Assembly (NCBI RefSeq): GCF_018100785.1
Contig: NZ_JAGJEC010000001.1
Coordinates: 1,054,001 to 1,118,000 of the forward strand
Direction of reading: 5' to 3'
DNA: 64,000 nt
From: Maribacter sp. MMG018
GTDB taxonomy: Bacteria > Bacteroidota > Bacteroidia > Flavobacteriales > Flavobacteriaceae
Made by a program: the position numbers and the translations under genes. Shown here in pieces: positions 1 to 64,000 of this stretch. Positions within the stretch are counted from its first letter, which is position 1, and each line of letters starts with the position of its first letter. The notes under the pieces were generated by a model, which was not told the DNA's origin, ran no database searches, and worked only from the letters and a program-made list of their open reading frames with translations.

Positions 1-140
1 CCCGAATTCATCAATGTTTCGTTACCCTCCCTTATATCACTTGCTATGACATGGTCGTTGCCGTATTTTTTTCTTAGGGTCATAGTCAACTCCGTTCCTA
101 TTTGCCCACAAGCACCTATAATCAAAATGTATTTCTCCAT
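1..140 (-). CDS. tdh: SDR-type L-threonine 3-dehydrogenase (5' part only)
   Basis: Only the first 46 codons lie in the window; the gene runs off the left edge on the minus strand. The visible part starts at an ATG and reads MEKYILIIGACGQIG, which holds the NAD-binding GxxGxxG turn of extended short-chain dehydrogenases. It continues with a segment ending in IASDIREG that I recognise from flavobacterial threonine dehydrogenases of the epimerase-like type. That enzyme oxidises L-threonine to 2-amino-3-ketobutyrate with NAD. Another NAD-dependent epimerase/dehydratase is possible because most of the protein is not visible. The gene is divergent from the lipoprotein gene that follows. Confidence 0.7.
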   Translation of the reverse strand, partial: MEKYILIIGACGQIGTELTMTLRKKYGNDHVIASDIREGNETLMNS

Positions 141-206
141 TAAAAAAAGAAGTTAAATAGCTAATTCGGTAAAGATAACTTTTCTTAAAATTTGTACATT
201 CGTTCT

Positions 207-707
207 ATGCCTAAAATCTACTTTTTTATTTCTTTGGTTCTACTTTTAGGGTCGTGCAAAGAGAATGCTTCGGAGACTGTTGCCGGGCAAACCTCCGATT
301 GGAACGTGATGGTGGATAAATTCCCAAAAAAAATCACCTTAAGTCCTAAAGCCATGGAGCTGGTTGCCGAGTGGAAGGAATACAAAGAATTGGAAATAAG
401 TTTTGATCGTTTATATACGGTTGAAAATACAGAAGATTTGATATTGGTAATAGAGGAATTGATAGAGAAACAAAAGTTGTTTGAGAAAAGTGTTTATCCG
501 AAAGAATTGGATATCCCTCAGGTAAAAGGCCGCCAAAAGGTTTTTAAAACCTACATTCTAAAGATAAAGGGAAATTTGGCATATAGGCAGGATCCCCAAA
601 ATAGCATTGAAGAAATGATCGAAGCCTTTAATATTATGCGTGATCAGTTTAATGTAGTCGTAAATAATACCTTACCTCAAGATTTAATTTCGAATGAAGA
701 AAATTAG
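207..707 (+). CDS. small predicted lipoprotein of unknown function
   Basis: A protein of about 166 residues. The N-terminus (MPKIYFFISLVLLLGSCKE) is a lipoprotein signal peptide with lipobox LGSC, so the mature protein should be anchored by a lipidated cysteine. I chose the ATG at 207; an in-frame TTG at 192 would add MYIRS in front of the signal and is less likely. The rest is soluble, charged and mostly helical, with no motif that I recognise. The stop overlaps the next gene by 14 bases, so the two are probably cotranscribed and may act together at the envelope. No function is assigned. Confidence 0.75.
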   Translation: MPKIYFFISLVLLLGSCKENASETVAGQTSDWNVMVDKFPKKITLSPKAMELVAEWKEYKELEISFDRLYTVENTEDLILVIEELIEKQKLFEKSVYPKELDIPQVKGRQKVFKTYILKIKGNLAYRQDPQNSIEEMIEAFNIMRDQFNVVVNNTLPQDLISNEEN

Positions 708-1185
708 CTATTTACTATTTTTATGTGCTATGCTGGCGACGGCTCAGGATACGGATAAGGCGGAAGTTGCAGAAGCTTTGGATGCGTGGCATTCGGCGGC
801 TGGCAATGCTGATTTTGATGCTTATTTTGGACTCATGACCGACGATGCTGTTTTTATCGGTACCGATGCCATGGAAAATTGGGGGTTAAAGGAATTTAAG
901 GCTTATGCAAAACCTCATTTTGATAAAGGAAGGGCTTGGAGTTTTACGGCCGTAGAGCGAAATATATACTTGAACGATACCCATGATCTTGCATGGTTCG
1001 ATGAGCTTTTAGATACCCAAATGAAACTATGTAGAGGGTCTGGTGTATTGAGAAAAGAGAATGGTACCTGGAAAATTGCCCATTATGTACTATCTATTGC
1101 CGTACCCAACGAGTATGTAGACCAACTGGTAGAAATTAAAAAGGACAAGGATAATTCACTACTGAACGAATTGACTAAAAATTAA
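694..1185 (+). CDS. secreted SnoaL/NTF2-like (DUF4440-like) protein
   Basis: A 163-residue protein with a cleavable signal peptide (MKKISYLLFLCAMLATAQ). The pattern that follows (VAEALDAWHSAAGNADFDAYFGLMTDDAVFIG, here quoted only as the segment around residues 24-55) and the late strand GSGVLRKENGTWKIAH fit the cone-shaped NTF2/SnoaL fold. This fold is used by small secreted binding proteins and by some enzymes. No catalytic set can be assigned. It overlaps the upstream lipoprotein gene by 14 bases and is followed at once by a strong hairpin terminator. Fold call is good; the ligand or activity is unknown. Confidence 0.75.
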   Translation: MKKISYLLFLCAMLATAQDTDKAEVAEALDAWHSAAGNADFDAYFGLMTDDAVFIGTDAMENWGLKEFKAYAKPHFDKGRAWSFTAVERNIYLNDTHDLAWFDELLDTQMKLCRGSGVLRKENGTWKIAHYVLSIAVPNEYVDQLVEIKKDKDNSLLNELTKN

Positions 1186-1211
1186 AAAAGCGGGCCTTGG
1201 CCCGCTTTTTT
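1184..1211. terminator. bidirectional intrinsic terminator
   Basis: A perfect 11 bp stem (AAAAAAGCGGG with CCCGCTTTTTT) with an inner CC/GG that can also pair. It has an A-run on one side and a T-run on the other. It sits between the convergent genes ending at 1185 and 1230, so it can stop transcription from both sides. Confidence 0.88.
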
Positions 1212-1229
1212 AATAGGTTTCCCAATAAA

Positions 1230-1928
1230 TTATTTTTTAGGTTCTTCGGCAGTTTGTTTTCTGTTTAACAAAGCTTGTTTGCTAAGACTTGCCAAATTAA
1301 AGTTCGGATCTATGGCCAAGGCTTCGTCTATGGTCGCAACGGCAGCATCAATATTATCTTTGTCCTTATTAAACTGTACCAAAGCCTTTAAATGAAGAAA
1401 AGCGGCCTTTAAAGGCACCTCATAAGGTTGTTGACGCTCATAAAAAGCATACTTCATATCATCTTTTGAGTTGGTTATACCATATTCGATATTGGTCATA
1501 GCACCGTCGTTGTCACCCAACTGAATTTTTAAATCTGCCAGTTCATAGGCCAAATAAGCATTGGGGTTTCTTTTGTACAAAATTTCAAATTGCTCCAAAG
1601 CCCTTTTGGGTTGGTTCAAGGCTTTTAGTGAAATGGCCTTTACCTGTACGGCCAAATCGGAATCGGTCTCTACTTTCTCTATACCTATGGTGTTCAAGGC
1701 CTGTAAGTGTTGATTGTCGTTTGCATAGATATAGGCCAAGGTGTCCATTCTTTCTTTGGAAGGCGAGAGTACATTTAGGTGTGTAAGTGCATTTATGACC
1801 CCGTTTATGTCTCCTTGAAGCCTCATTTGGCGATAAAATTCTTCGTAATGCTTTTGTAGTTCACTTTTAGTTTGCGCACTTCCGGCAAAGCTTACCATTA
1901 GAATAAGCGCAAGAATCAATTTTTTCAT
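1230..1928 (-). CDS. secreted tetratricopeptide-repeat protein
   Basis: A 232-residue protein with a clear signal peptide (MKKLILALILMVSFAGSAQ). The body is a run of helical pairs of TPR type, including LGDNDGAMTNIEYG and a last repeat around residues 190-220 (AAVATIDEALAIDPNF). Such proteins usually act as periplasmic or surface scaffolds. No enzymatic domain is visible. It ends next to the shared terminator at 1184-1211 and is preceded by about 125 bases before the next gene. The partner is unknown. Confidence 0.75.
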   Translation of the reverse strand: MKKLILALILMVSFAGSAQTKSELQKHYEEFYRQMRLQGDINGVINALTHLNVLSPSKERMDTLAYIYANDNQHLQALNTIGIEKVETDSDLAVQVKAISLKALNQPKRALEQFEILYKRNPNAYLAYELADLKIQLGDNDGAMTNIEYGITNSKDDMKYAFYERQQPYEVPLKAAFLHLKALVQFNKDKDNIDAAVATIDEALAIDPNFNLASLSKQALLNRKQTAEEPKK

Positions 1929-2002
1929 TATTCAGTGTTTTTTTGGTAAGCTAAACTATTAAAATATTCTGAACGAACTTGTTAACGAAAACATTAATTG
2001 AA

Positions 2003-2035
2003 ATAAAAAGAAATAGGCGTTTAAAAACGCCTATT
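2003..2035 (-). terminator. intrinsic terminator of the 2054-2431 gene
   Basis: An 11 bp perfect stem (AATAGGCGTTT with AAACGCCTATT) with a two-base loop, just after the stop at 2054. On the minus strand it is followed by a T-rich stretch, the complement of the A-rich run at 2001-2010. Confidence 0.75.
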
Positions 2036-2053
2036 ATATTCTGTAATTACTAT

Positions 2054-2431
2054 TTATTGGACCAGTATATGCCGCCTTTTTTGATTGGTGACGGTATTTA
2101 ATAACTGTGCATAAAAACCAAGGCTTTTATCATCTTTTTCTATACAGGACCGTAAAAAGGTCTTTAGGTTGTTAAAAATGAGATCGGTATGCAAAACGGG
2201 CAGGTTTATGTTGATCTTTCCTGCTTTGTATGTTGTATCGTCCATTATGATATCCATCTTAATGCGATGTCTATGATAATCGATAGATACATTGGCGGCA
2301 TTGTAATATTTCTTTAGTAATGCAACATGTAACTGACGGTATTTCTTGGTTTTTCTCGGATTGTTGCAACTTTGTGAAATAAGACTTTCAAACTCCATGA
2401 GAATCCTCTTTCTAAGATTAGACTTTTTCAT
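2054..2431 (-). CDS. hypothetical basic protein
   Basis: A 125-residue protein rich in Lys and Arg at both ends (MKKSNLRKRILMEF at the start, NQKRRHILVQ at the end). There is no signal peptide and no membrane segment. I do not recognise a family. The middle (DIIMDDTTYKAGKININLP) looks like beta strands between helices. It stands alone with its own terminator at 2003-2035 and an AT-rich upstream gap of about 120 bases, which supports a real single-gene unit. The basic composition would allow nucleic-acid binding, but no motif shows it. Confidence 0.6.
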   Translation of the reverse strand: MKKSNLRKRILMEFESLISQSCNNPRKTKKYRQLHVALLKKYYNAANVSIDYHRHRIKMDIIMDDTTYKAGKININLPVLHTDLIFNNLKTFLRSCIEKDDKSLGFYAQLLNTVTNQKRRHILVQ

Positions 2432-2552
2432 GATTTTTTTATTTTGAAGTTACTTAAAGATATAGGTTAACTTCTTAACTATCTAAAAATCAATTGATTA
2501 TTATGTATAATAAGACGATTTATGTTGTGAAAACTAAAATAGGAGTGGTAAA

Positions 2553-3365
2553 CTATTCTTGCAATGGTGTTAAATAAGTGAATTTTTTAGCGATAAATGG
2601 ATGGCAAGAGGTGATTTTTTTAGGGTTTTTAGATTCAAATGATTGATATTCAGGTTGTTTTATATTTCTTTTAAGGGCTTCGTGAGAATAGTATTGTTGT
2701 TTTGTTGGATGGTCTGGGTACACCCCGTTCAACAATGTTCCCCAAATGTTTTCTGTTAATACACCTGTTATAAGGCGAATACAATCGTTTAAATGGATGA
2801 GGTTGATAAGGGCATTTCCGTTTTTTAGGTTTTGCCTGCCAGAAAGCATATTTATAGGGTGCCTATCGGGGCCTATAAGACCTCCGAACCTTATAATGGT
2901 AGTTTTAAAGTTATCGTTTCCTATAAAAATATTTTCCGTTTGTAATAGTTGTCTGCCAGATTCTGATGAAGGTAGGGGAGTTGTTTTTTCGTGGACTTCA
3001 CCTTGAGAATCACCATAAACAGCGGTACTGCTGATAAAAACAACCTTTTTAATGGACGATTTGTTCAGTTCGGTAACCAAAAACTGCATCTTTTTTACAT
3101 AACTCTCCTTCTTTCCTTTTCCCCTTAGTCCGGGCGGTATATTTATAATCAATATATCTACATCTAATAAAAAATCATGTATCGGACCTTCTATACCTTT
3201 TTCTGAAATCTTTATATGGTATGGAGTAATGTTTTCATTGGTCAATAGTGCCAATTTATCAACGGATGTGGTGGTACCCTTAACAGCGAAACCTTCTTTA
3301 ATGAAGTTTTTTGCCAACGGAAGGCCTAACCATCCACACCCTATTATCCCAATTCTTTTAATCAA
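2553..3365 (-). CDS. NAD(P)-binding oxidoreductase of YeeZ-like SDR type
   Basis: A 270-residue protein. It opens with a Rossmann dinucleotide motif (RIGIIGCGWLGLPLAKNF). Further on it has VVFISSTAVYGDSQG and the segment IIRFGGLIGPDRHP, which match atypical extended SDR proteins such as E. coli YeeZ. The usual catalytic Tyr-x3-Lys is not clear, as is common in that subgroup. Substrate unknown. Its start overlaps the stop of the upstream M28 peptidase gene by 8 bases, so the two are translationally coupled. Confidence 0.75.
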   Translation of the reverse strand: MIKRIGIIGCGWLGLPLAKNFIKEGFAVKGTTTSVDKLALLTNENITPYHIKISEKGIEGPIHDFLLDVDILIINIPPGLRGKGKKESYVKKMQFLVTELNKSSIKKVVFISSTAVYGDSQGEVHEKTTPLPSSESGRQLLQTENIFIGNDNFKTTIIRFGGLIGPDRHPINMLSGRQNLKNGNALINLIHLNDCIRLITGVLTENIWGTLLNGVYPDHPTKQQYYSHEALKRNIKQPEYQSFESKNPKKITSCHPFIAKKFTYLTPLQE

Positions 3366-5643
3366 ATGTTAGTTTTTGAACGGTTAAAATAGCATCGTTC
3401 AGTACAAAAGGCATCGGAATGTTATTTTCCGGTCTTTCGGGTACGGTAAACCGTTCATTGTTGAGCAGGTCGTTAGATGCCTCGTAAAAGGTTAATTCCA
3501 AAGAATCGTCATTAGGGAACTCTAAACTTAACTCTGTATACTGATTGTCGCTGATGTAATGGGTTACTAATTTGCCGTTTCTTCTATTTTTTAAATAATG
3601 ATCCGAAAGAACAATACCATTTACCCTGGCTTTATTGATGGAAACGTTATTCGTAAATATTTCCAACCTGTTTACATTACGTTTGGGTGTAATGCAGATT
3701 TGCAACCTTCTTGTTTCTCCTATGACCGTGTCTTGCGAAACTTCGAGGGTCGGCGGTGTTATGTCTTTTAACGGGGCTGTTGCGGTATAAGTAAAACCTG
3801 ATCCGTACTTACTACTGATGGTTTTTGCCGAAAGTTTTTCGGGAGTAGTTTTTTCGGGGTCTATGTATTGTTTTGTCCAATTGGAAAGGGTTTTTTCGTA
3901 GGTGGCCCATTTTGCCTGATTCTTGTCTACATCCAGCATATATACCAAACTGGTAGGTTTGGCATTCTCGACGGTGAAGTCAGAATCGAAATGTGCAGAA
4001 GCCATAAAACCTACAAATAGCAAAAAGCTGATCAATGCCATGCTTCTTTTGTTCTTGTATCTCGTGATCAACGGTAAAAGAAGGTAGAAGGTAAGGGTCG
4101 TAAATATGGTGGATGCAACCATCATTTTTAAGCCTAGGGCAATAGGGAACAACTGGATAAAAGGAGCAAATATGAAAATTGCGGGCAAGGCCAAGAACAA
4201 TAATAAAAATCCGTTGGGGTTTTTCTGGTTTATTACGATGTAAAATGCAGCCAACGCTCCGTATACCGGAATTATAAAGAATGCTGCCCCATCTAAATAT
4301 AGGCATAACAATGTGCAAATGACAAGCCATAGAAAAAGGGGCGCCACCAACAAATTTGGGGTTTTAACTATTTTTAATTTATGGTACGCATAAAAACAAA
4401 CACTTACCGAGAAAAAAACAAAAGCAAAAATATAGGCATGCCCGTTATACGTAAAACCATGTAAAATATCTGCATATTGTGGGTAGATAAATTTTAATGC
4501 CGACCAAGCAAAATAACCTACAATACCATTGATTGCAAGAGAGGTCAATAGAGGAAGAAAACCTTTTAAGATATCTTTTCCGTTCAATACATTTTTTTTG
4601 AACCCGAGGACCAATAATACCAAAAAGGCCACAAAACCCATCAGTAACATGGGCCAGAGCCACTCAAACGGGTATGAAATCAATTTAAAGAAAGGGATGT
4701 TGAAATAAACGGAATCTTTTAGACTTCTGACCGTACTCAAATCTATCTTGCTAAAATGATCTAAAAGGGCAACCAAATAACTTCCTTGATGTGCTAAAGT
4801 ATTACGGTCCAATCGTTCATAGGTATCGTGTGCCGTATGGTAATCAAAATGATCGTCAATGAAGGCAAAGTTGAAGCCGTCTATATCTGCATTTTCCCTA
4901 AAAACGGTCAAATCGGTATCGTTAGGTAATAATTTGTAAATGCTGTATGCCAAAGAATTGGCAACAGGGTAATCGGGGTCTGCTTTTATAAACTCTTTGA
5001 TGAGGTTATTGTTGCCTCTATTGGTTTCCAATAGCATAATTCCGGGGCCCCCACTGCCACGAGCCTCGAAATTTAGCACCAATCCTACGTCTTTGGTCCA
5101 TGGATGTTCTCTTACGAACAGATCGGCACCGTTAAGCCCCAGTTCTTCTGCATCTGAAATAAGAATGATGATATCATTTTTTGGAGCTTCCTTCTTTGCT
5201 AAAAAGGCCCTAACACTCTCTATTATGGTAGCTACTCCACTGCCGGCATCACTTGCGCCCAAAGAAGAGTGGGGGCTGCTGTCGTAATGACTTAATAACA
5301 TAAGGGCTTTTCCTTTTTCGGTACCCTTTATACGAGCGATTATATTAATGGCTTTGCTCAAATTGCCCCAATCACCAGCGGTATACCCTTCTTGAATCTC
5401 TGTTTGTAGTCCTAGTTTTTCCAGTTCGGAAACAATATACGAGCGGACTTTTTGGTGCGCGGGAAAACCTACTGCGTGCGGTTCTTTGGATATCTCTTTG
5501 ACGTGGGTTAAAGCTCGGTCGGTTGAAAAAGAAGTAGTGTCCACTTTTTTATCTGGAGAATAAATGGGTGTCATGGACCTAAAACTCCAATAAATAGCTA
5601 AGATAATAAGTAGTAGGGTGGTTACGGTCGTGGTTTTTTTCAT
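3358..5643 (-). CDS. membrane M28-family metallopeptidase
   Basis: A 761-residue protein with an N-terminal membrane anchor (residues 7-22). A zinc aminopeptidase domain of M28 type follows (about 45-310). The expected two-zinc ligands are visible: His in LLSHYDSS, Asp in GASDAGSG, Glu-Glu in DAEELGLNG, Glu in NFEARG and the final His in YHTAHDTYE. A middle region (about 330-560) has many hydrophobic helices, followed by a C-terminal soluble beta-rich domain. This order resembles the membrane M28 proteins Pff1/ERMP1. It should trim peptides at the periplasmic face. The first gene of a two-gene operon with the oxidoreductase downstream. Confidence 0.88.
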   Translation of the reverse strand: MKKTTTVTTLLLIILAIYWSFRSMTPIYSPDKKVDTTSFSTDRALTHVKEISKEPHAVGFPAHQKVRSYIVSELEKLGLQTEIQEGYTAGDWGNLSKAINIIARIKGTEKGKALMLLSHYDSSPHSSLGASDAGSGVATIIESVRAFLAKKEAPKNDIIILISDAEELGLNGADLFVREHPWTKDVGLVLNFEARGSGGPGIMLLETNRGNNNLIKEFIKADPDYPVANSLAYSIYKLLPNDTDLTVFRENADIDGFNFAFIDDHFDYHTAHDTYERLDRNTLAHQGSYLVALLDHFSKIDLSTVRSLKDSVYFNIPFFKLISYPFEWLWPMLLMGFVAFLVLLVLGFKKNVLNGKDILKGFLPLLTSLAINGIVGYFAWSALKFIYPQYADILHGFTYNGHAYIFAFVFFSVSVCFYAYHKLKIVKTPNLLVAPLFLWLVICTLLCLYLDGAAFFIIPVYGALAAFYIVINQKNPNGFLLLFLALPAIFIFAPFIQLFPIALGLKMMVASTIFTTLTFYLLLPLITRYKNKRSMALISFLLFVGFMASAHFDSDFTVENAKPTSLVYMLDVDKNQAKWATYEKTLSNWTKQYIDPEKTTPEKLSAKTISSKYGSGFTYTATAPLKDITPPTLEVSQDTVIGETRRLQICITPKRNVNRLEIFTNNVSINKARVNGIVLSDHYLKNRRNGKLVTHYISDNQYTELSLEFPNDDSLELTFYEASNDLLNNERFTVPERPENNIPMPFVLNDAILTVQKLTFD

Positions 5644-5762
5644 AAATTTTTGATTCTGGTTAAAATTATAAAATATTAAAGTAATGACACGTTATAACGA
5701 ATTTTTTTAGTAAATACATTATTTTTTAATATATTTATTAATTAACCTTCAATATAAACGTT

Positions 5763-6227
5763 ATGGGAATCAAAAGCTTTCAAGGAATTCGTAAGAATGT
5801 TAAAAAAGAATTTGATGCTCCAATACTGGTTGCTGATCATATGACCAAAAAATTGATCACTTTTAGGCCTGATCAATCAATTCTTGAGGTTATGGAGCAA
5901 TTTGCGAAGCATCATATCTCTGGGGGACCCGTTATTGATGATAACGGATTTTTGGTCGGTATTATATCTGAGGCCGATTGTATGAAACAAATCTCGGAAA
6001 GTCGCTATTTTAATCAACCTATCTTAGACAAGAGTGTTGAGCGTTTTATGACAAAGGAAGTGGAGACCATTCCGCATGATATTACCATTTTTGATGCTGC
6101 GGGTATTTTTGATATGCATAACCGTAGAAGACTGCCCGTAATGAAGAACGACATATTGGTAGGGCAAATAAGTAGAAAAGATATTGTGGTCGCGGCACTT
6201 AATTTAAGCGGGCACAATTGGAAATAG
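5763..6227 (+). CDS. tandem CBS-domain protein
   Basis: A 154-residue cytoplasmic protein made of two CBS motifs. The first covers about residues 22-80 (VADHMTKKLITF, then GGPVIDDNGFLVGIISEAD). The second covers about 88-150 (VERFMTKEVETIPHD, then RRLPVMKNDILVGQISRKDIV). CBS pairs bind adenine nucleotides and usually control a partner protein; none is fused here. The start at 5763 follows a very AT-rich leader. A strong terminator at 6265-6293 closes the single-gene unit. Confidence 0.85.
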   Translation: MGIKSFQGIRKNVKKEFDAPILVADHMTKKLITFRPDQSILEVMEQFAKHHISGGPVIDDNGFLVGIISEADCMKQISESRYFNQPILDKSVERFMTKEVETIPHDITIFDAAGIFDMHNRRRLPVMKNDILVGQISRKDIVVAALNLSGHNWK

Positions 6228-6264
6228 TTTTTTTTCGATTAATTAGTTAGAAATAGTTTGTTGC

Positions 6265-6293
6265 AAAAAATGCTTCTACAGGAAGCATTTTTT
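6265..6293 (+). terminator. intrinsic terminator after the CBS gene
   Basis: A perfect 12 bp stem (AAAAAATGCTTC with GAAGCATTTTTT) and a five-base loop, followed by T-rich sequence. It lies between the convergent genes ending at 6227 and 6322, so it may work in both directions. Confidence 0.85.
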
Positions 6294-6321
6294 ATATAAA
6301 GGTTTTTCGGAAGCACTTTAC

Positions 6322-6672
6322 TTATTCTCTTTTTACGATCATGTAATAATCGTTGTCTAAGGGTAGGTACCCCAAATCGTATATAAAGTAATAGGTAGTT
6401 CCCTTTTTTGTAGTGTAAAGGTTGGTGATATAATCAAAATCAAAACCTCTGTGCAATAACTGGGTTCTTGTGGTTCTGGTCTTGCCATCGGTTAACTTAA
6501 AACTCTCCAAAATGCGATAATTTTTTCGTAGGCGGTTGTTGATATTGCGCATTAGGTTTTTACTGTCTTTGTTGACCCTGTTGTTATAGGCGTTTCTACA
6601 GTGGTCGTTACAGTACTTTTTATCTATTCTGCCTATGATTTCAGTACCACATTCCAAGCATTTTTTTTTCAT
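6322..6672 (-). CDS. small zinc-ribbon protein of unknown function
   Basis: A 116-residue protein. It begins with a four-residue zinc ribbon: CLECG near residues 5-9 and KKYCNDHCRNAYNNR near 18-32, giving a CxxC...CxxxC spacing. A basic helical stretch and a C-terminal beta-rich half follow (TTKKGTTYYFIYDLGYLPL). It resembles small proteins common in Flavobacteriia that carry a DUF2116-like ribbon, but the C-terminal half is not a family I can name. The gene lies one base from the end of the upstream gene, so the pair is likely cotranscribed. Confidence 0.75.
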   Translation of the reverse strand: MKKKCLECGTEIIGRIDKKYCNDHCRNAYNNRVNKDSKNLMRNINNRLRKNYRILESFKLTDGKTRTTRTQLLHRGFDFDYITNLYTTKKGTTYYFIYDLGYLPLDNDYYMIVKRE

Positions 6673-6673
6673 G

Positions 6674-7165
6674 CTATTGTTTTTTGTAGTTGAATTTCAT
6701 TTCTTCCTCGGTACCATCTTCATGCCCTATAACTACATAAATGTTCACTTCTTGGTCAGAAATCCGCTCCATGGTAAAACCATCAAAATATATTTTGTTG
6801 TCCTCTAATTTGACTAGTTTAAAGTCTACCGTGTCTTCTTTCTCTTCCCAACCGGTAAGGTCTCCGTTAAAATGTTTCAATTGCAATAAGAGGGTGTTTT
6901 CTATTTCTTTAATATGGCCAAGCTCATAGAAAGTTACCTTGCCATCCGCCACAAGTTTAAAAGAAAACATCATACTGCCACCCAAAGGAGGACTCCAAAT
7001 TTCTTCGGTGATGCCTCCAAAAGCTTCGCCTTTCCAATGCCCTGTCATCCATGCTACTTGTTCTAAGGTTGCTTTTGGGGAGTTGAAACCCTCTTCAAAA
7101 GAGAGGGTATGTTGTGAATAAAGCGAGAAACAAAAAAGAAGTAATGCCGGTACTATTAATTTCAT
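6674..7165 (-). CDS. secreted DUF6265-like protein
   Basis: About 163 residues. I chose the ATG at 7165, which begins a clean signal peptide (MKLIVPALLLFCFSLYSQ). An in-frame ATG at 7183 would put six residues in front of it. The mature part carries LEQVAWMTGHWKGEAFGG and EEIWSPPLGGSMMFSF, the pattern of DUF6265-type lipocalin-like beta-barrel proteins found widely in Bacteroidota. The ligand and activity are unknown. The gene sits directly upstream of the zinc-ribbon gene. Confidence 0.75.
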   Translation of the reverse strand: MKLIVPALLLFCFSLYSQHTLSFEEGFNSPKATLEQVAWMTGHWKGEAFGGITEEIWSPPLGGSMMFSFKLVADGKVTFYELGHIKEIENTLLLQLKHFNGDLTGWEEKEDTVDFKLVKLEDNKIYFDGFTMERISDQEVNIYVVIGHEDGTEEEMKFNYKKQ

Positions 7166-7216
7166 GATCGGAGTTTGTAACAAGTTACAAATTATCCAGT
7201 TACAAAAAATACCGGT

Positions 7217-7600
7217 TTATAGTTCATAAAATTCGATAGGTAAATTATCGGGGTCAGAGATAAAGGTGAATTTTTTTTCTGTTGTAGCATCGGTGCGAAC
7301 CGGTTCGGCCAATATTTTATGTTTTTCGCAATGGGCCATTACCTCATCTAAGTTGTCTACGGCAAACGCTAGGTGACGTAAACCACAGGCTTCGGGCCTA
7401 GATGCTCTCTTTGGCGGATCGGGAAAAGAGAAGAGTTCAACCACATATTTTCCGTTAAGGGCCAGATCCAATTTATACGATTGCCGCTCCTCCCTATAGA
7501 TTTCCCTTATAATCTGTAAGCCCAATACCTGTGTGTAAAAATGTTTTGATCTTTCGTAATCGGAACAGATTATGGCTATATGGTGAATGTCTTTAAGCAT
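7217..7600 (-). CDS. gloA2: VOC-family metalloprotein, GloA2/YaeR-like
   Basis: A 127-residue protein of the vicinal oxygen chelate fold. Likely metal ligands are visible: His in IHHIAIICSDYERSKHFY, Glu in YVVELFSF, His in GLRHLAFAVDNLDEV and Glu in the terminal PIEFYEL. Length and sequence fit the E. coli YaeR (GloA2) type of glyoxalase-I-like protein rather than classical GloA. Substrate not established. The start overlaps the stop of the upstream pentapeptide-repeat gene by one base, so the two form an operon. Confidence 0.8.
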   Translation of the reverse strand: MLKDIHHIAIICSDYERSKHFYTQVLGLQIIREIYREERQSYKLDLALNGKYVVELFSFPDPPKRASRPEACGLRHLAFAVDNLDEVMAHCEKHKILAEPVRTDATTEKKFTFISDPDNLPIEFYEL

Positions 7601-8172
7601 TACAGGGTAACTTTTATTTTATGTTTTGCCAATAAGCCGGGCAACGCTTCCAAACTAAAATGGGCATGGGTCAATTTGTTTTTACCAGGATCTAGAACAA
7701 TGTTATAAGATGAGCGTAAGTCTGCCTTCATTAGATCGGTATTAGAGAAAATAGCTTTGTCCAGGTCACAGTTTTCAAATTGTGAATTATGTAAGATGGC
7801 TTTGGTAAAGTCTGCCGAAATTAATTTACAATCGGTAAAGCATTGGTTTTTTAAGGTGAGTCCGTAAAAAGAGGTAAGGTTGAGAACACAATCCAAAAAA
7901 GTGAAATTCATTAAAAAATCATTACAATCCTCAAATTTTAACCCGATCATTTTACAGTGTTTAAAATCCACTTCCTTGAAAGTGGTGTTCGTAAGATTGG
8001 CATTGCTTAAATTACAATCTACAAAAGTACACTCCATAAAATTCTGATTGTCCAGGTAAGCGCCGGAAAAATTACAACTCTCAAAAGTGCAGTTTTCATA
8101 GGCTGCCCTTGGCAGGTTATTTTGGGTGTAATCTTTTGACTTAAAAATCTGGTCATAGATAAAATCTGACAT
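7600..8172 (-). CDS. pentapeptide-repeat protein
   Basis: A 190-residue protein. Most of it is a run of five-residue repeats of A(D/N)LxX type, for instance CNLSNANLTNTTFKEVDF and CDLDKAIFSNTDLMKADL. These should fold as a right-handed quadrilateral beta-helix. Some members (Qnr, MfpA) mimic DNA and protect gyrase; many others have no known role, and nothing here singles out gyrase. No signal peptide. It is the first gene of a two-gene unit with the VOC gene. Confidence 0.85.
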   Translation of the reverse strand: MSDFIYDQIFKSKDYTQNNLPRAAYENCTFESCNFSGAYLDNQNFMECTFVDCNLSNANLTNTTFKEVDFKHCKMIGLKFEDCNDFLMNFTFLDCVLNLTSFYGLTLKNQCFTDCKLISADFTKAILHNSQFENCDLDKAIFSNTDLMKADLRSSYNIVLDPGKNKLTHAHFSLEALPGLLAKHKIKVTL

Positions 8173-8504
8173 GGTATGATCTTATGTTACTATTTTGGTT
8201 CTTGGCAAGGTGTCGAATATAAATTTAACAATTGCCTATAATTCATGTTTATTTTAAATGATCAAGATACTAAAACCGGTAAGGTTTATTTTAAAATCGA
8301 AAGGTATTTAATAAGGAGTCTTCCACATGTCTTTGAGTGTAGTTGCCATTTGGGCGATTGTTGTAAAAGCCAGTAATATTTGTGGAATTTTTTAAAAAAT
8401 GGGGGGCATTTTGCTAAAATGGTTTTAATGATGCCCGTGTTTCGGTTTTCGGTTTAAACTTAATAAGTTAGTTGGCCGGATTTGGGTAAAAAAGACATTG
8501 TTTT
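8173..8504. other. 332-base intergenic region between divergent genes
   Basis: No convincing ORF or RNA gene was found. It must hold promoters for the pentapeptide-repeat gene (leftward) and the 852-residue gene (rightward). There is a weak inverted repeat with arms GGGCAT (8404-8409) and ATGCCC (8431-8436), a 21-base loop apart, in the leader of the rightward gene. A TA-N3-TTTG sequence near 8370-8378 is one base off the Bacteroidota -7 consensus. Neither is strong evidence of regulation. Confidence 0.4.
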
Positions 8505-11063
8505 TTGGGAGAAAGTATACATATTGAACGGTTGAAGGAGTATTTTTCGGAAGGCAATACTACCACATATTTAAAAGATCATATAATCTGTGATATTCAT
8601 AAAAAGGTAAAAACTTTTCGTTGGCTTATAGAGGGTAGCGTTGATTATTATATTGCCGTAGAGAATCCGGATAACGATCTTTTGGTCTGTACTATTTCGG
8701 AACCTTATACAACACTTGGTCTAAATGGGTTCAATCAGCGAAAGCGTTATACCTACAAGGCCGTAATTGCTTCGCCAAAGGCCATTTTTTATGAAATACC
8801 CCTTAAAACACTAAAAGATTTTATTCGGGAGGATACTCAAAACTTATTGCTTAAGAGTATCGGGGTAAAGCTTTACCGTCAATTAAGAACCGCTCTTCTA
8901 AAGCAAACAGAGTTGTTGAATCCGGTACGGTTTCAACCTTTTGTAGAAGACCGTGAGTTCTATATTACCCCTAATTCAGAGCAATCTGAGATAGTATCGT
9001 TGATGAGGCGATCGCCCTTTCTTGATTTTTTTGAGGAAAAGTACCTAAAAGCTATGGCGGATATTGCCGAAAGAAGAGAGTATGAACCGGATGAGGTACT
9101 TTATGTGCAAGATGGTTCCAGTAACGGACTTTTTATATTGATACATGGTGAGGTTGCGATCAAGAGGGTGGAAAATAATATAGAGATCCGACAGCGCTCT
9201 ATTAAAAATTCGGGATTTATTTTTGGATGGTCGTCCTTGTTGGAAGAGAAAGATATCTGTTCGGCCATAACTACACAAAAGACATCGGCCTACTTTATTC
9301 CTCAACGAGACTTAATACGGTTGTTTGTTCGGGACAAAGCTTTTGAAACTCTTTTTTATGAGAAATTGCTTTGGCTCATGGGCAATCAGATGAACGCGGC
9401 CTTCGTGCGTTATGTAGGGCTATTGGGCAAGCATAACCTGCAGGCGGTATATCAATTGATAAATAATAATAAGTCTAGAATTAAACTGGCTTCCCCATTG
9501 CACCAAGTACCGCATTTGTTGGCAAATATTAATACCAAGCCTTTTGCTTATTCCGCACTGACCAATATATTGAACAATGGTACTGCCCTAGAACGGCATT
9601 TGGCATCGCTGAGCTTGGAGTTGCTCTCAGAGGACAAAAAAGAGCTTGCCTTTATAAATGGGCTACGTAATATTTATGAGGTTGTGGCCGAACGGGAGAA
9701 TGTTGATTCTGAAAAGAGTCGAAAAGCTTGTGCAGAGGTGACTTCAAAAGTTTTTGACAAAGTACCCCACGTCATAGAAGGATGGGAGAATCTACCCGAT
9801 AATCCAGGAAATATTTTTATTTACAATCACCTGGTAAACGATACGTATTATACGCTTAACAATAACTTTCAAATTACGCTCGATTCGCATTTTTTGAGTG
9901 CTATGGTCCTATATAGAAAATATGGGGAGCCGGGTATAAGAACCGTTAGAATAGGAAAGGGGCAAGAATATGGGCATCAAAATTATTATGACCGCTTGGG
10001 GTATATAAATGTTTACACAAAAGAGTCAGAAGAGACCACGGCGGAAGAAAAGAAAGCATCTAGAAGTATCTTTTATAGCAAGGCTTCCAAATATCTGGAA
10101 AACAATTATAATCTGATCATAAGTCCCGAGGGTACTTCTTATAGAACCGAAGAATCGCCCGGACCTTTTAAATTAGGTAGTTTTAAGTTGGCGATGAATT
10201 CTTTTCCAGAACCCTATATAGTACCGGTGGTTATGGTTAATTTTGATCATAGAATAGGAAAATCGCTTTACTATTGTAGTATTAAAAAGCCCTTTAAGTT
10301 GAGCGATAAAGTGCCTTCCAGAAAAATGGGAGACCTTGTAGATTTTGTAAATGAGTATCAGTTGCAATACAAGAAAGATGTTAAACAGGCGATAGACAGG
10401 GCAGAAAATTTATTTATGGCACCTACCAAATCAGAAGGTCAAGAGCCTCCAGAAATATGGAGAAATGAAATCAAGAGGTTAAAAAGAAGAATTGCACAGT
10501 TAAGTTCACAAGAAAATTTGATTGCATTTTACGGTAGTTCTTCTATTCGTTTATGGGTGAATATGCAACGAGACCTTGCGCCAATGAATGTGGTGAACCT
10601 TGGTTTTGGTGGATCTTCGTTTGCTTGGTGTATTCACTACTTTGAAGAAGTGTTTAAAGACGCCAACCCCTATAAAATTGTTTTGTATGCCGGGGAGAAC
10701 GATTTAAGCGAAGGCAAGACACCACAAGAGGTGTTGGCAGATTGTAAAGAGCTTGTGCAGTTGATTTACAATAAGTACCCGGGTATAGAATTGGCTTTGA
10801 TAAGCCTAAAACCGAGTGTTGAAAGAGAGGCTCTTATTCCATTGATCATGGAAACGAACCTCTTGCTTTCAAAATATATTATATCAGAGCTTAATGCACA
10901 ATATATCAATGTCTTTGGACAAATGATCACTACCGAGAACAGACCTATTCCCGAACTATATATGTCCGATGGGCTCCACCTGAACAAAAGTGGTTATGCT
11001 CTGTGGAGCAACGCCATTAAAAAAGCGTTACTTGCGACCGATAATCTGGAAACAGAGCAATGA
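8505..11063 (+). CDS. cNMP-binding / acyltransferase / SGNH-hydrolase fusion protein
   Basis: An 852-residue protein with four recognisable parts. Residues 20-110 and 170-290 look like cyclic-nucleotide-binding beta-barrels; the second has FILIHGEVAIKRV and a following helical hairpin. Residues 435-600 are a PlsC-like acyltransferase with a PEGTS motif at 541-545, but the catalytic block is NHLVND, which gives HX3D (His442, Asp446) instead of HX4D. Residues 672-840 are an SGNH/GDSL hydrolase with blocks YGSSS (Ser678), GFGGSS, GEND (Asn732) and SDGLHL (Asp822, His825). No signal peptide or obvious membrane segment. The start is uncertain: TTG at 8505 is the first usable codon after an upstream stop. 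It could be a nucleotide-controlled lipid-remodelling enzyme. Confidence 0.75.
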   Translation: MGESIHIERLKEYFSEGNTTTYLKDHIICDIHKKVKTFRWLIEGSVDYYIAVENPDNDLLVCTISEPYTTLGLNGFNQRKRYTYKAVIASPKAIFYEIPLKTLKDFIREDTQNLLLKSIGVKLYRQLRTALLKQTELLNPVRFQPFVEDREFYITPNSEQSEIVSLMRRSPFLDFFEEKYLKAMADIAERREYEPDEVLYVQDGSSNGLFILIHGEVAIKRVENNIEIRQRSIKNSGFIFGWSSLLEEKDICSAITTQKTSAYFIPQRDLIRLFVRDKAFETLFYEKLLWLMGNQMNAAFVRYVGLLGKHNLQAVYQLINNNKSRIKLASPLHQVPHLLANINTKPFAYSALTNILNNGTALERHLASLSLELLSEDKKELAFINGLRNIYEVVAERENVDSEKSRKACAEVTSKVFDKVPHVIEGWENLPDNPGNIFIYNHLVNDTYYTLNNNFQITLDSHFLSAMVLYRKYGEPGIRTVRIGKGQEYGHQNYYDRLGYINVYTKESEETTAEEKKASRSIFYSKASKYLENNYNLIISPEGTSYRTEESPGPFKLGSFKLAMNSFPEPYIVPVVMVNFDHRIGKSLYYCSIKKPFKLSDKVPSRKMGDLVDFVNEYQLQYKKDVKQAIDRAENLFMAPTKSEGQEPPEIWRNEIKRLKRRIAQLSSQENLIAFYGSSSIRLWVNMQRDLAPMNVVNLGFGGSSFAWCIHYFEEVFKDANPYKIVLYAGENDLSEGKTPQEVLADCKELVQLIYNKYPGIELALISLKPSVEREALIPLIMETNLLLSKYIISELNAQYINVFGQMITTENRPIPELYMSDGLHLNKSGYALWSNAIKKALLATDNLETEQ

Positions 11064-11091
11064 TTAAAGCTCTGATAAAGAGGCGGGATAT

Positions 11092-12645
11092 TTAATCTAG
11101 ACCTCCTCTTCTGTTCGGGCTCTTTGGTGTTGGCCATTCTCGTTGTTCACCTGTTCTTGGATTTATGCCCAATACTGCTTTTTCGCGTGATGTTCTTTCT
11201 GGATCCTCGCAGGCCATATAAGTTAGTATTGCCGTTAGAATGGCATTGTTGCGAACATCGTCGAAAACAATTTTGTCATAGGTGTCCAAATTTGTGTGCC
11301 ACGTATAATTCCAATAGTCCCAACTTAAAGAGCTTAATGAAAAAGCCGGAGCTCCCGCAGCTACAAAAGAAGCGTAATCCGATCCCCCACCTCCCGGAGC
11401 ACCTGGGAAGGTAGTCTCGATTTCATTTTTATACGCTTTTGGTACCGCCTCTAACCATTTTCCTAAATAGGCATAGGAATGTAAAAATCCTTGACCGGAT
11501 ATTCGAACAACCCGGCCTGTTCCGTTATCTTGGTTAAACAGAGCCTGTAGGCCGGCTACTATTTTGGGATTGTCCTCTACAAATGCCCTAGATCCGTTTA
11601 AACCTTGCTCTTCACTTCCCCAATGGCCTATTATAATGGTTCTTTTGGGGTTGGGGTATACCTTTTTAAGAATGCGTGCGGCCTCTAACATGGTAATGGT
11701 TCCTGTGCCATTGTCGGTAGCACCCGTTGCTCCGTCCCAAGAGTCGAAATGAGCGGAAAGTATAACATATTCGTCCGGTAGTTCTGTACCGGGTATGGTG
11801 GCAATTGTATTAAAAGTAGGTACCTCGCCTAGCTCTTTGGATTCGGCTACAATTTTAATTTCTGGTTTTGCTCCATGTTCTACCATACGGTATAACATTC
11901 CGTAGTCTTCCAAAGAGATATCTACGACCGGAATTTTGTCTGTTCCGGCACTGAATATCTTGTTGGAGCCAAAACCTTTAGACCATCTTGATTGAGCAAT
12001 GCCGACAGCTCCGGCTTTTTCCAATGCTTTGTTGATGGTTCTGCTAGAGTATCCGGTGTTGTTCATGTTTTTACGCCATTCCTTTTCCATTTCCTCCCTT
12101 TCTTTTTTCATTTTGGCAAATGAAGCTTCAGTGGCGAATTTTTCCCAATTATCATCGGGTCTTCCGGTGGGTTGTGGCATACTTACCATTCCGATCTTGC
12201 CTTTTACGTTTGGTAGCCATTTGGCAAAGGCGAGTGAATCTGATACTTTGGGTAAAGCTATCAATTCGGCAGTAACCCCTTTTTTGCCTGTACTTGGGTT
12301 CCATGCCAATTGTGTGGCGTGTAAAGAGGCCACTCTAGGCGAAACCATGTCTACGTGGGTAATGCCGCGCTCCCAACCGCGCCATGTTCCCCATTGCTGG
12401 TTCTCCGCACTTATACCCCATTTTTTATAGGTGTTAACGGCCCAATCGTGTGCAGATTTCATTTGGGGCGTACCAACCAATCGTGGACCATTATAGTCCA
12501 TTAATTCGTAAGCCAATTGTTCTAGTTGAGAATTTTCAATGGCTTCTTTCTCTATGGCCGCAACAATTTCTTCGGTAGTTTGTGACCAACCGACGATGGC
12601 CGTAAATAAAAAACAAAAGAATGTTAGAAAGTTCGATTTTTTCAT
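11092..12645 (-). CDS. secreted M28-family peptidase (carboxypeptidase Q-like)
   Basis: A 517-residue protein with a signal peptide (MKKSNFLTFFCFLFTAIVGWSQ). It has a protease-associated insert around residues 100-280, then the M28 zinc domain. Ligands visible in order are His in LSAHFDSWDG, Asp in GATDNGTG, Glu-Glu in WGSEEQGLNG, Asp in NQDNGTGR and His in TWHTNLDTYD. It should act as an exported amino- or dipeptidase. Single gene, convergent with the 852-residue gene with only 28 bases between the stops. Confidence 0.88.
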   Translation of the reverse strand: MKKSNFLTFFCFLFTAIVGWSQTTEEIVAAIEKEAIENSQLEQLAYELMDYNGPRLVGTPQMKSAHDWAVNTYKKWGISAENQQWGTWRGWERGITHVDMVSPRVASLHATQLAWNPSTGKKGVTAELIALPKVSDSLAFAKWLPNVKGKIGMVSMPQPTGRPDDNWEKFATEASFAKMKKEREEMEKEWRKNMNNTGYSSRTINKALEKAGAVGIAQSRWSKGFGSNKIFSAGTDKIPVVDISLEDYGMLYRMVEHGAKPEIKIVAESKELGEVPTFNTIATIPGTELPDEYVILSAHFDSWDGATGATDNGTGTITMLEAARILKKVYPNPKRTIIIGHWGSEEQGLNGSRAFVEDNPKIVAGLQALFNQDNGTGRVVRISGQGFLHSYAYLGKWLEAVPKAYKNEIETTFPGAPGGGGSDYASFVAAGAPAFSLSSLSWDYWNYTWHTNLDTYDKIVFDDVRNNAILTAILTYMACEDPERTSREKAVLGINPRTGEQREWPTPKSPNRRGGLD

Positions 12646-12838
12646 TTTCAGTGTTGTTTGGAATTAGTTAACAAGTTAAGGAATATAGGTCGAAAACGGA
12701 ATATTGCTTCTTTGTTTTAATACGTCTGTACTGGTTACAGATATCATTACAGAGATTTATAGGTACCATATCATGGGCACCACGTGGTATTTTCCTATAG
12801 GTTGGGCCTAGAGAAGTTACATTTAGGCAATAGCTTCT

Positions 12839-13798
12839 TTAATTTTTCAACTCTTTTTGATTAAAAATGCAGTCGTTCGTAGGTTCTTCGTTTCTTAAAA
12901 TTGCGATGGTGTTTTTTGCCGTTAGCATGCACATATGGTTATAGGTAGTCTTTGTTAAACTACCTATATGGGCGGTTATGCATGTATTTGGTAAATTTAA
13001 TAAAGGGTCGTTTGGTATTGGTGGTTCGTCGGCCAAAACATCGGCGCCAAAACCTCCTATTTTTTTATTGTCAAGTGCTTCGTAAAGAGCCTCTTGGTCT
13101 ATTATTTTGCCTCTTGCGGTATTGATGAGTATGGCAGAAGGTTTCATTTTGGCCAAAGCATCTTTATCAATTAATTTTTCGGTCTTTTGGGTTAACGGTA
13201 CATGTAGGCTGATACAGTCGGCCGTACTAAGAACTGTTTCAAAAGACTTAAAAGGGTAGGGGACATCTTCTTTTTTTGAGCTCCAATAGATAACGTTCAT
13301 CCCGAAGGCGTCAGCTATTTTAGCAACTTTTTTGCCAATATTCCCTAGGCCCAATATTCCCAGTGTTTTACCGTGTAATTCATCCCCGACATAGCCTCCC
13401 CGTTCTGTCCATCGGTTTTCTTTTACCATGGTAATGGCGTTGTAGAGATTGCGTTGCAACATTAACAATAACGAGATAGTGTGTTCTGCGATAGTATTTG
13501 CATTGCTGTTTGGGGCGTTTACCACTTTGATGCCTCTTTTAGTGGCTTCGGTAACATCAATATTGTCCAAGCCAACACCGCACCTCGAAATAACCTTAAG
13601 GTCTGGGCATGCATTCATAAGTGAAGATCGTACCTGACCCTTGCCTCTGGTAATTATGGCATCTATTTGATGTTCTTTTGTATGTTTCTGTATCGAAGGT
13701 TCGTCGTAACCCTGTAAAATGATCAGGTCTTTGTCCGACATTAATAAATGCATCGCATCATCTGCAATGGTCTCTAGAAGTAAAATTGTTTTAGACAT
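12839..13798 (-). CDS. D-2-hydroxyacid dehydrogenase
   Basis: A 319-residue NAD-dependent enzyme of the D-isomer-specific 2-hydroxyacid dehydrogenase family. The nucleotide-binding turn is LGLGNIGKKVAKIADAFG. Catalytic residues are the Arg in INTARGKIID, the Glu in ADEPPIP and the His in TAHIGSLT. Family members reduce or oxidise 2-oxo/2-hydroxy acids; 3-phosphoglycerate dehydrogenase (SerA) is one member, but the length lacks the ACT domain and the context is catabolic. Last gene of a four-gene operon, starting one base below the VOC gene's stop. A role in handling a 2-oxo acid made by the dehydratase-like enzyme upstream is an inference. Confidence 0.85.
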   Translation of the reverse strand: MSKTILLLETIADDAMHLLMSDKDLIILQGYDEPSIQKHTKEHQIDAIITRGKGQVRSSLMNACPDLKVISRCGVGLDNIDVTEATKRGIKVVNAPNSNANTIAEHTISLLLMLQRNLYNAITMVKENRWTERGGYVGDELHGKTLGILGLGNIGKKVAKIADAFGMNVIYWSSKKEDVPYPFKSFETVLSTADCISLHVPLTQKTEKLIDKDALAKMKPSAILINTARGKIIDQEALYEALDNKKIGGFGADVLADEPPIPNDPLLNLPNTCITAHIGSLTKTTYNHMCMLTAKNTIAILRNEEPTNDCIFNQKELKN

Positions 13799-14287
13799 CT
13801 ATTTGTTATGATATAGGGTTGCATCTTTGGTCTTGTAACCTCTAAAATCATTTCTTCCAGAGACATAGATACCATCCTTATAAAGCTCGTCCTCAAATAT
13901 TTTAGGGTCTATATGGGCACCGGGCTCCGATGATAGTTCCACTAAATTTCCAGAGGGGTCACGTATAAACATCTGAATGGCGCCATCTGGTAATTGTCGT
14001 ACTTTTCCCCAAGGTCTAATATCTATGATACCTAATTCTTTCATACGAAAAAATATAGTATTGATATCATCGACCTGTACACATATATGTCCTCTGAACG
14101 AGTAGCTGTCTTCCCATTCCGTTAGGTGTAACTGCTGTTCTTCGTTGAATTTAAAGAATGCCGTAGGGTAGTCGAACAAAAATGCGGGAATGGGCTCTAG
14201 TCCCAGTTCATTTTCGTAAAACCTACAAGCTTCCTCTAAGTTGCTAACGATCAATGCTACATGATTTATCTTTACTGCTTTTGCCAT
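13799..14287 (-). CDS. VOC-family (glyoxalase/dioxygenase-like) protein
   Basis: A 162-residue protein with the paired beta-alpha-beta-beta-beta modules of the vicinal oxygen chelate family. Metal-ligand candidates are His in INHVALIVSNLEEA, His in QLHLTEWE, His in RGHICVQVDDINT and Glu in NLVELSSEPG. Members include lyases, isomerases and ring-cleaving dioxygenases, so the reaction cannot be named. It sits between the enolase-superfamily enzyme and the dehydrogenase, four bases from one and directly abutting the other, so it probably belongs to the same pathway. Confidence 0.8.
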   Translation of the reverse strand: MAKAVKINHVALIVSNLEEACRFYENELGLEPIPAFLFDYPTAFFKFNEEQQLHLTEWEDSYSFRGHICVQVDDINTIFFRMKELGIIDIRPWGKVRQLPDGAIQMFIRDPSGNLVELSSEPGAHIDPKIFEDELYKDGIYVSGRNDFRGYKTKDATLYHNK

Positions 14288-14290
14288 GGT

Positions 14291-15454
14291 TTATTGTTTA
14301 AATTCTTTTACGAAGTCCCAATTAGGGTTCAATCCCAATCCGGGTTTATCGGGAGCTGTGATCATGCCTTTGTCGTCTACACTAATTTGTTCCTTTACGA
14401 GGTCGTACATCATGGGGTTTCCGCCCAAAGAAAACTCGATAACGTTGGCCGATGGAGATGCGAATGCCACCGATACCCCCGCCATGAAAGAAAAGGCCGA
14501 TCCCCAACAATGGGGGGCTAACTCCAATTGATAGGTATGTGCCAATTGCGAGACCCGCATAGCTTCGGTAATACCTCCGATAATGGCACAATCTGGTTGT
14601 AGAACATCCAGTGCACGTTCCGCTATCATATCACGTATATCAAAAGCGGTATATTCACTTTCTCCGGCAGCAATGGGAATATCGGTACTAGCCCTAACTT
14701 CGGCGGTTCCAATTCTGTTGTCAGGGCTAATGGGTTCTTCAAACCAGTATAGGTTGCAATCGGCAACACCTCTACAAAATTGTTTTGCCTCCGGTACACT
14801 AAAGGTGCCATGGGCATCTGTCATTAATTTAATATGGTCCGGTAGGGCCATGCGTGCCGCTTTTACCCTTTCTATACTTGTCTTCACAGTTTCGTCCATT
14901 ACGCCTACACGCATTTTTACACCCGAAAACCCTTTAGAGGTATAGCTTTTTAACTGTTCGCCAATAGCATCCACTTTGGCCCAGCCACCACTGGCATAGG
15001 CGGGCATTTTATCTCTACAGCTACCACCTAAGAGTTCCACTACCGGAACTCCTAACGATTTTCCTTTAATATCCCATAGTGCGGTATCTATACCGCTTAG
15101 TGCAGAAATGGTAAGTCCCCTTCTTCCCAAGATAGGAAACTTACGGCCCCTAGATAAGGCATAATGGTCTCTGGTGCCGTTGTAGGCCTGTTCCCATATT
15201 CGAGAAATATGTCTGGCGTCTTGGCCGATCAATTGTGGTTTTAATTCGTTTTCGATACAACTGACAATACTGGCGCAGGAACCTGAGGAGCCAACGGCCG
15301 CTTTTGCTTCTCCAAAACCTTGAAGGCCCGATTCTGTGGTAACGACTACCAAGGTCATATCAAAATTGGTGAGAAGTCCGTAATCGCTAAAGTGTTGTTT
15401 TTCTTTTGGAATGGGACATCGCAACCAAAAAGCTTCTATGTTGGCTATTTTCAT
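14291..15454 (-). CDS. enolase-superfamily sugar-acid dehydratase/racemase (mandelate racemase subgroup)
   Basis: A 387-residue enzyme. The first third is the capping domain. The barrel carries Lys in GVKMRVG (KxR), Asp in MTDAHGTF, Glu in FEEPISPD and Glu in AAGESEY as magnesium ligands, then the Asp in QPDCAIIGG and His in APHCWGSAF as an acid-base dyad. This set is that of the mandelate racemase subgroup, which includes many acid-sugar dehydratases. The substrate is unknown; with the neighbours an aldonate or a related sugar acid is likely. It starts one base after the upstream isomerase gene ends. Confidence 0.85.
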   Translation of the reverse strand: MKIANIEAFWLRCPIPKEKQHFSDYGLLTNFDMTLVVVTTESGLQGFGEAKAAVGSSGSCASIVSCIENELKPQLIGQDARHISRIWEQAYNGTRDHYALSRGRKFPILGRRGLTISALSGIDTALWDIKGKSLGVPVVELLGGSCRDKMPAYASGGWAKVDAIGEQLKSYTSKGFSGVKMRVGVMDETVKTSIERVKAARMALPDHIKLMTDAHGTFSVPEAKQFCRGVADCNLYWFEEPISPDNRIGTAEVRASTDIPIAAGESEYTAFDIRDMIAERALDVLQPDCAIIGGITEAMRVSQLAHTYQLELAPHCWGSAFSFMAGVSVAFASPSANVIEFSLGGNPMMYDLVKEQISVDDKGMITAPDKPGLGLNPNWDFVKEFKQ

Positions 15455-15455
15455 G

Positions 15456-16343
15456 TTATTTTATCAGTTTGGTTAAGGTTTCAATGGATTTTCTTGTCAG
15501 CATGGTATAAAATTCATCGGTAATGGCGGAGCTTCCATGGTCTTCCAAAAATTTCTTTTGTTCGGCAGATAGCCCTTCTGGGTTGGTGTCTATGGAATTT
15601 GGATAGGGGTTCGCAGGTGTGCGGTCTAAGGGAGCACAGAACTCTACAGAAAGTACTTTGTCGTAGTCAATCTCTTTAAGCGTAGCAATAATTTTGTTCC
15701 AATTTAAATGGCCCATACCCGGAGCCATGCGATTGTTGTCGGCAACATGAAAGTTCACCAAGCGTTTGCCTACTTTTTTTATCGTTTTGTATAGGTCTTC
15801 TTCCTCTAGGTTCATGTGAAACGTATCTAGGCAAACCCCACAATTACTGCCTACGGCCTCTGCCAAGGCAAGGGCCTGTTCACCACGGTTGATAAAATAG
15901 GTTTCAAAACGGTTAATGGGTTCAATACCAATTTTTAGACCAAGGTCTTCGGTATACCTATATATTTCCTGTATGCCCTCTACGGCCCATTCCCATTCTT
16001 GGTCGGGGGTAGCATCGGGAATGATCTTGCCAACGGTCGCCGGAACCAACGATATTACCGATCCCCCAAGTTCTGAGACCATTTTTGCAATATCCTTTAC
16101 ATACTGAACCGACATTTTTCTCTGGGCAACATCTTTTGCCAAAAGGTTACGGTCTTCCAACATCAATGTCACAGACCCCCAACATTTAATGCCATATACG
16201 TCCAATAATAATTGCACTTTTTGGGTGTCGTAATTTTCAGGGGTGCCCTGTATTTCTATATATCCGTAATCTAATTTTGATATTCTGTTGAGGGTGTGTT
16301 CTAGTGTTTCGGCCCTCATCCAATTGTGTATGGCTAATTCCAT
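15456..16343 (-). CDS. sugar isomerase/epimerase of the AP-endonuclease-2-like TIM-barrel family
   Basis: A 295-residue protein with the metal-dependent TIM barrel of tagatose/psicose 3-epimerases and hydroxypyruvate isomerases. Probable ligands are Glu in IEPINRFET, Asp in CLDTFHMNLEE, His in NFHVADNNR and Glu in VEFCAPLD. The HVADN segment is common in this family. It is the first gene of the four-gene unit running to 12839. The exact substrate cannot be read from sequence. An unrelated inositol-catabolism isomerase (IolE/IolI type) is the main alternative. Confidence 0.82.
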   Translation of the reverse strand: MELAIHNWMRAETLEHTLNRISKLDYGYIEIQGTPENYDTQKVQLLLDVYGIKCWGSVTLMLEDRNLLAKDVAQRKMSVQYVKDIAKMVSELGGSVISLVPATVGKIIPDATPDQEWEWAVEGIQEIYRYTEDLGLKIGIEPINRFETYFINRGEQALALAEAVGSNCGVCLDTFHMNLEEEDLYKTIKKVGKRLVNFHVADNNRMAPGMGHLNWNKIIATLKEIDYDKVLSVEFCAPLDRTPANPYPNSIDTNPEGLSAEQKKFLEDHGSSAITDEFYTMLTRKSIETLTKLIK

Positions 16344-16424
16344 AAGTTATTTTGATTGGTGGTGTTAATTATGTGTATGCTATTGATGTTGTAGTGCTGT
16401 GATAATAAAATACGATGGCGATTT

Positions 16425-16724
16425 TTATTCTGTATTTGCATCTTGTATCACTAATTTGTTCCATTCTGGATGCCGTTTTAGATAAGAGGCCACAAAAGAA
16501 CAAAGAGGAATCAGTTTTAATTGCTTACGCTCTATATCTTCTAACACTTTGGAAATCAATTTTGATCCAATTCCTTTTCCGGCCAAAGATTGGGGTACCT
16601 CGGTATGTGTCAAAAATATTTTATCCTCTTTTTTTGTGTACTCGATTCTTGCTATGGCATTTTCGACCCTTGCTTCATAGCGGTTTTTAGAGGGATTGTC
16701 TATTACTTCAAAATCTGTATGCAT
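16425..16724 (-). CDS. small GNAT-type N-acetyltransferase
   Basis: A 99-residue protein matching the short YjdJ-like branch of the GCN5-related fold. It has beta strands ending at FLTHTEVPQSLAGKGIGSKL, where QSLAGKGIG is the acetyl-CoA pyrophosphate loop, and a C-terminal strand-helix with CSFVASYLKRHPEW. This short form contains few other elements. The acceptor is unknown. It lies upstream of, and divergent from, ssb across a 260-base control region. Confidence 0.8.
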   Translation of the reverse strand: MHTDFEVIDNPSKNRYEARVENAIARIEYTKKEDKIFLTHTEVPQSLAGKGIGSKLISKVLEDIERKQLKLIPLCSFVASYLKRHPEWNKLVIQDANTE

Positions 16725-16845
16725 GGGGTGTTACTTTAAACTTTTAAGGTAGCAAAAAAATGCTTGTGATGCGAAAATAGGAGATAAGCGTTTTTTTATG
16801 TAATTATTTTATTTGTATAAATAATTGATATTTAGTTGTTTAAAA

Positions 16846-16875
16846 GTTTACAAATGATTGTAAACGATTACAAAC
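16846..16875. promoter_or_regulatory. phased operator-like array between GNAT gene and ssb
   Basis: Three hexamer half-sites occur with an exact 10-base period: TTACAA at 16848-16853, TTGTAA at 16858-16863 and TTACAA at 16868-16873. The first two form a perfect dyad (GTTTACAA and TTGTAAAC around ATGA). The last two form a second dyad (TTGTAA and TTACAA around ACGA). Half-sites one helical turn apart suggest a dimeric regulator binding on one face of the DNA. The regulator is unknown, and either neighbouring gene could be the target. Confidence 0.5.
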
Positions 16876-16918
16876 GAAATTAAGTGTTTTGTTACCGACT
16901 CGTGTTGGACGATGGTTT

Positions 16919-16926
16919 TAGGTTTG
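16919..16926 (+). promoter_or_regulatory. putative -7 promoter element of ssb
   Basis: TAGGTTTG fits the Bacteroidota -7 consensus TAnnTTTG exactly and lies about 60 bases before the ssb start. The -33 TTG at the expected 17-23 base distance is missing, so the call is tentative. Confidence 0.4.
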
Positions 16927-16949
16927 CAGTGTCGGATCAAGGAGGTTCG

Positions 16950-16967
16950 ATGGTATTAACTGTTTAA
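16950..16967 (+). other. five-codon leader ORF before ssb
   Basis: ATG at 16950 opens a reading frame coding MVLTV and a TAA at 16965. It follows AAGGAGG at 16939-16945, four bases upstream, a near-perfect Shine-Dalgarno. Such strong sites are rare in this window, and the ssb ATG at 16985 has no comparable one. Translation of the leader could couple to or control ssb, but chance cannot be excluded. Confidence 0.35.
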
Positions 16968-16984
16968 CGATAAAACAAATAATT

Positions 16985-17317
16985 ATGAACGCACTTAAAA
17001 ACAAAGTACAGTTGATTGGAAACTTGGGGCAGGACCCAGAAATTATTACCATGGAAAATGGCACCAAACTAGCCAAGTTTTCTTTGGCGACCACAGAGAG
17101 TTATAAAAATGCGAAAGGGGAAAAGGTAGATGACACCCAATGGCATAACGTTGTTGCCTGGGGCAAGACCGCAGAGATTGTAGAAACGTATTTGCTAAAG
17201 GGGAAACAAGTAGCGGTAGAGGGTAAGTTGACACATCGTTCTTACGAAACAAAAGAAGGGGAAAAGAGATACATTACCGAGGTACGGTGTAACGAACTTT
17301 TAATGTTAGGAAAGTAA
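16985..17317 (+). CDS. ssb: single-stranded DNA-binding protein
   Basis: A 110-residue OB-fold protein beginning NALKNKVQLIGNLGQDPEI, a typical SSB start. It keeps the core WHNVVAWGKTAE and GKQVAVEGKLTHRSYE. It is short: there is no Gly/Pro-rich linker and no acidic DDDIPF-type tail. That missing tail marks it as an accessory SSB rather than the main replicative one, which binds partner proteins through the tail. The start follows a phased operator-like array, a putative promoter and a short leader ORF. Confidence 0.88.
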   Translation: MNALKNKVQLIGNLGQDPEIITMENGTKLAKFSLATTESYKNAKGEKVDDTQWHNVVAWGKTAEIVETYLLKGKQVAVEGKLTHRSYETKEGEKRYITEVRCNELLMLGK

Positions 17318-17328
17318 TAGCTTATATA

Positions 17329-17358
17329 AACCCCGGGCAACATAACGTGTTCGGGGTT
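17329..17358. terminator. putative hairpin terminator between ssb and pigment operon end
   Basis: Arms AACCCCG (17329-17335) and CGGGGTT (17352-17358) pair with a 16-base loop and are followed by an AT-rich tail. It lies between the convergent ssb (ends 17317) and C45 gene (ends 17411). The stem is short, so it is only a moderate candidate. Confidence 0.5.
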
Positions 17359-17410
17359 ATTTTATACCCTAAAGGCAATGATTGTTTTTTAAGGGATTTT
17401 GAATAGGTTG

Positions 17411-19075
17411 TTACCTCTTTATTTTACGAATTAGTTTTTCAAGGTTTTTTTTGTCCGGTACGGTAGTAATTTCTTTTTCCAGTGCATTTTCAAAGTAATC
17501 CAAGGCCAACCGGTCGTATCCTTTTTTATAATTGTAAAGACCTGCTAAATAATAGGCCTCCCAGAAATTGGGGTTCAGTTCGATAAGTTGGTCCAAAACG
17601 GGTTTTTCGATTCTTTCTTCATCGGCTATGGCGTCTTGTACTTGGTTTCTCAATACCCGGTATTGTTCGTAGTTTTTATATTCTTTACTTTGTAAGAACG
17701 GGTCTTTGGCAATGTTGAGGTCGTTTTTTGCTACATCGTGCTTAGGGTCTTTTGCGGTATTAAAAATCTCGTTTAGGTCATATGCTACAAATTCCCCTAA
17801 TTGATATGGGTTGCTAGAAACCCATACCAATAGTTCTTCTGGTTTAAAAACGATGCCATGGTGTGCCAACAATTGATTCAGCGCTTTTTCGTTGCCATAA
17901 CCGATTTTCTTTTCGTCCAACCCTTCTTTATCCCTTAAAATATCTACTACCTTTTTGGGTGTTACCTTTTGCGTTTCGTCTAAAAGCTCTTCCATGCGTT
18001 CATACCTATATTGCGAATGACTTTCTAAAATATGTTTTTGGTTCTTTTTGTCATTTGAATAAGCGGCACTTTGAAAGTGGTTGGCACAGATCAGTTGATT
18101 GGAATTTTCTACTTCGTAAACCCCAAAGTTTTTTGGGGAAACCTCTATGATAGCCGCTTTCTTATCTTTTGCACTACCTACAAAAATGGATTCCGATACG
18201 AATACTTCGCGCTTTTTTGCAATTTCAATGGCCTCATCTATCGTTGAGGCATATTGTAGTATTTCTCTTGTCACCAAAGAAACGGGAGTTTTGGCGACTA
18301 GGGGAAATTGTGATTTACCGGCGTTTATGGTGACGGTAAGTCCTTGGTCGTTCATACCCGATACAACCCCGATCATTCCGCCCCAGGTAACCGACATAAA
18401 TGCATGGCCTTCATCTGGTTTTATAAAAGCGATAATTTTATTTTTTGAAAAATCGTCCCCTGCGTAAAAGTCGAAATTACGGCCTATCAATAATTTGCCA
18501 TCGTCGGTGTGGTCTCCCCACGCCGCAAAAGAAGAACAGCCGACCAAAGCCAAATCTTGCAGGGCATGGCCGATATCATGGGCACCATGAAAGTACATGA
18601 CCCTTTGGTAGGGTTTGGCGATATAGTCGTAATCGGGAGATGCATAGCGTGAAACACCATACAGTTCTACCTTATATTTTTCGTCAATGTTCAGATACAT
18701 TTTACGGTTAAACCATGCCAGAAATTTACGAAGTAGGTTCTGATATCCTTTGGAGGGGACCAGTTCGTCTATTTTTTTTATAAAAAAATCTTCCTGTTCG
18801 TTAAACAGTTCTTGTGTTAAGTGCCCTGTTTTTAGACCTAGTTCTAAGGGGTTTCCGGTTACATATAGCTCCCAGAGCCCTTGTTGGTTCTTTCGCAAGA
18901 AATTATCTTCTATAATAAAGGTAGTATCGTTGATCTGTACCCGCTCTGAAATTTCTGTTCGATATTGTGAAATATCGAGTTCTTCTTTTAATGATTTGGA
19001 TACGCCGCATGAAACCATGCAGCCCATGAGCAAGAAAAGAACAATAAAACGATGTAAGGTGTTTAGGTATCTCAC
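17411..19075 (-). CDS. C45-type Ntn hydrolase / acyltransferase lipoprotein with C-terminal TPR region
   Basis: A 554-residue protein. The N-terminus has a lipoprotein-like signal with cysteines at 19 and 23 (LLMGCMVSCG). The core carries the Ntn-hydrolase pattern of peptidase family C45: LALVGCSSFAAWGDHTDDG with Cys180 as the likely nucleophile, then LIGRNFDFY. The family includes acyl-CoA:6-aminopenicillanate acyltransferase, which self-cleaves before the Cys. The C-terminal region has a TPR-like stretch (FWEAYYLAGLYNYKKGYDRLALDYF). It is the last gene of the pigment operon and directly abuts the cupin gene. An outer-membrane acyl transfer or hydrolysis step is an inference. Confidence 0.78.
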   Translation of the reverse strand: MRYLNTLHRFIVLFLLMGCMVSCGVSKSLKEELDISQYRTEISERVQINDTTFIIEDNFLRKNQQGLWELYVTGNPLELGLKTGHLTQELFNEQEDFFIKKIDELVPSKGYQNLLRKFLAWFNRKMYLNIDEKYKVELYGVSRYASPDYDYIAKPYQRVMYFHGAHDIGHALQDLALVGCSSFAAWGDHTDDGKLLIGRNFDFYAGDDFSKNKIIAFIKPDEGHAFMSVTWGGMIGVVSGMNDQGLTVTINAGKSQFPLVAKTPVSLVTREILQYASTIDEAIEIAKKREVFVSESIFVGSAKDKKAAIIEVSPKNFGVYEVENSNQLICANHFQSAAYSNDKKNQKHILESHSQYRYERMEELLDETQKVTPKKVVDILRDKEGLDEKKIGYGNEKALNQLLAHHGIVFKPEELLVWVSSNPYQLGEFVAYDLNEIFNTAKDPKHDVAKNDLNIAKDPFLQSKEYKNYEQYRVLRNQVQDAIADEERIEKPVLDQLIELNPNFWEAYYLAGLYNYKKGYDRLALDYFENALEKEITTVPDKKNLEKLIRKIKR

Positions 19076-19950
19076 TAAAGAAGGTTTGCTAGGTTTTTAT
19101 GTGTTTTTTTTATGGCCAGTTCATCTTTATAATCCAACCACTTTTGTCCCCAATGTTTTCTTGTAAAATTATCGAAATGACGCATGATCATTACATTATA
19201 TAACATTTGCATGAATTTTTTCGGTTTTCTGGGCAAGGCCCTCAGCGTCATAGAGAAACCACCGTCCAGGTACTTTATATAATGCCAATAGCCACTGGGC
19301 ATAAAAAGCGCATCACCATGTTCCATATGTGCGGTAATACCCTCTGCATATTGCAGCGCTGGATAGGCCTCAAAATCAGGATTATCCATATCTATGGACT
19401 CTAAATTATGAATGGAATATGGAACCCTGTATAAGTATTTAGTTTGATCGGGAGAAAATAAGGTTACATGTTTATGGCCGTCAAAATGAAAATGCATACT
19501 GTCCGGCAAATCAATGTCGTAATGCATAAATACCTTAGATTCGCCACCGCCAAAGAATAGGGCCGGAAGTTTTTTGAAAAACTTGAGCCCTATATCGGGG
19601 TATTCAAAGTCTTGGGCTAGATCGGGCATCTTTTTTAGTATTTCATAAAAGAAGATCCTAAGGTCTGTAGGCTTTGTTTTTAATATTTCTATATACGCTG
19701 CCAGTTTCATTTCCTGTACCGGTTCGTATACACTTTGTTTGTCTTTTGCAGGTTCGTTGTTGTACAACGGAACCACTTGGTCGCCAGCTTTCTCTTGAAT
19801 GTAATCTAGGGTCCATTTTTTATAGGCGGGCCAGTTTTTGGTCATACCCTTGATCAATACCGGTTTTTGGGGTCGGTAATAGTTCTTTACAAAATCTTGC
19901 TTTGAAACGTTTTCTAGAACGGTGATCGGTGTAGTCTTAAAAGTTCCCAT
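19075..19950 (-). CDS. cupin-like (JmjC-type) iron/2-oxoglutarate oxygenase-like protein
   Basis: A 291-residue protein. It opens with KPVLIKGMTKNWPAYKKWT, typical of cupin_8/JmjC-like proteins. The iron facial triad is visible as His-x-Asp in VFMHYDIDLPDSMHF and a distal His in MPSGYWHYIKYL. An Asn/Lys pair for 2-oxoglutarate is not clear. In known members it hydroxylates proteins or small molecules. It overlaps its neighbours by single bases, so it is translated with the carotenoid-isomerase-like oxidoreductase and the C45 protein. An oxidative tailoring step in the pigment pathway is an inference. Confidence 0.8.
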   Translation of the reverse strand: MGTFKTTPITVLENVSKQDFVKNYYRPQKPVLIKGMTKNWPAYKKWTLDYIQEKAGDQVVPLYNNEPAKDKQSVYEPVQEMKLAAYIEILKTKPTDLRIFFYEILKKMPDLAQDFEYPDIGLKFFKKLPALFFGGGESKVFMHYDIDLPDSMHFHFDGHKHVTLFSPDQTKYLYRVPYSIHNLESIDMDNPDFEAYPALQYAEGITAHMEHGDALFMPSGYWHYIKYLDGGFSMTLRALPRKPKKFMQMLYNVMIMRHFDNFTRKHWGQKWLDYKDELAIKKTHKNLANLL

Positions 19951-21500
19951 TAGACTATGGTTTTTTTATTTTCTTTCTCTAAAAGTTTCTTTTTGATCTT
20001 ATTGACCAAGTAAGGGCCTCCCAAAATTTCTGAACAGGTAACCACTCCACTTATGGTAACACCTAAAATGCCGTGCATGTTTAGACTTTGACCTGTTAAG
20101 AATAGATTTTCGATTTTTGTTTTGGGCGATATAAAAGATTTTAAAGGATCGTTTACATCTTTTACATAACCGTACATAGAACCTTGATGGTTGCCAATAT
20201 AATCTCTGTAAGACAATGGCGTGGAGGCATGTACCGACTGTATGCACTCTCTGATATTAGGGAACTTTTTTTCTAATTCTTTTAAAAATATTTCTGTTTT
20301 CTGTTTTTTGAAAGATTGGTATCCAGCACCTCTATCGTTTTTTTGTGACACGGTGTTAAAGGTGTCCTCCCATTCCAAGATTTCTTCATATCTCATATAG
20401 GTGATCGCCGTAAGCTGCTCTCCCCATTCATCTTGGTTTTTTCTGGCTCCCATACAAACCATGTATGTTTCTGGCCAGGTTTCCTCGGTGTACTTATGGC
20501 CCTCCCAAACTTTTTTGTAATCTTTAAAATGGTAATAGTTCTTGTTTAGATATTTAAAGGTTTTGGGCTTTAGCACAATGTGGATACTAAATGCGGAAAT
20601 GATACTTTCCATTTCCTGTATTCGGTAGTTATACGATTTTCTAAAGTTTTCTTCACCTACCAGTTTTAGGGTGTATTTGGGTTCAATGTTAGATATAAAC
20701 AGATCTCCGTACACGATACGGCCATCTTTTGTAGTGGCGGATACCAACTTTTTGTTGTTACAGGTTATATCTACTACCTCACTATGTTTATAGGCCTCCC
20801 CACCATTTTCTTTTAGTTTTCTTACAAGAAGTTTTGTAATCTGGCTACCTCCATCCGCACACCTATAGGCACTTTCTATATAAGAATTAATGGATAGGGC
20901 ATGAACATATAGAGGGGTTTTGTCGGGGTCACCGGCATATAAGAGGTTGGATCCTGCCAAAACGGCCCTAAGTTTCTCATTTTTGGTAATACTGTCAATA
21001 TAGCCCTTGGCAGTTTGCTGAAATAATTCTGGATCGTTACCGTAAGGTTTGCCCTCCTCCAGTTTGTACAAGGGAAATTTATGACATATTTCCTGTAATT
21101 TGGCACTATACGCTTCTATGGCGTTGCGTTCTTCAGGAAATTTTTTGATCAATTGAGCTATAAAATTATCATATCCCTGAGCATGCGGATATACTTCGTC
21201 ATCATTGCCAAAAGAAATGATATCGTAACCGTCTTCATCCAATCTTTTAAATTGGAGACCGTCTAAAATATCCAGATAATCAAAGTACTTATAAAGGTTC
21301 TGGCCTTCCGAAAGTCCTCCGATATAATGCACCCCGGTATCAAAAATAGTACGCTCGCGTACAAAGGTCTGAAGATTGCCACCGTACTGGTTGTTCTTTT
21401 CCAAAACACAGACACTACGACCTTCACGTGCCAGAATGTTGGCCGCAACAAGACCTCCCATTCCGCTACCTATAATAACTACGTCGTAATGTTTTTTCAA
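19950..21500 (-). CDS. FAD-dependent oxidoreductase, phytoene desaturase/CrtISO/retinol saturase-like
   Basis: A 516-residue flavoprotein. The N-terminal dinucleotide motif is YDVVIIGSGMGGLVAANILAREG followed by VLEKNNQYGGN. The C-terminal block is LFLTGQSLNMHGILGVTISG, characteristic of carotenoid isomerases and retinol saturases. These enzymes isomerise or reduce conjugated polyenes. Here the natural substrate would be the conjugated aryl polyene of flexirubin type, which is an inference. Its start overlaps the MMPL-fusion stop by four bases, and its stop touches the cupin gene start, so coupling is tight. Confidence 0.85.
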   Translation of the reverse strand: MKKHYDVVIIGSGMGGLVAANILAREGRSVCVLEKNNQYGGNLQTFVRERTIFDTGVHYIGGLSEGQNLYKYFDYLDILDGLQFKRLDEDGYDIISFGNDDEVYPHAQGYDNFIAQLIKKFPEERNAIEAYSAKLQEICHKFPLYKLEEGKPYGNDPELFQQTAKGYIDSITKNEKLRAVLAGSNLLYAGDPDKTPLYVHALSINSYIESAYRCADGGSQITKLLVRKLKENGGEAYKHSEVVDITCNNKKLVSATTKDGRIVYGDLFISNIEPKYTLKLVGEENFRKSYNYRIQEMESIISAFSIHIVLKPKTFKYLNKNYYHFKDYKKVWEGHKYTEETWPETYMVCMGARKNQDEWGEQLTAITYMRYEEILEWEDTFNTVSQKNDRGAGYQSFKKQKTEIFLKELEKKFPNIRECIQSVHASTPLSYRDYIGNHQGSMYGYVKDVNDPLKSFISPKTKIENLFLTGQSLNMHGILGVTISGVVTCSEILGGPYLVNKIKKKLLEKENKKTIV

Positions 21501-24500
21501 TGTTGTGTTTTTTTGTTTAGTATAATAAAATTATCACTTTGATCACTAATGGAGAAATCTGTATGTGAAACTTCTTTCAAATCAATATTTTCTTTTGGTT
21601 CTAAAAGAATTATCGTTTGAATATCAGGGTTTTTGATTTTTGTTAGTTCGAACTCATTAAGGTGTACAATTAGCAAGTTTGTCGATTGCGACAAGGCCTC
21701 TTCCGCGGTACGGTATACGGTGATCTTGCTATGGTTCTTTGTCAGAAAATTTTGCTTTAAGGCTTCTCTGGATAGTGTGTCGGATAAATAAGTATGTATT
21801 CTTCTGTCCAGTGAGTCCAACGATAACAATAGGTCTAACTGCCCGTCATCTGCCGAAAGATGAACAATAGTTTCTTTGGGGGATATTGATCTAATGATCT
21901 TGTGGTATATTTCAGAATATAGTTTTAGGTCGGTCTTGACCCTTTTGTACATTGCGTCACCTTTATAACGGTAGTTTTCAAGTAAGGTTTTTTTCCAATA
22001 ATCGGAACCTTCTTTTTGCTCACGTAACCGTCTAAACTCTTTTCTAAAGTAAGCGCCTACCAATTTGCCTTTTTTGGTATAATCCTCCCCATATTCTTTA
22101 GAGGAAACCGGTATTCTTGGCAATAACTCTACGGTGATACTGCCATCCCTAATTACAAAACTGCCTTTTGGTAAAACTTCTGAGTTGCCATGAATTAATA
22201 CGGGCAGTAGATCCAAGTTTAATTTTTCGGCCAGGTAAAAGGCACCTTTATGGAATCTTTTGATCTTATTGGTCGTGGAACGTGTTCCTTCGGGAAAAGC
22301 AATAAAAGAAAAGCCCTGCTCCAGTTTGTTCTTTAAATATAGCTCTCCATTTTCTATCCCCCCCGAAACCGGATAAGCCCCTGCTAGCTTGGCTGCCCTT
22401 CCGAATATGGGTGAGTTGTAAACCCAATCGTTGACCAAAAAGATAATTTTTGGGTGTAACATACCAATACATAGAATATCTAGAAAAGAGGTATGGTTGG
22501 CAATGATCATTACCGGTTTTTCAAAGGTTTCGTTATGCGGGTTTACCACTTGTTTTTTTACAAAGGGGTTGGTGTACAATACCGATTTCATGAGAATGGA
22601 GACCGCTTTGTGAAATCGTATGTTTTCTTTTTGCGCTTGATCGGGGTTTATTTTGGTTACGATCCACGCGTATAGAGAGAAAACAATACCGCCAAGACCA
22701 AAATAAATGAAAGACAATACCGAATGGATGAAATATCTTAATGAAATGGGTCTTTTATCCTTATTTCCTATAAAAAGTCGAAATAACTGCGGTTGCAATG
22801 TAAAGGCCACAAAGGCGGCAGAAAATATTCCGATAAGAGAGACCCTTGAGATGGCATATAGTGCAGGATGTTTGGCAAAGACCATGACCCCAACACTGGC
22901 TATGGTCGTAATAATGGATAACAATATAGAGGTCTTATGTGTGGGCAGTGTTTTAACACCGGTCCTATGCTCGGTCAATAGGCCATTGGTAACGAAGATG
23001 CTATAATCCACGCCCAAGCCAAAAATGAAACTGCAGATAATAATGTTAAAAATATTGAACTCTATATTCAGCAACCCCATGATGCCAACGGTTAAAAACC
23101 ATGTTAGAAAAATGGGTATCGCCGTTACCAAAGTCAATGATAGACTTCTGTAAAACAGGGCAAGTATAACCAATACGGTGATCAACGATAACGTCAACAA
23201 GCGGTTAAAGTCATTTTTTAAAGTGCCCAAGAACGACTCGTTCACTTGTTTTCTATTTATAAGCAAGGTATTCCGCTCGTCTTTAAATCGATCTTTTAAA
23301 ATATCAAATTGGTCGTCGTTCAATTTTACCAACGTAGTGGCCGTAGTGCCAGAGCTATCTGTAACTATATAGTCGTCTATGCTCAACAACGGAACTTTCT
23401 CAAGATCGGAAAGGGGCATCGGGGTGAAATTACCATTGAGCCAGGTATAAAAATTTTGAAAGGTACTTTCTTTGAATCCTAGGTCTTTCGAGAAATTATT
23501 AAGGTTTTTTTCTAAGGAATCTATTTTTTTTGACGTCCAAAAATTGCTCCATGAATTGATTTTTTCTTTTTGGGTCTTAGAAGATTTTGCAAGACTGGAG
23601 ACCGAGGTAAAGTTGATAATCTCGTTTTTTTCTTTTAGTTGCCTTAGGTCTTCGTAAAAGGCATCGTTTTTTTGTAAAACCTTTTCCCGATCCTCTCCGT
23701 AAGTAGATAGATAAACGGATTTTGATTCTAGGTCGGTAAGTTTTTCGAGCTTTAGTTTTGCCTTTGTAAGTGCTTTGGACTCATAGTTTAGTTTACTGAT
23801 ATCTTGGTTAAAAGTTACTTTGTTGTAATAAAAGGCGCTTGTTACTATACCTATGACCAAAAGTCCTATGGCCCATTTGTTTTTATGAAACTGAAATGCG
23901 GCCAAGTGTTCCAGAAAATTGGTTTTCTTTTTTACACTTTCTTTATAGACATATACCTGTGGTACAAATAACAAGGCAAAAAGGGACGCTCCGGTCACAC
24001 TTACAGAGGCAAAAATACCTAGGTCTTGTAGCGCTTGTGAGTCTAGGAACAAAAGGCATAAAAAAGCGGAAGCCGTAGTAAGACTGCTCATTATAATAGA
24101 GGGCGCCACCTCGTTATAGAGCATTTTTATACTGTGTCCCTTTCTAATATGGGTAAGTATGTGTAGGGCATAATCTAAGGTAACACCCAATAATATAGCG
24201 CCGATACCCAATGAAATGGCAGAAATATATTCGCGTACCAACGATAGGAATGCCATTGCGACCAGCGCCCCAAAAACGGTGGGGGCAAACAGAATTAGTG
24301 GTAAAGTGAACTTTTTGTAAAAGACTATTAAAAGGATCAGCAAAAGTATCATGGCGATACTTACCGTAAACAAAATATCATTTTTTACCTGCTGTGCATT
24401 GGCCACGGCGACCATGGCGGCACCAAAAAATGACACTTCTATATTGTTTTGGTATTTGGTCTTGAATTTGTTTTCCAGAGTATACAATCCGTCCGATAAA

Positions 24501-25180
24501 GGTTTGTTCTCTACCGTGGCGCTAGATGGGTTTACAGGGGTTAAAAAGAGTAAAATATTTGTTTCTTCCTTGTTCAGTAAAAAGCCATTATGGAGTTTAA
24601 AATCTTCTGCTACCCCTAGTTTTTGAAGTTTTTTTAAAGCAATAAATGATAGGCCCAAAGGGTCTTTGAGGATGCTTTTTTTAGAAATAATACCGGACGG
24701 GGATATAAGCGTTCGGTAATTTTGTTCCATTTGACGTTGTATACTGTCCTTCGATAATTTAAGGTCTATGGCCTGATAATCTCTCTCCTCAAGAAACAGA
24801 GGAAGGTGCTCGTATACGAGATCTAACATATGAAAGACTTCGGTATCGTTTACCTTGCCCTGAACCTTTTTGACATAGGGTGAAAGGTCTTTTAAAACAC
24901 TGTCCGTAAACTCAGAGGCATACTGGGTGAGTTCATCTATAGAGGTATTGGGGCCTTTTTCAATATTAACGATGATCTTATCGGTAAATGAAATGGACTT
25001 AAGTACTTTTTGAATTCGAAGTGTTTCCTTATTGGAGGGAATTAAAGCGGTGATATCATCTTTAAAATTGACTTTTGAGGCTAAAAACAAAAGAACAAAT
25101 ACCATTAGCAAAAGTAACGATATGCTAAGGCCCTTGTGGTTTTTTATAGAATGATATGTCTTCAGAAAAAAATTACCCAT
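21497..25180 (-). CDS. MMPL/RND lipid exporter fused to a PlsC-type acyltransferase and a C-terminal MTase-like domain
   Basis: A 1227-residue fusion. Residues 1-830 form an RND/MMPL transporter with an N-terminal helix, two large soluble loops and two bundles of membrane helices (for example LLLILLIVFYKKF and IIICSFIFGLGVDYSI). Residues 875-1060 are a lysophosphatidate-acyltransferase-like domain with ANHTSFLD (His896, Asp901; canonical HX4D) and FPEGTRS near 964. Residues 1075-1227 look like a degenerate class I methyltransferase fold (IVHLSADDGQLDLLLSLD), where the usual glycine-rich loop is lost. The gene overlaps the GT2 gene by 8 bases and the oxidoreductase by 4. It probably acylates and moves the lipid pigment or its precursor. 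Confidence 0.85.
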   Translation of the reverse strand: MGNFFLKTYHSIKNHKGLSISLLLLMVFVLLFLASKVNFKDDITALIPSNKETLRIQKVLKSISFTDKIIVNIEKGPNTSIDELTQYASEFTDSVLKDLSPYVKKVQGKVNDTEVFHMLDLVYEHLPLFLEERDYQAIDLKLSKDSIQRQMEQNYRTLISPSGIISKKSILKDPLGLSFIALKKLQKLGVAEDFKLHNGFLLNKEETNILLFLTPVNPSSATVENKPLSDGLYTLENKFKTKYQNNIEVSFFGAAMVAVANAQQVKNDILFTVSIAMILLLILLIVFYKKFTLPLILFAPTVFGALVAMAFLSLVREYISAISLGIGAILLGVTLDYALHILTHIRKGHSIKMLYNEVAPSIIMSSLTTASAFLCLLFLDSQALQDLGIFASVSVTGASLFALLFVPQVYVYKESVKKKTNFLEHLAAFQFHKNKWAIGLLVIGIVTSAFYYNKVTFNQDISKLNYESKALTKAKLKLEKLTDLESKSVYLSTYGEDREKVLQKNDAFYEDLRQLKEKNEIINFTSVSSLAKSSKTQKEKINSWSNFWTSKKIDSLEKNLNNFSKDLGFKESTFQNFYTWLNGNFTPMPLSDLEKVPLLSIDDYIVTDSSGTTATTLVKLNDDQFDILKDRFKDERNTLLINRKQVNESFLGTLKNDFNRLLTLSLITVLVILALFYRSLSLTLVTAIPIFLTWFLTVGIMGLLNIEFNIFNIIICSFIFGLGVDYSIFVTNGLLTEHRTGVKTLPTHKTSILLSIITTIASVGVMVFAKHPALYAISRVSLIGIFSAAFVAFTLQPQLFRLFIGNKDKRPISLRYFIHSVLSFIYFGLGGIVFSLYAWIVTKINPDQAQKENIRFHKAVSILMKSVLYTNPFVKKQVVNPHNETFEKPVMIIANHTSFLDILCIGMLHPKIIFLVNDWVYNSPIFGRAAKLAGAYPVSGGIENGELYLKNKLEQGFSFIAFPEGTRSTTNKIKRFHKGAFYLAEKLNLDLLPVLIHGNSEVLPKGSFVIRDGSITVELLPRIPVSSKEYGEDYTKKGKLVGAYFRKEFRRLREQKEGSDYWKKTLLENYRYKGDAMYKRVKTDLKLYSEIYHKIIRSISPKETIVHLSADDGQLDLLLSLDSLDRRIHTYLSDTLSREALKQNFLTKNHSKITVYRTAEEALSQSTNLLIVHLNEFELTKIKNPDIQTIILLEPKENIDLKEVSHTDFSISDQSDNFIILNKKTQH

Positions 25181-26342
25181 TATTAACGGCTATTTTCCGC
25201 TTTCCCCAATATGTAAGGGTAAGATAGCCAATTCCCCCTAAAATTAAAGCGCTGCCCGTTGCGAATAATAAGCTACCGATAATATATGCTTTTAGGTGTG
25301 TTAAGAAATCAAAATTTTGATGAATGGCATCTAATGAAAAGGTAAATGATTCTCCTAAGATCCAGCTACCGATCTTTAAGCTTGCCAGCACCACAAAAGG
25401 AATAAACGGTGGTAGGCTTACATTGGAAAAAGCAAAGGCAATGGGCTTGTTCAATTTAAACAGAACGGCCAAAAACAAGACCAGTACGGTGTGAAGCCCC
25501 CAAAATGGACTTAGCCCTACAAAAACACCCAAAGCAATGGAAAATGCCTTTTTAGACGGTGGGTCGTTACTTCCCATTACATCCTCTAAAAGAAATTTTT
25601 TAACTCCTTTTTTTTTAAGTTTTCTGAAAAAATTACGTGGTTTAATATAGAAAACGGTTACTAGCACGAACCACGTGTTCAAGATACTTATACGCGTAAA
25701 ATCGGGTACGGTTCTAAAATGTGATACACGATCTTTATCGTCATATAATATTTTTACCGGAACGTTTTTTACCAATGTTCCGTGCCAAGATGCCTTTACG
25801 ATCACTTCTATTTCAAACTCGAACTTAGGGGTGTAAAGTTTTAACTTCTGTATCTCCTTTAAAGGGTACAAACGATAGCCACATTGTGTGTCGGTAAGCC
25901 AAGTTCCCGTTTCGAACCAGAACCAAAAATTGGAGAACTTGTTGCCGAAGCTACTTTTTCCGGGTACGTCAGATTGCGACATGTTACGGGCGCCGATGTA
26001 AAGTACGTTCTTGGTTTGCTCGGTTTCTAGGGTATCTAAAAAAATCGCAATATCCTCTGCAAAATGTTGTCCGTCAGAATCTATGGTAATAGCAAATTCG
26101 TACCCCCTGTCCAGCGCTGTTTTAAAACCAACTTTCAAGGCTTTTCCCTTACCTTCATTTTTTTTAAAGTGAACCTTTTCTATCTGTGGAAAGGTTTCCA
26201 GGATTTCGGGGGTGCTGTCGGTGGCTCCATCGTTTACAACAATAATATTGCTGGTGTATTCCAAAACACTGTTCAAGACCTTTGCCAAGGTTTTCTCATT
26301 GTTATAAGTAGGTATTATAACACAGCAACGATGTTGTTGCAT
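25173..26342 (-). CDS. GT2 glycosyltransferase fused to a DUF2062 membrane domain
   Basis: About 389 residues. Residues 1-230 are a GT-A fold family 2 glycosyltransferase (CCVIIPTYNNEKTL, VVNDGATDSTPEI, and the metal motif TIDSDGQHFAEDI). The C-terminal part has DUF2062 membrane helices (GVFVGLSPFWGLHTVLVLF). I chose the ATG at 26342; a GTG at 26372 would add ten residues. It resembles dolichol-phosphate-mannose-synthase-like enzymes that face the membrane. Whether it glycosylates the pigment or uses the fold otherwise is unknown. Its stop overlaps the start of the MMPL fusion by eight bases. Confidence 0.82.
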   Translation of the reverse strand: MQQHRCCVIIPTYNNEKTLAKVLNSVLEYTSNIIVVNDGATDSTPEILETFPQIEKVHFKKNEGKGKALKVGFKTALDRGYEFAITIDSDGQHFAEDIAIFLDTLETEQTKNVLYIGARNMSQSDVPGKSSFGNKFSNFWFWFETGTWLTDTQCGYRLYPLKEIQKLKLYTPKFEFEIEVIVKASWHGTLVKNVPVKILYDDKDRVSHFRTVPDFTRISILNTWFVLVTVFYIKPRNFFRKLKKKGVKKFLLEDVMGSNDPPSKKAFSIALGVFVGLSPFWGLHTVLVLFLAVLFKLNKPIAFAFSNVSLPPFIPFVVLASLKIGSWILGESFTFSLDAIHQNFDFLTHLKAYIIGSLLFATGSALILGGIGYLTLTYWGKRKIAVNNG

Positions 26343-26441
26343 TCTCTCTTGTATGGCAGTGGGGGCGGGCACGTTTATATGATGGATGTTGTTTTTTAGT
26401 TAGTGGATAATGGTTTGGGCAAAGATACGCATTAGAGAAAG

Positions 26442-26927
26442 CTAAAAAGAGGCCTTTTCTTCTTCTGTAAAAAGTTTTGATGTATGAATATAATCTCGGA
26501 TCAATGTTTTTATCGAATTGTTATCCAATTTATCATGATTTTTAAGAATAAAATTTTTGTCCTCTTCGATCTTGGTATTGTACTTAAGGATCTTTGGAGC
26601 GTTTTCTTGAACACTTAGCCTAATAAAATGGAGTTCTATACTGTCGGGGTTCAATGCCAAGGCAGACTCTATGATATCTGCCCCTTTTTTAAAGAAATTT
26701 TTCTTTTCCTTGATACTCTTTGCATGTTTGGCCTTTAAGGTCAGAGTAGCGCCTTTGTAACCGTAAAGGATAATATTGTCGGCTTCGGAGACATTTGACA
26801 GATCTTTGTATAGTTCGTCTGTAACATTGGGATCTTCTATGGCCATAGGGTACATTTTGCGCACCTCTTTTAGGTTCATTGAAAAAAGAAGTAAAAAAAC
26901 CAAAGGACCAAAAAGTAATGATTTCAT
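26442..26927 (-). CDS. hypothetical exported protein in the pigment operon
   Basis: A 161-residue protein with an N-terminal hydrophobic signal (MKSLLFGPLVFLLLFSMNL). The rest is helical and charged, with a TPR-like helix pair near residues 85-110 (ADIIESALALNPDSIELHF). I do not recognise the family. It directly touches the upstream dehydratase gene and has about 100 bases to the next gene. Its position among lipoprotein, LolA-like and exporter genes suggests an envelope role in the same system. Confidence 0.65.
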   Translation of the reverse strand: MKSLLFGPLVFLLLFSMNLKEVRKMYPMAIEDPNVTDELYKDLSNVSEADNIILYGYKGATLTLKAKHAKSIKEKKNFFKKGADIIESALALNPDSIELHFIRLSVQENAPKILKYNTKIEEDKNFILKNHDKLDNNSIKTLIRDYIHTSKLFTEEEKASF

Positions 26928-27295
26928 TAATTTTTTATTTTAAACGTAGCGTTCAATTTTAATGCCAAGGTTTCATCAAAACTTACCGTGTTTTTCACTT
27001 TGATGTCGCCATCATTTTCTGAAAGTGCTAAATGGAACTTTATTACTTCGTTTTTATGAGGATTGATAATGGCCATAAACTTTACATTCGAAGCCACGGA
27101 TAGCGCTAGGTTTTTATCCAATGATTTTTCGGTGAGCTCTTTTATGATTTGAATAATACAAACCCCTGGCATAACCGGGTGTCCGGGGAAGTGACCTTCG
27201 AAAATACTATGGTCTTTGTTTAATTTGATAATGGCCTCGACCTTTTGCTGTTCATGCTCATATTCCAATATTTCGTAAAGACCGTCGATTAACAT
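26927..27295 (-). CDS. FabZ-like 3-hydroxyacyl-ACP dehydratase (hot-dog fold)
   Basis: A 122-residue single hot-dog domain. It has the FabZ/FabA-type catalytic block HSIFEGHFPGHPVMPGVCIIQIIKE, with the active-site His in HFPG. The acidic partner residue, usually a Glu in the MPGVLIxE helix, is replaced by Gln here. It should dehydrate 3-hydroxyacyl-ACP during polyene or fatty-chain elongation. Of the three hot-dog genes in the cluster this one alone has the HFPG histidine. It abuts the downstream hypothetical gene and follows the lipoprotein gene by about 30 bases. Confidence 0.8.
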   Translation of the reverse strand: MLIDGLYEILEYEHEQQKVEAIIKLNKDHSIFEGHFPGHPVMPGVCIIQIIKELTEKSLDKNLALSVASNVKFMAIINPHKNEVIKFHLALSENDGDIKVKNTVSFDETLALKLNATFKIKN

Positions 27296-27328
27296 ATATG
27301 TTGTTTTGTATCCTCAAAAGGAAGCTGT

Positions 27329-27934
27329 TTAAATGGCAGTCAACCTAATTTGGAGTTTTATATTATTATGTGTGATTTGTATATAATCTACAATGTTATT
27401 ACTTATTTTCGAGAATTTAATAACTACTTTTTCTTTTTGATTTGCAATATGTGCAATTTGAGTTAAAGTATCCGATTCAAATAGGTAAAAATATTTTTTA
27501 GCTCTATTTTGGGTCTTTACCAAACTTTTATTCCCGTTTTTAAAGGTGTCTATCGAGGGTATGTGTTCTTTTATAAGACTTCGAAAATCCTTTTCTAAAA
27601 TATTCAGCAATAACTTACGGTCCATTTCTTTAAGAATACGGTTTACCTTAAAACCGTCGCCTTCAAAAGAAAAATCGAAAATAGTATTGCCAAATTCGGT
27701 AGTGAACACTACCCGGTGATTGTTCTCCGCTATTTTTTTAATTATTAGAATACCTCCAAATTGTTTGTCGAAAACAAGAATGCTGGCTTTATAGACATAA
27801 TCATGGTCTACATTTGAGAAATACGGATTGGTAACTTCAACAGATGTGGAGGTCGACTGGTCGTAACCCATTTTTTTTGGGTAGGGGGTACAACCAATAA
27901 GTATTACGAAAATACTACTGAGAAAAAACCGCAT
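27329..27934 (-). CDS. predicted lipoprotein in the pigment operon
   Basis: A 201-residue protein with a lipoprotein signal (MRFFLSSIFVILIGCTPYPKK; lipobox LIGC, Cys15). The mature part is beta-rich (YVYKASILVFDKQFGGILIIKK), with FTTEFGNTIFDFSFEG further on. It is similar in plan to the DUF3261-like lipoproteins of aryl polyene clusters, though I cannot confirm the family. It overlaps the LolA-like gene upstream by 20 bases, and the two probably carry a lipid product to the outer membrane. Confidence 0.75.
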   Translation of the reverse strand: MRFFLSSIFVILIGCTPYPKKMGYDQSTSTSVEVTNPYFSNVDHDYVYKASILVFDKQFGGILIIKKIAENNHRVVFTTEFGNTIFDFSFEGDGFKVNRILKEMDRKLLLNILEKDFRSLIKEHIPSIDTFKNGNKSLVKTQNRAKKYFYLFESDTLTQIAHIANQKEKVVIKFSKISNNIVDYIQITHNNIKLQIRLTAI

Positions 27935-28532
27935 CTGGTATTGCTTTGTTTTCTATCCTGTTATGAAAAATAATCAGGGTATAATCGTTGCTGGGTTCTA
28001 TCATTTTTACCCTGGTAACTTCGCCGGTTTTGGAGAAGGATATATGAAATGTCTTTATAAATTCAGAAAACTGTGTGTCTTTGGGGGTGAAATGTACAAT
28101 GCTGGAATCATCGGTCTTAAAATAATCGATTTCAAATTCGTCTGAAATAAACATATCTCCGTTAATACTGGCGGTAATTAACTGGTTTAATTGTTTAAAC
28201 AGTTTGTTGGAGCCAACATTCAGGTCGCTCTTGTTTCCATTGTCGTTTATGTAGAGCTTTTCGTTCTTAAAAAGTATCGAATATGAGAAGGGGGCGGAGT
28301 ATTGCCAAAGTACCTTGTCCGGTGCCTGAAAAGCAAGTTTGCCGTTAGATTCGATATCGTTGGAAAGAAAATCTAAATGTTTGTACTGTGTAAAATCGCT
28401 CAGAATGGTTTTGGTGACGGCGGCCTTTTCTTTGACCATGGTGCGTAGAACCTGCGCTTCGGCAGATGTCATCTTGGTTTGTGCCGTAACCGCTTCTATG
28501 AACAAGAGTGTTATTACCAAAAATTTATTCAT
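27915..28532 (-). CDS. LolA-like outer-membrane lipoprotein carrier
   Basis: A 205-residue exported protein (signal MNKFLVITLLFIEAVTAQ). It has the LolA pattern ILSDFTQYKHLDFLSNDIESNGKLAF followed by APDKVLWQYSAPFSYSI and a late helical lid, typical of the open hydrophobic half-barrel that carries lipids across the periplasm. LolA-like proteins are regular members of aryl polyene and flexirubin clusters. Its start overlaps the deacetylase gene by 8 bases. Confidence 0.85.
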   Translation of the reverse strand: MNKFLVITLLFIEAVTAQTKMTSAEAQVLRTMVKEKAAVTKTILSDFTQYKHLDFLSNDIESNGKLAFQAPDKVLWQYSAPFSYSILFKNEKLYINDNGNKSDLNVGSNKLFKQLNQLITASINGDMFISDEFEIDYFKTDDSSIVHFTPKDTQFSEFIKTFHISFSKTGEVTRVKMIEPSNDYTLIIFHNRIENKAIPDAVFSQ

Positions 28533-29301
28533 AAGCTTTGATCTGTAGTATTTGGTCTACTGTAACCGATTCTAGTTTTTTCTCATCCAAAAATAACAAT
28601 AACCGTTCCAAAACACGCACACTTTTTTCACTGGTATCATGTAATAGAACAATGTCGCCTTTTGAAATTTTAGAAGTAATTCTCTTAAGAACCATATTTT
28701 CGTTTCTCGGGGTAGTATCCAAAGAACGTACGTTCCAGCCTATAGAGGTTAGGTTCAATTTTTTTACACTCTTTTCTATACTGGGGTTGGTTACTCCAAA
28801 GGCAGGTCGATACAATTTCATTTGTAGGCCACTGATATTTTTTACCAAATCTATGGTCTTGAGAAGCTCTTTACTTACTTCTTCCTCGTTAAAAAAGCCA
28901 AAAGACCTTACGTGTGTATAGGTGTGGTTTCCAACGGTGTGCCCGCCGTCTATGATTGCCTTGAAAAGATCTGGGTTCTTCTGCACTTGTTTTCCGACAC
29001 AAAAAAAGGTGGCCTTGGCATTGTGTTTTTTTAAAAGCTCTAATACTTGGGGCGTATATTCTGGATGTGGGCCATCATCAAAGGTTATGGCAACAAGGTT
29101 GTCTTTAATACTTTTATTGCTGTGTAGGGATTTGTAGTGATAGTTCCATCGTATAAAAAAAGAACCGCATGCGGTAATCAAGAACCAAGATAGAAAAACG
29201 AGTAGGTATACTGTTAACGGAATAACGGTAAAAAAAGAAAGACCCAGCAACATTACCGTTAGAATGATGAAAACAGTATTTACGGTCTTACGCCTTAGCA
29301 T
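28525..29301 (-). CDS. polysaccharide deacetylase (NodB) family protein
   Basis: A 258-residue protein with two N-terminal membrane helices (about residues 9-50), then a NodB domain. Motifs are TFDDGPHPEYTP (catalytic Asp and metal Asp), GNHTYTHVRS (metal His-x3-His), LYRPAFGVTNP and IVLLHDTSEKS. All catalytic residues appear present. The family removes N- or O-acyl groups from sugars, but there are no polysaccharide genes nearby, so a different ester or acetyl substrate is possible. Its end overlaps the LolA-like gene and its start overlaps the chain-length-factor gene. Confidence 0.85.
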   Translation of the reverse strand: MLRRKTVNTVFIILTVMLLGLSFFTVIPLTVYLLVFLSWFLITACGSFFIRWNYHYKSLHSNKSIKDNLVAITFDDGPHPEYTPQVLELLKKHNAKATFFCVGKQVQKNPDLFKAIIDGGHTVGNHTYTHVRSFGFFNEEEVSKELLKTIDLVKNISGLQMKLYRPAFGVTNPSIEKSVKKLNLTSIGWNVRSLDTTPRNENMVLKRITSKISKGDIVLLHDTSEKSVRVLERLLLFLDEKKLESVTVDQILQIKAYE

Positions 29302-30362
29302 TTTTCCAACAATACCAGGCTATGGTTTCGTCCTCGGTATTGGTTATATAACAATAACCTTTTAGGCTCGGTTATGTTTTTGTCGTTAAGCTTCACTATT
29401 TTCGGTACCTCACCTGTTTTGAATATTTTATTGGCCAACCAGAACCCAAAACCGGTTGCGGTATCATATTCGCCCGAAAGATGTTTAAAAACAAGTTGAG
29501 GTGTGTTGTCAAAAATCGAAGAGCAGAGATTGGTGTAAAAATGATCATACTCAACATCACCATTGTTGCCTAAAATTACTCCGTCCAGGTCTTGTACAGA
29601 AAGTTCGTTGTCTTTTAGAAAACCGGTAATTACATCTGCGATTTTATCTTTTTCCAATGTGTTGTATATACCAATGGATGTTAATTTGGAATAAGTAGAT
29701 TTCCCTTTTTTGTTGGAAAGCACAAAAAAATGAGATCCTTCACCGATTACGGCCCCTTTGGTGTTCGAAGAAAGTACTTCTTCCATGGTCACGGGTTTGT
29801 CTTTTACATGACCTATGAACCTATGTGTGTCCACATGGTGGTCTACCATCTCATCTACACCACCCACTAAAATATGGGTAGCTTCATTTGCCTGTAGCTG
29901 TAATTTTGCATCCCATAGGCTAGACTCAAAGGAAATAGAGGCATTAACGTATGTAAAATTATGACCTTTACAACCCATATCGAGTGCTATGGATCCTGCA
30001 ACGGTGTTATGTGACGATTGTATAAATCGGGTAGGGGTCAAATATTGTTCATCGTTTTTGATGATGTCGCTTACGAATTTTTCAGAATCCCCAAGGCATC
30101 CCAATCCTGTACCGACAATAATGGCATCTACATTTTGCAACCCTGCCTCTTTCATTGCGTTTTTAGAGCTTACTGCGCTCATTTTAATGCCCTTGGCCAT
30201 TCTGCGGGCAGCAGCGGGCGGAATGTACTCTTTGTAATTAGGGTCCACAACCTTTAAGGTGGTGTCGTTATACGTAACGATATCCTCTAAAAACTGCGTG
30301 CTGTCAAATGTTTTTTGAACAGATACAGAACCTATACTATTTATGTAAACTTCCTTTTTCAT
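29295..30362 (-). CDS. ketosynthase-like chain-length factor (CLF), catalytically dead
   Basis: About 355 residues of thiolase fold. The normal KS cysteine is missing: the matching segment reads FTYVNASISFESSLWD. The NAHGT block is replaced by VILGNNGDVEYD, and the second His block by KHLSGEYDTATG. This matches chain-length factors such as ApeC that pair with an active KS. I chose ATG at 30362, which overlaps the KS stop as ATGA; a longer start at 30392 is unlikely. The overlap would give equal amounts of the two subunits. It should set the polyene chain length. Confidence 0.85.
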   Translation of the reverse strand: MKKEVYINSIGSVSVQKTFDSTQFLEDIVTYNDTTLKVVDPNYKEYIPPAAARRMAKGIKMSAVSSKNAMKEAGLQNVDAIIVGTGLGCLGDSEKFVSDIIKNDEQYLTPTRFIQSSHNTVAGSIALDMGCKGHNFTYVNASISFESSLWDAKLQLQANEATHILVGGVDEMVDHHVDTHRFIGHVKDKPVTMEEVLSSNTKGAVIGEGSHFFVLSNKKGKSTYSKLTSIGIYNTLEKDKIADVITGFLKDNELSVQDLDGVILGNNGDVEYDHFYTNLCSSIFDNTPQLVFKHLSGEYDTATGFGFWLANKIFKTGEVPKIVKLNDKNITEPKRLLLYNQYRGRNHSLVLLEKC

Positions 30363-31558
30363 GCCTCTTTGGTAAAAATAAGAGTAGAACAATTACCTCC
30401 AAAACCAAAAGAATTAGAAAGTACCGTATTAATTTCTTTATGCTTTAATGCCGTCTCTGGAACAAGATCGAACTCGCTCATAGGAGTTTTAAAACCAATG
30501 TTAGGGTATATTATATTGTTTTGAATTGCCAAAACGGAATAGATGGCCTCTACACTACCGGCTGCGGCCAAGGTGTGCCCTGTAAAAGCTTTGGTAGAAC
30601 TAAATTCAGGAACGTTGTTGTCGAAAATTCGTAAAAGTGATCTTCCTTCTGAAAGGTCGTTGTTCGGGGTTGCCGTCCCATGGGCATTAATATAATCTAT
30701 ATCTGAAGGTTTTAATCCTGCTACTTTAAAAGCTTTCTCCATAGCTAAAACGGCACCGTCGCCATTTTCGGAAGAGGCTGTTTGGTGAAATGCATCGTTC
30801 GCATTGCCATACCCTTTTACATAAGCCAGCACTTTCTTGTTCTCTCTAGAGACGATCTCGTCCGACTCCAATACCAAAAAGGCTGCCGCTTCTCCTAAAT
30901 TCAACCCTTTTCTATGTTCGTCAAAAGGAGTGTTGTAGGTATCGGAAAGTATCATAAGGGTTTTAAAGCCGTTTATGGTAAATTTAGATAAACAATCAGA
31001 TCCCCCTACGATAACACGGTCCAGTTCACCGGCTTTTATCATTCTTGCCCCTAACATAATTGCGTTGGCAGATGAGGAGCAAGCTGTGCTTATGGTGGTT
31101 ACAAAACTTTCTGCAAGTCCAATGGCATCCGCTATTTTTTGGGTGGAGTCACCGGCATGCAAGCCGTTGATATGGTTCCAGTGCTCATCACTTTCATAAT
31201 AGTCATAGAAGTATTGCTCCGCCTTGTCCATACCTCCGACAGTGGTGCCCGATATAAGACCGGTTCTACAATCTTTAATGTTGTCAATACCAGCTTGGGA
31301 AATAGCTTCTTTGGCCGCAATGATGCCCAAGAGGGGTGTTCTTGAATAAGAATTGGGAGCTAGGCCCAACTGTTTTTCGAGCATATCGTTGGTTTGGGAA
31401 ATTTCCCCTACCATAATATCGTTCTTATGAACCGTGTTTATTTGGGTAATACGTGAAATACCCGTTTTATTGGATGTTAAAGAAGTTAAATTTTCTTCTA
31501 CATTGTTTCCAATGGAAGAAATTAACCCCATCCCGGTAATAGCAATTCCTCGGTTCAT
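30359..31558 (-). CDS. beta-ketoacyl-ACP synthase (KS partner of the CLF)
   Basis: A 399-residue ketosynthase with a full catalytic set: Cys160 in TISTACSSSANAI, His in NAHGTATPNND and His in FTGHTLAAAGS. It is of the type II KS-alpha kind, comparable to ApeO. Together with the overlapping CLF it should elongate the aryl-primed polyene on an ACP. A pair of strong hairpins lies between its start and the ACP gene upstream. Confidence 0.9.
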   Translation of the reverse strand: MNRGIAITGMGLISSIGNNVEENLTSLTSNKTGISRITQINTVHKNDIMVGEISQTNDMLEKQLGLAPNSYSRTPLLGIIAAKEAISQAGIDNIKDCRTGLISGTTVGGMDKAEQYFYDYYESDEHWNHINGLHAGDSTQKIADAIGLAESFVTTISTACSSSANAIMLGARMIKAGELDRVIVGGSDCLSKFTINGFKTLMILSDTYNTPFDEHRKGLNLGEAAAFLVLESDEIVSRENKKVLAYVKGYGNANDAFHQTASSENGDGAVLAMEKAFKVAGLKPSDIDYINAHGTATPNNDLSEGRSLLRIFDNNVPEFSSTKAFTGHTLAAAGSVEAIYSVLAIQNNIIYPNIGFKTPMSEFDLVPETALKHKEINTVLSNSFGFGGNCSTLIFTKEA

Positions 31559-31562
31559 TGAA

Positions 31563-31603
31563 AGTAATTAAAATTACTGCTGATCGCATTTAAATGCGAT
31601 CAG
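31563..31603 (-). promoter_or_regulatory. tandem intercistronic hairpins between ACP and KS genes
   Basis: A perfect 24-base palindrome (arms CTGATCGCATTT and its complement, 31580-31603) is followed on the minus strand by a second stem (arms AGTAATT and AATTACT around TT, 31563-31578). They sit in the 58-base gap after the ACP stop. No T-run follows at once, so partial termination or protection of the ACP message is more likely than full termination. Confidence 0.6.
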
Positions 31604-31616
31604 ATATATGGTATCC

Positions 31617-31871
31617 TTATGCTTTGTTGGCAGAAATGTAAGCGGCCATGGTATCTATTGACTCAAAAATTTTTCTTCCCTCTTTAGGGTCGGCCAATTT
31701 TATGCCGTAATCCTTATCGAGCATTACGATAAGTTCTAAGGCATCGATAGAGTCTAGCCCTAGGCCGTCGCCGAAAAGTGGATCATTGTCCGCAATTTCA
31801 TCAACGGATACATCCTCTAAGTTTAATTGCTCTATGATCTTTTCTTTTAATTCTAATTTCAAGTTACTCAT
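31617..31871 (-). CDS. acyl carrier protein 1
   Basis: An 84-residue acidic helical carrier protein. The phosphopantetheine serine is Ser41 in GLGLDSIDALELI. It should carry the growing chain during polyene assembly, given its position between the half-ketosynthase and KS/CLF genes. No phosphopantetheinyl transferase gene is seen in the window, so activation must rely on an enzyme coded elsewhere. The gene begins six bases after the upstream half-KS gene ends. Confidence 0.92.
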   Translation of the reverse strand: MSNLKLELKEKIIEQLNLEDVSVDEIADNDPLFGDGLGLDSIDALELIVMLDKDYGIKLADPKEGRKIFESIDTMAAYISANKA

Positions 31872-31877
31872 TGGTCT

Positions 31878-32474
31878 CTAGTATAATCGATTTATTTCGG
31901 CTTCGGAGTGCACAAAAGTACCCTTCTTTGCCACAACATACAAAAATGCATTATATTTTCCATTATCCACATCTACCCAGCCACATAATGCTTTTTCCGC
32001 TTTATTGCTATCCAATAACTCGTTAGCATAGGTGCTTAAGGTTTCAGGTGCAAACTCGTCCGTTACAAAAAAGCAATTCTCCGAGTACAATTTATGTTTT
32101 ATACTTATTTCTCCCATACATATATTAGGTAGGGTGTATACGAATACCGCCGGACTTGGGTAGTACTGCTCGGCATTCTTAATGGATTCTTGGTACGTGC
32201 GATCCGTATCCAAGCTAGAAGCTTTGTTAGATAGAATAAGGGCTATGTTTTTTTCTTTTTCGTTTTCCAACAATACATGTGCCGCCAAGAACCCAAGTTT
32301 GCTGAGGTTGTCCATTTTAAAAAATTTGGGGTAATCTACGATCAATTTTTTGTAGGCCGCTTTCATGACCAATTTAAAATCGGTTTCCGATGTTTTAAAA
32401 ACAGTTTTTCCGTTTACGGACACTTCCCCATCTTTTACATGGCAATAATTTTGTATGTAGAAATTGTTTTTCAA
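31878..32474 (-). CDS. half-length ketosynthase-like protein, no active cysteine
   Basis: A 198-residue protein that looks like only the N-terminal half of a thiolase-fold ketosynthase. The segment IALILSNKASSLDTDRTYQ and the later YPSPAVFVYTLPNICMGEI, followed by IKHKLYSENCFFV, match the strand-helix pattern before the KS cysteine loop. The catalytic Cys and both His blocks are absent, and the protein ends there with a proper stop. It may act as a scaffold or as a partner of another ketosynthase. I know of such genes next to flexirubin KS genes but not of a defined function. Confidence 0.7.
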   Translation of the reverse strand: MKNNFYIQNYCHVKDGEVSVNGKTVFKTSETDFKLVMKAAYKKLIVDYPKFFKMDNLSKLGFLAAHVLLENEKEKNIALILSNKASSLDTDRTYQESIKNAEQYYPSPAVFVYTLPNICMGEISIKHKLYSENCFFVTDEFAPETLSTYANELLDSNKAEKALCGWVDVDNGKYNAFLYVVAKKGTFVHSEAEINRLY

Positions 32475-32479
32475 AAATT

Positions 32480-33541
32480 CTATTTCCTTTTACAGACGAA
32501 CAAGGTATGGAATTCCCCTAAATTAATATCTTCTTTAACACGCAATCCTGCTTCATCGGCTAGTTCAATAAGCTCGGTGGCCTTGTACATTTTACTGTTG
32601 CCATTGGCAAGTGCCGTAAAATATAAAGAGGTTGCTTCCAAGGTGAATTTTGCGTTGTCGAATTTTTGACGGTCCGTATATGTTTCTATGATGATGAGCT
32701 CGGTTTCTGGATCCATTGCCTTTACGGCCGTCTTCAGTATTTTTAAAATTTCCTCTTTTGAAAAACAATCTAAAAATTGGCTCATCCAAATCGTATCGGC
32801 ACCATTTGGTATACTGGGGTTTTCTGACAGCCAATCTATTTCAGTGCCACTGACCCTATCGCCAAAACCGGCATCTGAGGTGTTTTTTAAAGCTTTTTTT
32901 AATTGGCCGGGTAAATCAAAAATGCGCACGTTTATATCATCATCGTAAGAACAGCATTGAATGGCGAACTTACCTGTGTTGCCGCCAATATCGAATAGGT
33001 GCTTTGGTTTGTGTTTAAAAACGATTTTTAGGGCCTCGTCGAAAATACCATCAGAATAAAAATGGTCAAAATCGAACCACGATTTCTGAATTTTGGGGTT
33101 TAATTGTGAAAGTCCCTCGTAGATGGTTTTCCAATTGCCCAATTCTTTTAAGCCTGCCGGTTTTTGTTCTTTTATGGCTTCTTGTAAATGAAATAACCCT
33201 TGGTAACAGACATCTTGGGTAAAATTCAGGTTTACCTCGGTCATGGGATTATAGCTCAAGAAGTACCCAATTTTACTAAGTTCGTATTTTCCATTATCGT
33301 CTACATAAACAATATCGGCACTTTCGGCGATTTCTAAAAGTACACTAAGGCCATATTCACTAATGGAAAGGGCTTGTGAGATTTCTTTGAGCGTAACGCC
33401 ACCTTTGGCATTGTTCGCAAAGATATAATCGAAGATACCAAGGTTTTTTAGGGAAACTGTTGTTTGAAAAACAAAAGGGGCAAAAGCTATCTTTTGTGCC
33501 TCTTGTAGTGCATCAATAGCTTTGATGTTCTTTTTTGACAT
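32480..33541 (-). CDS. SAM-dependent methyltransferase
   Basis: A 353-residue class I methyltransferase of the hydroxyneurosporene/O-methyltransferase kind. The N-terminal half is a winged-helix dimerisation domain (GVTLKEISQALSISEYGLSVLLEI). The SAM motif is HLFDIGGNTGKFA (residues 181-193), followed by the acidic IFDLPGQ. Flexirubins carry methyl groups on the aryl ring, so ring methylation is a fitting role but remains an inference. A C- or O-methyl assignment cannot be read from the sequence. Confidence 0.82.
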   Translation of the reverse strand: MSKKNIKAIDALQEAQKIAFAPFVFQTTVSLKNLGIFDYIFANNAKGGVTLKEISQALSISEYGLSVLLEIAESADIVYVDDNGKYELSKIGYFLSYNPMTEVNLNFTQDVCYQGLFHLQEAIKEQKPAGLKELGNWKTIYEGLSQLNPKIQKSWFDFDHFYSDGIFDEALKIVFKHKPKHLFDIGGNTGKFAIQCCSYDDDINVRIFDLPGQLKKALKNTSDAGFGDRVSGTEIDWLSENPSIPNGADTIWMSQFLDCFSKEEILKILKTAVKAMDPETELIIIETYTDRQKFDNAKFTLEATSLYFTALANGNSKMYKATELIELADEAGLRVKEDINLGEFHTLFVCKRK

Positions 33542-33603
33542 TACGTTCTTTCACAAAATTAAAATGGCGAATTTAATACTATCCCATTTATTTTCAACTA
33601 TTC

Positions 33604-34746
33604 TTAGGCTTTTTGAAAAATGACGGCGGTATTTGAACCTCCAAAACCGGAAGCCGTTTTTAAAAAAGTGTTTATGTTTTTTGGAGTGGTCTCTTTAATT
33701 ATGTTCAACGGTTGAGAAACCCCCAGTTCTTTAAAACCCAAAGATGCGAATAAGGTATTTTGATGTAGTGAATGCATCCCGATGATGGTTTCCAATAGGC
33801 CGGAAGCTCCTAATGTGTGTCCAAAATATCCTTTTAAACTGTTCAACGGTGTATTTGATAAGTTTGCTCTTCCAAAGGCAATAGATTCCATTTCATCATT
33901 GTACATGGTAGCCGTACCATGGGCCGAAACGTAATCGATATCGGTGGCTTGCAGTCCCGATTGTTGTATGGCGGCCTCTACACTTCTTAAAAGTCCCTCG
34001 CCTGTACGTGATGGACCCGAAATGTGATTGGCATCGTTACAAGAGCCCTCGCCCAGCACTATTACCGACTCATCGGTTGTTTTAGATGCGTTATTGGTTA
34101 CTAATACACTGCTTGCTACTTCACCTATGTTTATTCCGGTCCTGGTCTTGCAATAGGGCCTACACGGGTCTGTGCTCAGGGCCTGAAAGGCATTAAAGCC
34201 CGAGAGTATAAATTGTGTTACCAAATCGCCTGCAACAATAAATACATCATCGTACAAACCTTGTTTGATGAAGCGTTTGGCCGCTGCAATGGCCAGTACA
34301 CCAGAAACACAGGCGTTAGAGATGATGATAGGCTTGTTTTCGAAACCGAAGAATTGCTGTATTTTTTCTCCAAGAGCGGGTAAATATGCCCTGCTTTCCG
34401 GATATGGGCTTTCGTTTTCCAGCACATCGATATTGCCCTTGGTGGTTGAAATGATAAGCCCGGTTCTTTTTGTCAATTTTATACCGGCCTTCTTTAGGCT
34501 ATCGGACAAGGAGACCAACATCATTTTCTCTAAACGTGTATGCTCTTCGTTCGGTGACAATGCCTTGTAATGTTCCTGCAGTTCTTTTTGATGTACCCTT
34601 GATGAACAAAAAGGAGTGTCAAGAATCTTTTTATCCTCATAAATAGAAAGTCCGGTAACTTGGTTACGTATACTTTCTATCGCAGAAATACTGTCAAAAC
34701 CAAAGGAAGAAACAATGTTGTTATGTGATAAATAAACTTTACTCAT
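33604..34746 (-). CDS. beta-ketoacyl-ACP synthase
   Basis: A 380-residue ketosynthase with a complete set: Cys in IISNACVSGVLAIA, His in SAHGTATMYND and His in YFGHTLGASG. It is somewhat short in the N-terminal part compared with FabF. It is one of three active KS-type (non-DarB) enzymes in the cluster, so a special elongation or priming role, such as ApeR-like initiation, is possible. A 62-base gap separates it from the methyltransferase gene; its start overlaps the thioesterase stop by eight bases. Confidence 0.87.
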   Translation of the reverse strand: MSKVYLSHNNIVSSFGFDSISAIESIRNQVTGLSIYEDKKILDTPFCSSRVHQKELQEHYKALSPNEEHTRLEKMMLVSLSDSLKKAGIKLTKRTGLIISTTKGNIDVLENESPYPESRAYLPALGEKIQQFFGFENKPIIISNACVSGVLAIAAAKRFIKQGLYDDVFIVAGDLVTQFILSGFNAFQALSTDPCRPYCKTRTGINIGEVASSVLVTNNASKTTDESVIVLGEGSCNDANHISGPSRTGEGLLRSVEAAIQQSGLQATDIDYVSAHGTATMYNDEMESIAFGRANLSNTPLNSLKGYFGHTLGASGLLETIIGMHSLHQNTLFASLGFKELGVSQPLNIIKETTPKNINTFLKTASGFGGSNTAVIFQKA

Positions 34747-35176
34747 TAATTAAACCTACTTTTTTCTTCCAGTTTAAAAAGAACTCTGGAATAACCAAGG
34801 ATAGTTCTCCTTCTAATTCTACAAATACCTGAACCGTTTCCCCGACGCATACGACCTCGCCATCAGGGTTGTATATTTCATATTTAAATATCATTTTGGC
34901 GGCGGGGGAGTCTATATAGGTCGTCTTTATTTCTGCCACATCGCCATATCGTAACGGAAGCTTATGTTCGCAAGTGGATTTTACGATCGGTGTAGAAAAA
35001 TTATGTGCTTTTTGGTCTAGATATGAAATTCCATGGTGCCGCCCAAAGGCTTCCCTTCCGTCTTCAAAATACTGAATATAATTACCGTGCCATACAATGC
35101 CAAGAGGGTCTGTTTCGGTAAAACGAACCCGTATCTTACTGGTATGGCTAATTTCTTTTTTGTTGCTAGACTGCAT
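34739..35176 (-). CDS. 4HBT-type acyl-ACP/CoA thioesterase
   Basis: A 145-residue hot-dog thioesterase. The catalytic Asp is in the block FTETDPLGIVWHGNYIQYFEDGREAF, typical of 4-hydroxybenzoyl-CoA/YbgC thioesterases. It could release the polyene chain or edit stalled intermediates. It sits between the ABC permease and KS genes and overlaps both (11 and 8 bases). Confidence 0.88.
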   Translation of the reverse strand: MQSSNKKEISHTSKIRVRFTETDPLGIVWHGNYIQYFEDGREAFGRHHGISYLDQKAHNFSTPIVKSTCEHKLPLRYGDVAEIKTTYIDSPAAKMIFKYEIYNPDGEVVCVGETVQVFVELEGELSLVIPEFFLNWKKKVGLINE

Positions 35177-36440
35177 TTTTTCTTTCGTTATATAGGATCG
35201 CGATTACAGTTGTGGCTATAAAAAATAGTAGAAGTAATGCCAGTTCCGGAACAATTTCTTTGAACCCTACATTGCGTAAAAATACGTCATAAAAGGCATT
35301 TAGACCCCAATTCATCGGAGATAGCTTAGAAATTGTTTGCATAAAGGGAGGCATGGCGAATACCGGTACCCAAACTCCGCCGATCGCCGCCAAAATTACT
35401 ACGAATGTAGCGCCAAAAGGGGCCGATTGCTCTTGTGATTTGGCAATGGTACCTAATAATAAGCCTAATCCCACGGCCGCTAGGCCTGCAAAAAGGGCAA
35501 CGAGCATGAGAAGTGGAATTCTTCCCGAAACATCTAGTTTAGGAAGTCCTAATGTCGGAAATAGATATATTCCTACCAGTAGCATCAATACAAACTGTAT
35601 TAAAGATACGGTTAGAAAAACCAAGGTTTTTCCACCCAATACTGTTGCATACTTGACGGGTAGCGTTCTTAAACGTACAAAGGTGCCCTGGTTTTTTTCG
35701 TTTACCATATTGATGGACAATGGTAGTATTATAAAGAATATGGCAAACAGGGTCCACGCCGGTATATTGTGCTGTGTTGAGTTGGGTATTGTTTCTTTTT
35801 TATGTGTGTTGGGTATTATTTCCTTGAAAGAAATAAAGCTCTTGGTGTCAAATAAAGGTTCGGTAGGGTCTTCGCCCAATTCTTCTTGAAAAGCTTGATA
35901 GATGGATTGACTCTCTATCTGAGCGATCATTTTGTCTACATTGTTTCTTACCGAGCTCTTGAAGGCTTGTTGTGCGGCAGGATCAAAATAGAGCCTGATT
36001 TCTTTTTGGGATATGGGGCTACTGTTGATGGGGGTGCTTTCTTCTTCCACCCCGAACTTGGCCAGAATGCCCGTTACGTTTTGCCTTATTTTTAGATTAA
36101 GGTCTTTGGTCAGGTCTTTGGGCAATATGATGGCCAATTGATAAGCTCCTTTTTGAACTAGGTCCTGAGCTATGGATTCTTGTTGTTCAGGTACTATTTC
36201 AAAAAGATTTGAGTCTTTTAAACTCTGTTTTACTTGGTTAGAAACATCACCTTTGTCCAAATCTACCAAGAGTACAGGTATTTTATTTTCCTGTATGATC
36301 TTAAAAGTGTTGTCTTGTATAATGGTAATGGTAATTACCAAAAGTAATGGCATTAAAAACAATACCGCCAAACCACCAAGATCTCGGGTAAGCAATAAGA
36401 GCTCTTTATGTGCGGAAACCAACAGTTTATGCATGGTCAC
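35166..36440 (-). CDS. ABC-2 type transporter permease
   Basis: A 424-residue membrane protein. It starts with one helix (LGGLAVLFLMPLLLVITITI), then a large extracytoplasmic domain of about 200 residues, then five or so helices in the C-terminal half (WTLFAIFFIILPLSI and later helices). This is the plan of the ABC-2/YhfD-like exporters. It overlaps the ATPase gene by 14 bases. Together they probably export the pigment or its lipid precursor. Confidence 0.88.
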   Translation of the reverse strand: MTMHKLLVSAHKELLLLTRDLGGLAVLFLMPLLLVITITIIQDNTFKIIQENKIPVLLVDLDKGDVSNQVKQSLKDSNLFEIVPEQQESIAQDLVQKGAYQLAIILPKDLTKDLNLKIRQNVTGILAKFGVEEESTPINSSPISQKEIRLYFDPAAQQAFKSSVRNNVDKMIAQIESQSIYQAFQEELGEDPTEPLFDTKSFISFKEIIPNTHKKETIPNSTQHNIPAWTLFAIFFIILPLSINMVNEKNQGTFVRLRTLPVKYATVLGGKTLVFLTVSLIQFVLMLLVGIYLFPTLGLPKLDVSGRIPLLMLVALFAGLAAVGLGLLLGTIAKSQEQSAPFGATFVVILAAIGGVWVPVFAMPPFMQTISKLSPMNWGLNAFYDVFLRNVGFKEIVPELALLLLFFIATTVIAILYNERKNAV

Positions 36441-37170
36441 GTAGAGCTTTGCCTGTTAACGATAGAAAAACACCTTCTAAATCTGTAATGTCTTCCTCTT
36501 TTTGTATTAATTCTTGCGGTGTTCCCATACATACAAGTTCGCCATGGTCTATGATACCCACGGTAGTGCAAAATTGCTCCGCTTCGTTTAAATGGTGAGA
36601 TGTGTAGATTATAGTGGTGCCCGCTTTGTTCAATGTTCTTAAAAACTCTATAATCACGGTCTTTGATTGTACATCTACCCCAACCGTAGGTTCGTCCAGA
36701 AAAAGTACTTTAGGTTGGTGTAACATGCCGGCAATAAGATTTACACGGCGTTTCATGCCCCCAGAAAATGCTTTTACCTTTTTATCGGCAAATTCATGAA
36801 GACCCAATATTTTAAGATGGGAAAGTATGGTTTCTTTTAAATCGTTTCCTTTTAACCCGTACATACTTCCGAAATAATTTAGATTTTCATAAGCTGTTAG
36901 GTTAGGGTATAGGGCATACTCTTGGGGTACGATGCCTATGAGGTGTTTTAGTTGGTTTTTATGGGAACTAAAATTTAGGCCGTGTATGCTAAAATTGCCC
37001 GATGTTGGTTTTATAAGGCCGCATAACATAGAGATAAGGGTAGTTTTGCCTGCTCCATTGGGCCCCAAGAGACCAAAAATTTCACCTTCACCAATTTTCA
37101 AGTCCAGATCGGAAACAGAAAAATGTGCTGCATCCTTGTACTTTTTTGAAAGTTGGTCGATTTGGATCAT
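36427..37170 (-). CDS. ABC transporter ATP-binding protein
   Basis: A 247-residue ATPase with Walker A GLLGPNGAGKTTL, the signature FSGGMKRRVNL and Walker B KVLFLDEPTVGVD, followed by the H-loop YTSHHLNEAEQF. It has the DrrA-like form for drug or lipid export. It pairs with the permease coded directly downstream. Confidence 0.92.
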   Translation of the reverse strand: MIQIDQLSKKYKDAAHFSVSDLDLKIGEGEIFGLLGPNGAGKTTLISMLCGLIKPTSGNFSIHGLNFSSHKNQLKHLIGIVPQEYALYPNLTAYENLNYFGSMYGLKGNDLKETILSHLKILGLHEFADKKVKAFSGGMKRRVNLIAGMLHQPKVLFLDEPTVGVDVQSKTVIIEFLRTLNKAGTTIIYTSHHLNEAEQFCTTVGIIDHGELVCMGTPQELIQKEEDITDLEGVFLSLTGKALRDHA

Positions 37171-37196
37171 GAAATAAAAATCAATTTAAGAATGTT

Positions 37197-38204
37197 TTAC
37201 ACCGATTTCTTTAAGGCCTTGAAAAAAGATTCCTCCCTAGCGGCCAATGCTTCTAATTGGGTGGCAACATCTTCGTAACCATTGCTCTCCGCATTCCTGT
37301 TTTTGTATATTCTAGATGCATCTACGGCAAAATCGCGCCAAGCATCGCCAATAGAGGTCATTTCTTTTGACAGCTCCATTAGCTTGTCGTTTTCTAAAAC
37401 TTCACTGGCCTCTTGTAAAAATGCACCATAAATATATCTAAATCCACCACCGCCGGTTCCTATTTCCTCTTGCATTCTAACAATTTGACCTAAATAGTGG
37501 TTGGCTTTTTTTGTCCCCAGTTTATTGGGCCATTTTCTAATGTTCTTGGCTACCCATTTCATGGCCTTAACGCCAACAATAGGTACGGGGGCGGTCATGT
37601 CGCGAGAGGTTTGTTTAATGCCTTTTACTATAGCGGTTTTGAGCTCTAATTTCTCAGGAAAAGCCGTGGGGTAGTACATATGGCCTTTTGGTGCAAAGGC
37701 GCCCTTGGCGAAGCGTACTTTCTCTAACTCTTTACTGCTGAGACTGGTAACATCTTCCATAACGGGGTCGCTTATTAAATAGCGATCGCCCTCTTTGCCG
37801 TACACCACCATATTGTGTGCATTGAAATGAAAACGGTATTCATCGGGGAAATAGATTAAGTTGTATACCCCTACCTGTAACCCGACGGGGTTGTTGTTGG
37901 CAAGGTTTTGGTCCAATCTTTTTTTTGCGAGCTCGGGGTTGGTGAACTTTTCGCGTTTCATTTTAATGCCCGTACGTTTAGCGAATTTATTAAAGATGAA
38001 ACCGGGCATAGATCGGTATGTGAAGACCGGGGCATAATTGACTTTTAAAAAAGGGAGGTAGCTGAACAACAACCCCGAACCTATGCCAAAGACCATTGGT
38101 TCGCTTATTTCAAAGCCATTATGACGCATTAAGTTGGATACCACGCCATTTTCACAATGGGCGGCCTGGTTATGGGTAAAGTCTATTTTAAGATTCTCCG
38201 CCAT
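37197..38204 (-). CDS. BtrH-like cysteine acyltransferase/peptidase domain protein (DUF4872 type)
   Basis: A 335-residue protein. The N-terminal half resembles the BtrH N-terminal fold: Cys in AAHCENGVVSNLM, His in FHFNAHNMVVYGKEG and Asp in YLISDPVMED form a papain-like triad. In butirosin synthesis BtrH moves an acyl group from an ACP to the product. The helical C-terminal part (about 200-335) fits DUF4872. That precedent makes this a candidate for joining the polyene acyl group and the resorcinol, but this is an inference. It overlaps the HTH-like gene upstream by 17 bases. Confidence 0.75.
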   Translation of the reverse strand: MAENLKIDFTHNQAAHCENGVVSNLMRHNGFEISEPMVFGIGSGLLFSYLPFLKVNYAPVFTYRSMPGFIFNKFAKRTGIKMKREKFTNPELAKKRLDQNLANNNPVGLQVGVYNLIYFPDEYRFHFNAHNMVVYGKEGDRYLISDPVMEDVTSLSSKELEKVRFAKGAFAPKGHMYYPTAFPEKLELKTAIVKGIKQTSRDMTAPVPIVGVKAMKWVAKNIRKWPNKLGTKKANHYLGQIVRMQEEIGTGGGGFRYIYGAFLQEASEVLENDKLMELSKEMTSIGDAWRDFAVDASRIYKNRNAESNGYEDVATQLEALAAREESFFKALKKSV

Positions 38205-38598
38205 TAAATGTTTTTAGTTGATTGATACTGATGTCGAACACATCGGCATATTTTTGTAACGTTTTGTCGCTTAGTTTTTTGAAAACAGAAGGTTTAAAAT
38301 GTCTTTTGACCCTCCATTTCCATAGGCCTACATAACTGGCCAGTACGGTGAGATCCATTTTGTGCAATTCCATATAATACTCTATGGGGCTGGTCTGGTT
38401 GTTGGCTACCCGTTCTTTTGCCAGGGCAATACGTTCTTCGATTTCCTTGATGGCATTGTCAAGTGCAATGGTCTTGGGGTCCCAACCCGTGCTTAACGAA
38501 GTGGTGTATTTGCCATTTTCATCAACGGCATACATCATTTCACGAATGTTGGCGGATGCAAGATTACTTTTGTCTTGAGGTACTTCCTCTTTTTTCAT
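38188..38598 (-). CDS. small protein with a helix-turn-helix-like C-terminus
   Basis: About 136 residues from the ATG at 38598, two bases after the upstream dehydratase stop; a longer ORF from 38634 would overlap it. The C-terminus (LSDKTLQKYADVFDISINQLKTF) resembles an XRE-type HTH with a preceding helical region containing KMDLTVLASYVGLWKWRVKRHF. I recall related proteins in flexirubin clusters, but no DNA-binding role is shown. It could be a pathway-linked regulator or a structural protein. Confidence 0.6.
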   Translation of the reverse strand: MKKEEVPQDKSNLASANIREMMYAVDENGKYTTSLSTGWDPKTIALDNAIKEIEERIALAKERVANNQTSPIEYYMELHKMDLTVLASYVGLWKWRVKRHFKPSVFKKLSDKTLQKYADVFDISINQLKTFNGGES

Positions 38599-38600
38599 AG

Positions 38601-39056
38601 TTACACTTCTTGGATCAGACAATTTAAAGTACAATCTACGATTAAATCATCATTTCTAAAAGTACTGGAACTCATGGTACAGATACTTAAACCTTCTGTA
38701 TCGTATCTAGAAATGAGTTTTGCTTTCGTGACTATGGTGTCGTTGACCTTGGGCAAACCATAAATTTCCACTTTTTTAATAGCACTTATATAGCCTACAA
38801 GTTTGTTGCTGGTGCCTTCTAAATCCTCTTTGTCAAAATAGCTTTGTCCTACAATGGCGGAACAGGTTTGTGCGGCATTTTCTATAAGGCCGGCCTCAAC
38901 AAAATAATTATTGTCGATAAAAATACAATCGGAGGTGATATGGAATTCTGTGATTACGGATTCTGGACCTATAAAAGGCATGTTGCTTACCAAAAGCATC
39001 GGGGGCCTGTGTGGCAAGAACTTTTTGATGTCTATTTTATAACGGCCTTCTTCCAT
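38601..39056 (-). CDS. FabZ-like hot-dog protein without the catalytic histidine (1)
   Basis: A 151-residue hot-dog protein. It keeps the FabZ opening KFLPHRPPMLLVSNM, but the usual HFPGxPxMPGVLxxE loop reads FVEAGLIENAAQTCS, so the active His is gone while Glu and Gln remain. It lies six bases after a second protein of the same type. A dimer of unlike subunits, as in ApeI/ApeP dehydratases, is the likely arrangement. Its role may be structural, or catalysis may be shared. Confidence 0.78.
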   Translation of the reverse strand: MEEGRYKIDIKKFLPHRPPMLLVSNMPFIGPESVITEFHITSDCIFIDNNYFVEAGLIENAAQTCSAIVGQSYFDKEDLEGTSNKLVGYISAIKKVEIYGLPKVNDTIVTKAKLISRYDTEGLSICTMSSSTFRNDDLIVDCTLNCLIQEV

Positions 39057-39061
39057 AGTAG

Positions 39062-39496
39062 TTAAGCTAAAACTGTTTTTATTTCGCTGTTCGCTACTAG
39101 TTTATTGTTGCATTCTACCTTGGCCTTTACCAATGTTACGCCCATAATATCATGTAGAATATCGACGGTGGTCACCAATTCATCTCCTAGTTTGGGCAAT
39201 ATGAAAATTTCGGCTTTTTTTATTGCCCCGATATAGCCAATGGGTGCAGGTTCGTTTTTTAGATAATACTTGTAACCGGTATGCATGGCAACTGTCTGGG
39301 CCATGTTTTCAATTAATCCCGGTTCGTTAAAAACATTGTCTTTGTAAAAAAGATTGTCTGCTTTAATGGTGAAACCAGAAGTAATCCGATCTTCGCTAAA
39401 ATGATGCAATTTGTCCACCATTATAAAGGGCCATTTCTGGGGTATTAGATCGATAATAAAATCGAAATTTGCAATGGGTGGTTTTAATAGGTTCAT
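39062..39496 (-). CDS. FabZ-like hot-dog protein without the catalytic histidine (2)
   Basis: A 144-residue hot-dog protein. It has the FabZ-like start LIPQKWPFIMVDKLHHF, then a loop FNEPGLIENMAQTVAMH in place of the HFPG active loop. A GxxExMAQ-like pattern remains, so a FabZ-type fold is clear. It abuts the DarB gene by one base and is followed after five bases by the other hot-dog gene. The two probably assemble together. Confidence 0.78.
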   Translation of the reverse strand: MNLLKPPIANFDFIIDLIPQKWPFIMVDKLHHFSEDRITSGFTIKADNLFYKDNVFNEPGLIENMAQTVAMHTGYKYYLKNEPAPIGYIGAIKKAEIFILPKLGDELVTTVDILHDIMGVTLVKAKVECNNKLVANSEIKTVLA

Positions 39497-40630
39497 TTAA
39501 CAAACGGTTAAATAGGCGTACATGTATGAAAAACGGGCACTTTCGGGAACATGTAAAAGTATTCTGTCTCCTTTTTTTAATTTGCCCGAAGCTACTAATT
39601 CTTCTAACATTACGTATATGGATGCGGCTCCGATATTACCAATATGTTCTAGGTTCAGAAACCATTTTTCCCAAGGCATTGGAATTCCTTGCTTTTCCAT
39701 TTCCTCATACAGCCCTTCTTTAAAATAATAGGAAGAAATATGAGGTAGGTAATAATCCACGTCCTCAGGGCCAATACCGTGTTTTTCGTAGGTCTGTTTT
39801 AAACTATCTACACCTTTGACCAGTATGTTGTTGCCTAATAACCTGGTGTCTTGCTTCATAGCGAATAGGGACATTTTCCCCCATTCGGTAGCAGGAAATT
39901 CGCTCCAAGGTTTTAAATCTCCGTCCTCTTTTTTTTCTGCCCCGGCGTACATACATGCATCCATTTCAAAAGCGTAGGAGTAGCCGTCCATCCACTCTAT
40001 TTTCAAAGGCGTCGGCCCGTTGGGCTTACTTTCTAAAAGCACCGCTCCGGCACCGTCGGACAACATCCATCTTAAAAATTCTTTGTTGAAGGCCAGCATA
40101 GGGTTGTCCTCCAAGCTTTTTAAATGCTCCACTTCGTTTTCGAACACGTCGTTCTTCATCCAAGAAGAGGTTCTTTCAGAACCAGCGCATACTGCATTCT
40201 CCACTTGGTCGGTCATAACCGACAGGTATCCGTATTTTAAGGCGTTCATTCCTGAACAACAAGCACCAGACGGAGAATTGATCTCCATATTGGTGTTTTT
40301 TAAATACCCATGTACCATAGCGGTATGTGAAGGTAAAATTTGATCGGGACTAGAGGTGCCGCAGGATAATAATTGAATGTCTTTGGTCGTAAAACCGTCG
40401 TCGCACAATTTTTCTACCACCTCTTTGGTCAATTGGGCATTGTTATGTGTTGGATTGCCATTTTCGTCGATTGCGTAATAGCGTTGTTTAATCTGATTGT
40501 TTCTGAGAACTATACGACGAGCTTTCGAGGCCTTCCCGTTGATAACCCCTAGTTTTTTCTCCATTTCCTCATTGGAGACAGGTTTGTTTGGTAAAAATTT
40601 GGCAATTTTTGTTATAAATACGTCTTTCAT
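39497..40630 (-). CDS. darB: dialkylresorcinol ketosynthase DarB (KAS III-like)
   Basis: A 377-residue KAS III-like ketosynthase. The catalytic triad is Cys in SGACCSGMNALKYG, His in YYLPHISSYYFKEG and Asn in EHIGNIGAASIYV. DarB joins two activated beta-oxoacyl chains and closes them to the cyclohexanedione precursor of dialkylresorcinol. The gene overlaps the DarA stop and stands in the order DarA-DarB seen in flavobacterial pigment clusters. Pairing with DarA makes the call strong. Confidence 0.88.
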   Translation of the reverse strand: MKDVFITKIAKFLPNKPVSNEEMEKKLGVINGKASKARRIVLRNNQIKQRYYAIDENGNPTHNNAQLTKEVVEKLCDDGFTTKDIQLLSCGTSSPDQILPSHTAMVHGYLKNTNMEINSPSGACCSGMNALKYGYLSVMTDQVENAVCAGSERTSSWMKNDVFENEVEHLKSLEDNPMLAFNKEFLRWMLSDGAGAVLLESKPNGPTPLKIEWMDGYSYAFEMDACMYAGAEKKEDGDLKPWSEFPATEWGKMSLFAMKQDTRLLGNNILVKGVDSLKQTYEKHGIGPEDVDYYLPHISSYYFKEGLYEEMEKQGIPMPWEKWFLNLEHIGNIGAASIYVMLEELVASGKLKKGDRILLHVPESARFSYMYAYLTVC

Positions 40631-41556
40631 TAATTCTCTTTTAACTCAACCGATGAAAAATAAGCTATGTCTTTTTTTCTTCGTTTATAGCTCGGTAAAT
40701 AAGCTATCAAAAATACGATAAAAACTATAGGGGCTATGACCCATATGGCAAATAACAAATAAATTTTGAACAAACCAATCCATTTCAGGCGTTTGGGGGT
40801 TCCAGGGGCTCCTTTCTTTATAATTAGATTCGCCCATTTATTGAATAGTATATTACCGCGCTCGTCCGTCTTTATTAAAAAAGGATTAACGACCAGACCT
40901 CCCATTTTTACCAATTTGTCTTGCAATTGGATAAAATTATTGGAAAGCAATGCTTCTTTTATCGGGGTTCCGAACCGTGCCGCTTCTTGTATGTCTTTGT
41001 CGGACACGCCAGGTTTTGGAAAAATTCCCAAATAGCGGTCTTTTTTTCCCGAAAGCATCCAGTGTGCAATGGTAATTACACTAATGTTGTTCATATTACG
41101 GTCCACTAGGGCTACATGGCCCACTAAATTTGCACCCGCATCACGTAACAGGCGCTTCATTTTTTCTTGCGCCATGAGCCACATGTTTCTACAGGCGACG
41201 ACCGTGACTACGGGAGTGTCCTTTAATACTTTTTTAGCCGCTTCTGATTTTAAAAATGAGTTTATCGGAATTGATGGCGTAAGATACCAAACCTGATAAC
41301 CTAACAGCACAAGATCGTATTTCTTATTCAAGATCTCTTTGGACGGGGGTTGGAAATTGCGGGGTATCTGTAAAAAGGACTCGGGGAAGACATCATAGAA
41401 TTTCTTGTTCTCCCAAGGAAACTCAAAGATTGGGTCGGGTATTATTTCGAAGTAATTAATGTTTATACCTTCGCCATGTATTTCTTTGGCCATGTTTTCC
41501 AATATGGTCAAGAGTTGACCCGTTTGGGTGTAATAAACAATTAATACTTCTTTCAT
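40630..41556 (-). CDS. darA: dialkylresorcinol aromatase/condensing enzyme DarA
   Basis: About 308 residues. It starts with a flavodoxin-like domain (KEVLIVYYTQTGQLLTILENM and VLLGYQVWYLTPS) and ends with a hydrophobic C-terminal helix (FKIYLLFAIWVIAPIVFIVFLI) that may anchor it to the membrane. DarA completes the aromatisation of the DarB product to dialkylresorcinol. I chose ATG at 41556, whose ATGA overlaps the acyltransferase stop; the longer ORF from 41577 is less likely. It is followed directly by darB. Confidence 0.85.
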   Translation of the reverse strand: MKEVLIVYYTQTGQLLTILENMAKEIHGEGININYFEIIPDPIFEFPWENKKFYDVFPESFLQIPRNFQPPSKEILNKKYDLVLLGYQVWYLTPSIPINSFLKSEAAKKVLKDTPVVTVVACRNMWLMAQEKMKRLLRDAGANLVGHVALVDRNMNNISVITIAHWMLSGKKDRYLGIFPKPGVSDKDIQEAARFGTPIKEALLSNNFIQLQDKLVKMGGLVVNPFLIKTDERGNILFNKWANLIIKKGAPGTPKRLKWIGLFKIYLLFAIWVIAPIVFIVFLIAYLPSYKRRKKDIAYFSSVELKEN

Positions 41557-42440
41557 TTTTTTAGGCTGTCTTTCCAAAAGTCAAAATAATTAAACCATTG
41601 CAGGGGGTATTTTTTTAATATCCATTCCATGCTCAGGGTATATTCTTTGAGCAGGGCCTGAGGGTCTCTGGCCTTTGCTACCGCTTTTCTCGCATATAAA
41701 TGGTACTCTCTTTCCGGTCCTTTCATGACATAGACGAACAGTACCGGAACTTTTAAGCGAGATGCCAAAACATAAGGTCCCATAGGGAATTCCGCTTCGG
41801 CCCCAAGAAATTCTTGTTTCAAGGTTTTTGTTCCGGGAAGATAACGATCTCCGGTAAAAACAACTAATCCTCCTTTGTCCAATGCCGCATGAATTTCAAA
41901 TATGTGAGACATATCGTCTTTTACAACTATGAACTCCATAGATGATTCCGATACTTGACTTTCCATGTATTCTTTAATGTTCTCCCTCTCGGCATGGGTC
42001 GTTACCATATGTATTTTTGAAATGGAGTAACGACTTTCCAAGAAGTAATGAGACACCTCAAAGTTGCCTATGTGTCCACTAATTAGAATACCTCCTTTGT
42101 TCTGTTTTAATAAATGGTCTATATGTTCAATACCATCATGTGTGTACGAGAATTTATCCTTAAATACGGTCGATATGGCAAACCGGTCGGTAAGCACCTT
42201 GCCCAATGCATAGTAGTTCTTGTATATGCACAAGATACTTTTCGTGGTAGAATACTTTAATCGTTTTTTAAAGTAATAATAGATGGCCTTTGAGCTATCA
42301 AAAGAGAACAGAAAATAATAAAGTACTATAAACCGAAGTATAAAATAGGCAGTGCCTATTCCAAAAGTTTTAAGGAAAAAAATGTACAGTTTATATCCTA
42401 GTAGAGTGCCTTTTGATTTTCCTTTCCACTCGGTTGCCAT
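41553..42440 (-). CDS. LpxL/HtrB-family acyltransferase
   Basis: A 295-residue membrane-associated acyltransferase. One N-terminal hydrophobic region (YFILRFIVLYYFLFSF) is followed by the family's catalytic motif ISGHIGNFEVSHYF (HX4E) and by VVFTGDRYLPGTK. Members add acyl chains from acyl-ACP to lipid A sugars. In aryl polyene clusters related proteins are thought to attach the polyene to a lipid head, so ester formation between polyenoyl-ACP and the resorcinol is a good inference. It ends in the DarA start overlap. Confidence 0.85.
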   Translation of the reverse strand: MATEWKGKSKGTLLGYKLYIFFLKTFGIGTAYFILRFIVLYYFLFSFDSSKAIYYYFKKRLKYSTTKSILCIYKNYYALGKVLTDRFAISTVFKDKFSYTHDGIEHIDHLLKQNKGGILISGHIGNFEVSHYFLESRYSISKIHMVTTHAERENIKEYMESQVSESSMEFIVVKDDMSHIFEIHAALDKGGLVVFTGDRYLPGTKTLKQEFLGAEAEFPMGPYVLASRLKVPVLFVYVMKGPEREYHLYARKAVAKARDPQALLKEYTLSMEWILKKYPLQWFNYFDFWKDSLKK

Positions 42441-42464
42441 TGAATTTTGGTTCTTGGTATTTGC

Positions 42465-42710
42465 TTAGTCCAGTTTTCTTTCTATTAGGTCATAGAAGTC
42501 CTGCAATGTTACGATGTTGACAAAATCCTCACCTACCAACTTAACCCCGAAATTGCTTTCTACGGCAACTACTAGATCCACAAAATCCAAGCTATCCAAG
42601 CCAATGGCCTCTTTAAGGTTGGCACCAGGTTCCAATGCTTCTTCCTCGACCTCAAAGTCGTCTATGAGAAAGTCGTTAATTTTTTCAATTATGGTTTGTT
42701 TGGTCATCAT
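42465..42710 (-). CDS. acyl carrier protein 2
   Basis: An 81-residue acidic carrier protein. The phosphopantetheine serine is Ser40 in AIGLDSLDFVDLVV. It differs clearly from ACP1 in sequence. It lies between the KS and acyltransferase genes just before darA and darB, so it may hold the acyl units for resorcinol assembly or the acyltransferase. Start by ATG-ATG at 42710, overlapping the KS stop by one base. Confidence 0.9.
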   Translation of the reverse strand: MMTKQTIIEKINDFLIDDFEVEEEALEPGANLKEAIGLDSLDFVDLVVAVESNFGVKLVGEDFVNIVTLQDFYDLIERKLD

Positions 42711-43933
42711 TATTGGTCAACACTTTTTACGATTAAAGCGGAATTTGTTCCGCCAAATCCAAATGAATTGGACAAAAATACGTCAATTTTTTTATCTATC
42801 GTTTTACGGGCAATGTTTAGTTTGGCAGAATCTTCGTCTGGGTTTTCCAAGTTAATATTAGGGGCGATAAAACCGTTTTGCATCATTAACATAGAATAGA
42901 CCACTTCACTGGCGCCTGCCATCCAACACTCATGGCCTGTCATAGATTTTGTAGAACTTACAAAGGGTTTGTTTTCTCCAAAAACTTCATGAATCGCCTT
43001 TGCTTCATTGGCATCGCCAACGGTTGTAGAGGTTGCATGGGCGTTTACGTAATCTATATCAGAGGTTTTAAGGGTGGCGTCCTCTAATGCTTTTTTCATA
43101 GCTCTGGCAGGGCCGTCAACATTGGGCGTAGAGATATGGTCACCATTGGAAGAAAAGCCGTAACCGACCACTTCGGCAAGTATGGGTGCGCCACGTTTTA
43201 CGGCAGATTCGTAGCTTTCTAAAATTACGGTCGCCGCACCACCGCTGGGTATTAGGCCGTTTCTGTCCTTATCAAAGGGTCTAGATGCCTTGGTGGGTTC
43301 GTCCGGTCTAACGGCGAATACTCCCAAACCGTCGAAACTTGCCATAGAAATATGGTTGATCTCTTGTGCCCCGCCCGTTATTATACAGTCTTGAAGGCCA
43401 CTTTTTATCAGTTGGTACGCAAGCCCGATAGAGTGCGATCCACTGGCGCAAGCTGCACTTAGGGTAAGGTTGATGCCCTTTAGTTTAAAAATGGTGGACA
43501 GGTTCATGGTCACCGTAGAGTTCATGCCCTTGAAAATGGCTCCTGAACCTACCAGGGTCGTGTCTTTTTTCTCTTTAATGGTATCTATAGATTGTACAAC
43601 GGATAGTGCTGTACTATCATTGCCATAGATGATGCCTACTTCGTTATTATCAAAAAAGTCTTGGTCTATTTTTGCGTTTTTCATCGCTTCGAGAGAAGCT
43701 ACATAGGCATACCTGCTTTCCTCGCCCATACTTATACGTTGTCTTCTGGAAAGCATTTTTTTTAGGTCGGGGTCTTCGACAACCCCAGTTAATGGAGACC
43801 TATAGCCAAATTCTGTACGAACTGGGTCGATGGATATTCCAGATTTTCCTTCGTAAAGAGATTTTTTTACCTCTTCTAGATTCTTGCCTATACAAGAGTA
43901 TATGCCCATACCGGTAATTACTACTCGCTTCAT
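42710..43933 (-). CDS. beta-ketoacyl-ACP synthase II-like (FabF family)
   Basis: A 407-residue ketosynthase with Cys in LSAACASGSHSIGLAY, His in VNAHATSTTVGDANE and His in MTGHECWMAGASEVV. All three catalytic residues are present. The NAHAT and HECWMAG blocks differ from the usual NAHGT and HTLGAAG, which may reflect unusual substrates. It should elongate an acyl chain on ACP2. It lies 16 bases after the FabG gene. Confidence 0.9.
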   Translation of the reverse strand: MKRVVITGMGIYSCIGKNLEEVKKSLYEGKSGISIDPVRTEFGYRSPLTGVVEDPDLKKMLSRRQRISMGEESRYAYVASLEAMKNAKIDQDFFDNNEVGIIYGNDSTALSVVQSIDTIKEKKDTTLVGSGAIFKGMNSTVTMNLSTIFKLKGINLTLSAACASGSHSIGLAYQLIKSGLQDCIITGGAQEINHISMASFDGLGVFAVRPDEPTKASRPFDKDRNGLIPSGGAATVILESYESAVKRGAPILAEVVGYGFSSNGDHISTPNVDGPARAMKKALEDATLKTSDIDYVNAHATSTTVGDANEAKAIHEVFGENKPFVSSTKSMTGHECWMAGASEVVYSMLMMQNGFIAPNINLENPDEDSAKLNIARKTIDKKIDVFLSNSFGFGGTNSALIVKSVDQ

Positions 43934-43949
43934 CCTCCTCTTTCTTTTA

Positions 43950-44696
43950 CTATGAATAAATACCTCCGTTAATATTTATTACCTCTCCCGTAATGTAAGA
44001 TGCCTTGTTAGAGGCTAAAAATGAGACTACGTCGGCCACCTCTTCGGGTTTGCCAAATCTATTTGCGGGTATCATTTTTTTAAGTTCCGACTCGTCCAAT
44101 TCTTCGGTCATGTCGGTTTCAATAAAGCCTGGAGCAACTGCGTTTACAGTTACTTTTCTTTTTGCAACTTCTTGTGCCAAGGCCTTCGTGGCCCCGATTA
44201 CAGCACTTTTGGCAGCGGAATAGTTGGTTTGTCCGGGAGTACCTTTTAAACCGGATACAGAAACTATATTGATTATTCTTCCGTATTTATTGACCAATAA
44301 TTTTTGTATCAAGGCATTGGTTACATGGTAGAAACCGTTAAGGCTGGTGTTGATCACAGATGACCAATCTTCTGGGCTCATCCACATGAAAAGACCGTCT
44401 TTTTTTATTCCGGCATTGTTTACCAATACTTCGATAACCGCATTTTCGTTTGTATTGTGCCAATTGTCCAAGGTAGATTTGACACTTTCGTTGTCGGTAA
44501 CGTTGAATTGTATTATTTCTCCAGATCCGCCCGCTGCTTCTACTAGGGCAAGCGTTTCCTCGGCGGCCGTTTTATTGGTGTTGTAATTTATCAGTAATTT
44601 ATAATCCAGGTCCTTGGCCAATTGTATGCAAACAGCTCTTCCGATTCCTCTAGATCCGCCTGTTACCAAGGCGTACTTGGTCTTTTCCTTTCCCAT
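43950..44696 (-). CDS. 3-oxoacyl-ACP reductase (FabG-like)
   Basis: A 248-residue short-chain dehydrogenase. Cofactor motif TGGSRGIGRAV, NNAGIKKDG, catalytic Ser in INIVSVSGLKG and Tyr-x3-Lys in TNYSAAKSAVIG. It is the only clear ketoreductase in the cluster, so it probably serves all elongation cycles. Directly upstream of the FabF-type KS gene. Confidence 0.92.
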   Translation of the reverse strand: MGKEKTKYALVTGGSRGIGRAVCIQLAKDLDYKLLINYNTNKTAAEETLALVEAAGGSGEIIQFNVTDNESVKSTLDNWHNTNENAVIEVLVNNAGIKKDGLFMWMSPEDWSSVINTSLNGFYHVTNALIQKLLVNKYGRIINIVSVSGLKGTPGQTNYSAAKSAVIGATKALAQEVAKRKVTVNAVAPGFIETDMTEELDESELKKMIPANRFGKPEEVADVVSFLASNKASYITGEVININGGIYS

Positions 44697-44715
44697 TTAA
44701 TTTTTAAATTCCTTT

Positions 44716-45837
44716 TTAATTCTTTACGAACGGTTCCGCATTTTGGTACCATTTGTTACCTAAAAGCTCTCCTTTTGTATTAAAGAAGCCCCATCCTTTT
44801 TTAGATTTTAGTCTAGCATAGTCGCCTAAAAAGCCTTTGTCATTGTTACCTGCTAAAAAGGCCAATCCTGCAGTAATGCTGTATTCTGTCGGAATTATCA
44901 TGTTTCCGGAGGTGTCGATGAATCCCCAATTTTTTTCTTTTACGGGTGCCAATCCGTTGGCAGAGAATACTTCGGCATCCCTATATTGAAAATCTATGAC
45001 CGTTTTACCTTCCATATCTATATACCCCCACTCTTTGTCTTTGGCAACGGGTGCCAATCCGTTGGAGAATGCTCTTGCTTTACTGTATGTTGGTGGTATT
45101 ACCCATTCTCCCTTAGAGTTTACAAAACCTGTTTTTTTATCTTTTCTTGCATAAGTAAGGCCAGAATCACCATGAAAGTTCCATACTTTATCTGCGCCTT
45201 CGATTACGTTAAAAGTGCCGTTGTGTATAATTCCGAAATTACCTCCTTTTTTTCCGTACACTCCAGAGGTGTTGTAGGTATTCCCGATTTCTTCATATTC
45301 AAAAGGGACGATTACTTCACCCTTATTGTTGATCATGCCCCACAACTCTCCTTTTCTGGCTTTCGCATAGCCATCTCTAAATGCTTTTATTTCATCATAG
45401 GTAGGCTCTAGAATGGTTTTGCCATCGGTGCCTATAAGGCCTATTTTGTCATTTTGGCGAATAAGGGCCACACCCTCTTGAAAATCGTAATATTTATCCG
45501 ATGCCGGTGCATTAAGTTCTTTTTCGTTTTTATCGATATACCTCCATTGATCGTCCTTTAAGACCAGTGCGTAACCGGAATTGAAGTATTTGACCTTGTC
45601 GTACGTTGGTTCAATGACCCATTCTCCTTTTGTATTGATAAAGCCCCAGGCCTTATCTTTTTCTGCTGCTGCCAAACCTTCAGAGAAGCTTTTGGCTACT
45701 TTGTACTGTGGTTTTATAATATATTCACCAGACTTGTTGATGTAACCGAACAGCCCGTCTTCGCGAACCAAGGCCAGTTCCTGGGCAAAGGACATCGAGA
45801 AACAGAATACTAATAATAGTGAGAAAGCTTTTTTCAT
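44716..45837 (-). CDS. secreted WG-repeat protein
   Basis: A 373-residue protein with a signal peptide (MKKAFSLLLVFCFSMSFAQ). It consists of about eight to nine WG repeats of the type WGFINTKGEWVIEPTYD, each about 40-45 residues. The family is of unknown function, often extracellular. It overlaps the lyase stop as ATGA, which ties it to the pigment operon. A role in envelope packing of the pigment is possible but not shown. Confidence 0.85.
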   Translation of the reverse strand: MKKAFSLLLVFCFSMSFAQELALVREDGLFGYINKSGEYIIKPQYKVAKSFSEGLAAAEKDKAWGFINTKGEWVIEPTYDKVKYFNSGYALVLKDDQWRYIDKNEKELNAPASDKYYDFQEGVALIRQNDKIGLIGTDGKTILEPTYDEIKAFRDGYAKARKGELWGMINNKGEVIVPFEYEEIGNTYNTSGVYGKKGGNFGIIHNGTFNVIEGADKVWNFHGDSGLTYARKDKKTGFVNSKGEWVIPPTYSKARAFSNGLAPVAKDKEWGYIDMEGKTVIDFQYRDAEVFSANGLAPVKEKNWGFIDTSGNMIIPTEYSITAGLAFLAGNNDKGFLGDYARLKSKKGWGFFNTKGELLGNKWYQNAEPFVKN

Positions 45838-47369
45838 GACTTTTTATTTTGATGGTTTATAATATAGTTCTTTACTTCATTTACATAAGGATACATAACC
45901 TTATCTTCTTTGAATGGGGGAACTATTTTACGAACAGCATCGTACATTTTTTTGGTTTTCGAGGAAACCTTGTCCTTTACTTCCAAATATTCTATTGCCT
46001 GTACAATAGTTATCATTTCTATGGCAACTACCTCAAAGGCGTTTTCAATTACTTTTTTTGTAATCAGGGCCGCGTTGGTACCCATGCTTACAATATCTTG
46101 ATTGTCGTTATTGTTCGGTATACTGTGAACGTACATGGGGTTCGACAACATTTGGTTTTCTGCCGTTGTCGATGTGGCCGTGAACTGCACACCTTGCATT
46201 CCGAAATTTAATCCTAATGTACCTAAATTAACGAAAGGAGGCAAGATATCGTTTAACTTAGAGTTAAGAAGGTAATTAAGTTGTCTCTCGGCGAGCATAC
46301 TCATTTTCGTAACGACTATTTTAAGCTTGTCCATTTCTAGGGATACGTAATCGCCATGAAAATTACCGCCATGGTAAACATTTTGTTTTTCGATGTTTAC
46401 GATGGGGTTGTCGTTGGCAGAATTCACCTCTTCTATAAGAATTCGTTCAACTTCGTTCAAGGTATCCAATACGGGACCCAATATTTGGGGAACACAACGA
46501 ATAGAGTAGTATTCTTGTACTTTTTCTTCGAACACGGCCACATCATTGTTGGCATTGTATAAATGATGTTCTCTTTTTCTGGTCAAAGTACTGTCCTCTA
46601 AATGGCTGCGCATAGATCTTGCGATCTCTCGCTGGCCTTTGTGTCTTTTGGTTTGGTTGAGTTCAAAAGAGAGATGGTCGTCATAGGCCTGCATAATTTC
46701 ATTGATGGCGGAAGAACAAGCAATGGCCCATTCTAGCAATCTTCGGGTGTAAATGGTATTTACAATGCCGATTCCGGTCATTACCGAAGTACCGTTTATA
46801 AGCCCTAGCCCTTCTCGCAACTCTACTTTTATAGGTTGTATGCCCTCTATTTTGAAAACTTCTGCTGTGGGTCTTTTTTCTCCTTTGTAGAAAACTTCGC
46901 CTTCACCTATAAGTACAAGTGCCAAATGTGCCAATTGGACCAAATCTCCACTTGCCCCGACACCGCCATGTTCATAGATTAAAGGGATAATATCTTTGTT
47001 CAATAATTCTGTCATTACCTTAACAACAGATACGTGTACTCCAGAATTCCCCAAGCTTAAGGTGTTTAACCTTGCCAACATGGCCGCTTTCACATATTTG
47101 GGAGGAATCGGATTTCCGGTTCCGGAAGCATGGCTGCGTATAAGATTGTACTGCAGTTCCAATGTTTCCGAATCTTTTATCTTGTATTGGGCCATGGGGC
47201 CAAATCCGGTATTTACACCGTAAATAACTTTGTTTTTTGAAAACTCTTTTAAGAAGTTGTGACTTTCTTCTACTGTGCTTAGGAGTTTATCTGAAAGGTG
47301 AATGTCTTTTTTCTCAAATATGACATCGTAAAATTCCTTAATTCCTAGGCTTCCTGTAATTTCTGGCAT
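45834..47369 (-). CDS. tyrosine ammonia-lyase (aromatic amino acid lyase)
   Basis: A 511-residue MIO enzyme. The prosthetic group should form from Ala139-Ser140-Gly141 in HGGVGASGDLVQLAH. It has the GVNTGFGP motif near residue 51 and conserved NDNPI and QDIVSMG blocks. From memory it is very close to the tyrosine ammonia-lyase of the Flavobacterium johnsoniae pigment cluster, more than to typical histidine ammonia-lyases. No hut genes are nearby. It should make 4-coumarate as the aryl starter. It is the first gene of the minus-strand operon. The substrate is not proven here. Confidence 0.88.
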   Translation of the reverse strand: MPEITGSLGIKEFYDVIFEKKDIHLSDKLLSTVEESHNFLKEFSKNKVIYGVNTGFGPMAQYKIKDSETLELQYNLIRSHASGTGNPIPPKYVKAAMLARLNTLSLGNSGVHVSVVKVMTELLNKDIIPLIYEHGGVGASGDLVQLAHLALVLIGEGEVFYKGEKRPTAEVFKIEGIQPIKVELREGLGLINGTSVMTGIGIVNTIYTRRLLEWAIACSSAINEIMQAYDDHLSFELNQTKRHKGQREIARSMRSHLEDSTLTRKREHHLYNANNDVAVFEEKVQEYYSIRCVPQILGPVLDTLNEVERILIEEVNSANDNPIVNIEKQNVYHGGNFHGDYVSLEMDKLKIVVTKMSMLAERQLNYLLNSKLNDILPPFVNLGTLGLNFGMQGVQFTATSTTAENQMLSNPMYVHSIPNNNDNQDIVSMGTNAALITKKVIENAFEVVAIEMITIVQAIEYLEVKDKVSSKTKKMYDAVRKIVPPFKEDKVMYPYVNEVKNYIINHQNKKS

Positions 47370-47432
47370 GTATGGTTGATTCTGTAAGGTTTATATAATA
47401 CCTTAGTCTTTATAAAAAGGATTCTTGTTGCG

Positions 47433-47440
47433 CAAATTTA
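47433..47440 (-). promoter_or_regulatory. putative -7 promoter element of the pigment operon
   Basis: On the minus strand TAAATTTG matches TAnnTTTG exactly and lies about 64 bases before the lyase start. A perfect TTGCGCAA palindrome (47428-47435) overlaps its downstream end and could be an operator. No clear -33 element is seen, so the promoter call is tentative. Confidence 0.4.
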
Positions 47441-47485
47441 AAATAATTAGCGAATTAGGATACTTATTGTCAGGGAAATAATCCA

Positions 47486-48733
47486 ATGAAGAAAAAAGAA
47501 AAAGTAGATGTATTGATTATTGGGGCCGGGCCATCTGGTTCTGTTGCGGCTTCTTATCTGTTTAACGAAGGCTTTTCCGTAAAGGTAGTCGAAAAGAATA
47601 GGTTTCCTAGGTTTGTTATCGGTGAAAGCCTAATTCCGAGGTGTATGGATCACTTTGAGGCAGTTGGTTTGTTGGATTGTCTGAAGGAAAAGGGCTTTGA
47701 AATTAAGACCGGGGCAAGGTTTTTACAGGGGGCTAAAGCTTGTGAGTTCGATTTCAGTAAGAAACATACCGAAGGTTGGGACTGGACTTGGCAGGTGCCA
47801 CGGGCCGATTTTGATAAGACATTGACAGACGAACTAATAAAAAGGGGCGTTGATATCGATTTTGAAAAAGAGGTTACCGCGGTTGATTTTGTTGACGACC
47901 GCTCCGTTACTACTATTTTGGACAAAGATGGTAATACATTAAAAGTCGAAGCTAGGTTTATAATAGATTCCAGCGGTTTTGGTAGGGTATTGCCCAGGTT
48001 ATTGAATCTGGACAAACCTTCTGAAATACCAAAGCACTCTTCTATATTTACACATGTAAAGGATGTAAACAGACCCGAAGGTTGGGAAGGCCATAGAATT
48101 ACCTTTGATATCGTAAGCAAAGAAACGTGGCTATGGGTGATTCCTTTTTCCGATGGGTATACCAGTATCGGGTATGTAGGGCCAACTGAATATTTGGCAT
48201 CTTTTAAAGGTACCAATACCGAAAAACTTCAAGAAATGATGAAGCTGTCGGATCATTATTATGAGAGGTTTCAGGACCTGCCTTATGAGTTTGAGCCTAG
48301 AATATTGAAGAATATTGCTAAGTCGGTTAAACAGTTATATGGGGATGGATACGTACTTACGGGCAACAGTGCCGAGTTTTTAGATCCGGTATTCTCTTCT
48401 GGGGTGGCTTTTGCAACAGAGTCGGCTCATTTGTCCGCTAAATTAATTGCAAAAGAACTTAGGGGGGAATCGGTTGATTGGGAAACCGAATATTCGGACT
48501 ATATATTAGAAGGTGTACGTGTTTTTTCTACCTATGTGAAAGAGTGGTATACGGGCAATTTGCAGAAAATTTTCTTTGCCGATTCCGAAAATCCTGTTAT
48601 TAAGTCACAGATATGTGCAGTGCTTGCAGGCTATGTGTGGGACAAGACGAATCCGTTCGTTAAAAACCATCATAGGCTAGTGAAAACAGTGGCACATATA
48701 ACGGATATGGAAAAAGAAAACGCCAACAGTTAA
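47486..48733 (+). CDS. FAD-dependent halogenase-like oxidoreductase
   Basis: A 415-residue flavoprotein. It has the FAD-binding GxGxxG (VLIIGAGPSGSVAAS), the halogenase WxWxIP signature at 215-220 (WLWVIP), a DPVFSSG block at 300-306 and Lys74 where halogenases keep a catalytic lysine. Known flexirubins can be chlorinated on the aryl ring, and such genes occur in their clusters. A geranylgeranyl reductase-like enzyme is the main alternative. It is divergent from the lyase gene, across a 116-base shared control region, and ends inside a perfect hairpin. Confidence 0.75.
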   Translation: MKKKEKVDVLIIGAGPSGSVAASYLFNEGFSVKVVEKNRFPRFVIGESLIPRCMDHFEAVGLLDCLKEKGFEIKTGARFLQGAKACEFDFSKKHTEGWDWTWQVPRADFDKTLTDELIKRGVDIDFEKEVTAVDFVDDRSVTTILDKDGNTLKVEARFIIDSSGFGRVLPRLLNLDKPSEIPKHSSIFTHVKDVNRPEGWEGHRITFDIVSKETWLWVIPFSDGYTSIGYVGPTEYLASFKGTNTEKLQEMMKLSDHYYERFQDLPYEFEPRILKNIAKSVKQLYGDGYVLTGNSAEFLDPVFSSGVAFATESAHLSAKLIAKELRGESVDWETEYSDYILEGVRVFSTYVKEWYTGNLQKIFFADSENPVIKSQICAVLAGYVWDKTNPFVKNHHRLVKTVAHITDMEKENANS

Positions 48734-48742
48734 CTGTTGGCG
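48721..48742 (+). terminator. perfect palindrome over the halogenase stop codon
   Basis: A 22-base perfect palindrome with arm CGCCAACAGTT centred on the TAA stop at 48731-48733. It is preceded by an A-rich run and followed by only a few T residues. It may work as a terminator or a 3' stabiliser between the convergent genes. Confidence 0.6.
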
Positions 48743-48769
48743 TTCAAACAATTCAATAATTGTCGGTCT

Positions 48770-49372
48770 TTATTTTAAAACCTTTTTCTTTATAACATTG
48801 GCAATGTTCTTGGCCAGTTTTGCATAGCATTCGGCAATTCTGTCGCCAGAGTTGTAATCATACCCCATTGAACCATATCCTTGCACGTCTTTATATTTGC
48901 CTTCGAAAAGTACGGTTGCCGGATCATCGGTCTTATAAATGGTGAACGTAGCGTCAATTTCCGCATTGTGTCTTACGATGCCTACGTTATACCCTGGGTA
49001 GATTTTTGAGGTGTGTATTTTCATAGTGTAATCGGCGGCATCTTCGGTGACCGAAACAACCCCGTCGTCAAATCTTTTGTTGAACGATTCAATGAACTTG
49101 GGGTGGTAACGATTGGGTCGGTCACTGAACCAATCATTTTTAAAACGCTCGCCATCACCAGCCTTTTTTTCTTCCCTTTTATCCATCTTATCTTTTAAAA
49201 ACGCTTCTTCGTTGTCAAATTTTGGAATCTGTACATCGGTATAGTCAAATACCAAACTATAGGTGTCTATCCCTTTTAAATTATTATAATCACCTTCCTG
49301 TATTTTTAATTTTTGGGCAGATGCGCTAACAATGACAAGCATGGCGAAGAATGAGAACAGTTGTTTTTTCAT
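48770..49372 (-). CDS. hypothetical secreted protein
   Basis: A 200-residue protein with a signal peptide (MKKQLFSFFAMLVIVSASAQ). It has a charged middle (KDKMDKREEKKAGDGERFK), then beta strands such as YTMKIHTSKIYPGYNVGIVRH and TIYKTDDPATVLFEGKYKD. The end (RIAECYAKLAKNIANVIKKKVL) is a helix. The plan recalls DUF4136-like lipoproteins, but the family is not certain. Single gene convergent with the halogenase gene. Confidence 0.7.
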   Translation of the reverse strand: MKKQLFSFFAMLVIVSASAQKLKIQEGDYNNLKGIDTYSLVFDYTDVQIPKFDNEEAFLKDKMDKREEKKAGDGERFKNDWFSDRPNRYHPKFIESFNKRFDDGVVSVTEDAADYTMKIHTSKIYPGYNVGIVRHNAEIDATFTIYKTDDPATVLFEGKYKDVQGYGSMGYDYNSGDRIAECYAKLAKNIANVIKKKVLK

Positions 49373-49824
49373 GATTTTGTGTTTAATTAAGTGTTTGATT
49401 ATTAATATTTAAAAAGGATAAAGGTTTGTTTGTTATCGAGTAACCCCAAGATTGAACGTATTTAAACGGATTTTATTCTAAATGTTCCATTTAGTCATCT
49501 AAGGCGGCAAAAATCATTTGTCTAAATTTTCATGACGTATCATCATTGATTTTAGTTTTTTTGAAGAACTAAAAAGGCAAAACTTAAAGGAAAAATAGTA
49601 AATACCTCATTTAAAAGTGGTTTTGTATAAATGTAACAAAAGTTTTTTTTATTTAATCCGTAATATGTGAAGAGTAATTCTGTATGTATTATATTAGAGG
49701 CCGTCATTTTATATTGTTTTCATAATTTTTTGTCTTACGGCTGCTTTTTAAAGTGTGCCGGTGATTATATGAAAGATATAAATACCATTGTGAATTCGAT
49801 TAACCAACAATACAAATTTCTAAT
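49373..49824. other. 452-base AT-rich intergenic region between divergent genes
   Basis: No RNA gene or convincing small ORF was seen. It should carry promoters for the leftward secreted protein and the rightward symporter, but no exact TAnnTTTG was found. One modest inverted repeat has arms TTTTAGTT (49550-49557) and AACTAAAA (49567-49574). A frame of 67 codons from 49667 runs into the symporter gene in another frame and shows no coding signal. Confidence 0.45.
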
Positions 49825-51483
49825 ATGGATTTTCTTTCAATATTTTCTTTTCTCGGTTTTACTTTATTAGTGGCTATTATAGCATGGTACGCTACTCGTT
49901 CTACCAATGAGAAATCTTCCGATGGATATTTTTTAGGAGGCAGGAGTCTTACCGCCGGGGTAATCGCAGGTTCTTTGTTGTTGACCAACCTTTCAACAGA
50001 GCAGATCGTCGGATTGAACGGTAGTGCCTATAAAGATGGGTTGTCCGTAATGGCCTGGGAGACTTTGGCCGCCATGGCCATGGTGGTTACGGCTATTTTT
50101 TTATTACCTAGATATTTAAAAGGAGGGTTGACGACAGTACCCCAGTTTTTGGCCGACAGGTTCGATGTATCTACAAAGACGATAACCTCTGGATTGTTCT
50201 TGACAGGTTATGTGGTAGTGTTGCTTCCCGTAATTCTATATTCAGGCTCCGTTGCCATCAGTGGAATGTTCGATGTTCCGGGGATGTTCGGAATATCAGA
50301 ATCTTCTGCACTTATCTATTGTATATGGGGTATTGGGGTTATCGGTTCTATTTATGCCGTTTTTGGTGGTTTAAAAGCGGTAGCCGTATCTGACAGTATT
50401 AATGCGGTAGGGTTGATTATCGGTGGTATTCTGATTCCTATTTTTGGGCTTATGGCCATTGGTGACGGAAGTGTTACCCATGGTCTGGATGTTTTGATGA
50501 GTGCAAATCCCGAAAGGTTCGATTCTACAGGAGAGAAGGGGCAAGAGGTTCCTTTTGTGACCATTTTTACCGGAATGATGTTGGTTCAGCTTTTTTACTG
50601 GGGTACGAACCAACAGATAATACAAAGAGCGTTAGGTGCCAAGAACTTGGCAGAAGGGCAAAAAGGATTATTATTGGCCGCTTTTTTAAAGATTTTAGGG
50701 CCTATTATTTTGGTTTTACCGGGCATGATAGCTTATTATTATTTTGAAGGTGGATTGTCATCCAGTGATTTGGCATATCCGGAACTGGTAAGGGCCGTTC
50801 TGCCAAAAACCCTGGTCGGTTTCTTTGCCGCTGTTTTGTTCGGTGCGATCTTGAGTTCTTTCAATAGTGTACTTAATAGTTCTGTTACCTTGTTCGGTAT
50901 AGATATCTACAAACAGCATATTAATAAAAATGCCTCTGAGGTTACGGTGGTCAAATATGGTAAAATATTTGGAATATGTTTGGCTTTGGCGGCAATGTTC
51001 ATTGCTCCTTTGATTGCAAATGCAGGGAGCCTTTTTAACTATCTGCAAGAAATAAATGGTATCTACAGTATCCCTATTTTTACGATAATCGTAATAGGTT
51101 ATTTGACTAAAAGAGTACCTGCCATAGCTGCGAAAATTGGAATTTTCTCCGGTTCTGCCCTGTATATTCTAAGTCAATTTATCATGAAGCCTCATTTCGT
51201 AGACAAAGCTTTGGAAGAAGCTAAAAATGCGGGTATTACCGATCCGGGCCAATTAAATTTGGTTGAAGCTGATGCGTATCCCCATTATTTACATGTTATG
51301 GCTATTTTATTTGTAATGAATTGCATCATAATGCTCGTAATAGGTAAGTTTTACCCAAGAAAAGAAGCTTTTGAGTTAAAGTATACAGAGCAGGTTGATA
51401 TTTCCCCTTACAAATATGTAAAAGAGGTAGGTATTGCCATTGTGCTTATTGTTGTGGGAATCTACATTTACTTTGCTAAGTAG
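49825..51483 (+). CDS. sodium:solute symporter (SSS/SLC5 family)
   Basis: A 552-residue membrane protein with about 14 helices. It starts FLSIFSFLGFTLLVAIIAWYA and has the family motif GGRSLTAGVIAGSLLLTNLSTEQIVGLNGSAY, close to sugar/inositol symporters of SglT type. Sodium-binding residues are likely in the first helix and around SSFNSVLNSSVTLF. The solute cannot be named; a sugar or sialic acid-type substrate is usual. No catabolic genes lie next to it. Confidence 0.88.
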   Translation: MDFLSIFSFLGFTLLVAIIAWYATRSTNEKSSDGYFLGGRSLTAGVIAGSLLLTNLSTEQIVGLNGSAYKDGLSVMAWETLAAMAMVVTAIFLLPRYLKGGLTTVPQFLADRFDVSTKTITSGLFLTGYVVVLLPVILYSGSVAISGMFDVPGMFGISESSALIYCIWGIGVIGSIYAVFGGLKAVAVSDSINAVGLIIGGILIPIFGLMAIGDGSVTHGLDVLMSANPERFDSTGEKGQEVPFVTIFTGMMLVQLFYWGTNQQIIQRALGAKNLAEGQKGLLLAAFLKILGPIILVLPGMIAYYYFEGGLSSSDLAYPELVRAVLPKTLVGFFAAVLFGAILSSFNSVLNSSVTLFGIDIYKQHINKNASEVTVVKYGKIFGICLALAAMFIAPLIANAGSLFNYLQEINGIYSIPIFTIIVIGYLTKRVPAIAAKIGIFSGSALYILSQFIMKPHFVDKALEEAKNAGITDPGQLNLVEADAYPHYLHVMAILFVMNCIIMLVIGKFYPRKEAFELKYTEQVDISPYKYVKEVGIAIVLIVVGIYIYFAK

Positions 51484-51492
51484 ATTTAAAGG

Positions 51493-52326
51493 TCAAAACT
51501 GAATTTGGACACCTACTTGCCCAGGGGCAAAATTGAGGTTCCAGGCCAATTTTTTGTTTTGGGCATTGTATTTTTGGTCATATCTACTATCTAGGTAGCG
51601 ATCTATAGATTCAACGGTAAATATACTGATGGCCATACCCAACGCTACATCTGATAGCCAATGTTTACCTTCCCAAAGTCTTGATATGCCAGGGATGGAC
51701 CCCAAGGTGTATATGCCCGTTTTTACCCAAATATTACTAAATTGTTTGGCAATTGCATGTGCGTTGGTCATTGCCAGAATAGCATGGCCCGAAGGGAAGG
51801 AATGATATTTTTTGTCCCCCGCCCAAAATGGATTAAAAGTGTCTTTGCTCTTTCCGCTGAGAGGTCTTGCGCGACCTACGGCAGATTTTAATATTTGTTG
51901 CAATAATCCGGCAGATGAGGCCGAAGCGATTAATAGGACCCCGGTTCTTCTAAGTTTTTCATTTTTAATGGCAAGTCCTGTTAAGTAAACACCTCCAGTT
52001 ACCATATAATTGTATGAAGGACTCCCGTATTCAAAACCGTAATCACGTATTACTTCAGGTACATCTTGTTTAATATCCCTTAAATAATCGCTTACAGGGG
52101 TGTCTACGAGGTAGATGATAGCTGTGCCGCCCATAGTGTAACCAAGGTTGGCCCAATCTTTTCCTTGCCAGTGCAAGGGTCTGGTATAGGAATGGCCAAT
52201 ACCTCTGAAAACACTTCCCATATCATAAGTGAACATTTCCCAACGGGTATCAATACTGTCATTTATTACACTTTGCCCTTGTGTATAAAATGAAACAAGA
52301 AGGAAGAAAATGATAAGATGTTTCAA
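51493..52326 (-). CDS. PAP2-family membrane phosphatase
   Basis: A 277-residue protein with a signal sequence (KHLIIFFLLVSFYTQGQ). It has the three-part phosphatidic-acid phosphatase signature: KSAVGRARPLSGKS, YHSFPSGHAILAM and SRLWEGKHWLSDVALG. The Lys/Arg, His and Asp of these blocks form the vanadium-haloperoxidase-like active site. It may hydrolyse undecaprenyl pyrophosphate or lipid phosphates. Its start lies about 160 bases after the tex stop. Confidence 0.88.
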   Translation of the reverse strand: MKHLIIFFLLVSFYTQGQSVINDSIDTRWEMFTYDMGSVFRGIGHSYTRPLHWQGKDWANLGYTMGGTAIIYLVDTPVSDYLRDIKQDVPEVIRDYGFEYGSPSYNYMVTGGVYLTGLAIKNEKLRRTGVLLIASASSAGLLQQILKSAVGRARPLSGKSKDTFNPFWAGDKKYHSFPSGHAILAMTNAHAIAKQFSNIWVKTGIYTLGSIPGISRLWEGKHWLSDVALGMAISIFTVESIDRYLDSRYDQKYNAQNKKLAWNLNFAPGQVGVQIQF

Positions 52327-52484
52327 TGGCTTTAATTAAAAAGGTTTATTAGTATAGGGTGTTTTGGTTATCTATAAACCAAATAGGGGCAAGATTACAT
52401 AATATATTTATTGTTTTTTCTATAATCTTGTTTTTTAACAATCTTAAAGATATATAAATTAGAGGGTTATATATTTTAGGAAAA

Positions 52485-54626
52485 TTACTTGTGCAATTTT
52501 AACTGAATTCGTTTTCTTGAAATATCTACCGCCAATACTTTTACGATTACCTGTTGGTGTAGGCTTACGTGGGCGTTTACATCTTTTACAAATCCGTCCG
52601 AGAGATTGGACACGTGTATAAGTCCACTTTCCTTTATCCCTATGTCCACAAAGCACCCAAAATTGGTGATGTTGTTTACAATGCCGGGCAATAATTGGCC
52701 TTCCCTTAAATCGGTTATCGATTTTATGTTTTGGTCAAAAGAGAAAACCTTCGCTTTTTCCCTACGGTCCAATCCTGGTTTTTCCAACTCTGAAAGAATG
52801 TCCTCTAAGGTAGGTATGCCGATCGTGTCGGTACAATAACGGGTTAGTTCAATTTCCTTTAACAAGGCCTTGTTTCCTATAAGTTCAGGTACTTGTTTAT
52901 TTTTGTCAGAAGCCATTTTTTTGACTATGGCATAACTTTCTGGGTGTACAGCGGAATCGTCCAAGGGGTTTTTGGCATCTTTTATGCGTAGAAAACCTGC
53001 GCCTTGTTCAAAAGCTTTTCCTCCCAACCGGGGTACTTTCAAAATTTCTTTTCTACTGGTATAAGACCCTATTTCTTTTCTATATGACACTATGTTTTTC
53101 GCAAGTTTGGGGCCAATTCCAGAAACATAACTCAATAAAGGAACGCTGGCAGTGTTAATGTTTACACCCACCGAGTTTACACAGCTTTCTACGACCATGT
53201 CCAAAGATTTTTTTAGTTTGCTCTGGTCTACATCATGCTGGTATTGTCCGACCCCGATAGATTTTGGGTCTATTTTTACCAATTCGGCCAATGGGTCTGC
53301 CAACCGTCTGCCGATAGATACGGCGCCTCTAACGGTTACATCGTAGTTAGGAAATTCTTCTCTGGCGATTTTAGAGGCAGAGTAGATAGATGCGCCCGCT
53401 TCACTGACTACAAAAACTTCTATAGGGTGTTTAAAGGCTACCTTTTTTACTAGGCGCTCTGTTTCTCTGGAAGCTGTTCCGTTTCCTATGGCAATGGCTT
53501 CTATTTTGTAGGCATCCGCTAAAGAGCTTAATTTTTTGATAGCCCCGGATACGTCGTTTTGAGGGGCGTGGGGGTAAATGGTTTCGTTGTGCACCAAATT
53601 ACCTTGCGCATCTAGACATACGACTTTACAGCCGGTTCTAAAACCGGGATCAATCGCCAAAATGCGTTTTTCGCCCAAGGGAGCCCCTAATAATAACTGT
53701 CTTAGGTTTTTAGAAAAAACAGCAATGGCATCGTCATCGGCCTTTTCTTTTGCTTTCTTCAGCAGTTCGTTCGACAAAGAGGGAAACAACAATCTTTTAT
53801 ATGCGTCGGCAATGGCCATTTTAATATGGTCGGCACATTCATTGTTTGTTTTGATAATTCTACGTTCAATACGGTCCAGCAGCCTTTCTTCGTCCAATTC
53901 AATTTTAACCCGGATGAATTTTTCTGATTCAGCTCTCAAAATTGCCAGTAAACGATGCGAGGGGCATCTGTTTAAAGGTTCGCTCCAATCAAAATAATCA
54001 CGAAATTTTTGAGCTTTTTCATCTTCTTTTTTAGTAGAGATTACCTTTGTGGTAATCAATGCAAAACGTTCGAGTTGCGTACGTATTTGGTCACGTATAT
54101 CGGTTCTTTCATTGATCCATTCGGCAATAATGTGCCTGGCCCCCTCTAAAGCATCGTCTTCATTTTCTATTTCGGGACCTAAATATCTGGAAGCAATAAA
54201 CTCTATTTCGTCCGAACGTTGGGCCATGATGATTTTTGCCAAAGGTTCTAGGCCTTGTTTTCTGGCTACTTCCGCTTTTGTCTTTTTGCTTTTTTTAAAT
54301 GGAAGGTATAGGTCTTCCAGTTTGGTCAAATCATCGGCTGCTTCAAATTTTGCCTTTAATTCGTTGGTCAATAGCCCTTGCTCCTCGACCGCTTTAAGAA
54401 TTGCTTTTTTTCTTTTTTCAATCGTTTCGAACAGCTCTTTGTATTGAACGATTGCCCCGATCTGTACTTCATCTAGTCCGCCGGTCTTTTCTTTTCTGTA
54501 ACGGGCTATAAAAGGTACGGTGCAATCTTGGTCTAAAAGTTCTATGGTGTTCTGTATGTTCTTTTCTGCAAGTTCAGTACGTTGCACAACATACTTGACC
54601 AAAGTGTTTTTTTCGGTAATCGTCAT
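52485..54626 (-). CDS. tex: Tex-family transcription accessory protein
   Basis: A 713-residue protein with the full Tex order: helical N-terminus, YqgF-like domain (ILAIDPGFRTGCKVV), helix-hairpin-helix domains (VPLLSYVSGIGPKLAKNIVSYR) and a C-terminal S1 RNA-binding domain (NFGCFVDIGIKESGLIHVSNL). Tex binds RNA and affects transcription and stress tolerance. The gene lies 28 bases after metG on the same strand. Confidence 0.95.
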   Translation of the reverse strand: MTITEKNTLVKYVVQRTELAEKNIQNTIELLDQDCTVPFIARYRKEKTGGLDEVQIGAIVQYKELFETIEKRKKAILKAVEEQGLLTNELKAKFEAADDLTKLEDLYLPFKKSKKTKAEVARKQGLEPLAKIIMAQRSDEIEFIASRYLGPEIENEDDALEGARHIIAEWINERTDIRDQIRTQLERFALITTKVISTKKEDEKAQKFRDYFDWSEPLNRCPSHRLLAILRAESEKFIRVKIELDEERLLDRIERRIIKTNNECADHIKMAIADAYKRLLFPSLSNELLKKAKEKADDDAIAVFSKNLRQLLLGAPLGEKRILAIDPGFRTGCKVVCLDAQGNLVHNETIYPHAPQNDVSGAIKKLSSLADAYKIEAIAIGNGTASRETERLVKKVAFKHPIEVFVVSEAGASIYSASKIAREEFPNYDVTVRGAVSIGRRLADPLAELVKIDPKSIGVGQYQHDVDQSKLKKSLDMVVESCVNSVGVNINTASVPLLSYVSGIGPKLAKNIVSYRKEIGSYTSRKEILKVPRLGGKAFEQGAGFLRIKDAKNPLDDSAVHPESYAIVKKMASDKNKQVPELIGNKALLKEIELTRYCTDTIGIPTLEDILSELEKPGLDRREKAKVFSFDQNIKSITDLREGQLLPGIVNNITNFGCFVDIGIKESGLIHVSNLSDGFVKDVNAHVSLHQQVIVKVLAVDISRKRIQLKLHK

Positions 54627-54654
54627 TTAAAAAGAAATTTTAAAAGCTATCCGT

Positions 54655-56724
54655 TTAGCTTATTGTTGATCCATTGTCCACCCCGTCTTCATCAGGGTTA
54701 ACGAATACCAGTTTGCCTTCTGCGTTTTCGGTCATTAAGATCATACCTTCACTTTCAACACCTCTCAAGGCTCTTGGTGCTAAATTTACAAGTACGGTAA
54801 CTTTTTTCCCTACGATTTCTTCTGGCTTAAAGCTTTCTGCAATACCCGAAACAATAGTTCTGGTGTCTAAGCCGGTGTCTACCTTCAGCACTAATAATTT
54901 CTTGGCTTTCGCCATTTTTTCAGCCTCTACTATGGTGCCGACACGCATATCCAGTTTAGAAAAATCATCGAAAGTAATGGTGTCTTTTTGCGGTACAACT
55001 ACCTTGTTTTCTTGTTCGTTCACTTTTTTTGTGGCTTCTAGTTTGTCTAATTGTGCTTGTATTTCAGAATCTTCAATTTTTCTGAACAATAACTCGGCCT
55101 TGTTAATTTTGTGGTCTGCAGGTAGTAATGGCTCTTCTTTGGATACACTTTCCCATTTTAGGCCTTGTTCTGAAATAGCTAGAATATTCTTTAGTTTTTT
55201 GGAGGTAAAAGGTAAAAAAGGCTCACTTAGAATAGCAAGGCCCGTAGCAATTTGTAAAGCTACGTACATTATGGTTTTTACCCGTTCTTCATCTTGTTTT
55301 ATAACTTTCCAAGGTTCTTCGTCCGCTAAATACTTGTTACCGAGGCGGGCCAGGTTCATTAATTCTTGCCCAGCTTCCCGAAAGCGATAGCGTTCCAAAG
55401 AGCCAGAGATAATCTCTGGGAATTTTTTTAGTTCTTGGAGCGTTTTAAGGTCTACATCAGTAAAATTGACCGGTGTAGGTACTGATCCATCATAATACTT
55501 ATTGGTGAGCACTACGACACGATTAATGAAGTTACCAAAAATGGCAACCAATTCGTTATTGTTTCTTGCCTGAAAATCTTTCCAGGTAAAATCGTTGTCC
55601 TTTGTTTCCGGTGCATTTGCCGTGAGGGTGTATCTTAATACATCTTGCATGTCTGGAAAATCTACAAGATATTCATGTAGCCAGACAGCCCAGTTTTTTG
55701 AAGTGGACAGTTTGTTGCCCTCCAAGTTCAAGAATTCGTTCGCAGGAACATTGTCCGGAAGTATATAATCTCCGTGTGCCTTTAAAATGGAAGGAAAAAT
55801 TATACAGTGAAAAACAATATTGTCCTTGCCTATAAAGTGTACCAGTTTAGTGTCTTTGTCTTTCCAATATGGTTCCCAATCTTTGTTGTTTTGTTGGGCC
55901 CACTCCTTGGTGGAAGAGATATATCCGATAGGGGCATCGAACCAAACATAAAGTACTTTTCCTTCTCCACCTTTTACGGGTACGGGTATCCCCCAATCGA
56001 GGTCTCTTGTTACGGCCCTAGGTTCTAGGCCGCCATCTATCCATGATTTACATTGGCCGTAAACGTTAGGTTTCCAGTCGTCTTTGTGTCCTTTTAGTAT
56101 CCATTCCCTTAAAAAGTCCTCATACCTGTTAAGGGGTAAAAACCAATGGGTGGTTTCTTTGGTCGTAGGTACGGTACCTGTAATGGTAGATTTTGGATTA
56201 ATTAGGTCGGTGGCATTTAAGGACGAACCACAATTTTCGCATTGGTCGCCGTATGCTTCTTCATTTCCACATTTAGGACAAGTGCCTACCACAAAACGGT
56301 CCGCTAAAAATTGCTTTGCTTCTTCATCATATAACTGTGCAGTGGTCTCCTCTATAAAATCATCTTGATCATAAAGCTTCTTAAAGAAAGCGGATGCTGT
56401 GTCGTGATGCACTTTTGCCGATGTTCTAGAGTAATTGTCGAAGGCAATTCCGAAGTCTGAAAAAGACTGTTTTATAATACCGTGGTATTTGTCGATTACA
56501 TCTTTTGGGGAAATTCCTTCTTTTTTCGCCTTCATTGATATGGCTACACCATGTTCATCACTTCCACAAACAAAGACTACATCTTTACCTGTTAATCGCA
56601 AATAACGCACATAAATATCTGCAGGCACGTATACACCTGCCAAATGTCCAATATGTATAGGGCCATTGGTATAGGGCAGTGCTGCGGTAATCGTATATCT
56701 TTTGGGTGTTTTTATTGTGGACAT
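54655..56724 (-). CDS. metG: methionyl-tRNA synthetase
   Basis: A 689-residue class I aminoacyl-tRNA synthetase. HIGH is seen as PIHIGHLAG; the KMSKS loop is KLSTSKN. The zinc knuckle CPKC...CENCGSS is present around residues 145-165. The C-terminal part has a dimerising tRNA-binding domain with [20 protein letters not shown]. The gene probably shares a transcript with tex. Confidence 0.97.
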
Positions 56725-56777
56725 CTAAATTTTTATTAGGGCACAAAAATAAAGATTTTTAAGGCGGGGCAATGCCT

Positions 56778-56833
56778 GTTTTTCAAAAAAGAGAAAACCC
56801 TCGGTGTACCTGTGTAAGATACTGCCGAAGGTT
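56778..56833 (-). terminator. putative terminator after the DUF1501 gene
   Basis: Arms AACCCTCGG (56796-56804) and CCGAAGGTT (56825-56833) pair with one mismatch. On the minus strand they are followed by a T-rich run (complement of the A/G-rich stretch 56784-56797). It lies downstream of the stop at 56857. Confidence 0.45.
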
Positions 56834-56856
56834 AAGTTGCATAGTGGGGAAACAGA

Positions 56857-58566
56857 TTAAGCTACCATTACCGATTTGCTCATTTTTTGATTCTGTACAC
56901 TTATTCTATAAATGTACTTACCGGTAGATAGGTGCTTTGGTATGCGCTCTCGTATGTTTATCTCTGTGGAACCCTCTAGCATCATTTCGTTAAATACCGT
57001 GCCTACATGCTGTCCAAGAATATTATAAAGTTGAATGTCTACTTGAGCGGTAAAGGGCATTTCTAAATAAATATGTGGAGTACTGTCCGTTGGATAAAAA
57101 GGTTTATGTACTATAGCGTTCAACAGATCTGGGTTAAATGGATCCGTACTTTCTTCTCCTGGTTGGGTCGGTGGGGTTACCTCACCATCACTGTATACAA
57201 TATCGGGAAAATCGGTGCCACTACAATTAAAGCCCAAGTTGACCGGTGCATATGGATGGTTCAGTAAATGTTGTTCTACCAATGGAATGTCTACACACAA
57301 CCATTCTGCCAAAACGGTGGCGTACAGGTCTCTAAAGTCCATCGTGTACTCTAGGTTTCCTCTTCCGTCCGGGTTATCCAATGTTGGGTGGTCACCCACA
57401 AAGGCACTACCGTTTAAGCCAGACCCAAAGAATAGGGTAGGGGCCGCTTTACCGTGATCGGTTCCGTTAGAACCGTTTTCAAAGATTCGACGCCCGAATT
57501 CAGAGAAGGTCATACTTAATACCTTACTGTCTTGTTGTGTACAGGCCAGATCTTCGTAAAAATTATTTATTGCGATAGACAGATTGGTCATTAATCTTTC
57601 ATGTACCAAAGGTTGGTTACCGTGGGTATCGAAGCCCGACATTGATATCATGTATACCTTGGTTCCTAAATTGCCTTTTATCAGTTTAGATATAACGGAT
57701 AACTGTCTGGCGAAAGAATTATCTTGGTATTCAACACCACAACCTAGGGCTTCTCCTCTTTCATATGCTTCGTGTATCATACCAGAGTATTCATAGGTAG
57801 TATTGGCAACACCTCTTAAAAATTTTAATTGGTCACCATACATACAATCGTTGAACAGTGTATCGTCCAGGCCATAAACTACACCAGATTCCGCTATTTC
57901 TTCAAGTTGGTCGACATTAGAGGTCACAAAGGCATAGTTGGTTTCTTCCCCTTGAAAAACCAAACTACCAAATTGGCCTATTTGAATGGCCGCAGGTGCT
58001 GCTGGTGGGTTTACCAAATAATCTGGATAAATGTTTTCGAAGTGTCTTCCCATCCACCCGGTATTAAGCCCACTAAAACCGGTTGTGGTAAGGTCTGTAT
58101 TGGCAAATATGTCGGATCCCGTAAAGTGGGAAAGACTTTGCCCTTCATAACCTACCCCGTGTACCGCTTTAAATTGCCCATTTCCCCACATAGGTTCCAA
58201 TGCACTCATGTAGGATGGAACGCCAAATTCGTCCGTAAGCTTTAATACCTTACTTTCCGGAATGTAGATGTTAGGTCTTGCGTTGGCATAACTATCGTAC
58301 TGTTCTATGGGGATAACGGTACTTAAGCCATCGTTGCCACCTGCAAGTCTAATTAGTATTAGAATGTTGTCCGTTTCAGCAGCCGCAATTCCGGCAGATA
58401 ATGGGGAAGGGGCGGAAGCTGTAAGCATATTGGCACCTAACATCATAGAGCCTGAACCGGCTATTCCGAGTGCTTGTAAAAAAGAACGGCGACTCCAATA
58501 CTGGTGTTCGTGATCATGACCATCGTGTTCTAGTCCTTTGTGGGGTGAATGAGGTTTATTGCACAT
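56857..58566 (-). CDS. DUF1501 protein with Tat-like signal and T9SS-type C-terminus
   Basis: About 569 residues. I chose the ATG at 58566, 14 bases after the DUF1800 stop, rather than the ORF start at 58671. The N-terminal part is His-rich and followed by SRRSFLQALGIAGSG, a twin-arginine-like signal. The sulfatase-like DUF1501 core follows (ILIRLAGGNDGLSTVIP, MSGFDTHGNQ and TFSEFGRRIFENGSNG). The last 70 residues (IQLYNILGQHVGT to the C-terminus) are a type A T9SS sorting domain. It should be a surface or secreted protein. DUF1501/DUF1800 pairs are common, but no substrate is known. Confidence 0.82.
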   Translation of the reverse strand: MCNKPHSPHKGLEHDGHDHEHQYWSRRSFLQALGIAGSGSMMLGANMLTASAPSPLSAGIAAAETDNILILIRLAGGNDGLSTVIPIEQYDSYANARPNIYIPESKVLKLTDEFGVPSYMSALEPMWGNGQFKAVHGVGYEGQSLSHFTGSDIFANTDLTTTGFSGLNTGWMGRHFENIYPDYLVNPPAAPAAIQIGQFGSLVFQGEETNYAFVTSNVDQLEEIAESGVVYGLDDTLFNDCMYGDQLKFLRGVANTTYEYSGMIHEAYERGEALGCGVEYQDNSFARQLSVISKLIKGNLGTKVYMISMSGFDTHGNQPLVHERLMTNLSIAINNFYEDLACTQQDSKVLSMTFSEFGRRIFENGSNGTDHGKAAPTLFFGSGLNGSAFVGDHPTLDNPDGRGNLEYTMDFRDLYATVLAEWLCVDIPLVEQHLLNHPYAPVNLGFNCSGTDFPDIVYSDGEVTPPTQPGEESTDPFNPDLLNAIVHKPFYPTDSTPHIYLEMPFTAQVDIQLYNILGQHVGTVFNEMMLEGSTEINIRERIPKHLSTGKYIYRISVQNQKMSKSVMVA

Positions 58567-58580
58567 AGTAGTAGGTGTTG

Positions 58581-60074
58581 TTATTTTAATTGAAATTCTG
58601 GTTGCCTTGCTAAATATTGAAGTAATAAGTATACTTGGTACGGCGCTTGGGGCCAGGTGCTCAATGTCCAAGATTCTTGATTGCCGCCTTCGTAGTAAAC
58701 ATCTTCCACATCACTTCTGAAAATAGCGAAAGCCTTTTCGTATTCGGCTTCGTTAAGAAGGCCTTTAGGTAACACAAAATCTATAATTTGTCGAGCGATA
58801 ACATCGGGGTTGGCACTGGTCATACCTGAGGTTCCGGTAATTTCCAGTCCAAAAGTTCTAAATTGTTCGTTATTATCTTGATAAAAACTCTGTAAAATAC
58901 TTTCAATGGTAAGCCATCTACCTATTAGAAAATTTGTGTTTATCCAAGTTCTATCTCGTTGCCAGCCGTTAACGTCAAATGGGTTGAACAGTTTTTGACT
59001 CAATAGTTCACTATAATAGACCATTCCGCTTACAGTGGTATCGTCATATGCAAAACTGGTTTCCTTTAGGGTGTTAAAGTAGAAGTCGAACGGACTTTTT
59101 ATAATAACCCCTATAGCTTCATCGTCAAAAAAGTGTTCACTTTTAAAAAGTTGCCTTAGTACCGGTGCTATTTCAAAATCGTTAAGAACAAAGGTCGCTG
59201 CCATACCATCTATTATGGTTTGGGCATTGTTCATCTCATCTTTCGAGTCTGGATGAACAAAGAATTCATATAGTTTTCTACAAATGAATTCGGCAACTTC
59301 ATTACCTCTTTGTTCGAAAAGAATATCGATTACATCGTCGTAACCCCAATTACCGGTCTGTCCTAAAATGGTCTTGGTGCCGTCATCATGTTTTGTCGGG
59401 TCAAAGGTGACTTGTGTACAACCTTCTTCGCCACGTTCTACATAACCACTTAGGGCCCTGGCAGTTTCTACAATATCTTCTTCCGTATACCCATTACCTT
59501 CACCTAGGGTAAAAAGTTCGTATAGTTCACGCGCATAGTTTTCATTTGGATTGCTACCGTTGTTATAGGCGCCATCCAAATAGTATAACATCGCACTGGT
59601 GAGGCCGACTTCGCGCACAAATGTTTTAAAATTACCAATAGCATATGTTTGTAGGCAGTTGATGTAATGGTATAAAAATGAATTACAATTGTACACTTCT
59701 ATTTGGGTCACGAAATGATTGCTCCAAAAAAAGCTTAAACGATCCCTTAGGTTGTTGTTTAAAAGACTATTGGCATAATCTAGTGTGAATTGAGATCGCT
59801 GTTCGTTTATAAGTTGGTTTCTGGCATCATCGTCCGCAGGGTAGTCGGCATTGTTCCAGTCCGCCCATGTAGGGGCCGGTAAGGGAGCCATGCCAATAGC
59901 TTGGTCCACAAGTGTGTCTACCAATGTTCCTGAATTCTGACCTATTGCTTGTTTAATGGTTTGTACAGATGCACTAAATCCTAACCTTCTGTACAAATGC
60001 GAAGCTCTTAGCTGGTCTAAAGGAGCATTATAGGGTGCAAGAGTAGAAGTATTACAATTAATGAAATATTCCAT
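58581..60074 (-). CDS. DUF1800 protein
   Basis: A 497-residue protein without an obvious signal peptide at the chosen start. It has the DUF1800 features RLSFFWSNHFVTQ, NENYARELYELFTLGEGNGYTEEDI and the DDGTKTILGQTGNWGYDDVIDIL stretch (spread over residues 135-250). The function is unknown; it regularly precedes DUF1501 genes. It stops 14 bases before that gene's ATG, so the two form an operon. Confidence 0.88.
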   Translation of the reverse strand: MEYFINCNTSTLAPYNAPLDQLRASHLYRRLGFSASVQTIKQAIGQNSGTLVDTLVDQAIGMAPLPAPTWADWNNADYPADDDARNQLINEQRSQFTLDYANSLLNNNLRDRLSFFWSNHFVTQIEVYNCNSFLYHYINCLQTYAIGNFKTFVREVGLTSAMLYYLDGAYNNGSNPNENYARELYELFTLGEGNGYTEEDIVETARALSGYVERGEEGCTQVTFDPTKHDDGTKTILGQTGNWGYDDVIDILFEQRGNEVAEFICRKLYEFFVHPDSKDEMNNAQTIIDGMAATFVLNDFEIAPVLRQLFKSEHFFDDEAIGVIIKSPFDFYFNTLKETSFAYDDTTVSGMVYYSELLSQKLFNPFDVNGWQRDRTWINTNFLIGRWLTIESILQSFYQDNNEQFRTFGLEITGTSGMTSANPDVIARQIIDFVLPKGLLNEAEYEKAFAIFRSDVEDVYYEGGNQESWTLSTWPQAPYQVYLLLQYLARQPEFQLK

Positions 60075-60159
60075 AGTCTTAGTAAGGCGTTATTAAATTA
60101 CGTTCTATAGAGTTGGGGCTTCTATTTAACGACACGAAATTTTGGATAGTATATAAATC

Positions 60160-60233
60160 CGTATATTTTCGTTGACCGGCAATCGAAATTAGCTTCTTAA
60201 TTCAAAAAAAACGTCAAATAACGTATATTTTCG
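60160..60233. repeat. 12-base direct repeat in the DUF1800/YraN divergent promoter region
   Basis: CGTATATTTTCG occurs at 60160-60171 and again at 60222-60233, 62 bases apart, in the 186-base region between divergent genes. Each copy contains TATATTTT, close to the -7 consensus. They may be duplicate promoter cores or protein-binding sites. Confidence 0.45.
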
Positions 60234-60260
60234 ATGAAATGCACGTTTTAACTTATTATT

Positions 60261-60620
60261 ATGGGGAGACATAACGAGTTTGGGAAGGAAGGTGAAGAAA
60301 TAGCAAAGAATTTCTTGGAGAAAAAAGGATATTCTATATGTTATAGAAATTATAGGTACTTACAGGCAGAAGTAGATATAATTGCTGAGAAAGACAATGT
60401 ATTGGCTGTTGTTGAGGTGCGCTCAAGAAGTTCTGACTTTATAGAGAACATTGCGGAAACCATTACCCCTAAAAAAATTAAGTTGTTGGTCATGGCCGCC
60501 GATCATTACGTAACCTCTAAAGATTTGGATGTAGAAATACGATTTGATGTGATTACGATACTAAAAAATAAAAGCATCTTTAAAATAGAACATTTAGAAT
60601 CTGCTTTTTACCATTTTTAA
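60261..60620 (+). CDS. YraN (UPF0102) family nuclease-like protein
   Basis: A 119-residue protein with the YraN pattern: FGKEGEEIAKNFLEKKGYSI, YRNYRYLQAEVDIIA and VLAVVEVRSRSS. The acidic residues of the restriction-like nuclease core are kept (Glu, Asp, Glu), but the usual Lys after VE is replaced by Arg. The family is often found with DNA-processing genes, and its function is still unclear. It ends shortly before the promoter of the ACT-like gene. Confidence 0.85.
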   Translation: MGRHNEFGKEGEEIAKNFLEKKGYSICYRNYRYLQAEVDIIAEKDNVLAVVEVRSRSSDFIENIAETITPKKIKLLVMAADHYVTSKDLDVEIRFDVITILKNKSIFKIEHLESAFYHF

Positions 60621-60658
60621 TACTCTACCATATTAATAGGATAAATTTTAAAAACATT

Positions 60659-60689
60659 TTGTTTTATTTGTAACAAGTTGTTATATTTG
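60659..60689 (+). promoter_or_regulatory. Bacteroidota-type promoter of the ACT-like gene
   Basis: TTG at 60659-60661 and TATATTTG at 60682-60689 are separated by 20 bases, which fits the flavobacterial consensus TTG-N17-23-TAnnTTTG. Transcription would start near 60697, giving a leader of about 10 bases before the ATG at 60708. Confidence 0.65.
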
Positions 60690-60707
60690 CACAACAACTA
60701 AAAACTT

Positions 60708-61367
60708 ATGAAAACAATATCGTCTGTTGTAGAACAATACATTAAGAAAAAGCCTTTTTTGCAAAGCGCTTTAGCTCAAGGAATTATAAACCTAACTTCC
60801 TTGTCTAGAATCGTAAAACCTGAAATCGAGTCTGAATTAGGGAAGGAAATTCGTAATGGGGCCATTGTGATGGCGTTAAAAAGATTGTCTGACGATTTAG
60901 AGTTTAGGGCGACCCATAAGATTTTAAAGGTTTTAAAAAATATTGGTGAAATTACGGTGAGATCTTCGCTTACCGATTATACCTTCTTGGCATCTGACAA
61001 TATTTTGGTACAGCAAGCCAAATTGTTAGAGGAGATAAATGATAACCAAGATGTTTTTTACACTTCGAGCAGGGGTGTAAATGAGATCAATATTGTTATC
61101 AGTAATTTAATGGACAAAACGGTAGAGCAGCTTTTTAAGAATGAAAAATGTACTCAAAAAGCTGAAGATCTATCTTCTATAACAGTAAAACTCCCAGCAG
61201 AGAATGTTTCTGTGCCGGGAATTTATTACTTTATTTTTCAGCGCTTGGCTTGGGAAGGTATCGTGCTTTACGAAGTTATTTCCACTACCAACGAGTTTAC
61301 TATTTTGGTAAACGACGAGCAGGTAGATATTGCCTTTAAGACCATTAAGGACCTTAAATCTTTATAA
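60708..61367 (+). CDS. ACT-domain-like protein resembling an aspartokinase C-terminus
   Basis: A 219-residue protein with no kinase motif. The first 80 residues are helical (ISSVVEQYIKKKPFLQSALAQ, later LSRIVKPEIESELGKE). The rest has two ACT-like beta-alpha-beta units (IVISNLMDKTVEQLF and FQRLAWEGIVLYEVISTTNEFTIL split over residues 125-210). In flavobacterial genomes such proteins are sometimes named aspartate kinase, which is not justified. It may be a ligand-sensing regulator. It has its own promoter and its stop abuts the convergent TlpA-like gene. Confidence 0.7.
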   Translation: MKTISSVVEQYIKKKPFLQSALAQGIINLTSLSRIVKPEIESELGKEIRNGAIVMALKRLSDDLEFRATHKILKVLKNIGEITVRSSLTDYTFLASDNILVQQAKLLEEINDNQDVFYTSSRGVNEINIVISNLMDKTVEQLFKNEKCTQKAEDLSSITVKLPAENVSVPGIYYFIFQRLAWEGIVLYEVISTTNEFTILVNDEQVDIAFKTIKDLKSL

Positions 61368-62708
61368 CTAATCTTTCTTTTTAAGAAAGTCCATTACCTC
61401 TTCTGCAGATTCAGGTTTGGCAATAAATCTTTTTTTGCTGTCCAATATAAAATAGGATGGGGTCTTTTGTATGGCAAAAGTTTTGGCGTACTCGCTTTCC
61501 CATTTTCCCAAAGCGATGGCGTGGTGAAAATCGGCTAACCTTGGTATGGTCGCTTGCCAGTTTTCGGTGTTGTCCTCCAGTCCTACGGCCACAACTTTTA
61601 TACCATCGAATTTTTGTAGTTCTTTGTGAAGTCCTGGTAATTCGTTTAGACAGTGAGAACATGTACTGCTCCAGAATATAAGTACGTATTTAGATGCTCC
61701 GTTCAGTGCTGAAAGAGATTTTGTGGCACCATTTTCCTGCCAAGTTATTTCAGGTGAGACCGCTCCTATTCGTAACCTGATATTTGTCTCTATTTCGGCT
61801 ACCAAATTATTGTTGCCGGCCTCTAGGGCAAAACCTTTTAAGTAATTGTCAAAAATATAGTCGGAAACTTCATATACGCCATCGTTGTTTGCTTTTGTCC
61901 AAGCTTGGTCTAAAATCTGTACTTTAAGGTTTAGGGGAATGTCTCCTAATTTAGAAGCTACATCTGTCACATTTTCATTAATGGCCTTTACCAGAACGTC
62001 TCTTTTGGTCGCATCTGGGGGTATGGCCCAAAAAATATAACTAAGTATTTTATCCGAAAAGAAATCTGAAGATTGTATGGTGCCATCCTTAAAATCTATA
62101 GCATCGAAATAATGATCCTTTTTTAGTTTGAGGAAATCGTTTAAAGGAACAAATTTCTCTGGTAGATAGTGTTTGTTGGCCTTTATGAAATGACTGGCGA
62201 TCGTTCCTTTGGATGCTTCTTCATATTTGGCCTGGGCCTTTTTAAGGTTGGCCGTAATCTGATCATATTCTTTCTCTGTAGGATTTTCTTTCTGATAAAA
62301 ATCCATCAACCTATTTTTTAACATGTCAATTTCCGAGAAGTAACTGCTATATAGCTTGTTTTCTACCGAACTGACAAAATCTAGGCCCGATTCCAGATCA
62401 AAATTAAAGACAACATCTTCTTCGCAATTGTATATAAAATCTATGTAGTAGGTGTCTTGTGGTACGGCATATACCACTCTGTACATTCCTGGGGATACTG
62501 AATTTGACAAGGTAAATTCGAAATGGCCATCTTTTACGGCCGTATCGGTTACATAACTCTGACCATTTGAATTTAAATGGTATACCATAAGCCATTTGAA
62601 AGATTTTGCAGGCGATAGGTTGCCCGATACGGTATGTTGTGATTTGGCTCCAGTGCTAATGAGCAGTATAAAAATAATAGCGAATAATCTCATAATCTCA
62701 GATTTCAA
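61368..62708 (-). CDS. TlpA-like thiol-disulfide oxidoreductase with N-terminal DUF4369-like domain
   Basis: A 446-residue exported protein (signal LFAIIFILLISTGAKS). The N-terminal beta-rich domain (residues 25-115) resembles DUF4369, and a helical linker follows. The C-terminal thioredoxin fold (about 315-440) has the CxxC active site in WSSTCSHCLNEL and the cis-Pro in FAIQKTPSYFIL. Such proteins act in periplasmic thiol redox control, for instance in cytochrome maturation. No ccm genes are adjacent. It lies about 70 bases after the permease gene on the same strand. Confidence 0.85.
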   Translation of the reverse strand: MKSEIMRLFAIIFILLISTGAKSQHTVSGNLSPAKSFKWLMVYHLNSNGQSYVTDTAVKDGHFEFTLSNSVSPGMYRVVYAVPQDTYYIDFIYNCEEDVVFNFDLESGLDFVSSVENKLYSSYFSEIDMLKNRLMDFYQKENPTEKEYDQITANLKKAQAKYEEASKGTIASHFIKANKHYLPEKFVPLNDFLKLKKDHYFDAIDFKDGTIQSSDFFSDKILSYIFWAIPPDATKRDVLVKAINENVTDVASKLGDIPLNLKVQILDQAWTKANNDGVYEVSDYIFDNYLKGFALEAGNNNLVAEIETNIRLRIGAVSPEITWQENGATKSLSALNGASKYVLIFWSSTCSHCLNELPGLHKELQKFDGIKVVAVGLEDNTENWQATIPRLADFHHAIALGKWESEYAKTFAIQKTPSYFILDSKKRFIAKPESAEEVMDFLKKKD

Positions 62709-62776
62709 TTTTCTATTTTATGTCTTGGCTTCTTTTTTAAAAGGGTTCTAAACCGTAGTTCTTATTTGAACATTTA

Positions 62777-64000
62777 CTACGTATCTTTTCTTTTTTTATA
62801 AATGAATTCCATTAAGAAACAGCTAAAGATAACCGAAATAGAAACGATTACCCCCAATCTGTTGTCCGAATATTGTTGGGCCATAAGAACACATGTAGCC
62901 ACCATACAAAGTATGAAGCCAAGAAATGTAATTGTTTTATTGGCATTTATCTCTTTAAATAGTTTGAAAGCGCTATAATTTACCATGGAAAAGATGAGGA
63001 GAAAACCTACACTGCCCGATGTGGAAATACTTTCAAGGTTGAGGGTGTTCACCAATATCAAGGTAAGTACGGCCGTGATCAGTAGGCCAATGGGTTGGTT
63101 CCATAATCTACTTGTGAGCTCATGGGGCAATTCATCATCTTCGGCTATTTCGTAACTGACCCTGCTACCACCGTACAAAGAGGCGTTAATAGCGGAAAAG
63201 GTAGATATGAGGGCGGCCACTGTCATAACGGTAAAACCTAGTTCGCCAAGCATGGGTTTGGCGGCTTCTGCCAATACATAGTCCTCCGCATCGGATATGT
63301 CGGAAAAGGATAGTGAGCCAACAGTAACCGTTGCTATGATCATATATAGGGCGATTACAAAAATCACTGACCAATAATAGGCCCTTGGAATGTTTTTTTC
63401 CGGGTTTACAATATTGGAGGCAGAGTTGGCAATAAGCTCAAAACCCTCGTAGGCCACAAAAATAACCATGCCACCGGTCAACAAATTCAAAGGACCTTCC
63501 CAATGTTCGGGTTTCAATTGGCTAAGATAGGGGTTGCCAATTAGCCCGTATGTGCCAATACCTATAAAAACAAATAAAATTATAAGTTTAATGATAACGG
63601 CATACGATTCTATTTTACTCACTACCGTTATGCTGTAGTAATTTATGGCAGTAGCAAAAATAACGACCATACTTGAGTATAAGTGGGTGTCTATGCCAGT
63701 GTCACCTGTAATGGAAAATAAATTTGGGGCATACGATCCAAAAGCCGAAGCATAGAGCCCGAGCATAATAATATAGCTGATCCATAGTAAATTATTGAGG
63801 CCACCGCTGAACAGGTTTTTGCCAAGGCCCTGGTTCAAAAATTTTACGGTACCGCCACTGTCTGGATAGACCAGCGATAGTTTTACATAACTGTAAGAGG
63901 TGATAAGAGCTAAAATACCGGCTATAAAAAATGCAATGGGCGTGCCACCTTGGGCCAAAGAGACAGCTAGTCCTAAAACGGCAAAGATGCCGCCTCCGAC
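62777..64000 (-). CDS. APC-family amino acid permease (5' truncated by window end)
   Basis: The reading frame stays open to the window end, adding VGGGIFAVLGLAVSLAQGG before the region seen further on; this GGGIFAVLG segment is the typical first-helix motif of the family. The first part of the gene is therefore outside the window. About 11 helices are visible (for example IAFFIAGILALITSYSYVKL and GLFGSYAPNLF-like segments). It resembles amino acid transporters of the APC superfamily; the substrate is unknown. Confidence 0.85.
   Translation of the reverse strand, partial: VGGGIFAVLGLAVSLAQGGTPIAFFIAGILALITSYSYVKLSLVYPDSGGTVKFLNQGLGKNLFSGGLNNLLWISYIIMLGLYASAFGSYAPNLFSITGDTGIDTHLYSSMVVIFATAINYYSITVVSKIESYAVIIKLIILFVFIGIGTYGLIGNPYLSQLKPEHWEGPLNLLTGGMVIFVAYEGFELIANSASNIVNPEKNIPRAYYWSVIFVIALYMIIATVTVGSLSFSDISDAEDYVLAEAAKPMLGELGFTVMTVAALISTFSAINASLYGGSRVSYEIAEDDELPHELTSRLWNQPIGLLITAVLTLILVNTLNLESISTSGSVGFLLIFSMVNYSAFKLFKEINANKTITFLGFILCMVATCVLMAQQYSDNRLGVIVSISVIFSCFLMEFIYKKRKDT

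What the first reader, a model, noticed from the sequence alone, without database searches (positions are those of the whole stretch)
17411..48733. Large flexirubin-type DAR/aryl polyene pigment cluster as one nearly gapless operon
Genes from the lyase (47369) to the C45 protein (17411) all lie on the minus strand with overlaps or gaps under about 100 bases. They contain darA/darB, two ACPs, KS/CLF, FabG, dehydratases, a methyltransferase, a lyase and lipid transport genes, and a halogenase runs divergently. This fits synthesis of a polyene ester of a dialkylresorcinol. The families are known from flexirubin and aryl polyene work, but this set with its fused and dead enzymes has parts with no assigned role.
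Basis: partly seen in the sequence, partly recalled or inferred. Interest (0 to 1): 0.7.

Follow-up and report, generated by a model that had tools for sequence, protein, structure and literature searches.

The report
Flexirubin pigment cluster lacking its ligase
This is an ordinary, well-kept gene cluster for the orange bacterial pigment flexirubin, except that one enzyme gene of the published pathway is missing and appears to have been replaced by an unrelated gene elsewhere in the genome, a swap that seems to have happened at least twice.

Summary
In detail: 31 minus-strand genes (47369 to 17411), junctions of -34 to +69 bases, and a divergent halogenase. It is a flexirubin cluster of a Maribacter species: six NCBIfam flexirubin/DAR equivalogs and the DarB model score over cut-off, and the gene order recurs in relatives. 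The nearest relative, M. thermophilus, is listed as flexirubin-positive.

What is not ordinary: FlxY, the characterised 4-coumarate-CoA ligase, was not found in cluster or genome. Of 71 FlxA- or DarH-bearing genomes searched, 59 have it and 12 lack it. All 12 carry an unlinked feruloyl-CoA-synthase-type ligase, found in 0 of 41 FlxY-bearing genomes tested and 0 of 14 same-genus genomes without DarH over cut-off. The 12 are not one clade; they form three clades on the cluster-gene tree, but rpoB secures only two. I infer repeated non-orthologous displacement, probably by a ligase from hydroxycinnamate catabolism.

The parts
47486..48733 (+). FAD-dependent halogenase (divergent)
   Evidence: Pfam Trp_halogenase 4e-26; CmlS model below cut-off; homolog in the fetched stretch of 24 of 28 genomes
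45834..47369 (-). FlxA, tyrosine ammonia-lyase
   Evidence: NF053541 898.6 bits, cut-off 700
44716..45837 (-). WG-repeat protein, role unknown
   Evidence: PF14903; 17 of 28 genomes
43950..44696 (-). FlxB, ketoreductase
   Evidence: NF053542 418 bits, cut-off 340
42710..43933 (-). ketosynthase 1, Cys-His-His present
42465..42710 (-). acyl carrier protein 1
   Evidence: PF00550; DSL serine
41553..42440 (-). LpxL/HtrB-like acyltransferase
   Evidence: PF03279
40630..41577 (-). DarA (by position and cluster homology), flavodoxin-like
   Evidence: weak Flavodoxin_4; homologs beside DarB in relatives
39497..40630 (-). DarB, dialkylresorcinol ketosynthase
   Evidence: NF053539 650 bits, cut-off 550
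39062..39496 (-). FabZ-like hot-dog protein DH1
   Evidence: FabZ models below cut-off
38601..39056 (-). FabZ-like hot-dog protein DH2
   Evidence: FabZ models below cut-off
38188..38634 (-). DarG
   Evidence: NF053545 214 bits, cut-off 170
37197..38204 (-). DarH, BtrH-type acyltransferase; proposed flexirubin ester synthase
36427..37170 (-). ABC transporter ATPase
   Evidence: PF00005
35166..36440 (-). ABC-2 permease
   Evidence: PF12698
34739..35176 (-). 4HBT thioesterase
   Evidence: PF13279
33604..34746 (-). ketosynthase 2, Cys-His-His present
32480..33541 (-). FlxJ-type methyltransferase
   Evidence: NF053543 460.6 bits, below its cut-off 560
31878..32474 (-). half-length KS-like protein, no KS Cys or His motif found; CLF-like
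   Evidence: AF2 pLDDT 88.5; Foldseek matches KS/CLF, ApeC 6qsp_B at rank 9
31617..31871 (-). acyl carrier protein 2
   Evidence: PF00550; DSI serine
30359..31558 (-). ketosynthase 3, Cys-His-His present
29295..30392 (-). chain-length-factor-like KS without catalytic Cys
28525..29301 (-). polysaccharide-deacetylase-like protein
   Evidence: PF01522
27915..28532 (-). LolA2
   Evidence: NF053544 223 bits, cut-off 125
27329..27934 (-). LolB2
   Evidence: NF053540 244 bits, cut-off 60
26927..27295 (-). FabA/ApeI-like hot-dog protein DH3
   Evidence: PF07977
26442..26927 (-). 161-aa protein, role unknown
   Evidence: no family; homolog in 23 of 28 genomes, the same 23 stretches that hold DarH
25173..26372 (-). 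GT2 glycosyltransferase with DUF2062
21497..25180 (-). MMPL exporter fused to acyltransferase
   Evidence: PF03176 and PF01553
19950..21500 (-). CrtD/carotenoid-isomerase-like FAD oxidoreductase
   Evidence: models below cut-off
19075..19950 (-). cupin_8 (2OG-oxygenase-like), present in few relatives
   Evidence: PF13621; 6 of 28 genomes
17411..19075 (-). C45 autoproteolytic acyltransferase/hydrolase; flxY directly follows this gene in 14 of 24 FlxY-bearing genomes (positions) but not here
   Evidence: NF040521 239 bits, cut-off 85; no FlxY here

Best explanation
The region makes a flexirubin: tyrosine is deaminated by FlxA to 4-coumarate, which is activated to its CoA thioester, extended by the type II ketosynthases, FlxB-type reductase and hot-dog dehydratases on an ACP to an aryl polyene, methylated and probably chlorinated; DarA/DarB make the dialkylresorcinol; the two are joined as an ester and exported by the LolA/LolB/MMPL set. 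Two steps are specific claims of this report. (1) In this lineage the activation step is not done by FlxY, which was not found, but by an unlinked feruloyl-CoA-synthase-type ligase (FCS; genome G000:C10:218000-219865, 622 aa), a non-orthologous displacement that occurred at least twice and, by the cluster-gene tree, three times. (2) DarH is the likely enzyme that moves the polyene from an ACP to the dialkylresorcinol hydroxyl through a cysteine acyl-enzyme. The identity of the cluster and the FlxY/FCS exclusion pattern are shown; the activities are inferred.
Against: In 3 of 12 genomes (G007, G014, G354) FCS sits in a hydroxycinnamate/vanillate-type catabolic locus and in 4 more beside an SDR, so its kept role may be catabolic. 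rpoB does not reject Pareuzebyella plus the Pseudozobellia group as one clade (p-AU 0.745, likelihood higher than the free tree), so only two switches are secure on the species tree. The paired sign test gives p 0.25 and cannot be significant with three pairs; the chance-coincidence figure of 3e-6 to 5e-6 assumes three gains placed by branch length; with two it is about 4e-5 (my arithmetic from the branch lengths there). The cupin co-varies too: in 9 of 9 FlxY-lacking genomes whose cluster end I saw and in 2 of 24 FlxY-bearing ones. FCS is never inside the cluster. G228 has a 51% FCS homolog without FlxA over cut-off. FlxY absence in the named genomes rests on a threshold of 1e-60. DarH: G276 has FlxA and a DarB-like protein (below cut-off, no DarA found beside it) but no DarH; only one FlxA-only genome was available. 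No product or activity was measured.
Confidence: 0.66

Rival explanations
1. A completely standard flexirubin cluster; the missing FlxY is covered by a generic acyl-CoA ligase of primary metabolism, and the FCS is only for degrading algal or plant hydroxycinnamates.
For: The window's genome has 8 PF00501 matches; FCS lies in a catabolic locus in 3 of 12 genomes.
Against: In 53 FlxA- or DarH-bearing genomes tested for both, FCS and FlxY are never both present and never both absent (at the thresholds used); a control ligase (L212) shows no such pattern; in 5 of 12 genomes, the window's among them, none of the catabolic genes of G007 was found in the 20-40 kb around FCS.
Confidence: 0.25
2. The cluster has lost function with FlxY and is decaying, or makes only dialkylresorcinol.
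For: FlxY is gone with only chance-level matches in the window and the relatives' loci searched.
Against: All 31 frames are open, dN/dS 0.013-0.166; the closest FlxY-lacking relative is listed flexirubin-positive.
Confidence: 0.04
3. The ester bond is made by the C45 acyltransferase-like protein (probably the FlxW of C. pinensis, proposed there as the joining enzyme) and not by DarH.
For: Schoner et al. proposed FlxW (PMC3992019); C45 has a homolog in 25 of 28 genomes.
Against: C45 is kept in G156, which lacks DarB and DarH, so it follows the polyene and not the ester, in this one case; its N-terminus looks like a lipoprotein signal (sequence, my reading). That FlxW equals C45 is my inference from gene order.
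Confidence: 0.2

Closest known systems
Flavobacterium johnsoniae flexirubin cluster (Fjoh_1078 onward, darB Fjoh_1102)
   Same: Known from PMC3992019: one cluster of about 37 kb with darA/darB inside.
   Different: The ten g17 genomes with FlxA over cut-off carry FlxY after C45 and no cupin; the window lacks FlxY. F. johnsoniae itself was not identified among the genomes.
Chitinophaga pinensis flxA-flxY plus separate darAB
   Same: TAL, ketosynthases, reductases, dehydratases, deacetylase, LolA, glycosyltransferase, exporter (PMC3992019, parts 1-2 of 5 read).
   Different: dar genes are separate there; FlxY is present and biochemically proven; not found here.
Azoarcus arcuflavin arc/dar clusters
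   Same: Aryl polyene joined to dialkylresorcinol; the dar cluster holds a BtrH-like gene and ABC transporter genes (PMC3949708, passages).
   Different: Starter is 3-hydroxybenzoate, loci unlinked, betaproteobacterium.
CcbD, CtaG, AziU3 (solved structures)
   Different: 10-14% identity; not flexirubin enzymes; their bond-forming roles are recalled, apart from the entry titles.
Feruloyl-CoA synthase of hydroxycinnamate catabolism
   Same: 41-46% identity over most of the length to plasmid proteins so annotated.
   Different: In the window's genome none of the catabolic genes found beside it in G007 was seen in 40 kb.

Membership tests
Flexirubin (flx plus dar) cluster | tyrosine ammonia-lyase FlxA | tested here: met
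   NF053541 over cut-off
Flexirubin (flx plus dar) cluster | dialkylresorcinol enzymes DarA and DarB | tested here: met
   DarB over cut-off; DarA by homology and position only
Flexirubin (flx plus dar) cluster | type II ketosynthase, ACP, ketoreductase, dehydratase set | tested here: met
Flexirubin (flx plus dar) cluster | product is an aryl polyene ester of a dialkylresorcinol | not testable with these tools
   nearest relative M. thermophilus listed flexirubin-positive (PMC10942906)
C. pinensis-type flx cluster with FlxY (not filed as this) | 4-coumarate-CoA ligase FlxY encoded | tested here: not met
   no match in G000 at E <= 0.001; chance-level matches in the window
BtrH-type carrier-protein-dependent acyltransferase (DarH) | fold of CcbD/CtaG/AziU3 | tested here: met
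BtrH-type carrier-protein-dependent acyltransferase (DarH) | Cys-His-Asp triad | tested here: met
   C17, H130, D146 invariant in 31 sequences; equivalence to CtaG C11, H128, D144 judged from numbering and entry titles, not residue by residue
BtrH-type carrier-protein-dependent acyltransferase (DarH) | acyl transfer from ACP to the resorcinol | not testable with these tools
   needs assay
Feruloyl-CoA synthase (G000:C10:218000-219865) | full-length similarity to annotated feruloyl-CoA synthases | tested here: met
   best NCBIfam model NF009232 (an acyl-CoA synthetase subfamily) 705.9 bits, below its cut-off 777
Feruloyl-CoA synthase (G000:C10:218000-219865) | CoA ligation of 4-coumarate | not testable with these tools
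   shown for the Streptomyces enzyme only (PMC3696112)

The most novel reading that the evidence does not exclude
Marine Flavobacteriaceae have at least twice, probably three times, handed the activation of the flexirubin starter to a ligase captured from hydroxycinnamate catabolism. Because such ligases also take ferulate and caffeate, these strains could prime the pigment with scavenged algal or plant hydroxycinnamates and make flexirubins with 3-methoxy or 3-hydroxy head groups not found in FlxY strains.
Probability: 0.15. Interest if true: 0.7.

Novelty: new variant of a known kind. Interest (0 to 1): 0.45.

Why it matters
The cluster itself is known. The FlxY/FCS exchange gives a clean, testable case of repeated enzyme replacement in a pigment pathway used as a chemotaxonomic marker, and warns that a cluster-only reading would call the pathway incomplete. 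Naming DarH as the ester-forming candidate makes the joining step of flexirubin synthesis, for which PMC3992019 only proposed an enzyme, directly testable by one deletion.

Tried and rejected
L212 ligase (G000:C1:978628-980229) as the FlxY substitute: close homologs (93-100%) in 3 of 12 FlxY-lacking genomes, otherwise distant paralogs or none. The L211 ligase was not searched on its own; the query also hits it at 32% in the window's genome and similar-length paralogs in many others.

A flxY remnant next to C45: only chance-level matches in the window and the loci searched (best E 0.28); an SSB-like gene on the plus strand (16985-17317; named by eye from its sequence) follows instead. In four further FlxY-lacking clusters (L307-L310) only chance-level matches too (best E 0.096).

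A single origin of the exchange: rejected on both trees for all 12. Two origins on the species tree: not rejected (Pareuzebyella plus Pseudozobellia group, rpoB p-AU 0.745), though rejected on the cluster tree (3.4e-5).

Promoters: Bacteroidota-type pattern (recalled consensus) 6 matches in the window against 3.5 expected; sigma-70-type 36 and 49 matches against about 44 each; no information. No Rfam match in the window at gathering thresholds. A perfect 10-pair palindrome in the ACP2-KS3 gap (31580-31603) is imperfect in M. thermophilus and different in the other printed relatives; 38 of 60 such gaps fold below -6 kcal/mol, so I drew nothing from it.

Solved relatives by sequence: none for the half-KS, one chance-level for DarH; ketosynthases, mostly FabF-type, for the CLF; only a carboxylic acid reductase at 1e-20 for FCS.

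In print: no paper of the held library has both flexirubin and feruloyl-CoA. No bioRxiv and few subscription papers are held.

Rows dropped: G156 was left out of the cluster-gene tree because it lacks the dar genes. Of the 80 loci, 45 were searched for FlxY; all 10 FlxY-lacking (three through their G handles) and 17 of the 35 FlxY-bearing went into. Of the 24 same-genus relatives, G008-G010, G013, G021 and G024 were not used further. G354 has a frameshifted assembly (its rpoB is broken too); its split FCS was counted as present. and the rpoB part used the first 4200 of 8304 trimmed columns. Absence of the halogenase and cupin in the named loci was not used, because those loci end too early.
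Full report
What is there. The window lies at G000:C1:1054001-1118000; by DarH the closest named records are M. thermophilus (96%) and M. flavus (91%), so I call it a Maribacter. From 47369 to 17411, 31 genes run on the minus strand with 18 of 30 junctions overlapping and no gap above 69 bases. The halogenase at 47486 runs the other way. NCBIfam models made for flexirubin or dialkylresorcinol synthesis score over cut-off for FlxA, FlxB, DarB, DarG, DarH, LolA2 and LolB2; the FlxJ methyltransferase model matches below its cut-off.

Is it ordinary? Mostly. I fetched the surroundings of FlxA or DarH in 28 G-handle genomes and mapped the window's genes on them. The four genomes of the window's genus and the ten of genus code g17 carry almost the same order; five genomes of family code f5 carry the same genes split into two opposed blocks; more distant genomes hold the polyene and dar genes apart or only in part within the stretches fetched. 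Homologs are present in the stretch for the MMPL-acyltransferase gene in 25 of 28, the CLF and the half-length KS in 26 each, C45 in 25, the FAD oxidoreductase in 24, the halogenase in 24, the methyltransferase in 9 and the cupin in 6. dN/dS against M. thermophilus is 0.013-0.166.

The missing ligase. In C. pinensis FlxY was shown to make 4-coumaroyl-CoA (PMC3992019, parts 1 and 2 of 5 read). None of the 31 cluster proteins matched an AMP-binding model. A FlxY from G028 (NF053551, 735 bits) finds FlxY in 24 of 24 FlxA-bearing genomes outside the window's genus, at 45-100% identity (100% is G028 itself). Of the 5 cluster-bearing Maribacter genomes in that call four, the window's included, have no match at E 0.001 and G002 only a 28% partial hit; five FlxA-less controls gave only weak hits. 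Of 45 named DarH-bearing genomes 35 have it at 1e-60 and 10 do not: M. thermophilus, M. flavus, Maribacter sp. 4G9 and PR1, M. litopenaei, two Pseudozobellia, Euzebyella saccharophila, Cytophaga sp. FL35 and Pareuzebyella sediminis. The other 24 and 35 share no length of the cluster-bearing contig, so I count 59 with it. Other species named Maribacter, for example M. vaceletii, have it.

The candidate replacement. Among the eight AMP-binding matches of the window's genome one of 622 aa (G000:C10:218000-219865) resembles feruloyl-CoA synthases: 39 plasmid records match over the threshold, and 8 of the 20 shown are annotated feruloyl-CoA synthase at 41-46% identity (NCBIfam). Searched over 50 genomes it is in 12 of 12 FlxY-lacking genomes, 0 of 24 FlxY-bearing ones and 0 of 14 same-genus genomes without DarH over cut-off (DarH, where G022 has a weak match). 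Over 296 Bacteroidota it is in 2, the window's genome and G228, hence in none of 17 further FlxY-bearing genomes. A control ligase does not behave so.

How many events. The 12 genomes are seven Maribacter, four of the Pseudozobellia-Euzebyella group, and Pareuzebyella. On an rpoB-rpoC tree and a tree of eleven cluster proteins they form three clades, and rebuilt trees need three changes of each trait, always together. A single clade is rejected (p-AU 2.8e-6 for rpoB, 7.6e-5 for the cluster). But supports around Pareuzebyella are low on the species trees, its neighbour differs between trees, and rpoB does not reject it as sister of the Pseudozobellia group (p-AU 0.745); the cluster proteins do (3.4e-5). 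So two exchanges are secure and three are likely. A length-weighted chance coincidence of three gains is 3e-6 to 5e-6, about 4e-5 for two by the same arithmetic; the paired sign test gives only 0.25. The FCS tree does not follow the species tree closely, which suggests lateral movement of FCS.

Where the replacement comes from. In G007 FCS is flanked by acyl-CoA dehydrogenase, AraC regulator, SDR, enoyl-CoA hydratase, DUF3237, MFS transporter, amidohydrolase, a VanA-type oxygenase and a Fer2 protein that I call VanB-like; homologs of all of these lie around it in G014 and G354, only the SDR in four others, and none was found in the window's genome and M. thermophilus (40 kb each), M. flavus, 4G9 and Pareuzebyella (20 kb each). 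I read this as a catabolic ligase that was kept after its neighbours were lost because the pigment needs it; this is inference. That such enzymes can do the job is known: Streptomyces Fcs transforms p-coumaric acid at 1.88 against 2.77 for ferulic acid (PMC3696112, passages). M. thermophilus, without FlxY and with FCS, is listed as flexirubin-positive in PMC10942906 (passages; its table takes these data from earlier descriptions, and antiSMASH agreed there). A second co-varying gene is the cupin: 9 of 9 FlxY-lacking genomes whose cluster end I saw have it, against 2 of 24 FlxY-bearing ones; close FlxY-bearing relatives were not looked at for it, so this may be ancestry.

Verdict.

Noticed in passing
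G000:C10:218000-219865 (L215:3001-4869) against L223: FCS synonymous divergence from M. thermophilus is 0.135 while the printed cluster genes show 0.32-0.92: the locus looks recently exchanged between the two species.
   Followed up: no
window 16985-17317 +: An SSB-like gene (named by eye) stands, convergent, directly after C45 where flxY stands in 14 of 24 FlxY-bearing genomes; a strong terminator-like hairpin lies at 17329-17358.
   Followed up: partly
window 19075-19950: Cupin_8 (2OG-oxygenase-like, HxD motif seen by eye) is in 9 of 9 FlxY-lacking genomes whose cluster end was seen and in FlxY-bearing G220 and G156 only among 24, suggesting an extra tailoring step.
   Followed up: partly
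window 27295-27329: Several relatives have about 0.6 kb more between LolB2 and DH3 than the window and M. thermophilus (positions); perhaps a lost small gene.
   Followed up: no
G000:C1:978628-980229 (L212): A ligase beside a KASIII-like gene (named by eye) is as close to one in Pseudozobellia thermophila (94%) as to M. thermophilus (93%): probable lateral transfer.
   Followed up: no
window 31580-31603: Perfect 10-pair palindrome in the ACP2-KS3 gap, imperfect in M. thermophilus and different in the other relatives printed.
   Followed up: yes
G010:C1:242932-243905: DarH of another genome of the genus is read in two pieces with an internal stop; a decaying cluster or sequencing error.
   Followed up: no
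window 26442-26927: The 161-aa protein of unknown family is present in exactly the 23 of 28 fetched stretches that hold DarH; it may belong to the dialkylresorcinol or joining step.
   Followed up: no
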